This document shows, one piece after another, positions 1 to 64,000 of a stretch of DNA of 64,000 bases (its first letter is position 1; every line of letters starts with the position of its first letter). Origin of the DNA: Gamsiella multidivaricata. Its lineage: Eukaryota > Mortierellomycota > Mortierellomycetes > Mortierellales > Mortierellaceae. The notes under the pieces are model-generated. The model worked only from the letters and a program-made list of their open reading frames with translations. It did not search any database and had not been told where the DNA came from. A program made the translations under genes and the position numbers. The DNA is taken from positions 93,759 through 157,758 of the forward strand of contig NW_026251790.1 in assembly GCF_025024155.1 (NCBI RefSeq), given 5' to 3'.

Positions 1-1197
1 AAGGGAGGACAGGGGGGCAGAAGGGAAGAGAAGAAAAGGAAAGAGACGCGTTAGAAGAAAAGAGAGAAGGACTTTTGGAGTGTCGATAAGACAGCTTGAG
101 GCGGGCTGGGGGTAGGAAGTGGTGGGAGCAGCGCTCCGGGAGCAGTACAGAAGACCAAGACCTGGGGCCAAGTGCAGCAAGCGTGTAAGTGTTTGGGGGG
201 TTGCCTCTCGTGGCGGTGTAACATCATGTGTATATGCTACTGAGGTAAGCAAGCAGGCATGGTAGAGCAAAGCAGCAACCTTTTTTTATATCGCCTTTGT
301 GGGTGAGTGGGTGAGTGGGTGAGTGGGTGTGTGGGCTTGTGAGTGAATGTGTGAGTGGATGTATGGGGGCCTGAGTGGGATGGGCTACTGTGTCCATCCA
401 CATTGTCTCCCACACAATAACACAATAGTCTCTCTCTCCGTCTGCTCTCTTTCTGTTTCAGGTTAACGTTGATCCCTCTTCGACATCATCACATACATCA
501 TCCCGTAGACTCACACCCACCTGCAGCACGCACCCCGCCCGTACCTGAGCGGCCAAGTTGTCCTGTCTCGTCTGGTGGCTACCCGCAGGTGCTGCACAGC
601 CCAGCTCGGCCGCATAGATACCAGAGGCAAATAAAGACTTCATCTTCCCACTGGGACAGTGGACAGTGGACATGGCCGCTTCCCCGGCTCACTCGCTCGC
701 ATCTGCTGTGTGCCATCCAACCCACAACCACAGTCGCAGCTGCAGGAGAAGGGGGAAGGGGGGAAGGCAAAGGAGGAACAGGGGATAATCCCTTCCTCCT
801 TATCCCCTATACCTCTCTGTCTCCCTGTCTCTCTAGCCCTCATTGCTGGGTCGCCAGCTGGGCGCCATTACCACTCTCGTTTGAAGCTGTAGAAAATAGG
901 GCGCCCGTGGACAGGGGCTGTGGTCTCTTCGAGTGAGCGTATTTTTCTTTTTCAACTCGCATATTTTCCCCTCCCCCTTCTTTCCTTTCTTTCCTCCACC
1001 CATCCATCTTTTTCTTTCCCATCCTCTTTGCATCCATCCCCCTCCCTCTTCCCCTCCCCCTCCTCCTCCTCCTCCTCCTCCTTGTCTATACCCTTCTTCG
1101 CACACTACTCTGATCACCCCATCTCCGGACACTCCATCGCACACGCACACACTCACCCCCCCTCTTAAGGCCCGCCGAAAAACAGACCCCTTTTGCG
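1..1197. other. Intergenic / 5' leader region, no gene supported
   Basis: I see no convincing coding region here. A GTAAGT donor near 185 and a polypyrimidine tract ending in CAG at 461 could bound a 5' untranslated intron of a transcript starting further left, but nothing coding flanks them. A G-rich GTGAGTGG repeat lies at about 299-345. A CTC/CCT triplet run (about 1058-1083) precedes the Hsp70-like gene and is a typical pyrimidine-rich fungal core promoter. Confidence 0.5.
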
Positions 1198-3265
1198 ATG
1201 CAGCAGCAGGCCTTCAACCCAAAGGACTACCCCATTGTCGTCGCCATCGACTTTGGCACCACTTTTTCGTAAGTGTTGCCATCCGCTGTTCCGAGTGGCA
1301 TTTTGCTTCTGTTTCCACCACCGCTTTATTTGGCACAATTAGAATGAAGCACGAGCGACTAACGATTATTGCTCCTTCTCTTCTCTATTATCTGTTCGTG
1401 CCTTGCAGAGGATGTGCCTATGCCTACGCCCAGGATGACAAGGAAGTGATTGACATCACCAGCTGGTATGACCATGACTAAAATACAGTGCAGCTGCCGC
1501 TATTGATTAGCAATGCTCCAACCTAAATAGCGAGCGATTCCCTAACTATTGCCCCTGTCCATGCTTCTTTACGTTTCCATCGTTATCGACGACGTTCCAC
1601 AGGCCAAAGCAAAATATTCAGTATCCAAAGACGCCGACACTCAACTTGTACAGAAAAGATGATCCCGAGAACAAGCTGGTCGCATGGGGCTGGCGCGCCA
1701 AAATGGAGACCCTCAAGCCCACCGCCCGACATCACACATTACTTTACCAATATAAGCTCCACCTCGACGAGAACCAGCAGAGCGCGCCCCTGGACGTCAA
1801 CATCACTGTCCTCGAAGCCATCTCGCACTACCTTGACGCCTTCCACGAGTATGTTGTTGGCGAGATCATGCGCGGCTTCGCCAAGAATTTCCAGCGCGAC
1901 CACTTCCGCTACTGTCTCACCGTCCCAGCAATGTGGTCCGACAGGGCCAAGAACGTGATGAGACAGGCCGCCGTCAAAGCCAAGCTGATCAAGGAGACGG
2001 ACCATCCCGACCGACTCATGTTGATCTCGGAGCCCGAGGCCGCGGCGCTCTACTGTGAGCGTAAGTGTGACCAGTTCGATCTCGGCAACGGCGACCGCTT
2101 CATGATTTGCGATGCTGGTGGTGGAACGGTCGATTTGATCGTCTTCGAGATCGCGGTCACCTCTGCAGGCCGCCGCCTGTCCGAGGTCACCAAGGGACAC
2201 GGTGCCTCTTGCGGCTCTGTCTTCCTCGACAGACACATGCGTCGACTCCTCGAGGAAAAGTTTGGACACCACGCCGCTAACTTCCCTGCCAATATCATCC
2301 CCAACCTTGTCGACACGTTCGCGGATGTGATCAAGCCCCAGTTCGATGGTCTCGAGGACCAGTTTTTGCAGCTCCCTGCCAACCGCTGCTTTGACGACTT
2401 GGAGGATCCCGAGGCTGTGGGCATCGACGACGGTTACTTGGTCCTGACCGCTGCGGAGCTCAAGGAGAACGTCTTCGAGCCAGTTGTCAAGGACGTGCTT
2501 TCGTTGATCCAGGAACAGTTGACGCAGGCCAAGGACTGCGCTGCTATCTTCTTGGTCGGAGGATTCGGTTCATCCAACTATCTGTACAGCCGTGTCAAGG
2601 CCCAATTTAGTAACCAGGTCGGTCTCATCTCCATCCCTCCTCGTCCTGAATTGGCCGTGGTCCGTGGCGCTGTCTGCGTTGGATTGAATCCTCGCGTTGT
2701 CACATCCCGCATTGCCCGTCGATGCTACGGTATTTCATCAGACCAGCCTTTCGAGAAGGGCAAGGATCCCTTGGCGAAGCGCAAGTTCGAGGTCAACGGT
2801 GTCTGGTGCATTGATCGTTTCTCTCCCTATGTCAGGAAGGGTCAGAAGCTGAATGTTGATGAGTGCATTTCGAGAGAGTTCTCGTTCACAAAATATTCGG
2901 AAGCGCCTGAGGACTACAATATTGCGCTGTATGCCGCCGACACTGATGGTGACCCACCACGATATACCACTGACGCCGGTGTCTCCAAGCTGGCCGATAT
3001 CCCTATTCCATGCCCACATGCCCCCTCTGCCCGCCTAGGTTCTATGGTACGAAATGGTGGCGATTGACAAATGGATCGAATTGTAATTTGTTTATTTTTT
3101 TCCGTGAGAGGATGTGTCACTAATCAACATTATTCTCTTTTTATGATACAGGTCAAGGTCAAGGTGAACATGAACTTTGGGTTGAACGAGATCAAGGCAG
3201 AGGCAGTCGTTGGAGACAAGGTGTACAGTACTATCCTGCAGTTCGATGCTGTGGATACATATTAG
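1198..3265 (+). CDS. Hsp70-12-like (HSPA12 family) actin-fold ATPase
   Basis: Four exons (1198-1268, 1409-1465, 1603-3046, 3152-3265) join in frame to give 561 residues. The N-terminal phosphate-1 motif is AIDFGTTFSG, interrupted by intron 1 at the serine. The phosphate-2 region is ICDAGGGTVDLIVFE and the adenosine motif is IFLVGGFGSSNYLY, so the whole actin-like ATPase fold is present. The canonical substrate-binding domain and EEVD tail of cytosolic Hsp70 are absent, and the C-terminus (NEIKAEAVVGDKVYS) is that of the divergent HSPA12 group. HSPA12 proteins are cytosolic and their clients are poorly known, so no substrate is assigned. The start is the first ATG after a pyrimidine-rich leader. 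The gene is complete and is followed by 0.58 kb without genes. Confidence 0.85.
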
Positions 3266-3841
3266 AATGGCCTCAAGGGAGAAGCATTCAGCACACGCGT
3301 ATATAAAAAAATTCAACATAACAGGCCAAACATACCTTTTTCTTTTGTTAAATGCTCAAAATAAAATATATCTAGCTATCTATTCATCTGCCGATTAATC
3401 TCTTGCAATGACTGATTATGTGAAATGCGATGGACGGTGCATAGGCCAAATGATGCTGCTGTCTCCTATGACAGCGCCTCAAGCGATCGCCTTGAATAGC
3501 CCCGTCAGTAGGTCTTATACTCTTTTACTAAGGTAATGATCCCATTCATCCACTGCATGGATGACCACGCTTGACAAGGCCAGTATCCTCTGCCTTTCCC
3601 CTGGGTGATACATTTAAAGAATTCAACCTCTTCCAGCCTTGAAATTACACCGATTGAGATACACATATAGTTTTTGCACATAGTTCATTAAAATAATTAC
3701 AAGTGGCAAAGATGGCGGCTATGGTATAGTAGGAAATTATGAGAAGACCTGCTTCTTCAGAAGGCTCCCTATGGTCCTTGGTATGATGCTGTACGAATGA
3801 AAAAGAGAGCGACCCTGGACGCTCTGTTAGATGTCGCGATC
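3266..3841. other. Intergenic, convergent 3' ends
   Basis: This stretch lies between the stop of the Hsp70-like gene and the stop of the minus-strand repeat-protein gene. It is AT-rich with several AATAAA-like signals (for example near 3360). I see no coding region. Confidence 0.6.
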
Positions 3842-4474
3842 TTAGTTGTCCTCGAGATCCATGACGGGAAGACGCATGCGGGGATTAATGGCTTCTTTGA
3901 GGCCCATCACTGGGAGACGCATGCGAGGACCGACGGCTTCTTCCTCCATTTCCATGACTGGGAGACTCATACGAGGACCAACGGCTTCCTCCATTTCCAT
4001 CACTGGAAGGCGCATGCGAGGACCGACGGCTTCTTCCTCCATTTCCATGACTGGGAGACTCATACGAGGACCAACAGCTTCCTCCATTTCCATCACTGGG
4101 AGACTCATACGAGGACCAACAGCTTCCTCCATTTCCATCACTGGGAGACTCATACGAGGACCAACGGCTTCCTCCATTTCCATCACTGGAAGGCGCATGC
4201 GGGGATTGATGGCCTCCTTGAGGTCCATGACAGGGAGTCGCATGCGAGGGCCGACGGCTTCTTCCTCCATTTTCATCACTGGGAGACTCATACGAGGACC
4301 AACAGCTTCCTCCATTTCCATGACTGGAAGACGCATACGAGGATTGATAGCCTCCTTGAGGTCCATGACTGGGAGACGCATACGGGGATTGATAGCCTCA
4401 GGGTTAATCGGCAAAGCCTGGACACCAGCAATGGTGAGGATGGCTGCAGCAATCAGAGTGATCTGGATCTTCAT
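3842..4474 (-). CDS. Secreted MxLPVM tandem-repeat protein, copy 1
   Basis: A single 210-residue exon. Residues 1-20 (MKIQITLIAAAILTIAGVQA) form a clear signal peptide ending at an A-x-A-like site. After a short LPINPEAINPR leader the protein is 11 tandem units of 15-16 residues plus a truncated last one (MRLPVMDLEDN). Each unit starts with M[RS]LPVM and ends with an acidic spacer of type DLKEAINPR or EMEE(E)AVGPR. Five units read MSLPVM. There is no cysteine and no dibasic Kex2 site; every unit ends in Pro-Arg, so monobasic cleavage after Arg is the obvious processing possibility. A paralog lies divergently at 7384. A TATA-like element is at 4683-4689. I recognise no family. It could be a multi-copy peptide precursor, a methionine-rich metal-binding protein or a wall protein. 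Confidence 0.8.
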   Translation of the reverse strand: MKIQITLIAAAILTIAGVQALPINPEAINPRMRLPVMDLKEAINPRMRLPVMEMEEAVGPRMSLPVMKMEEEAVGPRMRLPVMDLKEAINPRMRLPVMEMEEAVGPRMSLPVMEMEEAVGPRMSLPVMEMEEAVGPRMSLPVMEMEEEAVGPRMRLPVMEMEEAVGPRMSLPVMEMEEEAVGPRMRLPVMGLKEAINPRMRLPVMDLEDN

Positions 4475-4489
4475 GGTGTATGACGTGTA

Positions 4490-7194
4490 GGTATATGTAT
4501 CGAGTGCGGGATTAGTGATGAGGTCGAGTGTTCGTTAAGCGGAGAACGACTGTGGGTGTTGAGCAACAGAGGGCGGTAGTCGCGAAGAGAGAGCGAGAGG
4601 AGGGGAGTAGTGGTAGTAAGGATGAAATGGGACGTTGAGTCTGAGGAATAGAAAAGACTGGAAACCTGGCGGGAAGAGCTAGTATTTATGTGCGAAAGCG
4701 CATCAATGGCCCTGTCCTACTCGAGGGCCGAGACACAATCGGCTGCGATGCACACACATCGTTTGTAACACCTTTTTTCTTCGGAGGGATCATCCACGCG
4801 CAGGGACAGGCACGGGCACGGATACAGGCACAGGCACAGGCGCAGGGACGTGAGACACTATCTCAGGTCCTCTTGGTCATCCTATAGCTGTCTAACACCG
4901 TTTCCGACGCACAGCCATCCTGTGTAGCGTGCAGGGTGTCGCTTTCAAACATTTCAAACATTGACCGGTGAATACGCGCCTGTCTCTGCATCGGAGACAA
5001 AGGTCCGTGGGGAGGGATGGACCATGAGCTTGCATGCGACTCTGACACTCCATTCGGGTTATAATAATGCACCGTGGCTGGGAAAGCGCCTCTTCTTTTT
5101 CCTTATTGTCTTTGGCTCTCTGTGGAACAGACAAGGGGCTCGTTCACCCCGCAAGGGCCCTGAGTCTGTGCGACCTGCGTGCTGCAGCCGTGCAAGGACA
5201 GACGGCCCATTTAAGGTTGCGGATGTATCTCGAAATAAGGCCGCGATCCGAGCACAAACATCCGCCCTCCCCGCTGCGAGGACTGACACACCACTGACAC
5301 ATTCAATGGACTAGACTACAGCACAGTGCAGGCCTATACACTATAACACTGACACACTGCTTATGTACACACCATGCGCACACACTCTCTGCTCTGCATT
5401 TCTTCCGAAAGCGGGAAACAGGGAGCGTATACTCTATTCCTCTATTCTTTGTCTATATTCTCTCTCTGCCCTTGCGAGCCCCCAGCGTTGCGATGTCTCG
5501 CTTGGGAACATTGCTCGCGGCCATTGCAACAATCGGGAGGTTTCTGATCACAGCCAAAAGCAAGAGCCTATTGGCACATTGCACGGCATGCCATCGACAC
5601 TGTGGGTCCCTTCGAAACCGATCGTGGGCCCTTGCTTGTCTTGCCAGACACTATCGGGGCTAATGCAAAGGGTGATGCTAATTAGCGAGAGTCCTCTGGG
5701 TTGCACCGCATGCGATCGACTTGGCGGGGGACAGTTGAATTAGCGGGGGACAGTTGAATTGGCGGTGAATAGCCGTTCCGCGGATGTTCTCGAGACACGA
5801 TCGGGTTAGGCAAGAAGAGGTAATTGTCTCGGAAGCATGCAGGCTGGATGCGAACATAACGGTCTGTTTTTGATGCATTTAGGAGACAATAGTACAGTGA
5901 GACCAGCAACGGACAGTGCTTGGGGATGTGCCTGGGAATGTGCTTGGGAAAGTGCTGTAGGAGGGATCTATGCCGAAGGTATGTAGATATAGCGTTGGCA
6001 TGCATGAGGGCATCACCGTGGGTTGACAATCAGGCTAGGCTGGATCTTTGCAGGTAAACGTGGCACGAATGTCTTGCAAGTCGAACTCCGTGTCCAGGAA
6101 CACTCGCGGTGTGGTTCATTGTACTATAGCGGACTCTGAGAGCCATGGCACTCGTTCTCGTGGGGTTGGATGGGATTGGATGGGGTTGGATGGACTTGGA
6201 TGAGACCTTGGCTGGGATGGATGCAGTGGATGGGGTGCTATCCTTATGGGATGGACTGCTCGAGGGTATACATGATAAGGACAGCTTGGTGGCTCCATAC
6301 TGTCTCTCTCCTCTGTGAAATCTCGTCGGTGAATCTCTTCTGCAGACTACTGAGTACGAGTGCTGCGAGCATGGCGACAAGCTGTTGCGTCCGCTGTTCT
6401 TGAAGAGGGACTGTTGCGCCGTGTCGGATGCCCTATGTCTTTGGTCTTTAGGCGGTGAGGCCATCACAGCAGAGTGCGAGATAGACAATGGATCACAGCC
6501 AATTCATCGCACAGCCATTGCATGCACCCTAATGCACAGAATGTATTTCCAGCCGCAGAATGATCTTGCTAGCTGCAGAGGAAACGGCTAGAGGCGCTAG
6601 AAAAATGAACCAAGAGGAGACACAACACACCATTGGCAGTGGCACAGCAGCAGCACTGCTTTGTATGCACTCATGCACCTAAAGCCTCGGGAACAAGAAA
6701 AAAACAAGGGTGGCAATCGAGAAACCTGCCTTGGAGTACAGCCGGCCACGCTACAGTGGCGGGTGCATGTCATGCAAGGTCGATCGCGCTGTCTCCGCGC
6801 CTCTCCCTCCCTGCCCGTACGACGTAGAAAAGATATGTGTGCCTGAGAGGGAGAGGAGTATAGGCGTTCTAGGAAGGTGTAACGACATGGGGGGCGAGGG
6901 ATGGGCGCACAACAGTGCATTGTACTCTTCAGAGCCTATTCCCCGAGAGACACTGCAATACATTTCCCCGGCGAGCGGTCTTTTTGTTTGTTTACTTCGA
7001 TGCTCACAGCGGAGATGTGTCTCGCGGCCGTGCCTGAGCGGGGTGGATTTGCAAAAGCACACTGAGCCATGCGCATGGAAAACACAGCAGAACCATGGAT
7101 GGGCCTTTGCACCGATCCAGCGATCATTCGGTCTAACGGCCATTGGCATGCATCGAGCGGCACAGAGACATTCGTTCTCCCTGGCACATATGGC
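4490..7194. other. Divergent intergenic region between the two MxLPVM genes
   Basis: About 2.9 kb separates the two start codons. Open frames are short, overlap on both strands and show no domain. A small GGCACAGG-type repeat lies at about 4799-4850, and two near-identical AGCGGGGGACAGTTGAATT units sit in tandem at about 5721-5760. I take the region to be promoter and spacer. Confidence 0.55.
4683..4689 (-). promoter_or_regulatory. TATA-like box of MxLPVM copy 1
   Basis: Read on the minus strand this is ATAAATA, about 210 bp upstream of the ATG. The other copy has the same element at nearly the same distance. Confidence 0.5.
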
Positions 7195-7201
7195 ATAAAT
7201 A
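7195..7201 (+). promoter_or_regulatory. TATA-like box of MxLPVM copy 2
   Basis: ATAAATA about 185 bp upstream of the ATG, mirroring the element at 4683. A pyrimidine-rich leader follows. Confidence 0.5.
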
Positions 7202-7342
7202 CAAGCTTCTCTCCCCCTGTTTTTTTATCTTTACCTCAAACAAGTTCTTCCTCATCCTCACCACTCCCTCTCCGCCTCGCTACCCGCACCTCTCCTCTTC
7301 ACGCCTTCAGAAGATCTTTCTAGCCAACGGACACTTACTCAT

Positions 7343-7346
<4 letters not shown>

Positions 7347-7374
<28 letters not shown>
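7347..7374 (+). repeat. (CA)n microsatellite in the leader of MxLPVM copy 2
   Basis: An uninterrupted CA run of about 13 units ends 10 bp before the ATG. Length variation here would change the 5' leader. Confidence 0.9.
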
Positions 7375-7375
<1 letters not shown>

Positions 7376-7383
7376 CATATACC

Positions 7384-8148
7384 ATGAAGATCCAGATCGT
7401 TCTGATTGCTGCAGCCATCCTCACCATTGCTGGTGTCCAGGCTTTGCCGATTAACCCTGAGGCTATCAATCCCCGTATGCGTCTCCCAGTCATGAACCTC
7501 AAGGAGGCTATCAATCCTCGCATGAGTCTCCCCGTCATGGATATGGAGGAAGAAGCCGTTGGTCCTCGCATGCGTCTTCCTGTCATGGAAATGGAAGAAG
7601 CTGTCGGCCCCCGTATGCGTCTCCCAGTCATGGACCTCAAGGAGGCCATTAACCCTCGTATGCGTCTTCCAGTGATGGAAATGAAGGAGGCTATCAATCC
7701 CCGCATGCGTCTCCCTGTCATGGACCTTAAGGAAGCTATCAATCCTCGCATGCGTCTCCCAGTGATGGAAATGGAGGAAGAAGCCGTCGGTCCTCGCATG
7801 CGTCTTCCTGTCATGGAAATGGAAGAAGCTGTCGGCCCCCGTATGCGTCTCCCAGTCATGGAACTCAAGGAGGCTATCAACCCTCGCATGCGCCTCCCTG
7901 TGATGGACCTCAAGGAAGCTATCAATCCTCGTATGCGTCTCCCAGTCATGGAAATGGAGGAGGCTGTCGGCCCCCGCATGCGTCTCCCAGTCATGGACCT
8001 CAAGGAGGCCATTAGTCCTCGTATGCGCCTTCCAGTCATGGAAATGAAGGAAGCCATTAATCCCCGCATGCGTCTCCCCGTCATGGAAATGGAAGAGGCT
8101 GTCGGTCCCCGTATGCGTCTCCCAGTCATGGATCTCGAGGAGAACTAA
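7384..8148 (+). CDS. Secreted MxLPVM tandem-repeat protein, copy 2
   Basis: A single 254-residue exon and a paralog of the minus-strand gene at 3842-4474. The signal peptide (residues 1-20) differs from copy 1 by one residue (MKIQIV versus MKIQIT) and the LPINPEAINPR leader is identical. It has 14 full units plus the terminal MRLPVMDLEEN, three more units than copy 1. Thirteen of the 14 full units begin MRLPVM and one begins MSLPVM. Units alternate irregularly between DLKEAINPR-type and EMEEAVGPR-type spacers. Because the 45-bp DNA unit stays open in other frames, long antisense frames also cover it; signal peptide, start and TATA support only the plus strand. There are no cysteines and no KR/RR sites. 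It should be secreted; its function is unknown. Confidence 0.82.
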   Translation: MKIQIVLIAAAILTIAGVQALPINPEAINPRMRLPVMNLKEAINPRMSLPVMDMEEEAVGPRMRLPVMEMEEAVGPRMRLPVMDLKEAINPRMRLPVMEMKEAINPRMRLPVMDLKEAINPRMRLPVMEMEEEAVGPRMRLPVMEMEEAVGPRMRLPVMELKEAINPRMRLPVMDLKEAINPRMRLPVMEMEEAVGPRMRLPVMDLKEAISPRMRLPVMEMKEAINPRMRLPVMEMEEAVGPRMRLPVMDLEEN

Positions 8149-9028
8149 GATCACAGCACCCACCGACCACACCATGCTCAATCACATAGGGTTCTTCATC
8201 TCATGAAGCAGTTTCTCTTCTGCCTTTCCCTACTATACCCATCCTGCATAGCGATTAATTTCTCAGTTCTCATAATGCTAATTGTACATATTGCAATAAA
8301 TTACTTGTCTTTTCAATTTACTCTGAACCACCTAAGAAACGAAGGATGCATCTCTGACATATTGAACATATGGGCGACTGAACTCGGCTTCCTCGCGCAA
8401 ATGGATGGGGTGTCTGAGTAGGACAGTGGAAACGCGTGGTGGAAGAGTGTTGTGTCTCGCTGTGGTTTTATGTGTCCTCCTGTTGCCGCTCTGTACCTGA
8501 AATCGCCCAGCCATACAACGCCGCAAAAGCGGGTTTGCCATAAAGGTGGCCTCCAGCAATGCCATTGTTATCTGCTGCAGTGTACACAAATTCCACAGTC
8601 TCCCCTTTCATTCACCTGTTCACTTGCGAATTCTGGTCGGTTCCATGGTCTTTGGATTCAACATGCACAAATAAAGATAACGGTGATGGTCGGATTCATT
8701 TGCTCGGGCTGAGAACAAGCAAGGCGACGTCGCAAACATGGGCCTGGTTGACCCCATTCTTCAGGTTGAGATCTTGTCCAGAGCTAAAGAGTGACCTGGA
8801 CTATGGCATACTGTGGCGATGGCCAGTACCGAGAGAGCTTGTGAGGCTATAGAACAGCCTAAAGCGGTGCTTTACGATTACATGTAAACGATAGTCTACT
8901 GCTGCTGCTGCTGTAAAGTCGAAAGAGTGGTGTCGTGGGTAACAGTGCAGCAGCTGCGATTGGTTGGAATGTACTAGAAAGCGCCGCAGCATCTGGTGCC
9001 GGTTCGTCGCCTTTATTATTTTTTATTG
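8149..9028. other. Intergenic, up to the inverted-duplication edge
   Basis: Contains the 3' untranslated region of MxLPVM copy 2 (GCAATAAA near 8292). I see no coding region. It ends at an AT-rich junction before the duplicated arm. Confidence 0.55.
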
Positions 9029-10041
9029 ACGCGTCTTTGCAGTGTTTAGTGGACGCGTGAGGCTTGTGACAGCTAAATAAAGACGGCCAAGAGGACGTGC
9101 GCGTAGAACTTGTCTCTTCCCTTTCTGCCCTGCCTTCTCCTCCTCCCTTCATTGGCCCCTCCCTTCATTGGCCCCTCCCTTCATCGGTCTCTCTCTTCCT
9201 GGTCGCCCTCCCTGGTCCGCCCTGTCAAGGTTGCTGAAAAAGGTAATGGTAATGATGTGCTTGGTCCGAGTCAAGATCGAGCAAGGCGGTGTTGAGCTAC
9301 ATGGGTGGAAAACACGTCACTCCCCAGCTCTCTGCTGGCCTGGGTTGTCCACGTACTGGCTACGGTGCGTCGGGCTCTTGGGGTTGGAAGCATGTCAGTA
9401 CACCTTGGGCCAACACACTCACATCGCCGATGACCAGAACCGCAGGGGTACGTATCTTGTGCGTATTTCGTGCGGGGCTGTCTGCGCTTTAAGCGGTGCT
9501 CTTTCTGTTTCTTTTTGTTTGGCTTCGCAGACCTGGCTTTTGTCTTGAGAGACACTAGCTCCAGGTTCAAGTTGTCTTTCGGATGAAGAGCCGTCCATTT
9601 GGGTGACGAGTTGCTCTTTCGGGTGGCAGGCACGGGAGACAACATGCACATGTACTTGATATGGGTGGAGCGAGCAATCCTTCATTCGTGCATGGCTTTG
9701 CCACTGGGGAACACAAGATCTTGGGCTGTTTACAGCTCTCATTAACCACTACATTTTTTCTCAGCCTTATGACACCCAGTAGGCAACGTCCGATCTGTCC
9801 TCTTGGTATGGTTTGTCCACTACGCTATGATGGTTCGATGGTTTCTGTTCATTTTTCTTTAGGTTTCTTCTTGGCCCAACCTACAGCAGCAGGTTTGGAG
9901 GCCTAGGTGAGAAACGAAGACATTGCAATACTGCATATCCACATTCACAAGTATATTAGCTGTTCCATTAGCAACAACAATAAAGTGAAGAGAAGCATGA
10001 AGACACGCGTCCATAATGAGCTGCTTAGCCATTGAAACTGC
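9029..10041. other. Outer arm, no gene supported
   Basis: About 1 kb duplicated without indels in the right arm. The best open frame (about 9168-9548) has low complexity at its ends and no recognisable domain. I do not call it. Confidence 0.5.
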
Positions 10042-10098
10042 AAGGAGGCTGCTGGTACTCGTCTGCTAGTGATGGGCTGCAAGGAGAACTACGAGTGA
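10042..10098 (+). pseudogene. Decayed end of an MxLPVM repeat gene (left arm)
   Basis: This frame reads KEAAGTRLLVMGCKENYE and then stops. It lines up with the end of the intact genes (KEAxxPR, MRLPVMDLEEN, stop). The preceding bases (GAAACTGCAAGGAGGCT) match the GAACTCAAGGAGGCT of intact units with one inserted base. The AATAAAG signal about 120 bp downstream resembles that of copy 2. I infer a degraded third member whose 5' part is gone. The same fragment is in the right arm. Confidence 0.55.
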
Positions 10099-10328
10099 AC
10101 CATAGCACGTACGGCCACATATGGGTCTCCATCTTCAGGAGCAGGCTTCTCGTATTCCCTATTGTATCCACTCAGTACAACGCGTAACATCACCCCATGT
10201 CCAGTTGCTCATGCTGCAATAAAGCGTTCGTCTTTACGATTTATTCTTATGCGTTGTGGTATGGATCACCTCCATGATGGATACAGAGAGCAATATCCCA
10301 TATGGAGCATCGACATTAGACCATAGCA

Positions 10329-10364
10329 GACCTCTGCGACCTCGAGGTCGTAGCTCCAGAGGTC
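10329..10364. repeat. Nested palindrome
   Basis: A perfect 14-bp palindrome CGACCTCGAGGTCG (10337-10350) is flanked by GACCTCTG and its complement CAGAGGTC (10357-10364). It could form a hairpin. It is repeated in the other arm near 28729-28764. Confidence 0.7.
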
Positions 10365-10746
10365 CAGTGCAGGTCCACGAAGCAGCCTAAAATGGCCCAC
10401 AGCACGGTATCTGTTCTCCGCCAAGTCATGAGCCCTGGTGGCGGACGCGGCTCCTGTCTCGAAACGACTCTACACACACGACCGTGACAGGATGTCTTGG
10501 TTATGCTCCACTTACAGTCAGTTCGGAATCACTCCACAACCCTGCAAACGAACGAACAAACCAATGAAGAGCAACCAAGCTATATCACGTCTCGACGGAA
10601 AGTGCGGGTAGGCACAGCAATCGGAAGCTTAACAGTGACCAAGATGTACGGGTTGCGAAATGCAGATGCGGATTTAATGGAGCAGAGCTATAATGTACAC
10701 GGTATGGTATATGAGGCTACAGAAGCTGAGTGGCCATGGGGATCTT

Positions 10747-10935
10747 TTAAAGGAGACTGGGACCAGTGGCGATGCTATAGCTCGATTTTTTCATTGCCAG
10801 ATCGATGACCTGATCGAGGGTCAGGAGGTTCGACTGGTTGGCAGTGCGGGTTGTTTGGATCGACGAGCGGGGGGTCTGGACTGGGGTCGAGGCAGCAGAG
10901 GAGGTCTTGTTCTTGTTGGACTTGAAGAAGGGCAT
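10747..10935 (-). CDS. MPFFK-family small protein 1 (left arm, outer)
   Basis: 62 residues, one exon. It starts MPFFKSNKNKTSSAAS, continues with a Thr-Pro segment (TPVQTPRSS) and ends with a predicted amphipathic helix (LTLDQVIDLAMKKSS) and a GPSLL tail. The frame stays open upstream, but all paralogs begin at MP[FL]F and a TATTTATA box lies at 11126-11133, so this start is chosen. There is no signal peptide, cysteine or membrane segment. The 5' leader carries six tandem 9-bp GAGTAGCTT units, against three in the right-arm twin. One Thr (SIQTTRT) is Ile in the twin. The function is unknown; the TP sites are possible proline-directed phosphorylation sites. Confidence 0.75.
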   Translation of the reverse strand: MPFFKSNKNKTSSAASTPVQTPRSSIQTTRTANQSNLLTLDQVIDLAMKKSSYSIATGPSLL

Positions 10936-11869
10936 GGCTGAGATTGGGTTGTTGCTTGACGGAGAGGAGATGCTGTTGGTGATGATGAAGATCTTGAGTT
11001 GGTTGCTTGGAGTGCTTGAGTAGCTTGAGTAGCTTGAATAGCTTGAGTAGCTTGAGTAGCTTGAGTAGCTTAAGATGCTTGAGGTGTTGAGATGGAGAGC
11101 AGCAAGAAAGTGGGGAATGCAGACATATTTATACACACGAAAGGAAGAAGCACTGCGTTCTTTTTCGGAGGAAAAAAAAGAAAAAAAAGACAAAGAATAA
11201 CCCTCCCAGAACAGGTGCGGTTCTTTCCAGGAGTGTGCAAGTCCGTTTGTGCACCTGCAGCGCCGTATGTCTCTTGGCCACTGTGTGTGTTCGGTATCCC
11301 CACTACGTGACATTGCCTTCCATTCTTAGCACCATTGGACCATTGGGGCGATGGATGCTTAATTTGACACCGCGCAAGTGCTTGTTGTTGCCCTAATATG
11401 TCGTGCAACCCCTGGCGCGGCTTTATTTCTGGACTGGGCATGTTCTCCACTGCGTTCTCGGCAAATAAAATTGACATCACTGCTTCTTGAGAGCACATTG
11501 CCAGGGCGAGGAGTAGAAATGAGCGATGGCGGGGGGAGAATTAAGGTTGCCGAGCCAAGCGCGACAGTTTCTTCACGCTCCACTTCTCCGCTGGGTCCAG
11601 CTGCGGTCGTAGTTGGCGTCAAATGCGTGTGTACTATTGCTATGCGCTGCGTTGTTGCTTGGCTGTCAAAGCAGTGCCAAGGTCCGAAGCACTCAGGGAA
11701 TCATAGCGGACAGGGACGTATAAAAAGGACTACGGTTCTCTGTTTCTTTAAGTTCCTCATCCACAAACGCAACTGACAACAGTCCAAAGCAACTCCACTC
11801 AAGCAGCTCAAGGCTTCCATCATCACCAACAGCATCTCCTCTCCGTTAAGCAACAACCCAATCGCAACC
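10936..11869. promoter_or_regulatory. Bidirectional promoter of MPFFK genes 1 and 2
   Basis: Two MPFFK-family genes diverge from this 0.93-kb region. It holds TATTTATA (11126-11133) for the minus gene and TATAAAA (11719-11725) for the plus gene. The 17-bp CATTGCCTTCCATTCTT at 11311-11327 lies between them and also occurs upstream of another family member (33367-33383, opposite orientation). Confidence 0.55.
10990..11075. repeat. 9-bp tandem repeat in a 5' leader, variable between arms
   Basis: Six GAGTAGCTT-type units here match three in the right arm. This explains the 27-bp offset between the two arms. Confidence 0.85.
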
Positions 11870-12070
11870 ATGTCTCTCTTCAAGTCCAACAAGAACAAGA
11901 CCTCCTCTGCTGCCTCGACCCCAGTCCAGACTCCAGCCCAGACCCCCCGCCCGTCGATCCAAACAGCCCGCACTACCAACCAGTCGAACCTGCTGACCTT
12001 CGATCAGGTCATCGATCTGACAATGAAAAAGTCAAGCTACAACACGGTCACTGGTCCCAGTCTCCTCTAA
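11870..12070 (+). CDS. MPFFK-family small protein 2 (left arm, inner)
   Basis: 66 residues in one exon. It begins MSLFKSNKNKTSSAAS and has a doubled Thr-Pro module (TPVQTPAQTPRPS), then NLLTFDQVIDLTMKKSSYN and GPSLL. It lies divergently from protein 1. A strong TATAAAA sits at 11719-11725, about 150 bp upstream. Its positional twin in the right arm (27045-27233) shares this gene's promoter and 3' flank but has the coding sequence of the outer gene, so the left copy probably keeps the older state. The role is unknown; it should be intracellular because no signal peptide is present. Confidence 0.75.
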   Translation: MSLFKSNKNKTSSAASTPVQTPAQTPRPSIQTARTTNQSNLLTFDQVIDLTMKKSSYNTVTGPSLL

Positions 12071-12265
12071 CGAGGAGGTGCACGTCTCTCCAGGCATTCC
12101 CTCATATTCAACTCCGCATTCAACATCACATCAAATTGTACAATAGTCCTGAAAATCCAATGCAATAAACGTATACCTTTGCGCAAATATAAATAAGCAA
12201 CTGTTGCTTAACATGATGATTGGTTAATAGGATGCCAGAAGATAGATCTATTTCGACTCAACAGA

Positions 12266-15200
12266 CTAGGGAGTGAATGTGATTGAGGTGGAGGATCGCA
12301 GTGCGGTTGTGCTCGAGGATGGTCGAGCATGCATCGACCCATGGGACTGTGTATAACTCGAATTATCGCTCAGCATCTTTGTAAGAGGTGCGGGCGGCTG
12401 AGGGAACGCGCGGAAGGCTTCGAGACGTCGCAGACGCAGGCGGTATAGAATGTCGTCTAGACAATGCTCGATGCTGCAATGGTTCTTGATGATGGATATT
12501 TCTATGAAACGACAGTAGAGTGAAGCGTATTAGTAAAATACAAGGGCGAAAAAAAAAAAAGCAGAAGGGAGAGCTGAGGGAGGAAACACTTACTTGGCCA
12601 TGTGGCACGTTCTCCTTTCAGGGTGGCATCAACCAGGAACTGGACAGTTGGATTGGTGACGATATTCAGATAGTCATCGATGCCGAGATCGGGCACAATC
12701 GTGATATCACCGTAGTAACGCTGCGACATGATCGCCTGCACTTTCTGGATCAGCTCAGGCATAATCCCGAGGATCGACATCTATGAGATATCCAAAGGAA
12801 AGAAAGGAAATGGCTGTTAGATACGAAATCAAACCATAGTATGATACCTTAGGTTCCAAAAGTAAGCCATACTTGGTTCATTCGGTGCTGCAGCTCAAAT
12901 CTCGCTTGGTAGAGCATCCAGCCTACAACTCGGTTGGTTGGAGATCGGGCTAGCGAATTGTGCAGAAACGGTACGATATATGGATTGACTTGACACACAA
13001 TAAAGTGGTTCACGTTGAACAGCTCCGACAGTTTGTTCATCGGAAGGTCACTAGAAGAAAGTTGATGTCAGATTAGTCGTGTCCTAAGTAGGGAACCAAA
13101 TATCTCCATAGCTCCAGAAGCTACTTACCCGTCGACGGATCCATCGATCCAATGGTATCCTATCAAAGGAGTCCCAAAGTAATATAGAGAACGATTAGAT
13201 TGACGCTTGAAGCACCGTATTAGAAAGTGAATTCCAGTCGACTTACGTGACGGATTCCATTGAACCTCTTCTCCGTTTTTATCTTTGGCCATCAGAGGCG
13301 CCGAGTTGTAGATGAATGGAGCTGCGCAAGATGTTGCTCTACCGATAGAAAGAGCGTTAGCACTGAGCACAACGCAACCAGGCCACGGCAGCCAAAGTAT
13401 ATATCGCACTTACACTGCAGACCAAATGAGGACATTGGGCGCAGTCAGGTAGTTCAAAAGTCGTGGCATTTCGAACGTCGCGGAAGTGCTCACTGTGACA
13501 TTAAGGATACGTCTTGTTCTGTTGTATGCTTCCTGAAAGGTGACATCTCCAATGTTGTCCTTCAATGCCGCTTTCAGCACCTGAGCGTCGAATAATGCAC
13601 CTACGAGATAATAACAAGTATACAACGGTTTGAATGAGAAGCAATAACAGAGAGAGCCGGCATAGATAATGCTATGTTTTGTTTGCAATACCATTCTTCA
13701 AAAAGTGGATGAGTCTGGCCAGAACGTCTCCTTGCTCTTCAGGGGTGTGAAAAACGGTCTATGTCGTAAGCAAAGGTTGCTAGGTAGATTAGAAAGATGA
13801 TGTCCCAGTAGTTAAACCAAGTCAACCGATGAATGCGAGAATAGTGGGACTTACAAAGTTAAACTTTTCAAACTGGAGCATAGATGGGATTTCTTCATCG
13901 GTGCGCGTGCAAAGTATGGCCGCAATGATCGAACCGCACGAGGACCCAGAAATGATCCTTGGCAGCAGTTGGGTCTCGTAGAGCGTTTTGATGACTCCGA
14001 TATGCATCAGGCCCATGGTTGCGCCTCCGCTGAGCAAGAGCGCCGTACGGCCAAATGCTTGACGAGTGTGGGTGAAGAACTCTAGCTTGGCAGCCATCGG
14101 AAAGTCATCGATCTCTGTATCGCAGATGATGTTGAGCTGCCGGATGACCTCAGAATTGTAATCCTCAATTAGACGCTTCGTCCCGATGTTGGTCTCTGCA
14201 TACAATTGGGGTCGTCCCACATTGCCGAGGTTTCGGGAGAGCGAGGTACGGAGCAAGAAGATCATTAGGCCAAGATCGCCGGATTCTCGGGCCTTGGCCA
14301 ATTGGGATAATCGCTCCTGCATTATCTCGTAGTCGTAATGGGGCGATCTGGGATCATTTTTCCACTTGTCTTTGCCTTGAAGTCGGTCCAGGATGGCGGC
14401 TGCTTCGGCCCATTGTTCGTAATTCGTGGCTGCTTTGAGCAGATGGGTATAGTAGGCCTTGGGATCGCGCGATCGAAGTAGGGACTCGTAGATTTTCTAT
14501 ATACGTAGCGACATAGGACCAATTGTGCCATTATTAGATCTTTTGCCTTGGACTGAAGAGTTGAGAGCAATATGCAGCGCGGACGATCATGTGCCAAAAA
14601 TCTAAGTGAAGACAGGGTGTGAAAGATATATATCTCCACAGGCAGCAATGAGCGTTAACGTCATTTGAAGGTGGTCTGCATACCTTTGACCAATGCTTGC
14701 CGACAGCATAAGCGACGGAGCTCACTGTGGAGGTGACAGTCGGGATTAGGCCCTTGTCCTGCTGCTGTTCTCTCTGCGTTTCCTGGCAATTATTCAACTC
14801 TTCCTCTTCCTCCTCATCGTGCCATCCGCCATTAGAATCAAAGGAGAAGGACCTTCGTGAGAGGTGTGGTCGTGTCTTTGGAAGGAGTGTGGCCCCTCCG
14901 CTGCTATGTTTCTCCAGGTCCTTATCGTTAATGTGTTTGAGTCGACTCTTCAGCTGGCTGGGGAGGTCATTCAGCATTTTAGCACGAGTGTGGGTGTTGA
15001 GGCGTGCCAATGTCAAGGGTTGATCCTCTTCACTGTCGTCATCCATTAGCATCTCTCTGCGGATCACGATTTCCCCATGGTCAAAGTCTCCTTCCACGAT
15101 GCCCTCGTCCTCCTCCTCGTCTTCCTCCCCCTCGTCATCGTCTCCACCATCATCGTCCTCTTCATCTTCGTCGATATCGAACTCATACAGACTGGGTGGG

Positions 15201-15307
15201 CCTGTACTACAATGATCAGAATATGGGAAAGGAAGGTTGGTTTCGGAGATACATAGATCATAATCCTCGTCCATAACGGGGACCACATTTGGCGAAGTCC
15301 TGCTCAT
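12266..15307 (-). CDS. Patatin-domain triacylglycerol lipase, Tgl3/4/5-SDP1 type
   Basis: Nine exons (15307-14684, 14496-13855, 13758-13692, 13600-13414, 13338-13247, 13159-13129, 13050-12873, 12780-12594, 12501-12266) give 747 residues. Residues 1-208 are a disordered, highly acidic extension with Asp/Glu runs. Then comes the DUF3336-like helical region (RDPKAYYTHLLKAATNYEQW) and the patatin core: glycine-rich SGGATMG (about 364), nucleophile motif GSSCG with Ser near 394, and DGSVDG near 543 supplying the second half of a Ser-Asp dyad. SIEHCLDDILYRLRLRRLEAF near the C-terminus is typical of the Tgl/SDP1 group. The family hydrolyses triacylglycerol at lipid droplets. The stop lies about 0.1 kb from the left arm. 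The join of exons 1 and 2 is the least certain; all joins close in frame. Confidence 0.88.
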
Positions 15308-16589
15308 GGTGAATGGGAGCGAATATGTGATGGGTTGGTTATGAACTTGTTGTGGAATGTAGTTATCTATGTGAAGTGTGAAATAGCGAATGCGGGATAG
15401 TGAATATGGAGTGAGCAAATGAAAGCGATACAGAAAATGAGGTAAGGTGCTGTTGCAGCACAGAGACAAAGGAAGGGAGTGAAAGCAGGAAAGGTAGTGG
15501 CGATTGAGATGTCGATTGAGATTAGAATGAGAAGCTGGGTCTGCAGTGATGGTGATGGTGATGGTGAAGGTGGGGGAGTTGAAGAAAACGAAACGCGTGC
15601 CACTGCTTGATTTGGACAGAAGCAGCATGTGAAAAAATGTATGTGTGGATTGTTCGTCGCACGATGTAACCATCGCCGTCGCATGGCAATTTGTGCACGC
15701 TCCCAGGCATTAGGAACGCAGCATATCTCTGCCCTAGACGACCATGGCATAATATTGCATTGGCAGAGTGCAAACAGGACCAATGCGTTTTGCTTTTTTA
15801 CCATGAAAACCTCTTAGAGCAGTTGACACCATTTGGCACTGAGCTTTCTGTATCGGAAAAAAGTCAATAGGGCTGTGGGGAAGGCATGCCCGCTCTTTTT
15901 TTTTTTTTTTTTTTTTCCGGGCCCATGATTACATCGACTCTTGGCTGTGTTGTGTGATCGTCATTGTTGGACCACAAAAAATGAAAAATAGTCGACGCGC
16001 GCTATTCTTATCATCCTCACCTGTGTTCCCCCTTGACCATCCTTTGAACATCTAACCTTGCAACCAACAGACCACAATAGAGTTTGAATTGATAAAACAC
16101 ATCGTGTCCTGGCCGCAGCAGGTTCCAATTTGTGGGTAGACATTTCATGCACAGCTACCGAGTAACCTGGGAATGCTGTCTAACAGAGGGCACCATCAAC
16201 TGCTGCAGAGGAGTAGCAGCAGGAGCCAGAGGGAGCCGGGGCGTATCTTTTATCCAGCTTTCCTGTCTTGGCAAAAACTGGTGCAAGAAAAGAACATATG
16301 CTGTGACTGCGTAGTGGGGCCAAAGTCTTGGCACACAGCAAACCTCGCTTTTATGCACTTTCCCTTCCTTCCTTTTCATCCAACGAACACTTCCCCCCAC
16401 ACACACGCACCCTTTCTTCAGCCCTACCTTTACCTCCTTCGTTCTCCCTCCCACTCATTCTTTCGCTGATACCATCCCGCTCCCCCTTCCACAGTCATCC
16501 TGGCTACATAAGGAACAACAGCAACAGCAGCAACGGACAAACGTCAGCAACAACGCAGGACAGCAGGCGCACTCAACCAAGAAACAGCT
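15308..16589. other. Divergent promoter between lipase and PacC genes
   Basis: About 1.3 kb between two divergent start codons. It contains a poly-T run (about 15895-15917) and pyrimidine-rich stretches. I see no separate gene; frames here extend the lipase leader only. Confidence 0.55.
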
Positions 16590-19353
16590 ATGGAAGGCAG
16601 CCCATCGCCCCCTCCTTTCATCTTCTCGGACGACTATATCTGTCAGTGGGACTCGTGTCTCAAGACCTTTGATGACGCTGAGCGACTCTACACGCATCTG
16701 AAGGACGAGCATGTCGGCCGCAAAGCGCACCATAACCTCTGTCTGACATGCAGATGGGACAAGTGCACAGTACCGACTTTTGCCAAGAGAGACCATATCA
16801 CTTCCCACCTCCGCATCCATGTTGCCTCGAAGCCGCACTGCTGCGAGGTAGGTAGACCAGCACAACCGGTTTATCCTCTCTTTATTTCTTTTGTGCGACA
16901 TGCTTGCATACTTTAATGGTGGATGTCGATCAACTAGCTCTGTGTCTAACCTTTTGATGGCCTCAATAGCTCTGTAAAAAGAGATTTAAGCGACCGCAGG
17001 ACCTCAAGAAGCACGAAAAGACCCATCAAGGTAGCGATGGCGCCATAGTCCCAAACGCCGCAACAGCGTCGAAACCGACATCATCATCCTCAGGGCATTT
17101 GAAACCCGGCGGAAATCCCGCCCTGCCTCTTACTCCCCCAACGGCTCTGGATCGCTCTCCTTCAATCGCTTCCGCCACCACGGGCTCCACCCTCTCGCCC
17201 TACTCTCTACCACTCTCCCCTGCAGATACAGCCGAGTCATGGAACCCCGGTCTTTGTAAGGATTGCCGCCTGACTGTGTCTGTACTCTCTGACGGCAAGC
17301 CAACTAACGTGCATGCGCCTCTTCTTTTGTGCTAGCTTCGCCCTCATACTCGACCAACTCCGATCTTTTCAGCTCCCCCAACGCACCAGACCTGGAATTA
17401 GATATGATGAACAGCTGTTTCGATCGATCCAGTATTGACGTATCTGGCACATACTATGGCGCCTTCCCAAGCAGCAATATCTACGACGACATGGTTTCGC
17501 CTCAGAGTGCTAAGCGATCACGCGATGGCTTTGATGAGGTCTTGTCTGAAACGCTGGGGGCGTTCGCAGTTGAGTCCAAGAAGAAGAAAACGGATGCAGC
17601 TTACAATGAGGGTATGTCAAATTGTGCCGTATGTCATTTCTTCAAGTCCTTTTTAGAGTGTAATGTCTAACGCTGACTAACCTTCACTTCATGCCATGCC
17701 TGTACAGATATAATGGGTCCACTCAATGCACTGTCGGCACTCATGGAAGTCAACCCATTGACATCGGATCGCCTATTGTCATCGCTGCCTAACGTGACAG
17801 ACTGGAATCAGTTTAATCAGCTCAACCACTTTTGCTCGACACTTTTCGAGGATGTCAGTGGAGAAGCCTTCGAACCCCAGTCCTACGACACGCCACTGTT
17901 CCCAGAGTATGAGCAAAAGCCGTCAACACTTGCGTTAGATGCAGAATTCGCTGGAACTATTGATTTAGACAGCAACATGAGTGCATTTAGTACGGCCCAA
18001 GTGGACTCGATCTACAGCACGATTATCCCAGATGATTCGTTCGTGTCTTCGTCGACTTTGGCTTGGAATACATCACTCTCACAACCGGGACCTGCCGTCA
18101 GGCACTCGCAGCCGGTCAAGCATAGTATGCAGCAACCCAATCGGTTCATTCATCCACAGTACGTGTCGCTACCTGCACTGCAGCAGGGTGCTGCCCCGAT
18201 CAAGAACGAGTCTGTTGAGGAGATCATTAAACCAACAGTTGTTTTACAGGAAAAGAGGACATACGTTGAAGTATCTATACAAACAGCGGAGAAGATGGCG
18301 GCGGACGAATTGAGGATGTTGAAGCAGCGACCAACAGTGATAAGGCGGAAGTCGCGCCAGCTCATCGACACTGATGCCCTTTTGGAATCGGTCCCCGAAG
18401 CCCCGGATACGCCTATGCCGGATATTAATGTGGAGGAGACGGTGGCGGCACTTGAAGCAGATATCCCCGAAACTCAGGAGCAGGATCAGTCAAGTAGCCG
18501 TTCTAATGAACAATCACCTGGTGTAACCATTTCTTCAGCACCCACGTCCGCGCCCGAAACAAATTCGTCCAAATACGAAAGCTATCTTCAAAGAGCAAAG
18601 GCCAGGCAAGCGGCCGTCGCTGCCGCCTCTGCTGCAGCAACTGCTGCAGCGATGGAGCCGGTCGACCCTGTCGAAGCCATGTCCCGTCAGCTCGCGCAAA
18701 CACACATCGATGGCACCGACTTCAAGCCCATCCTCAAACCTTCTACCACAAAACCTATCATAGAGGGCGATGTGGAGCGACAGATCAAGGCAGCCAAGGC
18801 ACGTTCTCTATGCTCACAGGACCCCATTCGCAAGCAGCATGCCGAGGTTGTATTGAACCTGCTCAGGAGCATCGATACCATTATGGCCGACCATCGCAAG
18901 GCAGCACAGGCCAAGAGTGTGGCCAACCCCAGGACTGGAGGCGGCGTACATGTGCAGAATCAAGGACAAATCCGGACCGTTTCTTCATACCTCCCTCGCC
19001 GTGGAACTTCCTCGACAACGTTCCATCGCCCCTCGCCGTTACATCATGAACAGAGCGCTGATTCTCCAGATTACAGTAAACTGCGGTCAAGCCTGGCAGA
19101 AGGATCCTCATATTCATCGCCAGCCGTTCTCACGAGCTCTACGGCTCAAAGCAGTGACCATACTCCGTCCTTAAAACATGGATCAGAGGTCTCTACGGAT
19201 TCGCCGGTTCTTTATCCAACCTCGGATCTCCATCATCCGTCTGCCGTTCCGTTTGAGCTTTCGGAGGAGGAAAGGAGATTTATCGAGGAGGACAACGCCA
19301 AGACTGCAGCGGCACAGGCTGCAGCTGCCGGGTATCGTACGGCCCGTGTATAG
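16590..19353 (+). CDS. pacC/RIM101: pH-response transcription factor PacC/Rim101
   Basis: Four exons (16590-16847, 16970-17255, 17336-17611, 17708-19353) give 821 residues. Three C2H2 zinc fingers occupy about residues 18-105. The first has the family's CQW..C spacing and DEHVGRK; the second reads [22 protein letters not shown]; the third reads [19 protein letters not shown], split by intron 1. This three-finger block is diagnostic of PacC/Rim101, which binds GCCARG sites and controls alkaline-pH genes after Pal/Rim-dependent proteolysis. The rest is Ser/Thr/Pro-rich and disordered, with an Ala-rich stretch (about 18600-18660) and a conserved-looking block [16 protein letters not shown] did not identify a processing site. 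It lies between the divergent lipase and the convergent kinase. Confidence 0.93.
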
Positions 19354-19788
19354 AAATGAAAAAGCCGTCCTATATACATACCACTTTACTCCTTTATCAT
19401 TTTTGTGTTATATATAACCTCCTGTATATTGTCTTTTATGTTAAAACAGCACCTTAGTCTGCACTATTAAAACTATAATAAATAGAATGGCTACCACAGG
19501 AAAGCTACCAACACGACTGAGCGCGACTTTACTGGGTCCAGAGTACCTTTATTCAAGCTCTAGACCATATTACTTTGGTGCTGAATGACAGCCCAATGTT
19601 TGGAGATGACGAGGGAGTGAGGAAGAGAAGAGACCACCAAAGGTCGTCAGGTTGGTGTCCGTGTTCATGAAGAAGAGGTAAAATTACAATGGAGAATAGA
19701 TGATAGCAAAAAAAAGGAAAGCAAGGATCATGTCGCGGCCAGCCCGAGGATCGTTTGCGTGTGGATTTCGACGTTGCCTATCGACGGT
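19354..19788. other. Convergent 3' region, no gene
   Basis: 3' untranslated sequences of the PacC and kinase genes, AT-rich, with AATAAA-like signals near 19480. Confidence 0.6.
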
Positions 19789-22700
19789 TTACATATAATC
19801 ATCGTCGCCATCGTGGTGTAAAGTGACTAAGAAAGAACGGTAGTAGATGATAACACAAAGCATCGTTAGCAAGGCTACAAGCATAAGTACAACAACAACA
19901 ACAATATGTCGCAATAAGCCTTGACGGTATTTTAGTCCGCTCAAAAAGGCACTCACCAGAACTAAAGTTGGCAAACAGATTCCTTGCGCCCGGCTGCTGC
20001 AGCACCAATTCCTCGCCATCCATATCCAGACTGACACTCTCATGCATCTGACGGAAATTAATTGCGTCCGCACCAAAGCTCTGCTGGGGTATAATCGGTG
20101 GGGGCAGGTGCCGCAACAGCGCCCAATTGGTTGTCTTGAAGAACGGATGTTGCTTCACATCACTCGCCCCGGCCTTCGACCCTAGTCGGAGCTGGTCGTC
20201 CTTGATCAATAGCTTCCGGATCAAAGATTTACAGAGCGCTGTAACCTGCTGAGGTTGTTCCGGGAACTGCACGTCCGTATGCAGGATCGAATCAAAGGTC
20301 GCGTTCCTGTCCTTGCCCTTGAACGGCGTCACCCCAAACAACATCTCATAAATAAGGATACCTAACGTCCACCAGTCGACTGAAGATGTATGCCCGGTTC
20401 CCTTGATGACCTCGGGTGCAATGTATTCTATTAGAATGAGAAACCGCGATTTGCAGGTCAGTCATGGGATTTTTTTGCGACAAATTTCAGTTTGGTCCGC
20501 CATTGTCCAGCCATGTATCGATCGCACTAGCGTACCTTCAGTGCCGACGAAACTATTTGTCCGTAAATTAGCAATGCAAGACTTCGTGTCGATGGCTGGA
20601 GGAGTCGATGGTGATGTTGATTTCACAATCGTGGGTTCGCCTGCTGGTGAAGATTGCTTCGATAGATCAAAGTCTGTCAACATAATATGCCCTGTATGAT
20701 GCAGCAGAATATCTAAAAAAAATTTCCAGTTGCGAATGTCAATATCGGAACGTTAGAAGCTACATTCTGAAGGCCACCAGGAGGAGGAGAGGGAAGGTTC
20801 TCGCATCTTCATGATATGTATCATACAGCAAAGTCATCGTTCTTACTTTCTGGTTTCAAGTCTCGGTAGATAAAGCCCATGAGATGCAGGTATTCGAGCG
20901 CTGCAATCACCTCAGCGGCATAGAACTTTGCGTCCTCCTCCAGCAGATGTTTTCCTGGTCTCATTTGCAGGGCTAGCAATTGATAATACAAAACGCGGTA
21001 AGATACCATGGCTTGGATAATAGGCCTAGACGATTTCGTCCACAATCTCCAATGGTAGGCTCACTCTGTTACCTCGAAAGAATTCGCCTCCCATGCAGTA
21101 TTCCATACAGAGATAGAGATATTCCTCTGACTGAAAAGAGTGGTATAATGTAACAATGAATGGGTGGTTGGATGTGGCTAGAATCTCCTGCTCTGCGAAT
21201 GCTCTTTTGATTTTGTTGCGCTTAATCATTTCCTTCTTCGAAAGCACTGCATGATTGAAACAATAATAAACGTTATTAGGTTGGGTATTACGATCTGATA
21301 GGGTATGGCGTGCATGTTCTTTTTTTTTTTCCTTCGCTCTTCTCATTCCTGAGTGCTGGTAAAAATGAGAATGGCACAACTGCATCATTTGCATTACCTT
21401 TCATAGCATAAAGACGATCCGTCTCCTTCTGGCGAACGAGATAGACCTTCCCCACGTCGCCCTTGCCAAGCATTCGAATCTTGACAAAGCTGCTGGGTGC
21501 GACCTCGATCGATTTTTTCTTGATCGAGTTGGAGGAATATGTCCTACGAAAGGTGCCTGCACGCCTGAGGTCTAGAGCAGAGCCATTAAGGCTCTTGGGG
21601 ATATTGAGATGGAAACTATCTTTGGTCGAGGGGCTATAATGGACCGTTGTTCCGGTCCCTGTAGAGGAGGTGGTCATGGTGGAACCAAGGGTCGTACTCG
21701 ATTTGGCAGCAGGGGACGAGGAGTTGTATGCGCCCAAATATCCATTAGTGCTGCTACTCTTTGTGCTGTTGTTCTTGCGAAGGGATTCCTCTACTGCGGC
21801 CTTCGTGTTGGGGGTGGAGGCGACCCGCCTGAGAAACTGTGAATGAAGAAAAGATACCAGGCCAGCAATGTTAGTATTGGTTAATGAGGCAAGGAATAGA
21901 AGGGCACGTGAAGTAATGAACGATAGACGACTAAATGTATTGCTTTTTTTCATAGACACATTCAGTTCTCCCCGTTCAAGGAAAAGAAAAGTTGTGCATT
22001 TGTACATTACAAATGACATCGGACGGTTGAGGGGGTAATCAACGCTTGTTCACAGTCAGAATAAAGACAGTTTGGCTGAATAAAAATAGACACAGATAAC
22101 AATGGGTAGACTAGTGTGTTGAATCAGCAGTGACGATGGGAACTGTGGAGCTGAGGACGAAAAGGGACGTGTTTGTGGTAAATGTATTTGGATTAAAAAA
22201 AACCAAAGTGGAGACAGATGAGACAGATGAGAGAGTGTGTGAGATGAAGAGGATGAGGATGATGGGATGATGACAATCGGAAGAGTGGAGTGGAATGGAC
22301 AATGGCAAAGTAAGGCTAGAAAAGGAGCGCCTTTATTGAATTACGAACCCTAATAGGGACACTTTTCATTTCCGCCGTATGACAAATTAGCAAATTTGAT
22401 TGATTAGCCCGAAACAGAGCCAGCCAGGAACAGAGTTGGCTGATGCAACGTGCTACTTTCAATTGCCTGGACCACTCAATTGCATCCCTTATTGTAAGCC
22501 CATGGTAAACACACACATCTTTCTTTTAAAAATAACCCATTGCATGCACTCTCTTAACATATTTGCAACTATATCCTCCCCAAGGTGTACATGTATACAG
22601 TACATGGATTATGGACTTAGTGTTTTGAGATGTCTCCTTATTTCATTTATTTTATGACGTTCTTGAAGTTTCCTCACTCCACTGATTCATTCGTTTCGAA

Positions 22701-22948
22701 ATGGAGAAGACTAATCAGACAAAACTTACCGACTTCCGACTTTCTGACTTTAACTGGGTTGAGGTCGTTAATGCTGGGTCATAGTAGTCATTTGGGGACT
22801 CGTTCTTGCCCCCACCAAATTTGAAGAACGACCTCAGTTTTGAGTGCAGGTTTGGGGAGACATACGAAGGAGCTGGCGATGCGATAATGGTGAGGGATGA
22901 GGACGAACTTGGAGAGTAGGAGGCGGGATAGTCAGTGGAAGTTGGCAT
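19789..22948 (-). CDS. AGC protein kinase, Nrc2/Fpk1/Kin82 type
   Basis: Seven exons (22948-22730, 21836-21398, 21246-21073, 20972-20847, 20712-20536, 20427-19957, 19826-19789) give 547 residues. About 190 residues of Ser-rich disordered N-terminus precede the kinase domain. The glycine loop is [11 protein letters not shown] (about 197), the ATP lysine lies in YAMK (219), the catalytic loop is YRDLKPEN, and the magnesium motif is DFD rather than DFG. DFD and the activation-loop insertion (about 40 residues, Ser/Thr/Pro-rich, before FVGTEEYIAPEV) are family traits of the plant PVPK/fungal Nrc2-Fpk1 branch. Fpk1 and Kin82 activate phospholipid flippases in yeast; Nrc2 affects hyphal growth. Intron 1 is long (about 0.9 kb). 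It converges on pacC and diverges from the acyl-CoA synthetase. Confidence 0.9.
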
Positions 22949-24611
22949 TGTATCCTACTGCTTCAATCGAATCGCTGTATTCTTTCGCAATAAACCGGAT
23001 AGAAGTGTGTTATGACTATATGAAAAGAGACAATAAACTGTGGCGGACAAAAGATTGTGGGCTGCAATGAACTGATGAGAAGAGGTGAGGAAGAGAAGGA
23101 ACACAAATAGCCAGAAACAACTCTACCCTAATAATAAAGTCCGCAAATGAGATGCAGAAATACCGGATAAACATATAGCAAGATAGCAAGATAGCAAGAT
23201 AGCAAGATAGGGTATGTCGCTGCAATAATGATCTCAGGTCAATTGATGCTTGTACGCTCCCGCCATCTACAGCTAAATGTGTTCCGTTGCTATTGGCACG
23301 GTAGAATAAATATTTAGTTGAAGCAACAATTGTATAATCGATGGTCGAAGCAAGAGTGATAAGAGAACATAAAAGAAGACAAGGGTTGAGTGTGTTCGGT
23401 CAAGAGAAGAGGAATGCAGAAAAGTCGATGCAACTCCATGAGGACAGCCAGAGTAATCACGAAATGCGATCAAGGGGGTTGAGTGGGACTAAGTATTCCA
23501 AGTGCTTACGACAATCCTCTCTCTAACCATCCGTGGATCCAGCCTCTAAGGGAGAGTGCTTCATGTACATATACGACACTGTAGGCTGCTTACGAATATG
23601 TCGTTGAACTGTTCTTCGTCTCCACTTCTGCCTCTGCCTCTGCCAATGTAACGTTTCAATGCACCTTATACAGAAGAAGGGGTGAAGAGGAAAGAAAGAA
23701 AAAAAAAAAGGAGGAAGGGAGACAAGAGAGCATCGTTCTAAATGTGTTCAAAAAAGAAGGACCAGGAGGCGCATTGGGGCACAGACAGCATGGGACCATG
23801 GGTGCCTGAAAAATTAAAATGTTTGCGCTTCATTCAGGGTCCGATCCCCTCTTACACAACCATTATGACCCACTGCTGTCTCCCCTGCATCATAGAGCAG
23901 AGAACGATCTATGGCATTAGTGCCCTTGCGATCTGGTCATGGACAGCCGTACTACAAGGTTCTCGGATGCATGCGTATGAACTTTGGCACTGAGGAAAGA
24001 AAATGGAAGCTCCGGAATCGAGGACAAGTGTGTCCTCGCCACCAAACAAAAGGCAGTTGCCGATTGGCCTGGTTTCCCGGTTGGTAAACAACTTCAACCC
24101 TCTTCAAAGGAAGATCCCCAACTCAGTCCCTGGGTCTGAGCTTATTGGGCGCAAACTGTGGGCAGTCATCAGCTGACGGATCGACAGCACCCGAAAACAA
24201 GGTTCTGAGTCCTTTTCCGCTTCGCGTAATGCGATTGGCGGGACGCTGCCTTGTGGAGAGGACAGACTTCAATCAACATACCCCACAAGAGAGCTTTGCG
24301 CTGATAAGCGGTCGAGGCAGGGCATCACAGGAACAGGAACAGGAACAGGAGCAGGAACAGGAACGAAACGCTGGTATCTAACATGTACACGGAGCATTCA
24401 AGCTGTCTTCCCCACTCACGTACGGGGTACAGACCCCTGTGTTATTGCCCTCCCTTTTTTTTCTCACAGGCTGCTCGAAAGGTTTAAAAGGAACCCGGTT
24501 CCCCCGCATCCCCTCACTTTTCTCTTGCCCTGCCGCCTTCCACCTCACCCTCACCCCTTCCCCGACCTTTTTGTCGCCCTCCCCACTCTACCCTAACCTG
24601 CTCATTTCAAC
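22949..24611. other. Divergent intergenic region, kinase / acyl-CoA synthetase
   Basis: 1.66 kb with no supported gene. It contains a 10-bp tandem AGCAAGATAG repeat (about 23177-23210) and a CAGGAA hexamer array (about 24328-24362). The last 100 bp before 24612 are pyrimidine-rich, as in other core promoters here. Confidence 0.55.
24328..24362 (+). repeat. CAGGAA-type hexanucleotide array
   Basis: About six tandem CAGGAA/CAGGAG units upstream of the acyl-CoA synthetase gene. Confidence 0.85.
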
Positions 24612-26825
24612 ATGGCATCTAATTCAACCCTCATTGCGAAGGAACGCATCCTGCACATTCAAAACACCATGGGTGTTCCCTCTCAAAACCTTACTCACGC
24701 TCCTCGTATGTACTCCCTCCCTCCCCTTGCAGATCCCTTTGTCCCCCCAAAGTACATCTGCCGCCTCAGTTACCACCAAAGCATTTGCCACATGCACTGA
24801 CTAATTTTACTGCCTTCTGTCTCCGCTGCTAGATCGCATCAAGCCCGCCAATGAAGTCGCCAACAGGTCCGAGCTGAACCCTGTACATTTCCTCGCTCGC
24901 AGTGCTACGATCTATCCTTCAAAGGTGGCCGTCATCCATGGCAACAGACGTTATACCTACAAGGAGCTCAACCGACGATCTGTCGCTCTTGCCTATTCTC
25001 TCAAAGAACAAATGGGCATCGAGCGAGGTGATCGTGTCGCTGTGATCGCACCCAACATTCCTGCCATGCTCGAGGCCCACTTTGGTATCCCTGGTGCCAA
25101 TGCCGTCATCTGCGCCATTAATACACGCCTGGCTCCCGCTGAGGTTGCCTACATCCTTGAGCATTCGGGCGCCAAGGCCATCCTGTGTGACATGGAATTT
25201 AAGAACCTAGTCCAGGATTCTAAGTTGCCCAAGGTCTTCATCGAAGATTCCGGCATGCCCACGGACCCTTATGAACAGTTTTTGCAAAAGGGACTTTCAA
25301 AGGCTGACACCTTGGGCTGGAGTGGCCTCGATCAAACAGACAATGAGGATGACGCCGTCTCCCTGTGCTACACAAGGTATCTATCCTTTCGGCCTCAAAG
25401 CAAATGTCATTTGGCAATGCTGATGCTAACAATACCCGTTTCTTGACTTCCTGCCTCTATAGTGGCACTACAGGAAAACCCAAGGGTGTGCTCTACACCT
25501 ACCGTGGAATATATCTGTCAGCCCTCGGCAATACAATCGAGGCGAAATTGAGTCTGGAATCGGTGCATTTGTTTATCGTTCCACTTTTTCACGCCAACAG
25601 CTGGATTTTCCCATACGCCGTAACAGCCGTTGCAGGTACAGGGTCAACCCGATTTTTTTTCTGCCATAAAACACATGTGCACAAAATATTAAGTGTGCAT
25701 CGTCTGACCTTTGCACTCCATCCTCTTTCAGCGACCCATGTTATGATTCGTAAGATCGACTATGACCTGATCTGGGACATTCTGCTCAAAGAGAATGTTA
25801 CGCATATGAACGGCGCACCCACTATCATGATCCAGGTCGTTCATCATCCCAGGGCAGTCAAGCTTCCTAAGCCCATCAACTGCACGGTTGCGGGATCTGC
25901 GCCCACGGCGACATTGATTGCCAGTATGAAGGAACTCAACATGGATATCTGTCACGTCTACGGACTTACCGAGACCTACGGTCCCATCACGAAGTCGTAT
26001 CCACAGCCCCATTGGGATGACATGCACTTGGAAGACCGCGCCAAACAGTTTGCAAGACAAGGCCATGTGTACCTGGTCTCGGACGACGTTCGAATCGTGG
26101 ATTCACAGATGCGGGATGTTGCTTGGGACGGAAAGGAGGTCGGAGAGATCGTCTTCAGAGGCAACCTCGTCATGAAGGCATGAACCTGTGTTAGGTTGCA
26201 AGGAAAATTGGATCAAATGCCGGATGTGCGGAAAGGATGAAACTGACGAGAGCTATATCCTTTAAAATTATAGGGCTATCATAATGACCCGGAAGCTACT
26301 GCAAAGGCATTCGACGGAGGCTGGTTCCACAGTGGTGATCTTGCAGGTAAGAATTGACTCTACGCAACTCGTTATTTATTGAGGTACAATAAAAAAAAAA
26401 AAAGTGACTAACTTGGATGTCTTGTCACCTCTGATGAACTAGTCCGCCACCCCGACGGCTATATCGCTATCCAGGATCGTCAGAAAGACATCATTATCAG
26501 TGGAGGCGAGAACATCTCGACATTGGAGGTCGAGTCGTGCATCTCGCAGCATCCCTCCGTTCTTGAAGTCGCTGTCGTCGCTATCCCCCATGAGCGTTGG
26601 GGAGAGACCCCTAAGGGATTTGTGGTCTTGAAGCCTGGACTGCCAAAGGAGAAGATCGTGAATGGCCCCACATTAATCGCATTCTGCAAGGAACGCATGG
26701 CAGGATTCAAGTGTCCCTCGTCTATTGTTGTGCTCCAGGAGTTGCCAAAGACCAGCACGGGCAAGATCCAGAAATATATTCTGCGTGAGCAGGAGTGGAA
26801 GGGACACGGCAAGCGGGTCAACTAA
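24612..26825 (+). CDS. AMP-forming acyl-CoA synthetase (ANL superfamily)
   Basis: Six exons (24612-24705, 24833-25376, 25463-25635, 25732-26177, 26274-26346, 26443-26825) give 570 residues. The AMP-binding signature SGTTGKPKG (about 213-221) is split by intron 2. Later come YGLTETYGP, GWFHSGDLA and the hinge/C-domain blocks (IAIQDRQKDIIISGGENIS), ending with the catalytic-lysine motif LPKTSTGKIQKY. Spacing resembles plant AAE and fungal medium/short-chain acyl-activating enzymes. It ligates a carboxylic acid to CoA using ATP; chain length is not readable from sequence. The C-terminus KRVN is not a peroxisomal PTS1. Intron 4 must use a GC donor (AAG|GCATGA) to keep the conserved MKGYHNDPEAT. 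The right duplication arm begins only about 0.14 kb after the stop. Confidence 0.9.
26178..26273 (+). other. Non-canonical GC-AG intron
   Basis: No GT donor gives the conserved MKGYHNDPE reading. AAG|GCATGA...TATAG|GGC does, in phase 0. Confidence 0.75.
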
Positions 26826-27044
26826 AGCACTTGTGAATTTCAGATCTCTAGCGAGGTACCTTATTAAATAATCTCTACGCAGCTGCAGATCTCGTGCGTC
26901 GTCATCGTGGAGGAAGATGTCTTTGTTATATCGCTACCAACTAGTAGCTTTTATTATTTGTTCAGGAACTATTGTACAATTTGATGTGATGTTGAATGCA
27001 GAATTGGATATGAGGGAATGTCTAGTGGAACGCGCGCCTCCTCA

Positions 27045-27233
27045 TTAGAGGAGACTGGGACCAGTGGCGATGCTATAGCTCGATTTTTTCATTGCCAGAT
27101 CGATGACCTGATCGAGGGTCAGGAGGTTCGACTGGTTGGCAGTGCGGATTGTTTGGATCGACGAGCGGGGGGTCTGGACTGGGGTCGAGGCAGCAGAGGA
27201 GGTCTTGTTCTTGTTGGACTTGAAGAAGGGCAT
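27045..27233 (-). CDS. MPFFK-family small protein 3 (right arm, inner; converted copy)
   Basis: 62 residues, identical to the product of 28158-28346. By position and flanks it should match left-arm gene 2: its promoter (TTTTATA at 27378-27384, GTATAAAAGGG on the coding strand), leader and 3' flank do. From about 27263, just before the ATG, to near the stop, the sequence instead follows the outer gene, including the SIQTIRT variant of the right arm. I infer gene conversion from the neighbouring gene 0.9 kb away. Domain layout is as in the other members: basic start, TP-rich middle, amphipathic end, GPSLL. Confidence 0.78.
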   Translation of the reverse strand: MPFFKSNKNKTSSAASTPVQTPRSSIQTIRTANQSNLLTLDQVIDLAMKKSSYSIATGPSLL

Positions 27234-27377
27234 GGCTGAGATTGGGTTGTTGCTTGACGGAGAGGAGATGCTGTTGGTGATGATGGAAGCCTTGAGCTGC
27301 TTGAGTGGAGTTGCTTTGGACTGTTGTCAGTTGCGTTTGTGGATGAGGAACTTAAAGAAACAGAGAACCGCGGTCCC

Positions 27378-27384
27378 TTTTATA
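27378..27384 (-). promoter_or_regulatory. TATA box of MPFFK gene 3
   Basis: TATAAAA on the minus strand, about 145 bp upstream of the ATG. It matches the element at 11719 in the left arm. Confidence 0.6.
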
Positions 27385-27792
27385 CGTCCCTGTCCGCTAT
27401 GATTCCCTGAGTGCTTCGGACCTTGGCACTGCTTTGACAGCCAAGCAACAACGCAACGCACAGTAATAGCACGCACGCACGCCAACTGCAACCGCAGCCG
27501 TCTTCTGCGGGCCCGCAGTTAGACCCAGCGGAGAAGCGGAGCGTGAAGAAACTGTCGCGCTTGGCTCGGCAACCTTAATTCTCCCCCCCGCCGTCGCTCA
27601 TTTCTACTCTTCGCCCTGGCAATGTGCTCTCAAGAAGCAGTGATGTCAATTTTATTTGCCGAGAACGCAGTGGAGAACATGCCCAGTCCAGAAATAAAGC
27701 CGCGCCAGGGGTTGCACGACATATTAGGGCAACAACAAGCACTTGCGCGGTATCAAATTAAGCATCCATCGCCCCAATGGTCCAATGGTGCT

Positions 27793-27809
27793 AAGAATGG
27801 AAGGCAATG
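27793..27809 (+). promoter_or_regulatory. Shared 17-bp upstream element
   Basis: AAGAATGGAAGGCAATG occurs here, at 11311-11327 (complement) and at 33367-33383, each time in the upstream region of MPFFK-family genes. The function is unproven. Confidence 0.4.
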
Positions 27810-27986
27810 TCACGTAGTGGGGATACCGAACACACACAGTGGCCAAGAGACATACGGCACTGCAGGTGCACAAACGGACTTGCACACTCCTGGAAAGAAC
27901 CGCACCTGTTCTGGGAGGGTTATTCTTTGTCTTTTTTTTCTTTTTTTTCCTCCGAAAAAGAACGCAGTGCTTCTTCCTTTCGTGTG

Positions 27987-27994
27987 TATAAATA
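27987..27994 (+). promoter_or_regulatory. TATA box of MPFFK gene 4
   Basis: TATAAATA about 165 bp before the ATG. It is mirrored at 11126-11133 in the left arm. Confidence 0.6.
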
Positions 27995-28157
27995 TGTCTG
28001 CATTCCCCACCTTCTTGCTGCTCTTCATCTCAACACCTCAAGCATCTTAAGCTATTCAAGCTACTCAAGCTACTCAAGCACTCCAAGCAACCAACTCAAG
28101 ATCTTCATCATCACCAACAGCATCTCCTCTCCGTCAAGCAACAACCCAATCTCAGCC

Positions 28158-28346
28158 ATGCCCTTCTTCAAGTCCAACAAGAACAAGACCTCCTCTGCTG
28201 CCTCGACCCCAGTCCAGACCCCCCGCTCGTCGATCCAAACAATCCGCACTGCCAACCAGTCGAACCTCCTGACCCTCGATCAGGTCATCGATCTGGCAAT
28301 GAAAAAATCGAGCTATAGCATCGCCACTGGTCCCAGTCTCCTTTAA
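28158..28346 (+). CDS. MPFFK-family small protein 4 (right arm, outer)
   Basis: 62 residues: MPFFKSNKNKTSSAAS, TPVQTPRSSIQT, then LTLDQVIDLAMKKSSYS and GPSLL. It is the twin of gene 1 in the left arm, differing at one residue (Ile for Thr after SIQT). Its 5' leader has three 9-bp CAAGCTACT units. The frame is open far upstream, but the conserved start and the TATA at 27987 place the ATG here. It lacks secretion or membrane signals. The family is unknown to me. Confidence 0.76.
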   Translation: MPFFKSNKNKTSSAASTPVQTPRSSIQTIRTANQSNLLTLDQVIDLAMKKSSYSIATGPSLL

Positions 28347-30064
28347 AAGATCCCCATGGCCACTCAGCTTCTGTAGCCTCATATACCATACCGTGTACAT
28401 TATAGCTCTGCTCCATTAAATCCGCATCTGCATTTCGCAACCCGTACATCTTGGTCACTGTTAAGCTTCCGATTGCTGTGCCTACCCGCACTTTCCGTCG
28501 AGACGTGATATAGCTTGGTTGCTCTTCATTGGTTTGTTCGTTCGTTTGCAGGGTTGTGGAGTGATTCCGAACTGACTGTAAGTGGAGCATAACCAAGACA
28601 TCCTGTCACGGTCGTGTGTGTAGAGTCGTTTCGAGACAGGAGCCGCGTCCGCCACCAGGGCTCATGACTTGGCGGAGAACAGATACCGTGCTGTGGGCCA
28701 TTTTAGGCTGCTTCGTGGACCTGCACTGGACCTCTGGAGCTACGACCTCGAGGTCGCAGAGGTCTGCTATGGTCTAATGTCGATGCTCCATATGGGATAT
28801 TGCTCTCTGTATCCATCATGGAGGTGATCCATACCACAACGCATAAGAATAAATCGTAAAGACGAACGCTTTATTGCAGCATGAGCAACTGGACATGGGG
28901 TGATGTTACGCGTTGTACTGAGTGGATACAATAGGGAATACGAGAAGCCTGCTCCTGAAGATGGAGACCCATATGTGGCCGTACGTGCTATGGTTCACTC
29001 GTAGTTCTCCTTGCAGCCCATCACTAGCAGACGAGTACCAGCAGCCTCCTTGCAGTTTCAATGGCTAAGCAGCTCATTATGGACGCGTGTCTTCATGCTT
29101 CTCTTCACTTTATTGTTGTTGCTAATGGAACAGCTAATATACTTGTGAATGTGGATATGCAGTATTGCAATGTCTTCGTTTCTCACCTAGGCCTCCAAAC
29201 CTGCTGCTGTAGGTTGGGCCAAGAAGAAACCTAAAGAAAAATGAACAGAAACCATCGAACCATCATAGCGTAGTGGACAAACCATACCAAGAGGACAGAT
29301 CGGACGTTGCCTACTGGGTGTCATAAGGCTGAGAAAAAATGTAGTGGTTAATGAGAGCTGTAAACAGCCCAAGATCTTGTGTTCCCCAGTGGCAAAGCCA
29401 TGCACGAATGAAGGATTGCTCGCTCCACCCATATCAAGTACATGTGCATGTTGTCTCCCGTGCCTGCCACCCGAAAGAGCAACTCGTCACCCAAATGGAC
29501 GGCTCTTCATCCGAAAGACAACTTGAACCTGGAGCTAGTGTCTCTCAAGACAAAAGCCAGGTCTGCGAAGCCAAACAAAAAGAAACAGAAAGAGCACCGC
29601 TTAAAGCGCAGACAGCCCCGCACGAAATACGCACAAGATACGTACCCCTGCGGTTCTGGTCATCGGCGATGTGAGTGTGTTGGCCCAAGGTGTACTGACA
29701 TGCTTCCAACCCCAAGAGCCCGACGCACCGTAGCCAGTACGTGGACAACCCAGGCCAGCAGAGAGCTGGGGAGTGACGTGTTTTCCACCCATGTAGCTCA
29801 ACACCGCCTTGCTCGATCTTGACTCGGACCAAGCACATCATTACCATTACCTTTTTCAGCAACCTTGACAGGGCGGACCAGGGAGGGCGACCAGGAAGAG
29901 AGGGACCGATGAAGGGAGGGGCCAATGAAGGGAGGGGCCAATGAAGGGAGGAGGAGAAGGCAGGGCAGAAAGGGAAGAGACAAGTTCTACGCGCACGTCC
30001 TCTTGGCCGTCTTTATTTAGCTGTCACAAGCCTCACGCGTCCACTAAACACTGCAAAGACGCGT
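28347..30064. other. Outer right arm, no intact gene
   Basis: Mirror of 9029-10746. It holds only the decayed MxLPVM fragment and the nested palindrome (28729-28764). Open frames are those already rejected in the left arm. Confidence 0.5.
28995..29051 (-). pseudogene. Decayed end of an MxLPVM repeat gene (right arm)
   Basis: Exact mirror of 10042-10098, with the same KEAAGTR..LLVM..KEN reading. The decay therefore came before the arm duplication or was homogenised with it. Confidence 0.55.
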
Positions 30065-30334
30065 AAAAAAATAAAATAAAAAACAACTGAACAGACTCCT
30101 CGCCAAGAAGTCGCGACCAAATATTTTTACAATAGAAAACCAATTCAAAAACTCACCAAGCCTGAAATTCTTGTCCGCCGAAAATGCAGTCCCTATAGTG
30201 TTCTCAGATTTTATAATAAAAAAATCAATTCAAAAAAATTTCAATGTACACCCGCACAATCTCTAGCGTCAGAACCTGTACAAATTCCATGTTACGCGAT
30301 GCACCACTAAACGTAGATTATCGGCTCAAGTATA

Positions 30335-31350
30335 TTGAGCGCCACCTACGGAACCTGGGCAGGCAAAGAGCACAAGCTCCGGCCACTTCAACCTGAGGTT
30401 TTTATGGACGAATCGTACTGCCACCTCGACCATGCTGCGACAAATCGATGGGTCCCAAAGAAGGGTGGGACCGTGTCAGAGCTTGGTCGGAAACTCCTGC
30501 TTGTTATATTTGCTGCATTCATTATGAGGTGGAGCAGGGTCAGAAAGCCGTTGCAGGCTCGGTTCGTCAAGGATAGCGTACACATCTGGCCGGCGATCGG
30601 GAAGACTCATCTCGGGGCAACAAATCGTGGTGGGGAATATGAGGCTGGATTATGGAAAGAGGTCCCAAAGGAAATCCGAGAAGCTGGCATCATTGCGGAC
30701 AATCGCGACTATCATGATAACTTCACAGCCGATGTGTTTGATGGCGTATTCGAGAAGCTGTGCAGGAACTTCACTAAAATGAGGTTTGACCCTTGTAATA
30801 TCCACCTCGATGGCGCGTCATACCATTCCGCACACTCAACAAGAAACCCACCAAATCTGCTAATGTGGCGGCCATGAACTCCTTGTAACAACAAGGCTAA
30901 ATGGAACCTCAACAAAGCAGAGCTGTTGAAGTACATTGGAGACCTCCCCGATCGATCAACATGCACAATTTTCGACATCTCAGCAAAGAACGGTCGCTTA
31001 CAAGCTTCAACCAGTTGAGAAGGTCAGGGTAATTGTAAAGCAGATAGTCGCCAACAAAACAAAAGGGACTTAGATCGTTTGGGCTTCAAAGTCCTGCTAG
31101 ACAAGCACTTTGCTGGTGTACCCGCCAGCACACTTATATCCCTGTCGAAAGCAAGCAGATATGGGCAAAGTCACTGGCGCCTCCAAATAACATCTACCTT
31201 CATTTACTAGTACTCTTACGCGGACACACCGCAGCCCTCACGCCTATCACGCAAAGACTATATGATAAGCAGGTCTTTTCGACTATAGGGTCCCTTAATT
31301 TTCCTTGCGATACCATAGCCCTTCTTCGTGACTTATACTTAATGAGGTTG
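30335..31350 (+). pseudogene. Broken Tc1/IS630-like DDE transposase
   Basis: The first open stretch (30335-30877) carries family blocks: MDESYCHLDHAATNRWVPKKG with the first catalytic Asp, WPAIGKTH, DNRDYHDNFTADVF, and CNIHLDGASYHS with the second catalytic Asp. These are typical of the DDE endonucleases abundant in Mucoromycota and Glomeromycota. After 30877 the reading breaks: stops and shifts interrupt pieces such as NKAKWNLNKAELLKYI and KNGRLQAST. The N-terminal helix-turn-helix is missing and I see no clear terminal inverted repeats. It begins 0.27 kb outside the right arm. It is dead as it stands; an insertion here may have helped the rearrangement (inference). Confidence 0.75.
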
Positions 31351-31869
31351 TCAATCCAGACCTGAGACGCGCTGTTCCCAATGTATCGCATTAGTTATTA
31401 CTACTGCTTCTCGTATGCTACTTCAAGTTCATGGGGAAAAAAAGAAAGAAGAGGTCGCTTAAATGGGTTGCCATGCCGTGTATGTATTCCATAGTACGTA
31501 TTCGATGCTGCCGAGAGCATCCGACCCTACGCTTCTCAAGGCTTATGGTTTTCTACGTGCGTTCTATATTCGCTGACAGTCAGAAAACGAGAATTCGGCT
31601 AATTTGTCTACCGCTCAAATCCCTAGACATTTTCTTTCTTTAAAGTTTTCCAACCGCGGCACGTTTGACCAGCGTTTAGGAACCCTTTCACGGAATTCAA
31701 GCTTAATAAAACATCCATAATATCCCGGGATAGCTCTTTTGCTCCTGCAAAAGACATTGATTGCTAGAAATGGAAGTCATTTGGTGGACAATGTCTCCGA
31801 ACAGCATGCTCGTAAGAAGCCATCGCCGAGTTGGGTTCTGGACATTGAAATGACTTGGCTCGACGCGAG
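31351..31869. other. Intergenic, possible transposon debris
   Basis: No supported gene. Short interrupted frames suggest decayed mobile DNA running into the promoter of MPFFK gene 5. Confidence 0.4.
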
Positions 31870-31877
31870 TATAAATA
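31870..31877 (+). promoter_or_regulatory. TATA box of MPFFK gene 5
   Basis: TATAAATA about 100 bp before the ATG. Confidence 0.6.
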
Positions 31878-31972
31878 CGATCACCAATGACCATCCCAAT
31901 TCTCCTCCTTCAACGCAGCAGTTAAAAAATCACACAACAGACAATCCACGCCTAATCTACCACATCCCGACC

Positions 31973-32167
31973 ATGCCGCTCTTCAAGTTGACCTCTCCCA
32001 AAAACCAGAGCACGACCCCAACCACCTCGCTCGCAGAGCCGTCTCGTGCCTCGCTGGAAGGAGCCCGCCATGGATGCCCGGGTCCTGTTATGACCGTCGA
32101 TCAAGCCCTGTTTCGTATCATGCGAAGGACTGTGAACAACGCCGCCTGCGGTCCCTACGTTGGATAA
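31973..32167 (+). CDS. MPFFK-family small protein 5 (divergent)
   Basis: 64 residues. It begins MPLFKLTSPKNQSTTPTTS, then SRASLEG, and ends VMTVDQALFRIMRRTVNNAACGPYVG. The start, the T-x-DQA helix and the GP-x-hydrophobic end match the family. The TPxQTPR core has decayed to TPTTSLAEPSRAS, and it is the only member with cysteines (two). It is on the plus strand, just after the transposase relic. A frame open upstream would add residues, but the paralogs and the TATA fix the start. The function is unknown. Confidence 0.68.
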   Translation: MPLFKLTSPKNQSTTPTTSLAEPSRASLEGARHGCPGPVMTVDQALFRIMRRTVNNAACGPYVG

Positions 32168-32433
32168 GGTCGTCCTCAAAAATCAAAAGGGCGATGAGGC
32201 ACAATGCGCAAAGACGCGTTTGATGATCAAAGACATTTATTCTTTTCGACTTTTTTTGTTACGACTCCACACTTTAACGACCCATAGTACTATTTCCCAT
32301 CCTTATTCAAGTTAATAAACGATTTTTTTTGTAGATTTAATGGGTTTACGCCTTTCATGTTTCTCCTTGGGGGTTTGTGTGCGTAGGCATGTTCCCAGCG
32401 CTTAACGCGACCAAATCGGAATCACTACAGCAC

Positions 32434-32469
<36 letters not shown>

Positions 32470-32663
32470 AAGCATACGTATGGCATTAACAAACGAAGAT
32501 ATGTTTTTACTGGGAAACAGCTGGTGTTTTTATTGTTATGGGAGGGTTGTTATACAAATCGGAACGACGATGCTAGTAATGCTGGTGTTGATGAATGCAA
32601 GGAGGGGGATTTTTTTTCCTCTGGGTATAGGAGAACCTCAGTGGGGTGCCTCGCTGTGACACA
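32168..32663. other. Intergenic with a T16A22 tract
   Basis: 3' flanks of two MPFFK genes that converge here. A block of 16 T followed by 22 A lies at about 32434-32471, a perfect homopolymer palindrome and a place where assemblies often err. No gene. Confidence 0.6.
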
Positions 32664-32861
32664 TTACAGGAGGTTGGAACCAGCGGTCATGTTGTAAGTC
32701 GACTTCTGCATCGCCATATCGATGGCCTGGTCGAGTGTCAGCGTGCCGGTCTGCTTGGGGCGGGCAGCCTGCATCGAGGAGCGAGGAGTCTGAGCTGGAG
32801 TCTGGGCTGGGGTCGAGGCAGCAGAGGAGGTCTTGTTCTTGTTGGACTTGAAGAAAGGCAT
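32664..32861 (-). CDS. MPFFK-family small protein 6
   Basis: 65 residues: MPFFKSNKNKTSSAAS, a doubled module TPAQTPAQTPRSS, then TLTLDQAIDMAMQKSTYN and GSNLL. The first 16 residues equal those of the arm genes, so it is the closest family member outside the duplication. The TATA (TTTTATA on the plus strand, 32985-32991) lies about 125 bp upstream. The shared 17-bp element (33367-33383) lies about 0.5 kb upstream. It has no signal peptide; the role is unknown. Confidence 0.75.
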   Translation of the reverse strand: MPFFKSNKNKTSSAASTPAQTPAQTPRSSMQAARPKQTGTLTLDQAIDMAMQKSTYNMTAGSNLL

Positions 32862-32984
32862 GGCTAAAATTGTTGAAACTTGAGGGAAGGATGGGTACTT
32901 GAGAGTTTGGTTGGTTTGAGTTGCTTTGCGCTGTTGGGAGATGCTTTGTGAGTGAGGAAAAAAAAAATAGGGAAAAGAGACCTC

Positions 32985-32991
32985 TTTTATA
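32985..32991 (-). promoter_or_regulatory. TATA box of MPFFK gene 6
   Basis: TATAAAA on the minus strand, about 125 bp before the ATG. Confidence 0.6.
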
Positions 32992-33612
32992 CATAGTCGT
33001 TTTCTTCCACGTCTGCGGAGTTTCTATTCTTGGCACTTCCATTTGCAACGGCCAAGGAATGAATGGAGCATGGGCCCCTAGATTATTCTACGGTTGCCTG
33101 GGCATCAAATTTAGGATGCACCGGCGCGGTCTGCACTCGTCGACTTATGCCCGTAGCTGTTTGCTGGAGTTCGAAATAAATGCCGCGCGCGCGGCAAACA
33201 TGTCTGGTATGTGCCTCTATGCCGCGCTCAGATTTTTATTTCGGCGTCTGAATTTTTCTTTCCTCAGCGGATGCTCTTATGGAAGCGATGGATGGTGTCA
33301 AGCATTTGTGGGATGTTTTGCGCGACAAATAAGGATGGGAAAGGTAAACGTCGAAAGAAAAGCGCCAAGAATGGAAGGCAATGCATAATTATAAACAAAG
33401 CTGTGGAGTTCAACCTATCCAATATGCTGTACGGAGCCGTTTATACGTGTTCTGTGCCTGACGTGTTTATTGACTAAGGTCATGGTATCTGATGTTGCAT
33501 GTTCAAAAGGAAATTCAGTAAAGTATTAAGTGCTGTTTATTAAAATGCTAGGATATTGTGTGATGTGTAGAATGGTGGGAATGGGGCTGAGGCTCCGAGG
33601 AGGGATCAGCTG
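32992..33612. other. Upstream region of MPFFK gene 6
   Basis: Contains AAATAAATGCCGCGCGCGCGGC (an inverted GCCGCGCGCGCGGC core near 33182-33195) and the 17-bp shared element at 33367-33383. Parts resemble the duplicated-arm promoter (an ATCAAATT..GATGC block beside a GCGCGG). No gene. Confidence 0.5.
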
Positions 33613-33822
33613 CTACTGGATAAAGGGACCAAAGGCAGCGTTCGACATCTTGGTCTGCATGATCATGAGCATGGCCTCGTCTTGGGTCATCGCACTCTGG
33701 TGCTTATGGCCTTGAGGACGCTGTTCCTGCATCGAAGTTCTAGGAGTCTGGGCTGGGGTTTGCACGGGAGTCTGGGCAGCCGAGCTGGTCTGGTTCTTGC
33801 TTGGGCGCTTGAAGAATGGCAT
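33613..33822 (-). CDS. MPFFK-family small protein 7
   Basis: 69 residues, the longest member: MPFFKRPSKNQTSSAA, TPVQTPAQTPRTSMQEQRP, a His/Gln patch (QGHKHQ), then MTQDEAMLMIMQTKMSNAAFGPFIQ. It shares RTSMQEQRP with protein 8, so 7 and 8 form a subgroup. The open frame extends 15 codons upstream, but the family start is MPFF. A TATATATAA element (33881-33890) lies about 60 bp upstream, next to a long A run, followed by CCATTCTTAGC, the core of the shared upstream element. The C-terminal helix is Met-rich. The function is unknown. Confidence 0.72.
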   Translation of the reverse strand: MPFFKRPSKNQTSSAAQTPVQTPAQTPRTSMQEQRPQGHKHQSAMTQDEAMLMIMQTKMSNAAFGPFIQ

Positions 33823-35045
33823 ATTGGAGATGTGTGGAGTGCTGTTGGTGATGAGATATGGCGCCATCTGGTCGAGTCCATTATATATAAAAAAAAAAAA
33901 AAAAAAAAAAGCGCCTTGGACTCCATTCTTAGCTACTCTTTACACATCTCTTACTTATTCTTACTTGAGAATGATGACTCGGCTCGTTTTCATCTCAGCG
34001 AGACCCGATTCACGTCCATGCTCAAGACATGCGGAGTCTAGACAAACGTCTTTACGCGCGCTTAAGTCATGCTAGAGTAGAACTCAGTACACTCAGCATT
34101 TCCCTCGACCCAAAGGCGGACTCTTTACGGTAGTTCATACGCTTGAGGGGTTTGGGGGTGATCCAGCATTTAAATGCCGCGGGTCGTGGGAGGCAAAGTC
34201 GACGATGGTTGGTTCAGTAGGGATGGGGTTGTGTTGGCCCATGCATTTGACCAGACTCAGCGTTTCGGGCATTAAAATCGTGAATGAAATGTTGAGAATG
34301 ATTCCATACAAACCGCAGCGATGCAGAAGCAAGGCAGAGTAGAACGATGGGTAAGAATACAGGGTACGTGGCCTTTTGAAGCAGTCCGGTCATGAGCATG
34401 CCTTAATCAGCGAGGTTTGCTAAAAGTGAGGACTTCAGTCATCATGTTGTGTCTTTCGGAGAATCGTGTTTGGGGCAGACGCTATCCCTGTCTCTGTTCC
34501 AGGAAGGAGTCGGACAACGACGCAGTAGTGTCGATTGCGGCGGAGGAAAGTGGGGTGACGCATTGGGGGGGAATCGATTTACTCGAACGTTTGGAGGAAG
34601 AGACGCCTGTCAGTGAAGGGGTTTAGTAACTCCTCTTTGAGGAATGCTTATTTTTATGAACCATGTCCAATTTCCTTTCTAGGCATGCCTTTTGTTCCCA
34701 TCATCCTGTCCAAATTTACTGCCCGCCATCCCGCAGCATTTTTTAATCTCCTCAGGCACGGAAGCCGTGCGCGCTTTTTTCATCATTTCGACACTCCGCC
34801 CGCTATTTTTTCTTTTCATTCCTTCGCCGATTTTCTCATCAGAACATCCGGCATGGCCCATGCTCCGTCATCGCATGTCTAAGATTAGAAACAAAGCATG
34901 ACCCGTGTGTTCGTTCGTTTTCAGTATTTAAATGTGAATCCCGCTCCTCATTCGCAACACAACCAAACAAGTCTACCAAAACAATACCTCTTCCTCTTCC
35001 TCTACCAACACCCAAACCAATCAGCCAACAAGACCAATCTCAGCC
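33823..35045. other. Divergent region between MPFFK genes 7 and 8
   Basis: 1.2 kb with no supported gene. It holds a long A tract (about 33889-33910), CCATTCTTAGC at 33923-33933, and TATTTAAAT at 34925-34933, about 115 bp before gene 8. Its leader is rich in CTCTTCC/CAACAC. Confidence 0.5.
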
Positions 35046-35237
35046 ATGCCTCTCTTCAAGTCCTCTAAGAACCAATCCGCCTCCGCTGCCTCGACCCCAG
35101 CCCAGACCCCTCGTACCTCCATGCAGGAACAGCGTCCCGCTCAGGGCCAGGTTGAAAAGATGACTCGCGAGCAGGCCCTCGACATGGTTATGCGAAAGTC
35201 CATGAGTGATGCCGCTGCCTCCGCATTCATCCATTAA
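35046..35237 (+). CDS. MPFFK-family small protein 8
   Basis: 63 residues: MPLFKSSKNQSASAAS, TPAQTPRTSMQEQRPAQG, then EKMTREQALDMVMRKSMSDAAASAFIH. It keeps the basic start, the TPAQTPR core and the amphipathic end, but lacks the GP near the C-terminus. It is closest to protein 7. TATTTAAAT lies at 34925-34933. The antisense frame over the same bases is a shadow. The function is unknown; no secretion signal is seen. Confidence 0.74.
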   Translation: MPLFKSSKNQSASAASTPAQTPRTSMQEQRPAQGQVEKMTREQALDMVMRKSMSDAAASAFIH

Positions 35238-37802
35238 TAGCACATCGCCGCACAAAAGGCCTCGAAGCCTTCCTTTAGGCGCTATCATATTTATATACCC
35301 ACTCGCATTTGCATCCTCACTGTAATATACTTAGCAATAAAAACATCATTTATATTCTGTCAACTATCAAAACAACGTATTATGGCTGTGCTCAGCAGCA
35401 CTAAATGTCCAAGAGAACCTTTTTTTTTTTTGCTATAAACAAAGAAAAAAAAAAAGGCTGTTTGGCGTCATAAAGGATTTTCTTTCTTTGGTGTATGAGT
35501 TGGGAAATCCGATGCTTTGTTGCTCCGCTACTTGTACATTGTCCGTGCGGTTGCGCTTTTGTCAGACCTCTTGAGGCACAAAGGAGCATTGAATAGAAAG
35601 GCGCAAATGGCAAGGTCGTTTGAGCAATCATCTCGATTAGGTCGTTGAAGTTAAGAGCTAGGCGCAGAACTTGACGCAGCTGGAATCAACACTGGGCTCC
35701 CTGCCCTGGATAGGTATTACAGGACTCGCGTGGCATTTCTTACAATGTGCAGGTCGTGCCGGTCCTAATGTCGATTGAATGGAGGGCCCGTTGAGCCAGC
35801 TTTGTCATTCTATGCGGTACTCTTATCGCGATATCTTCATCAGTCAACAAGCATTTCAACATCTGTTATTTGCCGAAAGCTGACTAGCTGACTAGCTGAC
35901 TAACATCGACAGCTTTATTTTTACTTCTCGTACACTTTGTATGCACGGCACAGTTGTGCTAACTCAAAACCACGTTGTTATTTTTTCACCTGCTGGCAGG
36001 GTCCTGCATAAACAGTACGCAGCATGAGCATCATCTACTTGATCTCGAGTACGCAAGCTATATTTACTTGCCAAAGTTCACCGAAAGAACAAAAGCACCG
36101 CGATCAAAGAAATAGTGGGGCGTTATGCAGCACAGACCATATACGTAGCACCGGTTCTAACGCGGTTACCAGGTCGCATGTTCGTTAGCGTTTGCAGCAC
36201 ATACAATTTATGCACATCATGGGAAACGCATGGCTTCTTTCAAACGTAATGAAGCTCACTTTCTGCTGTGGCTGTTTTGTTCGTGATTATTATTAAAGAA
36301 TGCCGCATGGGAAGGATTCGACGTTGCAGCTGGCTTACAGGTTCGAGCACCGTATCCTGGATTTGCACCCTTTTTGGAAAAGATTTTCTTCGTGTTGCGA
36401 AGAAGCTGTCGGCGCCGTGTCGGGATACCCGAGTAAGTGAGCAGTGGATTCGGTTTTGTGCCGGGTGCCTTTATCGCCGAGGAGACATGTCCTGAACGAA
36501 GCGAGTTCCTCCAGGGCATAAATCCTAGTGGTGACAAAATGCAGCAGCCAATCAAAGCCCAGAATTCACGAACGTGCATAGAAATTGCCAATCATGGGCG
36601 GACCAAAATTAAAATGCTTGTAAATGGAAACGAGGATCGATAATAGAGCGCACAACGCAGCCGGAGAGCCAAAGGAAACTGAGGGAGCAGATCGACGGAC
36701 GTAGGACTCTTCTCAGGAAAACAAAATGAGACGAATGACCTGGGATTTTATCTTTGTTCGAGGTACCGGCCTGAGAATCAACGATGCAAAGAGAAGCCGT
36801 GAGGAGATAGTACTAAGTTGGCCGTCGAGGATAATTTTGTAGACGAAAGTCTCACAGTCAATAGTACTTCTATACGCCTATACATGCTTGTCAAATTAGT
36901 TGAATTTGGTTGTGGGAGGTGTGAGGAGGGTCGGGGCAACAAAACGAGAAGAACCAAGTTTACTCGTGACAGAACGACCTCAAAGAGTTGCACAGAAAAG
37001 ATCCAAGTGGACGTGGATCTCGAATCAATTCTCTCTTTTCTCTTTCTTCGTCTTCACTCCTTCACCTTGCCTTATTCCAGCCGGTTCTGCGCTGCTGCAA
37101 TCCCATTGAAGATCTACACACTCGAACTAAATTCCATTCAGCAATAGACAGCAGCACAGGGACAGGAGCCCTCCTTTCGACTATCTTTGACAAGGTATTA
37201 TTCGCCCCTGATTCAGCTCCTAATTCCAGCAAGAGAGACAAAAAAAGAAGAGTTAAGGGCATCGATAAGAGGCATCCCTACTCGCTTTGGGGTGGGTACA
37301 TTGATTGATTCAGCGCAAGTAAGAGGAGAGGAGCGGTTTCAGTATAAGAAATGCTTATTTCAAACGAAGGGATGGACGATGGCGAATTTTTTTGAGTTGC
37401 AGCTGCAGGGCCTCGCTTTCTAACTTGTCTCTTGTCATTCTCATTGTCTGAATCACCCACCCCTTCATCTTCTTTCATCAGCCAGGAGCTGCAAATCACA
37501 ATTCCTCTCAGGGTCAGGCCTCAGTTCTCGATCTATCTTTTTCTGCTTGGCCTACTCCACATACCGTAGCGGGCGTATAGAGGGACACAGAGGACATCTT
37601 TCTTCCTTGCGTTGAACACTCTGTAGCGGCAAGCAGTACAGTACCTATCAGCAGGACACCCTGGGCTCCGTATATCCTCTTTTCCACTGCTTCGCTTTGC
37701 AGTCTCATTGACTGATCCTTTAGCAAGCAGATACTATTTCTCGGATAGCAAGCGATTGGAATACAGCTTTTTCGGCAATCACGGAAAGCGCAGGGGACGA
37801 TA
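35238..37802. other. Long region without a supported gene
   Basis: 2.6 kb between MPFFK gene 8 and the bHLH gene. Short open frames overlap on both strands and carry no domain. A triplicated GACTAGCTGACTAGCTGACTA lies at about 35881-35902. The last 0.8 kb is pyrimidine-rich and may hold 5' untranslated exons of the bHLH gene. Confidence 0.45.
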
Positions 37803-40800
37803 ATGGCATTCAACTTTGACGGCTCATACAGCCTCGACCAAGGAGGGCTGGAGCTCACGCTAAACGATTTTTCGTTTGATTCAACTCAGCAGCAACTTCA
37901 GCAGCAACAGCTTCAACAACAACAGCAGCAGGGCCAGCAGCAGGAACTTCACAATATGCTTCTTCAAGATAATCACAGTAACAGTATCAACCAGACACAG
38001 TTGATGGACGAGGACCCTTCTACACCAAGAGCGTTCGATTTTCACCCCTCGGCATTGAACTCAGATATGCTGACCACTGCCTCTGCATCGACAACACCCA
38101 TCTTCCCGGTGAACCCTGATAAGGTCAACCTTGTGAATACTTCATTACAACAGCAATTGCAGCAACAGCAACAGCAAATGTTTTTGCAGCAACAACAACA
38201 GCAGCAGCACCAACAACAACAAGAACAGTTTAATCAGCAACAGCAAAACATCCACCAACAGCAACTCCAGCAGCAACAACCACAGCAACAGATCCAATCA
38301 TTGCCGACATCTCAGCCTAATCAATTGCTCACCCCTGCTGGCAGTGAGTACTACTCCACTGACTACACTCAGTACATGTCGCCGCTCGCAGTTCAGCCCG
38401 ATACGACCTCGGATGCAGCCATGATGATCACTGACCAATTTGAAGACGACGAGGTGAGAACCGAACTCCGGCGCTAGGCTTTTTTTTTTTTTTTTTTTTT
38501 TTTCACCCTCATCCAGGCTCCGATTTGGGCGCTGTACTGACCTGACTTGAACATGTACCTGAATTCCGCTCTAGGTTTTCTTTACGCCGTTGATCTCGCC
38601 GGCGATGACCCCATCCCATCCTTACTCGAACCTTACTCACGCCCTATCGACCGCGAACGAGATCTTTTCGCCACTTACCTCGCCTGCTTTGCAGCCGCAC
38701 CGGACTTCTATCGATTATCTGTCCTTCTCCGGCCAGACCTTTAGTCAACTGCCGACACAGTTCCACCAGGCTCAGACGCAACAGCAGCATCTCCAGCATC
38801 ATTTGCATCAGCTTCAATCTCAGCCTCAGCCAGAATTGGCACAGCAAAGTCAGCAGCAGCAGGCTTCCTTACAGCTCCAACAGCAACAGCAGATTCATAC
38901 ATCACAGCCCGCCAGAAGTCCCGCTCTCAACTCCCAGCGACCGTCTATGAAGCGGAGGACCACAGCAGAGCGCGTCAATGGCTTGAACTCAACTACCCCT
39001 CGAACTGTTGGACCTGTCCGTGGTGCCCTCCCGAAGAGCTCGCCTGCTCTGAGACCATTGACCAACCCTATGTCCCCGGCGACACTCCGGAAGCAGCAGG
39101 CTAACCGCAGCAAATCCTCGTCCATAGCGCCGGCGTCTCCACTGATCATGCACTTCCCAACTCGACCCAGCCCATCACCGCTGCTCATCTCGACTTCCCA
39201 GCCATCGCTGTCACAAGCTGCGCAAGCGTCTCCCTCGCCGCGACTGGTGACGAATATGCACCAGCTGTCGATGGTGCCTTCGTCACCGATGGCAATGCTT
39301 AGCTCTACTAACGGATCCAAGAGCCCTGCGTTGTTTGCCCTGCCCGCTTCACACATGATGCCGCCGCCGAGTTCACCAATGATGCTGCCATCTGGATCGA
39401 CACAGATGAATAATACCCCGAGGCAGCGCAGCCTCGCCCATCCACAGCAGCCAATTCAGATCCAAAGCCAACATCAGCTTTCGATTCACCAGCCAATCTC
39501 TGCTCTAAGTCAGCCCTTTGTCTCATCGCCGGCGTTGCAGGCCATTGCGGATAGTATCAATACACCATCGGCGCCTATCGCTGCACCGGTTTCTGTACCG
39601 GCTTCAGCAGCGGGATCGGTCACGAATGAGACGGCTGCGGCAAGCCCTATATCTGCGACCACTAATGGCGGCACTGTTTCGGCTGTAGAGACACCAAAAT
39701 CCGCACTTGCTCCTGTCACTCCCGCATCATTGATGAACTTGGGCGCGGGTTCTGGCACGGAGTCCACACCATCGTCACCTAAATTCGGAGTTCATGGGAA
39801 GACAAAGCAACAAACAGCAGGTTCTCCATCGCGTTTACCACCTAATGCGAATAACGACTCTGCAGCATCTACGAAATCGGCGATGGCCCCATCGGTTACG
39901 GCACAGAAGAGGGGAACGAAGCGGCAGGCGAATGGTGATGCCATGATAGCCGCGCCAAGTACTCCGCGGCAGTTAGCCTTGACGCCGGGAACAGCGGCCA
40001 TGTCACCGATGGCGCCGCCACCGAATGGATTTGCACTGATCTCGCCAGCGCTGAAACCCACTCTGATGCCACAGCATCGAGGTAGTCAGTCAATATTAGT
40101 GTCTCCGCGGCTGCAGCCGCAATTGGTTTCGCCCAGTTTGAAACCATGGTTGCCAGGGGGTACGTACCAAATGATTTATATGCAGTTGTGCAACATAATT
40201 TGTTGCGAGAAAGAACATTTGTGCTGACATGGACAATTCTTTCTATTGCAAAATATTCATAGTGTCAACCAACGAGGCAATGGCCCGGTTGGCGTCCAGG
40301 TCCAACTACCAGAATATCCTCGATGGTGACCATACGTAAGTCATACAACAACTTTTATTTGTCTCCTTTTCTACGTATTCTTTGCATCGGTATCCTCACA
40401 ATTTCGTCTCATCCATCCCCCAACTAGTGCACTGGGCTTGTCGTATAATACGGACCTGCACTCTGGAATCGAGCTGCGTCGGACATCACACAAGGCCGCT
40501 GAGCAGAAGCGCCGCGACTCACTTAAGCACTGCTTCGACGATCTTCGGAATATGATCCCCAGCATCCAAGAAAAATCGCCTTCGAAAGTTTTTCTCCTCA
40601 AGAAGTCCTTCGACTACATCTGCAACCTTAAGTGCGAGGTCGCGAAGCGTGATCTGGAAATGGCGCGGCTGAAGGCCCAACACGAGTTCATGAAGAATGC
40701 GATGCAGTCATGGATGGTAGCGCTGCCTGAAAACAGTCCGATCAAGAAGCAGAACGAGGATCTATTGGCGTCGTGGACTATGCCAGAGGACGAGATCGAG

Positions 40801-41271
40801 AAGGCAACGACTAAGGAACAGGATGTGGCGAGGAGGGCAGAGGAGGTTGCAGAATTGAGCGCCGCAGCAGTGGAGGCCGCTAGGACACAACCTGGTGGAC
40901 AGAACAAGGGTGGGAAGGATAGTTCGCAGGCCGATCTGGACGATAGTGATGATGATGAGTTTGTGGCGCCAAAGACGAACAAAAAGGCTAATACGAAATC
41001 CATTGCAGCATTGGCGACCGTGAAAGGAGGTAATGCGAAGAAGGTGGGGAAGACGGGAGCTGCTGCAGGGACGCCGGCTACTACGGCGGCTGCCTTAGGT
41101 TCGAGCGATGTTACGATGCAGCAGCAACAGGAGTCGTCAGATACGACAAGGGCGGGACAGACATCAGCGAGTGGAGCACAGTCAAATAGATCGAGCGACG
41201 AGGAAGATGAGGAGGAAGAAGAGGAGGACCAGGAGATGACGGATGCCACTACCACAGCTGCGAACGAATAA
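37803..41271 (+). CDS. Polyglutamine bHLH transcription factor
   Basis: Four exons (37803-38453, 38575-40159, 40263-40335, 40428-41271) give 1050 residues. The first 700 residues are disordered: Gln runs encoded by mixed CAG/CAA codons at about 30-55 and 115-165 and again after intron 1, then Ser/Pro/Ala-rich DNA. The bHLH lies at about 788-838: the basic region RRTSHKAAEQKRRDSL has His, Glu and Arg in the H-x3-E-x2-RR pattern expected for E-box (CANNTG, probably CACGTG) binders. Helix 1 is CFDDLRNMIPSI and helix 2 follows KSPSKVFLLKKSFDYI. A leucine/Met-containing helix after it may extend dimerisation. The C-terminus is acidic (EEDEEEEEED). Targets cannot be read from sequence. Intron 1 has a 26-nt T tract. 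Confidence 0.86.
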
Positions 41272-41573
41272 CCACACTTAGAACACACATTTACATCTAC
41301 ATCTACATCTACACATACACATACACATACACGTACACATACACATACACATACACCTAAGCACAACATCCAATTCATAGACATCCAGTATTATCACCCT
41401 CTCCCCACTCTTTACCATAAACATCGCGCGTCTATTGTATCATACTGAAGAAGCAACTCGTGCAGATTACTATCGCTTGAGGGGTATGTGATCAAACTTG
41501 CAGGAATTGTATTAGCCTGAAAGGGCGAAGACACAGTTTGCGGAAGCACAACGTTTCAAGGCACGCAAGCACA
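41272..41573. other. 3' region with ACATAC-type repeat
   Basis: An imperfect ACATCT/ACATAC array (about 41288-41357) lies in the 3' untranslated region of the bHLH gene. It is followed by the short promoter of the CCDC174-like gene. No other gene. Confidence 0.65.
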
Positions 41574-43128
41574 ATGGGATCAGGAGACAAAAAGAAGTTC
41601 GAGAAGGGCACAATCTTGCAAACGGATTCAGCATCGGTACGCAAGCATGACAATATGAGCTCATTAGACATGTTGCCCTCATCGAATAACACGAAGTATC
41701 CCCCGTCTTACTCAATATCCCTGTTATGGTATATTAGCTGATCGCCTTGGCTGCAGAGGTCGCCAAGCACGATGAAAAGTTCCAAAGGATCAAGGCAGCT
41801 GGTGGTATCAGAGCACCCAGGTCCATCAAGGTAGGTGAGCGGGGAACATGGGGTCTCAATACTATATCGAGGGTTCGCAAGAAGATCGCTGATATATTCA
41901 TCATTTTCTTTTTCTGCTGTATCCTAGAAACCGACTGTATGGCAACGACAGAACCCAGGACTGGCTAAGCGTGTTCAAAAGCAAGATGCTATGTCCCCGA
42001 CTGAAGCTGATCCAGAGGGAGAATCCGCACGGAGGGTAGCAATGGAGCGTAAGGCGAAGATGTATGAGCTGTTAAAGCGCGGTGAGGATGTGCCAGATCG
42101 ACTGCGTGAGGAATTGTTGGTGGAATTCGAATATAAGAATCGAGACCGCCTAAGCGATGAGAGTGATAGCGATGACGGTGGGTACAGAGGTAGGAGTAGG
42201 AGCAGGAGTCGGGAGAGAGAGTTCCGTGGTAGAAAGAGGCAAGATTGGGAGAGTGGACGGCGTAGGAGTAGGAGTAGGTCGAGTGATTGGGATAGGGACG
42301 AATCTCTAGTGGTGGCAAGAAACCCGAAAGATCTTACGGTATGTATAGGACGTCTTCACTATCTCATGCATTGGAGCTGGAGGTCTTTGCAGCAACTGAC
42401 TCCGTCACTTTCTCTCAATATCAACTAGAAAGATCCATGGGTCGAACATATAGATGAGTTTGGGAGGACAAGACTCATGCGCCAGTCTGAGATACCTCGG
42501 CCAGAAACTGTCCGGGAAGAGGAAGCAAATCACGTCCAAGGGTACAGATTAATACATCCCGCTGTCATTTTTCCAGATGACTCTGGACTCTGTCTAGCGT
42601 CGCTAATAATTTCGTCCGCACCCCTCGTATAGGATTCACAATCCTGCGAATCCGTTCCCTATCTTTCGGAAGCAAGACTCGCTCGATAAACAGGAGTGGA
42701 TCCGAGATGCGACAGGAGAATTGACGAGGTCCGGAAGTCAGAATGTAGCTCCAGGGTACTCGTTGGCGAACACGACGCGGCATTACGATAACGCAACGGA
42801 GAGGCGAGCGCGCGGCGTGGGATTTTACGCGTTCTCGCAAGATGATGAGGAGCGTGCGAAACAGATGCGCGAGTTGCGGGAGATACGGTCAGAGGTAACG
42901 CGAGTCGAAAGATCGCTTGTTTTATTCTTATTTCTCTTGAGCTGGAACACAGTTCTAATGACCTCTTTCTTTCTCCACGTTTGCATCCAAATCTAGACTG
43001 AGAACAGGAGAGCACAGTACAAATCTTTGCAGGATAGGAGGAGGGACGAGATCGTGGCGCGGAAAAAGATCATTCAGCAGAAACGCCTCAAGTCCCTGGC
43101 AAGCACGATCACCGTTGCTTCAACATGA
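41574..43128 (+). CDS. CCDC174-like protein (DUF4078), likely RNA-processing
   Basis: Six exons (41574-41636, 41738-41830, 41928-42338, 42429-42541, 42633-42894, 42997-43128) give 357 residues. Near the N-terminus LIALAAEVAKHDEKFQ resembles the start helix of CCDC174. The middle has an Arg/Ser-rich stretch (GRSRSRSRERE) like splicing cofactors. Then comes WVEHIDEFGRTRLMRQSEIP and the DUF4078 block RRARGVGFYAFSQDDEERAKQM followed by a coiled coil. Human CCDC174 is a nuclear protein linked to the exon-junction complex; a nuclear RNA role here is by analogy. The RS segment and the Arg/Lys-rich C-terminus fit. The short first exon is the weakest part of the model. Confidence 0.78.
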
Positions 43129-43700
43129 CTCAATTGATATGATATCAATAAAAGCCGGTTACAAACAACAGCGTTTTATGGCATGGAGTTAGAATGCGAG
43201 TCTTGACCTCGTATGAGAACGTTCGCCCCTCATTTGCTTTCACCTTTCAGTAAAACTGTCATGCATAACCTTCCCTTGAAGCGCTTGGCGGAGATGATAC
43301 AGTATTAGACGATACCGGACGATCTTGGCGACTGTCTGCACCTGATCCAGATCTATAGGAGAATATATGAAGCGTTTTTGAGTTAATTCAACGCAGATGG
43401 GGAGACAGATCCTTAAGAGGTATACGACTTCACCAAAATAACGGACAAGGTCTCCGAGAGCAATGACTACCGTAATACTTGCAAGCGTTTGATCGGTTCA
43501 TGGATGCGAACGCTGCGGAAAACAGGTTGTTAGTGAAATGGCTCGATCTGGAGTTGAATAGGTGGCATGCAAAGATTATCAGCCGCTTGTTGGAAAATTT
43601 ATTGAAAAAGTGTAGGAATTTGAGAGCAACGACACTGACAAAGAAAGAAGTAGATCATGCAGGTAATCATGGTACTGATGCGGATCGGAATGGAGCGTGA
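43129..43700. other. Intergenic, no supported gene
   Basis: 3' end of the CCDC174-like gene (AATAAAAG near 43149) and interrupted plus-strand frames around 43380-43700 with charged, helix-like content. These could be remnants of a gene or transposon; I cannot assign them. Confidence 0.4.
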
Positions 43701-44336
43701 TTAATAAGTACTTGAGGTGGTAAATATTGCTTGGTTGAAGTGTATTTCATCTATGTTCCGGCTTTCTTCTGCCTGGCTACGCATATAGGAAGTAAGAGCT
43801 TGTGCTGAATACACTAGGTGATGTTCTTCAATGCGTGGGCTTATGCAATACGCATACGTATTGAAAATGTAAGAGCTGGTTCCCCTGACCACATCAGATA
43901 TAATAGGGCCGAGCAACGACCGATGAGAGCGAACTCTGAGGAGGGGTACGCTGTGTGAGGCGTCAGGCTTTGATACGTAGATGACTTTTCGCTTCGTGGA
44001 CCGGGACCAGGGCTTGAGAAATACCAGTGCAATGATATGCTCTGCTGGAGCCTGTGCCAAGTCAATTTCTCTCGAGACAGTTGCGGATCTGGAAGGCTGG
44101 AAGGAGAAGCCGCTAGAGCATTCTGCCTCTCTTCGTAGATATATATCGAGGTAGTAATGATGGTCAATCGCTATTACGTACAAGGTACCGGCCCTTTCTC
44201 GTATCGTGATTAAACGGATATGGACGATCAGAGTAATCATCAGGAGAATCAGACTAGTCAGGCCGCTCAAATTGTACTTCTGGCCTGAGGACGAACTGGA
44301 TGCGTCGCAAAAGGGTTTAGAGAGCTGGTGCATCAC
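43701..44336 (-). CDS. Hypothetical protein with one possible membrane segment
   Basis: An uninterrupted 211-codon frame. Residues about 24-44 (LSGLTSLILLMITLIVHIRLI) could cross a membrane. The rest is unremarkable, with many Arg/Ser and no domain I recognise. An in-frame stop lies just upstream of the ATG. I see no TATA box or introns. It may be a chance frame or a fragment of a gene broken on its 5' side. Confidence 0.25.
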   Translation of the reverse strand: MMHQLSKPFCDASSSSSGQKYNLSGLTSLILLMITLIVHIRLITIRERAGTLYVIAIDHHYYLDIYLRREAECSSGFSFQPSRSATVSREIDLAQAPAEHIIALVFLKPWSRSTKRKVIYVSKPDASHSVPLLRVRSHRSLLGPIISDVVRGTSSYIFNTYAYCISPRIEEHHLVYSAQALTSYMRSQAEESRNIDEIHFNQAIFTTSSTY

Positions 44337-44795
44337 TTGAGCTACCTTACAGATAGGGGCTCAGGGAGGTGGTACTATCAGGGCCAATAAGGAGGTGCAG
44401 ACATCCTGGGACTCAGGCACGACAACTGGAAGTCTGAGACCGTTTTTAGATGTATTGTGTGGATTAGGAATGCTGCTGACGCGACCTGGTCGTCCTATGC
44501 ATGGTGCCGAGTTGTATGAATGTCTAAACTCAAAAGACGAGAGCGTGTGCAGAAGGTTATCTGCAACCTTATCGAGGGGCATGGTGGTAGACATTGCGCT
44601 GCTGACCCTAGCGGGTATTATTTATTTCAGGCCCATTTTGTTTCCTGGCTACTCTTCTTTTTCTTCTTTCGTTTCTGATCGTATACCCACCACTCCTCCC
44701 TCCTTCCGACCTGTATCCTGTACTCTCTTCAAGCATTCCCTCATCCAACATAGACAACAACCACAACGGAAGCCTTGAACCCAAAATCATTAACC

Positions 44796-45652
44796 ATGTC
44801 CACCGAAGCTCCAGCGTCGCCCTCCACACCTGTCCACACATACAGCGCAGGGACGCTCGTCTACGAGGTTAACTTGTCGGTCCCGCGGGAGAAGGTCGAC
44901 GAATACCTTGAGTGGCTCCGAGGATTCACAAAGGCATGTTCATTCATTCATTCATTCATTCATTCATCCATCCATCCATCTATCCATCCATTCAGTCAGT
45001 CAGTCAGTCAGTCAGTCAGCCATTCGATTCTGCGTTCAGATCAATCTTCACATTGTTTGCATTCCGTTGGGAAGTTTGAGCACACTGGACCAACCACAGT
45101 GAATTGTGGGGAACCAATTTATACACAAACTTTCTGACCTATCCTTTTCCTACCCCACATTCATTTTTTTATGGTGAACAGGAGCAAGTGAACCGGATCC
45201 CTGGGTTCTTGTCGTCAATGGTCTTCCGTCAGCCAAAGCCATGTAAGCTGCAAACAATGTTTACATAATTAAGGTTTCATTGATGGATTTTGTCCTGGGT
45301 GCACTTTCTGCCCCGCACTTTTTCATTGGAGGAATGATCCTTCGCCCAGTCCCACATACTTCCGAGCCACCCGGGGATCATTTTCCCCAACGCTTCAAAG
45401 AAACATGTGTATAGAGCGAACAAGGAATTTTGCTTCTCTTGCTAAAATGTTTGTTCACCCTCAATAGATGGACTTCACTGGTTATCGGAAGAAGGCAACG
45501 CAAAGACGTACATCACCGTTCACTATGTCATCGAGTCACAAAGACATCTGGAGCAGTACCTTGAGAAGGAGCAGCCAACCGTTGCGGCCGCAGAGCAGGA
45601 GCGATTCGAGTTCTTGGTCACCAGCCGACGCACCCTCAGCGTCGTCTTCTAA
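44796..45652 (+). CDS. DUF4286 family small protein
   Basis: Three exons (44796-44933, 45182-45242, 45468-45652) give 127 residues. The sequence LVYEVNLSVPREKVDEYLEWLRGF, then RIPGFLSSMVFRQ, and the C-terminal HYVIESQRHLEQYLEK..RFEFLVTSRRTL follow the DUF4286 pattern, a small ferredoxin-like alpha/beta fold related to the ABM monooxygenase group. The biochemical role of the family is unknown. Intron 1 needs a GC donor (AAG|GCATGT), and a CATT/CATC/CAGT tetranucleotide array starts a few bases after it. It converges on the flavoprotein gene. Confidence 0.82.
44937..45020 (+). repeat. Tetranucleotide array inside an intron
   Basis: About seven CATT units, then CATC units, then seven CAGT units, beginning next to the GC donor of the DUF4286 gene. 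Confidence 0.92.
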
Positions 45653-45895
45653 TCTGGGCACTTTTAGGTCTCAGGAACAGCTCTTTTCTTTTAGTAGAGA
45701 GGTCATCTGGACATAGAAAGACGGACGACTGAGATTTGGGAGTACAATAATAAAAACAGCAAAAACAAACGTCGAGCCAGAGCAAGAAACAAATGGACGC
45801 CACTCTTGGAACTTATAAAAAATTGCATTGCTTTGGTATCTGTATCTATCTCTTTCTTGCAGAACCCTCGGTCTAATCCAGCGAGCCCTCTCCAC

Positions 45896-46818
45896 TTAGT
45901 TCTCCTTGTTCATGGCCTCAGGATGCAAGTACGCAGGCGTGTCCGCAATGTTATAGTCCGTCGGCTCCGGAGCTCCAAACACAGTCTTCATAGGAATAAT
46001 GCCTGAGAAATGCTTCTTCAACAGCTCTGGATCCTCCTTGTCCTTGACATCATCACTCACACCACCGGTCCTCATCTTGGCAGAGGCACGTTCGATTTGG
46101 ACGGCAATCACCTTTGTGGACTTGAGATCGATAGCGTTGGGGAGTCGGGAGTCGTTGTAGAGGTCGGCATGGCGGAAGGGTTGATTGGTGATTGCAGCGA
46201 GGGCACGATCTTTTTCTTCGGGATCTTCGACGAGGCGGCCGTGGCCAAAGACGACGGCGGATTTGTAGTTCATCGAGTTGTGGAAGGGAGACATGGCGAC
46301 GACCAGGGCATCGACTTGTGAGACCTGGCCGAGAAAAAAGAGAATGCAGAAGAGATATAGGATTTCTTTAAGCCCTCACACATGGCGTTATTGAGATATT
46401 GACGCCGAATTGCAAGAAAAAACCCTTACGGTGATGCAGACTTTAGGGAGAGTGTCAGAGGCCAAAGCCTTCATCATGCGTCCACTGACATATCTATAGG
46501 TTATGTCCATGTAGCAACATGTTAATAAGCTGTCTTGTCACGAGCGAGATGAACTATCACGCTGATGCCGAGCATCAAAGAAAGAAAGACTTGCCCGTGA
46601 AGATAGACGATGTCGTCGATACGTCCGTAGCACATGGGCATCACAAAGGGCCAGTCATCCTCATCAGCCGCACCAGGGGGCAGCGTGAATCCAACATGAG
46701 CGAGCAGGTTGTTGTCAAGGATCTTATGAATGGATTCAGCGTCGTATCGGGCGCGGTCCTTGAGGCGGTGGACCTGATTAATGGCCTTGTGTGAGGTAGG
46801 CGTGTAATTGGTAGCCAT
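45896..46818 (-). CDS. Pyridoxamine-phosphate-oxidase-like (NimA-type) FMN-binding protein
   Basis: Three exons (46818-46595, 46493-46430, 46324-45896) give 238 residues. The split-barrel flavin fold is shown by LAHVGFTLPPG, WPFVMPMCYGRIDDIVYLHG, VSGRMMKAL, CITVSQVDALVVA, and NYKSAVVFGHGRLVEDPEEK. This order fits the Pyridox_ox_2/NimA group, which binds FMN or haem. Fungal members are mostly uncharacterised, so no substrate is given. Intron 1 needs a GC donor (GG|GCAAGT, the usual GC-AG consensus). The C-terminal 60 residues (about VSDDVKDKEDPELLKKHFSG onward) are of the kind seen in fungal homologs. Confidence 0.82.
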
Positions 46819-48182
46819 TGTTTTGTTCTGGTTTCCTTAGTGGTTTCTGTGGGGCGATGCTGCTTGTAAAATTCCTAGTCTTGCTCGACAACGTTCGTCT
46901 TGCGAGTAAAAGTGAGGAGGGAGAGAAAGAAAAAAAAGGCGAAGGACAAGCTTAAATAATGTCTACGGCGAGGAACGTGAGAAAAAGTGTTCGGCTTCGG
47001 ATTTTTACACCGAGGGCAAAGCTCAAAAAGAAAAAAAATATACCATCGATCGTAAAAAAAGCGGGACGAGCAACAATGACTCTTTTTATTGTCACCAAAT
47101 TGCTATCTAAGTGTGTCCCAGGACGCTGCAGGGAGTAGCAAGCGAGAATTAATCGGGAAATATCGATCGCACGACATGGCTGGCAAAGACTTGCGCCGCA
47201 CTGTTGTATCTCTCTCGTAGTTGCTGTGCCAAAAGTAATCGTGATCCCACAGTGCCGAAAGGGTACATCTGCTGCGCGATCTGTCAGAGTTCATCCGTTG
47301 TCAAAGTATCTATCTGCATCATATATAAATCTTGTAGGTAGACTGGCGAAATGTCTGGAGATAAAGGCGAGTAATGACTGGGATCATGAGCCGCGTCGTA
47401 TGCAGCATGCAACAACGCCGACAAATATATATATATAAGAAAGACCGTGGTATTTTTCATAAAACCCTTGCACGGATTCAACATACGAGCAGGCCAATCC
47501 AATAGACAGCTCCACGCTGATTGAGAGCAGCCCATTTGAAAACGTACGTCCCTACATTGTACGTGTACTAGCCTCGATTCGGCTCAAGCTGGCCTTTGGC
47601 CTCGAAATTGGTGGCGTTTGCGCCACCAAAATGGAAGGTTTACTTCCCCGCGGGATCTTCTTTCTCCTCGGAGCTTACTATCATTGCAATCAACAATAAT
47701 ACTGCTGTCAAATTCCTTTGAGGATGAACACTGGGATGCTACTTCCACAATCTCTTTAAGTTGCACCATTATCCTTATATTGATGTCAATCAACTAGGCG
47801 CGCATGAGGGTTGTCTAGCCGCCAATAGATTGTAGGTCGCTTTATAGCTTGAGCGGAGCAACCCAACTGCGTGCTTGGCGAATAAAAGAATCATGTTTGC
47901 AACGACAGCCTCCGTGTATTTGGCACTCTAGGATGGGCCAGGTGGAAACAAAAGGTTTCACTTCATGTGTCCCTCCTGTTCGGACGCCTGTGAGCCACTG
48001 ATGATGCTGTTTGTGTCCCTGAAACCCTGGTTCGAACGCGTTTATTTTTAGTAGAACAGACAACGTGCCTGGGCCCTGTCTTTAATGCATGGTCCATTTT
48101 TGTTCCTGATTCGTCGCCAACCGATTTCTCATTCGAATCCTTCTTTTAGATCTCTTCAACCTTTTTTTCATTTTTCATAAAA
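46819..48182. other. Divergent intergenic region
   Basis: 1.36 kb between the flavoprotein (-) and fucosyltransferase-like (+) starts. It has A/T-rich runs near 47020-47060 and a short TATATATA near 47427. No gene supported. Confidence 0.55.
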
Positions 48183-49766
48183 ATGTCCGTCTTGAGGACG
48201 CGCAGGCTCGTCAACATAACGCTTGCCCTGTTCACAGGCACCTTCCTCTTCTACTTATCTACCTCCTTCCAAACAATCGACTTCGAATTCGGCAACACAC
48301 ACTCAGCGCAGGACCGGCCCCACACCAATGAACCGTCAAGCACCAGCAGGGAGCAAGGATCCGGGCCTCTAGACCTGCATCAAGTACCAGATACAGCTAC
48401 TATCCTCCAACAACAAAAGAAACTGGACTGGCATAAACCCCTGGTCAAGGAAAGCGATGTCAAGTCGTCTTTGTATATCCAAAAACCAGAGTTGAGACTT
48501 GACCCGTCCATCAAGTATTTGGGTTTCATGCCATATGCTGGACTTACGAATCAGGTATGTGTGTATGAACAAGAACAATTGGTATGCGTGCTATCCATCT
48601 GGCATCCCGGCGCAAATTTGCACAGCCCGCTCATGTTGTTACCTGTGCGTCCTCGACGACTCGACTGCTATAAATAGTTCATCGCGCTCGAAAACGCCGC
48701 CTATCTGGCCCTGCGCCTCAACCGCACCCTAATCATCACACCAATCACGACCAATTCCCACAACAAGCATAATTCGAACCAACCTTGGTCCGACTACTTT
48801 GATTTCGACCGCTTCACCGCCGACACCGGCATCCCAACTGTCAATTGGAAAGATATCCGACCACTTACGCCTGAACAGATCGAGGTCGGACGACAGAAGA
48901 TCCACTTCGGAGAAAAGAAACCCTTCCCGCCTTGGGATGCTCTCGCATTAAACTTGACCTGCCAAATCGTGTACGGATATGGCGACTCGGAACCGCTGCA
49001 TGGTACGGAGAAAGCCTTCGCACGACAGTTCATGTTCAAGCCCCAGTTTGTGCGTCCGCCGGCACGGAAGACAAAGACACAGCTGTACGATCGGACCAAG
49101 ATCATGGCGCAGGATAACAAGAACTTGGAGGATATTGTCACAATCGATGACCTGGTGGATCGGTATGAGGACAGCCAGGAGCAACTGTTATTCTTGAGCC
49201 ATTCTTACAAGTTGAAAGATCCTCTCGGTCGACGCATATGGTCCCAAGTCGGACAATATCTACGGTTCCACCCAAAGGTCGACGATTATGTTCAGCGGCT
49301 AATCCAACAGCGTGCTCCGGGGACAATATCCAACGGCGGAAAGTACATTGCGATCCATGTCCGGAGAGGCGATATTTGGCTCAAGTGTCGTTCGGAGAAT
49401 CCCGACGACATGATGGCCTGTATCATTCCTTTGGGTCACTATGCCGAGGCCGTTGAGCAGGCGTATCAAATCGCGGGAAAGCGATTGCCGGTGATTGTGA
49501 CGACGGATTCAAAATCGGAGGGCGATCTTCTAACGATGGCAAAGCTGGGATGGCGAAAGTTGAATCATGAGCTGTATACGACCGAAGAGGAATTAGGGAT
49601 CTTTGGGCCGGAGTTGGTCGATGCGGCAGTGCTAGCGGGAGCGGAGGTGATGATCGGAAGTGCGAGCAGTACAATGACAAAGGTGGCCGTGTGGAGGCAG
49701 AAGAGCTGGCATCAGCGAGATGTGCTGTATCCACGCACAGTGCCTTCCTGGACACCTTTTGAATAG
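48183..49766 (+). CDS. O-fucosyltransferase-like type II membrane protein
   Basis: Two exons (48183-48554, 48678-49766) give 486 residues. A basic N-terminus (VLRTRRL) and a hydrophobic segment at about 10-28 form a signal anchor, as in Golgi glycosyltransferases. The catalytic domain starts at LGFMPYAGLTNQFIALENAAYLALRLNRTL, the GDP-fucose O-fucosyltransferase entry motif, split by the intron. Later come IAIHVRRGDIWLKC (the HxRxGD-type nucleotide-sugar region), LPVIVTTDSKSEGD, and MIGSASSTMTKVAVWR. This pattern defines the GT65/GT68-like fold. Acceptor and sugar specificity are not readable. It probably acts in the Golgi or ER. Confidence 0.83.
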
Positions 49767-50727
49767 TCGCTACTGCTGCAGTAGGCGGTTCTTTTTTCCA
49801 GCATTCAGAGCGTTTCGTAGCATTATACTCATACCCCCCCCTACATACATACACCATTCTTGCCTGTAATATATTGTGCCTTTCAGATAAAATTGTAAAA
49901 TCTCAGAGCTAATCTAAGGGTAACAATAAACGAGAACCTCGAATAGCGACATGACTCCTCTCTAATAGAGATCCCAACTAAGATTACACCCCCGTTAAGC
50001 CCATGGTATCACTATTCCTTACCTTTTTGCAAAAAAAAATTCCAAAAACATAAGGAATACCCTCACTCCTCTATTCCAGGTGGGGTCCATAATCGAGGTC
50101 CTTGAACAATCCAGGATGGTCTATTCTGAGGATATTCGATGGCGCGCCATAGTCCTCTTCTGCATCATGGGCATGGATATCAAAGATGTGTCAACTCTCT
50201 TGGGCATTTCCACGTCTAGTATCACCAATAGGACCGATAAATAATTACCATATCTTGATACACCGACCCCAAGATCATGCCCAGCAGAAAAAAGGAGCTG
50301 AGAACTTGAATAGCGTGATCCAACAAAATAAATCTATTTTCGAGCGCGCTCTTGTTCGCGTTTCCATTGATGTCGCGCCTTCGAAAGGCCGCTCCTCCTG
50401 CGATGCCCATAATCCCTCCGATATCACTCAAGCATAGCGCCTCCGGAGGCGTAGTCTAAAGGGGAGATCGAAATGTATGTGGTAAGTCAAGGGGACGGAA
50501 ACCTATCAGGATGGCTGAAGTTCTAAAATGCTTCGCCCACCACTCGACCATTAGCCGCAGCAACACTCTAGTCCGCCCCCAAGAAAGTACTTGTCTCAAG
50601 ACGTCCATTTGATGTGTGACTATGCCAGAATATAAAATGAGGAGAGTTCTACCCCATTTTCCTTCTTTCCTTCTTTCTTTCTCTCTTAATTGCAACATCC
50701 TCACACCAAAAATACAAAATCGAGAGC
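49767..50727. other. Intergenic with transposon fragment
   Basis: Apart from the transposase-like fragment listed separately, no gene is seen. A TATAAAA at about 50632-50638 precedes the vWA gene by about 90 bp. Confidence 0.5.
50116..50244 (+). pseudogene. Transposase N-terminal fragment (helix-turn-helix)
   Basis: 42 codons starting MVYSEDIRWRAIVLF and continuing with DIKDVSTLLGISTSSI resemble the first helix-turn-helix of Tc1/IS630-like transposases, which recognise element ends. The frame stops soon after, and no catalytic part follows. It may come from the same superfamily as the relic at 30335. Confidence 0.55.
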
Positions 50728-53700
50728 ATGATTTTACCGACATCCTCATCCCCATCGGCAGCGTTGCCGAGAGAAGCCGCAGTATGCCATGCGTTTCATC
50801 CGTTGGAGAACCAAGATTCTGTAACGTTGCTATCGTTCCAAGTCCCGCCATGGAAGAAGGAAAATCAGGGCGAGAAACAGCAACCTGTCAAGAAGACGAA
50901 GCAGGCATACTTTGATATTTGTCTGGATGTCTCGGGATCAATGGCTGGTAGCGGTATCGAATGTGCCAAGGTGGCGATGAAGCGGTTGATCGACCATCTG
51001 ATCCAGAACTGTGAGGTACCCCCAGAGAGGATCACTGTGTACCTGTATGAGAGCTCGTGCCAGACGCGGCGGCTAAAGGATGGTGATACAAAGTGGATTA
51101 ATTCTGTCAAGGCTGGTGGAGGTAAGGAAGACAAATTCGTTGAAAGGTCCTTGATGTAATCATGTGGAAAGGTTGAGAGGAAGGACGGGATCTTTTCTTC
51201 GTTTTTGCACTGCCTCGTCGGTACTCCGGCTCACTTAGTATCCAACCTTGATTTTTTTTTTTCTCTTTACGTTGCATCTAATACTCATCCCTTGTGTTTT
51301 TACCCCCCTGCTCTCCATTCCAGGAACGAGCTTCGCAAGCGTGTTCAATGAGGTCATCAAGAACATCAAGCTGCACCGAGCCGAGACCAACATGCAGGAG
51401 GATATGGATGTCACCCTATTCTTCTTCACCGACGGCGAGGACGGTGATGGTCGGAACCTCGATCAAGCCAAGCAGAAGCTAGAGGACCTCCTGAAGAGCA
51501 CGCTTCGGCTAGAGTCCACAGTCCATACATTCGGGTTCACGGCCGGACATGACGCCAAGCTGTTGAGCTGGCTGACCTCTACAGGAAAGTACAGTGGTTG
51601 CTTCCAGTATATCCAGCAGTCGAGCGCAATCGAGACGTCTATGTCGACAACGTTAATGCTTCTGGACGACTCGGCTATGGTGATGGAGAGGAAGATCGAG
51701 ATTTCGTGGACGGACACTGACAAGGACCATGCACAGGAGTGGCTCGCTGTCAAGTTGGAGCGCGCTGGCGTCGCGGGATCAACTGTCATTCGTGGAAAGC
51801 CCTTTTCGAGAAGCATGATCCAGTGGAGAGAGTACGAGTCCGGAGAGGATAGTAATCCCATTCAGGATCTACAAGTGCTTTGGTTACCCGAGGATAGCCC
51901 TCAGCGAATCACCGGCACGACGCAGTTCATTCAGCACGAGTTGCTACGGTTAATCGAAGAGATTAACAGCATTGGCAGCAACGGGCAGCTTTCGGCCGAG
52001 CAGAAGCGTACAGAACTGCTCAAGATTGACGCCGAAACGGAGGCGTGTAGCAAGATTCTGGGAACGATGGCCTTTGCGGCCGCGAAGTTGAAGCAAAAGG
52101 AGGTTCGGGGGTCTTGTATGGTCGCCTGTCAGCGGACACGGTCATTGTTGCAGTCGTTCCTGACAGTCAAGGCGGATGCGCATAAGCGTGGGGGATCGAT
52201 TTCGAACACGAGTCTCGCAACATTCAATGCTTTGGCGTACGGTGAGATCACAGAGGCGAAGTTGAAGGCCAAGTTGGACGCGCGTGCGGGCAAGAACACA
52301 GCGTTGTTTGCGGACCTAGATCAGAAAGTCGATGAGGTTGTGAAAGGCTTGGATCTGGATAAAATGGAGGCTGAGGAGTCTGAGGAGAGGTTGCGGGTGC
52401 TTTCGTGCGCGTTCTCGACGAATAGTTACATTGATGCCTTGCGTGATGGCGATTGTTTATGCATGACCTTGGATGGTAGGGAGCAAAACAGCCCAGCTAG
52501 GTTATTCGCATCTTTGAGATGCTAATAGCGGTCTCAATATTGACATTGTGGTACATCTTTCTCCCTCTTTGTGTGCCTGTAGTGTCTCGCGGGGCTGGCG
52601 CGATTGCAGATCCGAGCCAGGTGGTCATCAAGTCTATCTTTCCGACATACTTGACTTCGTCCATGTTCACGTTGGCACTGGGGCACTCACTGGCACAGAA
52701 TGACCCCGAGGATGTGCACGGTGGCTTCGACCGAAACAGCGACGCGAGCATCGCTCCTGGCCTGGCCCACGAGAACATTACCGCAGTGATGCCATTATTC
52801 ATCAACAAGGAGCATTGGCAGGTGGCCAAACTGCGTATGAAGGTAAAGCGTGGAGGCATAAACATATATGTTTGTTGTACTACGACCAATTGCTTACACA
52901 AATAGCGAATGCATGCATGCATGCCATCTTATTCCCTTTTGTATTGTTAGCCCATCCTCGGATATGTGGTGACACTGGACGCGACAGGATACACATACAG
53001 CCAGTCAACCACCATCCCATTCTTGATTCTCGCCAAGGCTCTTGAAGCGTACCCCATGACTGAGTTTAGGCAGAGGCAGGTGCAGCTTATTTTGGAGACC
53101 TGCGATGCCATCTACCGGAGCTCCAAGACTCTATGCGAGAGCACCAGGACATTAGTAGAGCAGTTCTGTGCATCACACACACAGCGAACCGTGGACGTGA
53201 TCACCAACAACTATGTCTTCCTTGGCCACGTCATCTGCGCGCTGCGTGCTGGGGATATCACGGCTGCAGAGATGAGTGCGCTCTTGTCAACGTTCGAGAC
53301 TGCGATCGTGGAAGAGCAGATCCGAAGGGACATGTCCTGGAGGGTCTCTTCGGACCTGTTTGGCAACATACTAGATTGGTTTAACGTCGACCGTCAGAAG
53401 GATGTCGCGGTTCCTGGACGCAAGTATCGCGAGCAGCATGATGCATATGTAGCAGCGTTAGAGCGAGATAATTCAGACAACGGTATCGTAGCTCACTACC
53501 AGTCCTTGTTCAATAACACGCGCAAGGATCAGGGTGTCAAGTCCAAATCCCCAAAGACAGAATCGACATCTCCTCACGCGTCGACATCCGCTCCATCGTC
53601 CGCATCAGTGCCTCCGACAATTGGCATGGCTTCGTTGTCGGTCAAGGAGGTGGCACCGATTTCGAAGCCAGAGTTCAAAGTGCCTGATTTTGATCCACTT

Positions 53701-54656
53701 CGCTGGGAACTGTCCGAGGCATCATTAGACAGGCTGAGCTCGATTCAGCATGCGATCTCTGCAGGAGTTGATAAGATCCGTCGTCTCTTAGCAATCATCC
53801 ACTCTCCTCTCGACACCGATCTCCCCGAGGTACTCTCCTTGCGCCTTGGGGCCATGGCGCCGACGGCCATGGCGGATGAGTTCTTTGCACGGTACTCCCC
53901 CAAGACCAACCTGGCGACGTTACTGCAGGCCTACGCACACACAAAGAACGCCGACCGTCGTTCGGTCGAGAACCTGATGACGCCGTTCGAGCGTGAGGTT
54001 GCTTCTGGACCGGATACGGCTTCTGATGAGGCGATTCAGTTTCTCAAGTCGCTGTATATGGCCAAGATGACGGACATAGTGGGCGGGGTCGTGGCAGCAG
54101 TTGAGAATGAGTACATGGAAGCGAAGAGGGGCACAGCGGCATCGGTGTTCTTGAGCACGAACTCGTTGGAGGTTGCGGCCGCTGTGTTGATCGACTCAAA
54201 GTTCCGGGGTGCTGCCGGAGGACAGTTGACGACGCTGTGTGCACGGTCGACCATGACTTTGCCGAGGGCGAAGATCCAGATGTTGTTGACGGGATCGTAC
54301 AAGGGTGTGAAATTGTTTACAGATAAGTCTGGGTCGTTGGAGGATATTCGCTGGTATCCGTGCAAAAAGACATTATACAGGATGTTCAGACATTACCATG
54401 ATCAGTTCAGCTTGGATGAGTGGTAAGTTTTTTCTCTTTTTATTATTATTATTATTTCGTTGATGTAGAGCCAGCGTGTTGAGGGTAGTGGTTGGGACGG
54501 TATAATCGTTTTTCGCTAATGGTACTGTGAAATATTCATAGGCGCCAGTTCCATCCTAATCGATATGAGAGTTACATTGCACGCCGGTATGTGCTGGATC
54601 ACTGCCTTGATGAGTTGCCACAGGAGCAGCAGGTGGAGGTCAACAGCATCTCCTAG
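50728..54656 (+). CDS. Large von Willebrand factor A domain protein
   Basis: Five exons (50728-51121, 51324-52475, 52583-52842, 52951-54422, 54542-54656) give 1130 residues. The vWA domain starts at AYFDICLDVSGSM (residues 60-72) with the DxSxS metal site, and continues through GGGTSFASVF and LFFFTDGEDGDG, the other two parts of a MIDAS. After it come helical regions, a Ser/Thr/Pro-rich linker (about 53530-53640) and a C-terminal 300 residues without a domain I recognise. There is no signal peptide or membrane segment, so it is probably intracellular. Intracellular vWA proteins usually organise multiprotein complexes; that is family knowledge and is not shown here. A TATAAAA lies about 90 bp upstream. 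Confidence 0.8.
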
Positions 54657-55073
54657 CGCCTTTACAAGACACCGGCAGCGTAGGAGTCTTTCAGCAGTTA
54701 TCTACAAACAAATGATGCGACCAAAATAAAAAATAAAAAATCGATTGTCAAATACACTCGTTTCATCCTCGCAATCTGGAACCACAGCACCAGGATGCTT
54801 CTCAGCCATTAATTCTCTCAAACAGAAATCCATATTTAGCGGGAATTGTATTGCAAAGAGCTCTTTTGTCCACGTAGGAACCAAACGTCCTTGCCAAAGA
54901 ATATGTGTGGTTCGTGTTATTACAAATGGATCACTTTGCTCTTGGAAGGATACTTAAATACCGGATACCGTCCTATGGTCCCACCTATCTTCAGGTCTAT
55001 CGATTAACCAGTTCCAACAAAGCATTCCCCAGAGACAAACCATCGTCTCTTTACTCCGTTTAAATCCCTAAAA
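54657..55073. other. Intergenic
   Basis: 3' end of the vWA gene and promoter of the small secreted protein gene, with a TACTTAAATA element at 54951-54960. No other gene. Confidence 0.55.
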
Positions 55074-55400
55074 ATGAAGATCCAATACATCTTCCTTGCA
55101 GCCTGCCTGCTCGCAATTTCCCCCGTCACTGCCTCGCCCATCCCCGCAATCTCCTCCGTCACTGCCTCCTCACCCATCCCCGCGAGCCCTACTACCAGCA
55201 GCGAGTGTCTGGACGTTAAGAAACTCGATCCACCCTCGGTTCATAACGACTATTATGGAAATGGTCGATACCGTCCTGTTGCGAAAGGCGATCTGGCGAA
55301 GGAGGAAATGAAGAATAAATCGCCTACCACGTATGGCCGTCGATCCGACGAGGGCAGTTCTGATGGGCAAAATATTCAAGTCGCGAAAGGCGATATCTAG
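55074..55400 (+). CDS. Small secreted protein with SPIPA and VAKGD repeats
   Basis: 108 residues, one exon. Residues 1-20 (MKIQYIFLAACLLAISPVTA) are a signal peptide that shares the MKIQ start with the two MxLPVM proteins. Two SxIPAI/SPIPAS-like repeats with SSVTAS follow, then one Cys, and a hydrophilic part with two VAKGD[LI] motifs, the second being the C-terminus. RYRPVAKGD and GRRSDE provide basic sites that could be cleaved. With one cysteine it cannot form an internal disulfide. TACTTAAATA lies about 115 bp upstream. I recognise no family; it is likely secreted. Confidence 0.68.
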   Translation: MKIQYIFLAACLLAISPVTASPIPAISSVTASSPIPASPTTSSECLDVKKLDPPSVHNDYYGNGRYRPVAKGDLAKEEMKNKSPTTYGRRSDEGSSDGQNIQVAKGDI

Positions 55401-55863
55401 AATTCATGACACTGGATACGACGCGTACCACCAAACTAAATAATGAACCACACCGTACTACCGAAACGCCTGTATGAACACCACACCTCCGGTCTAGACA
55501 TCCCTTTAGATTATTTTTGTCACTTATGACAGATTCACAATAAAGGCAGCGCGTCCAAAACTCAAGAGATGCTGTGCTGGTCCTACGGTAGCATAGGAAA
55601 GTACAAGACACGCCAGGCCGTGTCCGACACGATCCCCGCCCCTTAACGCATGCATAGTCGCTGCTCCGTGTGACGTTTGAATGAAGGGGTGGGGACCGTT
55701 CCTGAGAGCAGTTGAGTTTGTTCGGTCATTCATCTTTGCATCAACTTCCTTTCTCCTGTCCGTTCACATTCCTTTCATTCGTTTCTACACCATCGCTCCC
55801 CAGCACTCCGTCTGCTCTCTCTTAAATTCTATCTCTCTCTTCTCTCTGCAGGAGACCATTACA
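55401..55863. other. Intergenic / twinfilin leader
   Basis: 3' flank of the small secreted gene (ACAATAAAG near 55539) and the pyrimidine-rich core promoter of the twinfilin gene. No gene. Confidence 0.55.
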
Positions 55864-57930
55864 AGTAAAGTCTGAACAATTGTACCTGATATCCTTTAAT
55901 TGCTCTAGGGAGAACAATTGGAACTGAGTGTAACGAATGGTGGCAACACAACTACAGAAACGCTAACCGGCCCTCCCACTCCCCTTTCATACTCTCGTTG
56001 TTTCCCAATAGTGTCCAGTCAAACCGGTATCAAAGGTAAGATCGTGTTGCTGGCATGGGTTACATTTTCAAGCGCTTATGAATGCAGGGGTGTGGCTGTA
56101 ACTTAAATATAGCGCGCTGCTGACCATGACCCTTTTTTTTTTTTGTCTTTCAACTCTTAAACAGTCTCTCCAGCGCTCGCTGGCGTGTGGCAGCAAGTAA
56201 CGGCCCCTGGGAGCAAAGTCCGCGCGGTCAAGATCTCGATTCTGAAAGAAACCCTGGAAGAAGACGGTCTCTTCGACATCAAAGGAACCTTTGAAGAAGG
56301 TACCATGGATCATTTTTTCAACCCATGACAATCATGCAAGGAAACATTTCTTCCTGGCTTATCCTCGACGACTGGCAACTAACATCTGTTCCTGCTGGTT
56401 CACAAAATCACGAATCGAAAATATTCGCTCGACAGACTTTAGAATTGTGCACGACAACCTGAAGGATGATGTGCCTGCGTACTTTATGGTTCGCTTCGAT
56501 GGCAGCAAATCGGACCAGTGGATCTTCTTGGCCTATGTTCCAGACATTGCGCATATCCGTCAAAAGATGATCTATGCGGCCACGCGCGCCACCTTGACCA
56601 AGGACCTTGGAGATTCGCACTTCACGGACTCGATCTATGGTACAAACAAGGTATCGTATGCCGATCTGTTCAAACGGATCAATTCTGAGGGGTAGATCGT
56701 CCTACCTTTTGGTTGCTGTTGCTGATTTTCTAATCTTGTTCTGTGCCATGGGATTTATTCTAGGGCGATTTTACGCTGGAGGGATACAAGAGACACAGGG
56801 CAAGCATGACAGCGCCCAAGCCCTTCACGGATCGTGAGCGACAGCTGCAAGAAATTCACGCGAATGAAAAGAGCATGATCGAGAACATGAAGGGTGGTAC
56901 GCATAGGGTGTCGCATGCTCCTGGGATGAATTTTCCTCTGACAGATAGGGCTGTTGCTGCGCTTAAGAAGCTGGTCGTCGCCGCTCCAAGCCCTGCCAAG
57001 GCCTTGCCGAAAAAAGTGACGAGCCCTGCATCAACACCCTTGCCAGTATCGCCAGTCATTAGCCGAGAGAGTACCGTGGTCGTTCCTGAGAAGTCGGCCT
57101 CGGCGGAGAATGTTGAAGACGATGAGTGGGACGATGATAAGACAAAGGAGGCAAAGGCGGAGGAGGATGCAGCGCCCGTGGAAGATGTCAAGGGAATTGA
57201 ACCGGAAGAGGAGATACCTGTGGAGGCTGCCAAACCAGAGCGTACTGTCAACTTTGTCAAGCTGGTGAGTTTTTTTTTGCACATGTATTGGGACTCGTGC
57301 ACTGGCAACGACCATATTCTTGAGTTCTTGCTTACATGCGTTTGTTCTAATGGCATGATATGTATTAGGTCATTGATGCTGAGAGTGAGAAGATTGATCT
57401 TGCAGGCGAGGCCAAGATTGCAGCAAAGGATCTTGTCAAGAACATTGACGAGGACTCACCCCGATTCACGTTCTTTGCGTACGAGCACACCCACAACGGA
57501 ACTGCGCATGATTCGCTCGGTATGTTTCTGATCGGATTTCTGTTACGCGCGTCCTTTGATGACCAATAGAACATTGTCACCTCAATTATGTACTCGCTCA
57601 CCTTTTTTTCTTTTTTTTTTCTTCTTCCTTTCTTTTGTTCCCGTAGTGTTCATGTACACATGCCCCAGCAAGTCAAAGATCCGTGAGCGCATGTTGTATT
57701 CGTCATGCAGGGCTGGTGTGTTGCAGGCAGCGACGGATAATGCAGGACTGAGTGTGGACAAGAAGCTGGAGACGACGGATGTGTCAGACTTGACGGAGCA
57801 GTTTGTACTGGAGGAGCTGCATCCCAAGACCAGCCATTCGAGCTTTGGAGGAAGCAGTGCACGAAGTGCAGTGAGTGGACCACCCCGCTTCAACAAGCCT
57901 GCTCGTCCTGGCGCTCGTAAGGTCATGTAA
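55864..57930 (+). CDS. TWF1: Twinfilin (two ADF-H domains)
   Basis: Seven exons (A at 55864; 56012-56035; 56165-56299; 56436-56650; 56764-57264; 57369-57519; 57647-57930) give 436 residues. The start codon is split: ACAA|gtaaag supplies A and TG follows the acceptor at 56011, giving MSSQTGIK, the expected twinfilin N-terminus. ADF-H domain 1 covers about 5-135 (DFRIVHDNLKDDVPAYFMVRFD, KMIYAATRATLTKDLG). The linker is APKPFTDRERQL. ADF-H domain 2 runs from FPLTDRAVAALKKL to the CPSKSKIRERMLYSSC actin-binding helix. An acidic Pro/Ala/Glu insert of about 90 residues (196-285) interrupts domain 2. The C-terminal tail is basic. Twinfilin binds actin monomers and barbed ends. Confidence 0.88.
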
Positions 57931-59962
57931 AGTGGGAAGGGCAGTCGCAAGAGGGGGGAACGGTATCGTGATAAGAATAAGGAAGAGCTAGCTGGAAGGG
58001 TTGTTGGTAGGCTCAAAAAAGGAGCGAGCGAGCAGAAAAGAAGATCACACTAGAACTAGGAATAAAACTCTGGCTGTATTTTATGGACTGTATGTAGCTG
58101 AACCAGGACGCGTCTCGACCTACGGGAATGGGGTACTGTAGGATGGAGAAGGAAGGATCCCATGGATGATCCCGGATCAGATAATCGGACTTTTAACAAA
58201 AAAGGACACGGGAGATGAAGGTTGCAGTCTCAAAAGGGACCTTGCGAGGGTACGTGCTAAGAAATACAGCCTCCCCAGCCAAAGGAGCATTAGAAAGTTT
58301 GTTGTGTCACTAAAAAAAAAAAAAGAGAGAGGGAAGAAAGAAGTCGCCATGGAAATAACGTGGGCCACCGATCAAAAGAAGTCAATGAGAACCCTTAAAA
58401 TCGTTCTATTGGATGTAGAGAGGAATGCGCCGTTGACACCGGGGAGCAGACTGCTGTACAAGACATTGTAAATGACAGACTGCAGCGCACAAAAAAAAAG
58501 GACATCCACGGAGAAAAAAAAAAAGAGAGCAGCATGTGAAAATTGTGCCCAAAAGATGGTGTGACGAAGGGAAGGGGGGATACGACCGCTGTAGACATGA
58601 GGCACAGGTGGGGGAAATCTCGTCTTCGCCCAATAACCGCCATTGGCACATTGAAATGATTGACACATTGACACACACCCCTTGAACTTAAGGAGTCCGG
58701 GGCAAGGTCCATTTACGGCAAGAGCATGAAGGAGGGAAGTAAGCATTAAGAGAAAACAAACAAACACAACGGACAGAGATGCCAACGGAAACCCAACTGC
58801 TCGACTCAACAAAACTGTAGCAATGACACATCCGTTGATATCTTGGGTGCCAACCTGGGTCTCGCAGAAAATATCCTGTCCGATTTACCGTAGAGTGTGT
58901 GTGGGGGGAAGACTGAAGAGAGCGAGGACAGGGGCCGACAGTACGCATGTAGACATGAAGAAGTAAAGGAGCGAGCTCTAGCCAATGAGTGTCTACATCG
59001 CGAACCAGAGCAAGGCGCGAGATCGATCCCCGTCCGTATTATTCCTCGCAGCTGTCCGCTCGTCACCTCATCCTCTCCGGGACTGCCTCGATGTGTCTCC
59101 AACTTTATTCTATTGGGGAACCCTATTCTATTTGCTGTTGCAGATGCGGGGTAAACGTAAAGAGATAAAGAAAGGGAAACTATCCCCAAGCCGGGCTACA
59201 TATGACAGGGGCAAGATGAGGAAGACAGGGGGAGATGCTACGAATCAAAGGATGGTGGCAATGATGGGTTCAGCTTGTTATAGTTGTGGTTGTCGTTGTA
59301 GTTGGGACCGATCGTTACATCTTGTGCAAGCCTGCAAGGTGAATACCTCCTTGTCCACGGACACAAATTTTAGGACGGATCGATCGCCGACAGTCAGACA
59401 GCTTGCTACCTCTGGTGGTATTGACGATGAAGATGACGATAATGATGGTGAGAACAGAGTAAAGAAGAAGAGGATGATCGCGTGGGGACAGGAATGAATG
59501 AATGAACCAAGGGAAAAGAGGTTTTCTACACCCACAGATCGCTTCAAAGGACATCCGCACGCATGTGTTAAAACCTTTTATTTGTCATTGTGAAAAGAAG
59601 GAAACATATTAGATCATTGACTCTTCTCCTTCCCGTTCTCGGCTCTCACTCGCTTACTTCGGTTCTCTTCCTCCAAAAGTCGTATAAATATAACCATGCC
59701 CTGCCTCTTCTCACTCTTTTTTTTTATTCTTTTTCCCCTTTCCTCTTTTCTAATCCCCTTTCCACCCTTTCGCCCTTTTTCTCCTTTCCACTCTCCATCC
59801 GCCCCTCCCCCCTCCCCACTCTACTTACTCATCTTTTGCATAGATCTAATAGTATCGGGCTCGGATCAACACACTCTCCCTTCTCTCCATATCATCTTTA
59901 GACTCTACCCTACTACATCTCTACTCCACTCTTTCGTTTCATTGTAAAAGAAGCAAAAACAA
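57931..59962. other. Long intergenic region
   Basis: 2 kb between twinfilin and the carrier gene. Frames are short or low in complexity. A-rich runs occur near 58310-58325 and 58490-58525. A long pyrimidine-rich stretch with TATAAATATAA (about 59684-59694) precedes the carrier. No supported gene. Confidence 0.5.
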
Positions 59963-61822
59963 ATGGCTTCCAGAGAAAAGAAGTCCCCTCTCGTCAACTT
60001 GATCGCCGGTGGTTCTGCCGGTTTCATGGAGGCCCTGATCTGTCATCCTCTTGACACGATCAAGGTCCGCATGCAGCTCGCCAAGAACGCCCCCAGGAAC
60101 GCCGCTGTAAGTCTTTCATATGTCACTTTGTATATTTTATGTATATTATGTTCAACTGAACGATTCCAGGGGAATCATTTGCATGCGGAAACGAGTGAGA
60201 GAGATATGTATATTTATATAAATGCCGTGGACACATGGGGGGGGGGGGGGGAGAGGGGGGACTGGACTGATTATTCTTCTGGACTGGATGGTACAAAGTA
60301 CGACGAACAGGAATTCGGGACTGAGGAAGAACTGTGGGCGAGAGTAATGAAGAGCTCGAGAACGACGCAGTAGACCGTTGGACGATGAAGAAGATGCCAA
60401 CGGACTGTTACAAGAAAAAAAAAAGTATGGAAATTGGGGCCTGGCATGTCTGGATCGACAGGGAAGAATCTATTATTACAATACTTTTTCTCGATCTTTG
60501 CAGCGATGTAAATGTCCGTTAAAAAAAGATGGGATGGCAAAAACAGGAGGAGCCTAATGGGTATCATGTATCATGAAGGACAGGACAAAGGGAGGGGGAG
60601 ATCTACATTTTAACCCTGGATGGCCGAACCGAAACAAAAAAAAACAAACGAGGGTTCATTTTTGGTGTGATCTGTATCCACGCGAGCACATCAACTAACA
60701 CATGCGCATGCATATTTTTGTTCCTTTTCAACTTGAAATAGGGCAGCAACTTGTCGTTCGTGGGTGTCGGTATGAGGATTGTCAAGCGGGAATCGCCCAT
60801 GGCCCTGTACAAGGGTCTGGGCGCGGTGACGGCCGGTATTGTCCCCAAGATGGCGATCCGATTCACGACCTTCCAGTTCTACAAGGACCAGATGGTCGAC
60901 AAAAACGGCACCCCGTGGAAGCTGAACAATTTGTGGGGTAAGCTTTTATGAATCTGTCTTGATAATCTAATTCGATAACGGGAGCTGGAATTGAACTGTG
61001 CCCCAGCCAACGACGCTCGGCCGACATCCAAGGAATCTCAGCATTCTCGGACCTGGCATAATGGGTGTGGGGTCAGGACAGGGCATACAAAGACAACAGA
61101 TCGCTTTTCTATTGGCCCTTACTTTCCCACGCTACCAACAATCGAAAAGAAGATGCATTTTGCTCACAACTAAGCTCCTCAATTAACCATCCCCCCATCT
61201 TTCCCTCGCAATAGCTGGTCTGCTCGCCGGTGTCACCGAGGCCGTCTTGGTCGTCACCCCCATGGATGTCGTCAAGATCCGTCTCCAGGCCCAGCGCCAC
61301 TCCATGGCCGATCCCCTCGATATCCCCAAGTACCGCAACGCCGCCCACTGCGCCTACACCGTTGTTCGCGAGGAAGGCTTCGGCGCCCTCTACCGTGGAG
61401 TCGGTCTCACCTCCCTTCGCCAGGCCTCTAACCAGGCCGCCAACTTCCCAACATACCACTTCTTGAAGGGCTACCTCCAGCGTCTCCAGGACATCCAGGA
61501 CTTGCCCGGCTACCAGTCAGCGGTCATCGGTCTGATCTCCGGAGCCATGGGTCCCCTTGTCAACAACCCAATCGATATTGTGAAGACCCGTATTCAGAAG
61601 ACCCCCAACCCTGAGGGCTTGAGCGGCTGGGCTCGCTTCACGGACGTGAACGGACAGATCTTGAAGAACGAGGGCTGGAGGGCTTTCTACAAGGGTGTCA
61701 CCCCCCGTGTGTTGCGTGTCGCTCCTGGCCAGGCAGTTACCTTTGCAGTCTACGAGCGTGTATCGAGCTGGTTGGATAGCAACTCGGATTCCTTCAAGCT
61801 CACCGCCGCTGCTGCCAAGTAA
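59963..61822 (+). CDS. SFC1: Mitochondrial succinate-fumarate carrier Sfc1/Acr1
   Basis: Three exons (59963-60106, 60742-60937, 61215-61822) give 315 residues, the usual carrier length. Three repeats carry the signatures HPLDTIKVRMQ, TPMDVVKIRLQ and NPIDIVKTRIQ, each with P-x-D-x-x-K. ALYKGLGAVTAGIVPKMAIRF, TEAVLVV, RQASNQAANF and GVTPRVLRVAPGQAVTFAVYE match Sfc1 closely. In yeast Sfc1 imports cytosolic succinate from the glyoxylate cycle in exchange for fumarate, needed for growth on C2 compounds and fatty acids. Intron 1 is 635 bp, far longer than the others here, and holds a 13-base G run. It converges on the PITH-domain gene. Confidence 0.9.
60107..60741 (+). other. Unusually long intron 1 of SFC1
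   Basis: 635 bp with a GTAAGT donor and AAATAG acceptor. It has a G13 run near 60238-60250 and no coding potential I accept. Most introns in the window are 60-150 bp. Confidence 0.7.
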
Positions 61823-62057
61823 TTGATTGGCGAGGACAAGCATCGAATCCATTTAACTCATCTCAAAAGTACATAGTGATTTTCATTAAAAACATTCATT
61901 TTTCATCCATAACGACATGTATGCTTTCATTTATCTGTGTCCATGGGATCTTTTGCGCTACTTGAGCATGCTTTGTTGATTCAATAAAATGGAGAGGGGG
62001 GTGTATATACACTACTGCATCGCCCTTGGTTTCAAATTCAACGTTTTTTTTTTTTTT

Positions 62058-63387
62058 TTAGTCGACCTCTTGGTTGAGTGTATCGTTGATTCCGGGAACT
62101 TTGTGATCCGCGGGGTTCGCCTGCAGTTCATAGACCGTAATGATGGGGTCGCGCTTGAGCTATTTGCCACCAGATAAGTATCAAAAGAATCGTAAGAACC
62201 CTCAATCATGATTAGTCCATGGTACGAGTCTTGCCTCTATCGCTTTTTTTTTTTTTTTTTTCTCGCCCAGACACTCTCTGAGGTTATTTCCTGACGCTGT
62301 TTTTGATCCTACCTCTGAGAATTCGCCTTTGAGTCCAATAAAGAAAATCTTTGTAGCATCACCTCCGAAATTTTCATTGAAATACAGTGTCAAGCTGCGG
62401 ATACTCGAAAACTTGGCCACCCTAGAAATAAACAAGGGCATTTGGATAAAAAAAAAAAAAAAAAAAAACTCAATATGATTGCGCTAGAGATCCGCACCCT
62501 AACCTCTCATGATATCGTTTTCTGTGTCTCCAAGCTTCGTATTTCTCATTTTTTTCTAACCTTGTAGAATACTCCGCGATCTGACCGTGCGGGTCCTCCA
62601 CGAGATCCCATTCCTGCGTCGGGACTGTCGATTCTGCAGTATCGAAATCCAAGTCGTCCTGGTTGATGAATCTAATAGAATTTTTTTTTTTTTGGTCGAG
62701 ATCCCAGTCAGCCGACAGTTCTTCCAATGTTTTACGCCGGTAGAGGCAGCGAGCATGTTCCTTTCCTATGGGTATGTCATTCATTTACGCCTTCATCTTG
62801 CGAGGTGCCGATTCTCCTGGATCAGTTCTGAGTGAGATGGATTTCAACTTGACCATGCCCGTAAATCTATCGGCGGATTGATTGGAAGAGCGGTTAATAG
62901 CGAATAACCTCATGGTAGATACTGCCGCATGTCCTCGAAGAGGACTTTTTTTTTTTTTTTTCTGGGCACATTACGGGATCCTGAAGATGAGTTGCTCGTC
63001 CGCATCGCTTTCCACAAACTAAAGAAATAAAATGTAATAGAGTCCATATAAAAATCAAGATAGTCTTTGTAAGAAAGCGTCCATGAAGATTCCTAGACAT
63101 AGTATACGGCATACGTGTATACCCAAAAAAAAAAAAAAAAATGTCGCTCCGAATACCTTCGCATCATCCATTTTCTCGTGCCATGGCTTGAGAACACTCC
63201 GTCCAGAGTTCGGTTCAGCCTCGTTTAGGCAGACGACGTTGTCATGGTCGATGCGTTGATAGAGAGATTCATGCACGAGGCCGGAATCGGGTAATTCGTC
63301 ATGGTCGTGGTCGTGGTCATGGCCTCCATGTCCGTGGCTATGCCCGTGTCCGTGTCCGTGTGCTTCGTCGTGGCAGTGGTGGCTCAT
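62058..63387 (-). CDS. PITH-domain protein (PITHD1-like)
   Basis: Six exons (63387-63157, 63018-62975, 62866-62789, 62671-62561, 62421-62313, 62159-62058) give 224 residues. The N-terminus (about 4-30) is a His/Asp/Gly-rich tract of HGH and HDHD repeats that could bind metal. The PITH fold follows: LVHESLYQRID, SDADEQLIFRIPFTG, VKLKSISL, INQDDLDFDTAES, FSSIRSLTLYFNENFGGDATKIFFIGLKGEF and ITVYELQANPADHKVPG. Human PITHD1 and the thioredoxin-like TXNL1 share this domain, which contacts the proteasome; that is family knowledge only. Four of its introns carry homopolymer A/T tracts. The stop is 235 bp from the convergent SFC1 stop. Confidence 0.87.
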
Positions 63388-63973
63388 GGTTGGTTGTATA
63401 CGGTTGCCGTTAGTTGGGTAAAAGGACCGGTGGAGAAGATGCATCGTTTTTGTGGAAGGACGGTCGCAGGAGGTGACTGTTAAGGAGTGACGGGATCATT
63501 GCATCACGCGCGTCCACGCGTTGTTTGCTTCCACTTTGCGCCATGCTGCAGTAGAACAGTTGACCTTGACCGTGATGGTAGCAAGATATGATATTCGAAT
63601 AGCAAATGGGCGGCAAGCAAAATCGCGCCATGCGGACTAGACACACAAGCATGGACGAAGAGCGTTCCATGTAGGCATCGTCAAGGGAAGCATCCAACGA
63701 TTGCTCTGATGGATATACGTTTATCCAGGACCGCGTCCTCTCTTAGTTCCCCAGAAGATAGCGGTTTATCCGGTAAAGAGGAGGGAGGCCTGCTCATCAC
63801 CGTCACAAAGACAAAAGGGTGCCAGAAGCATCTTGCGGATGACAAATTATTTCGTTCCCATGGGCGGCCGCCGACGACCCCAGTGACCAACATTTCCCAT
63901 AAATAGCAACCTGGTCCTTTTTCTTTGTTCTCTTCATCCTCCTCTCATCCTCCTCCTCGACCTCGCCATAAAA
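63388..63973. other. Divergent promoter region
   Basis: 0.59 kb between the PITH-domain gene (-) and the gene starting at 63974 (+). A CCATAAATAG element lies near 63897, about 75 bp before that start. No other gene. Confidence 0.55.
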
Positions 63974-64000
63974 ATGTCACTCACCGACGCGTGCTGCAAC
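63974..64000 (+). CDS. Start of a gene cut by the window edge
   Basis: A pyrimidine-rich leader, a TATA-like CCATAAATAG and an ATG in an AAAATG context open a frame reading MSLTDACCN before the sequence ends. The MS-x-CC start recalls fungal dienelactone-hydrolase-like proteins, but nine residues are too few to assign it. Confidence 0.5.

What the first reader, a model, noticed from the sequence alone, without database searches (positions are those of the whole stretch)
10747..35237. Eight-member family of 62-69-residue TP-rich proteins (MPFFK family)
Seen: genes at 10747-10935 (-), 11870-12070 (+), 27045-27233 (-), 28158-28346 (+), 31973-32167 (+), 32664-32861 (-), 33613-33822 (-) and 35046-35237 (+). 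All are intronless, begin M[PS][FL]FK with a basic, Ser-rich start, most carry a TPxQTPR[ST]S core, and end with an amphipathic T-x-[DE]-[QE]-A helix. TATA boxes lie within about 60-190 bp of the ATG in every case. Inference: abundant, inducible intracellular proteins whose TP sites may be phosphorylated, and whose helix may bind a membrane or partner. I recognise no described family.
Basis: partly seen in the sequence, partly recalled or inferred. Interest (0 to 1): 0.82.

Follow-up and report, generated by a model that had tools for sequence, protein, structure and literature searches.

The report
Fungal phospho-ladder small-protein gene family
The eight tiny look-alike genes are real members of an apparently undescribed fungal protein family whose best-kept feature is a row of serines and threonines exactly four residues apart, the spacing typical of a stepwise phosphorylation switch; what the proteins do is untested.

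Summary
They belong to a larger family: at least 23 copies in this genome (22 intact, one frame-broken) in two contig clusters, 18 of the 23 in nine divergent pairs. Contig lengths identify Gamsiella multidivaricata. Three searches list 153 related proteins; every one with an organism name is from Mortierellaceae (13 genera). No Pfam family matches; paper searches found no description. Copies are under purifying selection (median dN/dS 0.41), and all 22 intact ones have codon bias towards histone/HSP70 genes. AlphaFold gives one C-terminal helix and a low-confidence, probably disordered remainder; the helix is only weakly amphipathic. Strongest new result: Ser/Thr at -8, -4 and +4 around the [ST]PR core is almost never lost. 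On a tree of 137 units, columns -8 and -4 show 11 S<->T swaps and no change to another residue; three neighbouring Ser/Thr-rich columns show 44 swaps and 46 losses. Linker lengths differ only by multiples of four. This is the geometry of a GSK3-type primed phosphorylation ladder. I propose a phosphorylation-switched basic arm joined to a helical partner-binding tail. Phosphorylation, kinase, partner and expression are untested.

The parts
10747..10935 (-). family gene W1, 62 aa; TATAAAT at 11127-11133; ladder S13,T17,T21,S25 = 10861-10899
11870..12070 (+). family gene W2, 66 aa, divergent partner of W1; TATAAAA at 11719-11725; five-step ladder = 11906-11956
27045..27233 (-). family gene W3, 62 aa; TATAAAA at 27378-27384; ladder = 27159-27197
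28158..28346 (+). family gene W4, 62 aa, divergent partner of W3 (coding regions differ by one synonymous change); TATAAAT at 27987-27993; ladder = 28194-28232
31973..32167 (+). family gene W5, 64 aa, most divergent of the eight; lacks the TPR core, Pro at ladder position 0 when aligned by eye; TATAAAT at 31870-31876
32664..32861 (-). family gene W6, 65 aa; TATAAAA at 32985-32991; five-step ladder = 32775-32825
33613..33822 (-). family gene W7, 69 aa; TATATATA at 33882-33889; five-step ladder = 33733-33783
35046..35237 (+). family gene W8, 63 aa, divergent partner of W7; TATTTAAA at 34925-34932; ladder S13,T17,T21,S25 = 35082-35120; predicted helix residues 41-61
9012..12147 (.). left arm of a ~3 kb inverted duplication carrying the W1/W2 pair (pieces 88-99% complementary to the other arm)
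26968..30081 (.). right arm of the inverted duplication, carrying the W3/W4 pair

Best explanation
An apparently undescribed, gene-amplified family of small, probably abundant proteins without a recognisable signal peptide. The first ~30 residues are a basic, probably disordered arm (M-x-[FLI]-F-K...K-N-[KQ]); the last ~20 hold a short helix. Across the arm lies a ladder of Ser/Thr spaced exactly four residues apart ([ST]-x-x-x-[ST]-P-x-Q-[ST]-P-R-x-S). Proposed mechanism: a first kinase marks the near-invariant last Ser (context R-x-S-hydrophobic), then a GSK3-type kinase steps backwards along the ladder at +4 spacing. Up to four or five phosphates would turn the arm's +3 to +5 charge negative and so release or switch an anionic partner (membrane, nucleic acid or protein), while the more variable helix and tail give each paralogue its own partner. 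Shown: family, copy number, codon bias, selection, conserved hydroxyl ladder, four-residue register, predicted helix. Inferred: disorder (from low model confidence), phosphorylation, the kinases, the charge switch, the partner, abundance as protein, cytosolic location.
For: Family and breadth. Ladder: in 139 distinct cores Ser/Thr stands at -8 in 136, -4 in 138 and +4 in 137 (0 is the anchor), against 113, 104 and 91 at the other Ser/Thr-rich columns -10, -5 and +3. One of the 139, from P0150, is a false second core and accounts for one miss at each of the three rungs. On a FastTree of 137 units, -8 and -4 have 7+4 S<->T steps and 0 steps to other residues; -10, -5 and +3 have 14+16+14 and 14+12+20 (Ala-rich column -9 left out of the comparison). 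If the 18 flanking columns were exchangeable, the three best-kept all falling on multiples of four has a chance of 0.5%. Register: of 101 distinct linker strings, 76 are at 12, 22 at 16, one each at 8 and 20, and one is the false core, after I set in register by eye the 15 KNKS strings that the script anchored on their second lysine. Net charge of the first 31 residues is +3 to +5 in 21 of 22 own copies and +1 in W5. Selection is strongest in the arm and core: pN/pS 0.37-0.47 against 0.86-0.90 in the linker, 0.62-0.63 in the helix, 0.69-0.71 in the tail. Codon bias in 22 of 22. Helix 41-61, pLDDT 82 for residues 41-50, 55-63 elsewhere. GSK3 needs a primed +4 site: PMC10486803 and PMC11240421 (passages).
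Against: No phosphoproteomic or expression data. The four-residue step can also arise by slippage of a 12-base TPxQ repeat, which explains at least the TPxQ insertions. The cores were found by the [ST]P[RHK] pattern, which hides breaks at 0. Known exceptions: P0115 first unit at -8 and second unit at 0, P0028 at +4, W5 at 0, P0003 second unit one step shorter, and P0147 with the four rungs but without the Pro after 0. Prolines after two rungs fit CDK/MAPK equally well. A charge switch is not required by the data.
Confidence: 0.42

Rival explanations
1. The ladder is a regulated degron: overlapping T-P-x-x-[ST] sites are phosphorylated and read by an SCF-Cdc4/Fbw7-type ligase, so that the proteins exist only briefly after induction.
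For: T-P-x-x-[ST] spacing with GSK3-type +4 priming is the core geometry of Cdc4/Fbw7 degrons (PMC10486803, passages); lysines lie nearby.
Against: The high-affinity consensus wants Pro at +2 and hydrophobics at -1/-2. Around the -4 rung the +2 residue is mostly Ala, around the 0 rung it is Arg; -1/-2 are mostly Ser/Thr/Gln/Ala. At best a low-affinity degron.
Confidence: 0.17
2. The TP sites are ordinary independent CDK/MAPK sites, and the four-residue period is only a relic of 12-base slippage.
For: TPxQ is tandemly duplicated in W2, W6 and W7, and two of the rungs are followed by Pro.
Against: The rungs at -8 and +4 have no following Pro but are kept about as well as the TP rungs, and S<->T exchange without loss at -8 is not expected from slippage. 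Insertions of other kinds (SSVA, SPAA, PSAN) also have length four.
Confidence: 0.2
3. A constitutive structural or binding peptide (nucleic-acid, ribosome or membrane binder) whose Ser/Thr matter for contacts or backbone capping, not for phosphorylation.
For: F4, K5, K8 and R23 invariant in 69 aligned members and a net positive arm.
Against: Hydroxyl conservation at a regular step, with free S<->T exchange, in a stretch without predicted structure is better explained by a modifying enzyme (inference).
Confidence: 0.15
4. Rapidly amplifying selfish or non-functional repeats without a cellular role.
For: Recent inverted duplications and one frame-broken copy.
Against: 22 of 23 copies intact, median dN/dS 0.41, codon bias in 22 of 22, and at least five separate placements of the Gamsiella copies forced by supported branches, hence subfamilies older than the genus.
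Confidence: 0.06

Closest known systems
GSK3-primed phosphorylation ladders (e.g. beta-catenin S33/S37/T41/S45)
   Same: Four Ser/Thr at exact four-residue steps, the last one a non-Pro Ser with a hydrophobic residue at +1.
   Different: No sequence homology claimed; here two rungs are TP, the priming context is R-x-S rather than acidic, and the whole protein is only ~62 aa.
Cdc4/Fbw7 phosphodegrons (cyclin E, Myc)
   Same: T-P-x-x-[ST] spacing.
   Different: Lacks the +2 Pro and the hydrophobic -1/-2 residues of the high-affinity consensus.
Protein phosphatase inhibitor 2 (PDB 2o8a)
   Same: Weak, non-significant profile match over positions 8-35, E 0.062.
   Different: A single-sequence search with W8 finds nothing at E<=10. 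The PP1-binding SILK motif (recalled) is matched by 1 of 124 unit starts (MSILK); the commonest starts are MSLFK, MPFFK and MPLFK.
MARCKS-type electrostatic switches (recalled, no call)
   Same: Basic arm with aromatic residues that multi-site phosphorylation would neutralise.
   Different: No myristoylation glycine; much shorter; membrane binding untested.

Membership tests
MPFFK/TPxQTPR family (defined here) | M-x-[FLI]-[FL]-K start, K-N-[KQ], [ST]PR-x-S core, C-terminal T-x-[DE]-[QE]-[AV] helix start | tested here: met
   7 of 8 window genes meet all; W5 has the start and the helix motif but not the core
GSK3-primed ladder substrate | Ser/Thr at i, i+4, i+8, i+12 | tested here: met
   136, 138, 139 (anchor) and 137 of 139 distinct cores at the single columns; exceptions listed
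GSK3-primed ladder substrate | priming phosphate on the last Ser and kinase dependence | not testable with these tools
   needs mass spectrometry and kinase assays
Cdc4/Fbw7 phosphodegron | pThr-Pro-Pro-x-pSer with hydrophobic -1/-2 (high-affinity form) | tested here: not met
   +2 is mostly Ala (-4 rung) or Arg (0 rung); -1/-2 mostly polar or Ala (consensus from passages of PMC10486803)
Any Pfam-A family | score above the curated cut-off | tested here: not met
   8 window members scanned: only PF15302, in 5 members, best E 0.019; member 1 has E 0.062, 13.6 bits against a cut-off of 27
Membrane-binding amphipathic helix | hydrophobic moment above shuffles | tested here: inconclusive
   four windows: 2052, 694, 436 and 921 of 5000 shuffles reach the column-mean profile's moment
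PP1 inhibitor-2-like | SILK motif [GS]IL[KR] (recalled) | tested here: not met
   starts are MSLFK 47, MPFFK 23, MPLFK 19 of 124; MSILK 1

The most novel reading that the evidence does not exclude
Mortierellaceae carry a stand-alone, gene-amplified 'phospho-ladder peptide': a protein that is little more than a processive GSK3-type substrate plus an address helix, made in quantity from twenty-odd genes so that it acts as a buffer, timer or competitive sponge for that kinase or its phospho-readers. No such dedicated multi-copy ladder protein is known to me (recalled, not searched for).
Probability: 0.13. Interest if true: 0.78.

Novelty: new variant of a known kind. Interest (0 to 1): 0.52.

Why it matters
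Mortierellaceae are common soil fungi, some of them used for oil production (recalled), and a widely kept, codon-biased multigene family in them has no name or function in the sources searched. If the ladder is real, it gives a direct test of ordered multi-site phosphorylation in an early-diverging fungal lineage, with many natural variants to compare.

Tried and rejected
Pfam and PDB sequence comparison gave nothing significant. The PP1-inhibitor resemblance was rejected (single-sequence search empty; SILK motif in 1 of 124 starts). An amphipathic membrane helix was tested and left unsupported. Members outside Mortierellaceae: not settled. The profile searches report 256 (E<=1) and 358 (E<=10) proteins but list 120 each, so 136 and 238 were not listed; a third search on a C-terminal region drew only 3 candidates, all Gamsiella. 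Shared promoter words (CTCCGCA in 6 of 12, CCATGCTC in 5 of 12 less-redundant promoters) may be common descent; the background there was small and its p-values are not used. Paper searches on Gamsiella, Mortierella gene families, lineage-specific genes, transcriptomes and six peptide strings gave no description (search listings only). The one peptide hit, PMC2848000, is by its listing a paper on FACT and MCM and was not opened. Searches were listings from which PMC10486803 and PMC11240421 were taken; of these I saw passages only.

Errors corrected: one search used several reference genes in antisense, replaced. Searches were first counts on 120 homologues, replaced. Distances of 10 and 14, or 11 and 15, are KNKS strings anchored on their second lysine; distances 19, 25, 26 and 28 are mis-anchored starts or the false core. 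In one search the leader of the gene at 35046 was mis-measured because it has no canonical TATA. In one search and note 3 the ends of the frame-broken copy were entered by eye and were off by up to 5 bases; one search gives 713324-713508. The divergent-pair count does not depend on it.

Dropped rows: 2 of 175 proteins had no usable core: W5, and P0147, which has the four rungs but no Pro after 0. In one search the filter (one core, unit of 52-80 aa, distinct) left 137 rows and excluded W5, both P0115 units and P0003's second unit, which hold most of the known ladder breaks. P0028 (break at +4) stayed in.
Full report
What is there. The eight stated intervals are intact ORFs of 62-69 residues. 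They align as one family, with one outlier at 31973. The window is part of contig 162 (157,758 bases) of a 37.5-Mb genome in 180 contigs. Public proteins on contigs of exactly 157,758 and 736,129 bases are annotated as Gamsiella multidivaricata, a genus of Mortierellaceae; contigs 162 and 126 have these lengths.

Copy number and layout. Searches of the whole genome with four different members give at least 23 copies: 10 on contig 162 and 13 on contig 126. Of these, 22 are intact and one has its frame broken in a run of C. Adjacent copies form nine divergent pairs 660-1,933 bp apart, which takes in 18 of the 23. The W1/W2 and W3/W4 pairs lie on the arms of a ~3 kb inverted duplication whose pieces are 88-99% complementary. 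Within the W3/W4 pair the coding regions differ by one synonymous change, and the two genes with part of their leaders (267 nt) are 97% alike. Near-consecutive locus tags in other species, such as EC957_009038/009040/009041 and BG005_006129/006130, suggest clustering elsewhere too.

Are they genes? Pairwise NG86 dN/dS has a median of 0.41 (maximum 0.75) over 215 of 231 pairs with informative dS; five were saturated. Against 1000 null codings of each protein drawn from the usage of 13 other ORF pieces of the window, all 22 copies have raised codon adaptation to histone/HSP70 genes: family mean 0.57, window pieces 0.37; the worst case is W5, where 12 of 1000 nulls reach the value. Caveats: I chose the reference set and the window pieces, one reference HSP70 scores only 0.48, and part of the signal may be G+C at third positions. 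A TATA-type match (one CATAAAA, one TATATAT) lies 67-214 bp upstream in 21 of 22 copies; the gene at 35046 has TATTTAAA at -121. An AATAAA or ATTAAA lies 68-168 nt after the stop in 22 of 22. Leaders are poor in G and lack ATG in 20 of the 21 measured. No transcript evidence was available.

Who has it. Profile searches report 256 proteins at E<=1 and 358 at E<=10, with 120 listed each. The three searches list 153 different proteins, and every one with an organism name is from one of 13 Mortierellaceae genera. Some rows bear no organism and the rest of the hits were not listed, so absence elsewhere is not shown. Some public models hold two units or have upstream extensions; whether these are real or annotation errors was not tested. 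On a 144-row tree without public Gamsiella proteins, the 22 own copies need at least five separate places by supported branches, so subfamilies are older than the genus (few columns, bootstrap not settled). In the first tree some divergent partners, such as C126 598394/599234, group together.

Anatomy. Invariant in 69 aligned members: F4, K5, K8, R23. At least 90%: M1, N9, S13, A14, P18, T21, P22, S25, R30, T40. AlphaFold2 on that alignment gives mean pLDDT 64 and a single helix at 41-61, with 82 for residues 41-50 and 55-63 elsewhere. Selection is strongest in the N-terminal arm and core and close to neutral in the linker (uncorrected proportions, 10-11 representatives).

The ladder. Setting the Thr of [ST]PR as 0, 139 distinct cores (185 cores in 173 of 175 proteins) have Ser/Thr at -8 in 136, -4 in 138 and +4 in 137. 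Neighbouring Ser/Thr-rich columns are looser: 113 at -10, 104 at -5, 91 at +3. One of the 139 is a false second core (P0150) and causes one miss in each of the three rung columns. Parsimony on a FastTree of 137 units, which takes account of relatedness, gives at -8 seven S<->T steps and none to other residues, and at -4 four and none. At -10, -5 and +3 the counts are 14/14, 16/12 and 14/20. At +4 Ser is kept in 136 of 137, with no S<->T exchange. Linker lengths fall on multiples of four (76 at 12, 22 at 16, one each at 8 and 20, of 101 distinct strings, the last being the false core, 15 strings set in register by eye), and the insertions are not all TPxQ copies (SSVA, SPAA, PSAN types). Known breaks: P0115 first unit at -8 and second unit at 0, P0028 at +4, W5 at 0, and P0003's second unit, which is one step shorter. 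The pattern used to find cores hides breaks at 0, and the filter dropped all of these but P0028.

Reading. GSK3 recognises a site four residues before a phosphate, and beta-catenin S45 primes T41, S37 and S33 (passages of PMC10486803 and PMC11240421). The family core has this geometry, with the near-invariant last Ser in an R-x-S-hydrophobic context. The arm carries +3 to +5 in 21 of 22 copies, so four or five phosphates would reverse it. I infer a phosphorylation-controlled arm with a paralogue-specific helix. A Cdc4-type degron is a rival, but its high-affinity consensus is not met. The simplest rival is that two TP sites are ordinary CDK/MAPK targets and the period is left over from 12-base slippage; the conservation of the two non-TP rungs speaks against it.

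Novelty. No Pfam family, no significant PDB relative and no paper describing it in the searches made. The family is undescribed as far as these searches reach; the proposed mode of action is a variant of a known one.

Noticed in passing
window 3842-4474 (-) and 7384-8148 (+): Two inverted, related genes for proteins with a signal-peptide-like start followed by ~15-residue tandem repeats (EAINPRMRLPVMDLKE / EAVGPRMRLPVMEMEE); no Pfam match above cut-off. They look like secreted repeat precursors.
   Followed up: partly
window 9012-12147 and 26968-30081; contig 162:76819-78158: ~3 kb inverted duplication carrying the gene pairs, and a further copy of the pair upstream of the window on the same contig.
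   Followed up: partly
contig 126:713324-713508 (in L013): A 23rd family copy whose reading frame is broken in a run of C; it could be a pseudogene or a sequencing error.
   Followed up: partly
contig 126:657688-660046 and 715009-717367: A divergent pair of two distinct subfamily members is present twice about 57 kb apart, nearly identical.
   Followed up: no
P0001, P0002, P0003, P0005, P0009: Public gene models that hold two units or upstream extensions; P0009 ends differently from the genomic ORF.
   Followed up: no
upstream of family genes: Shared upstream words CTCCGCA (6 of 12 promoters) and CCATGCTC (5 of 12); regulatory site or common descent.
   Followed up: partly
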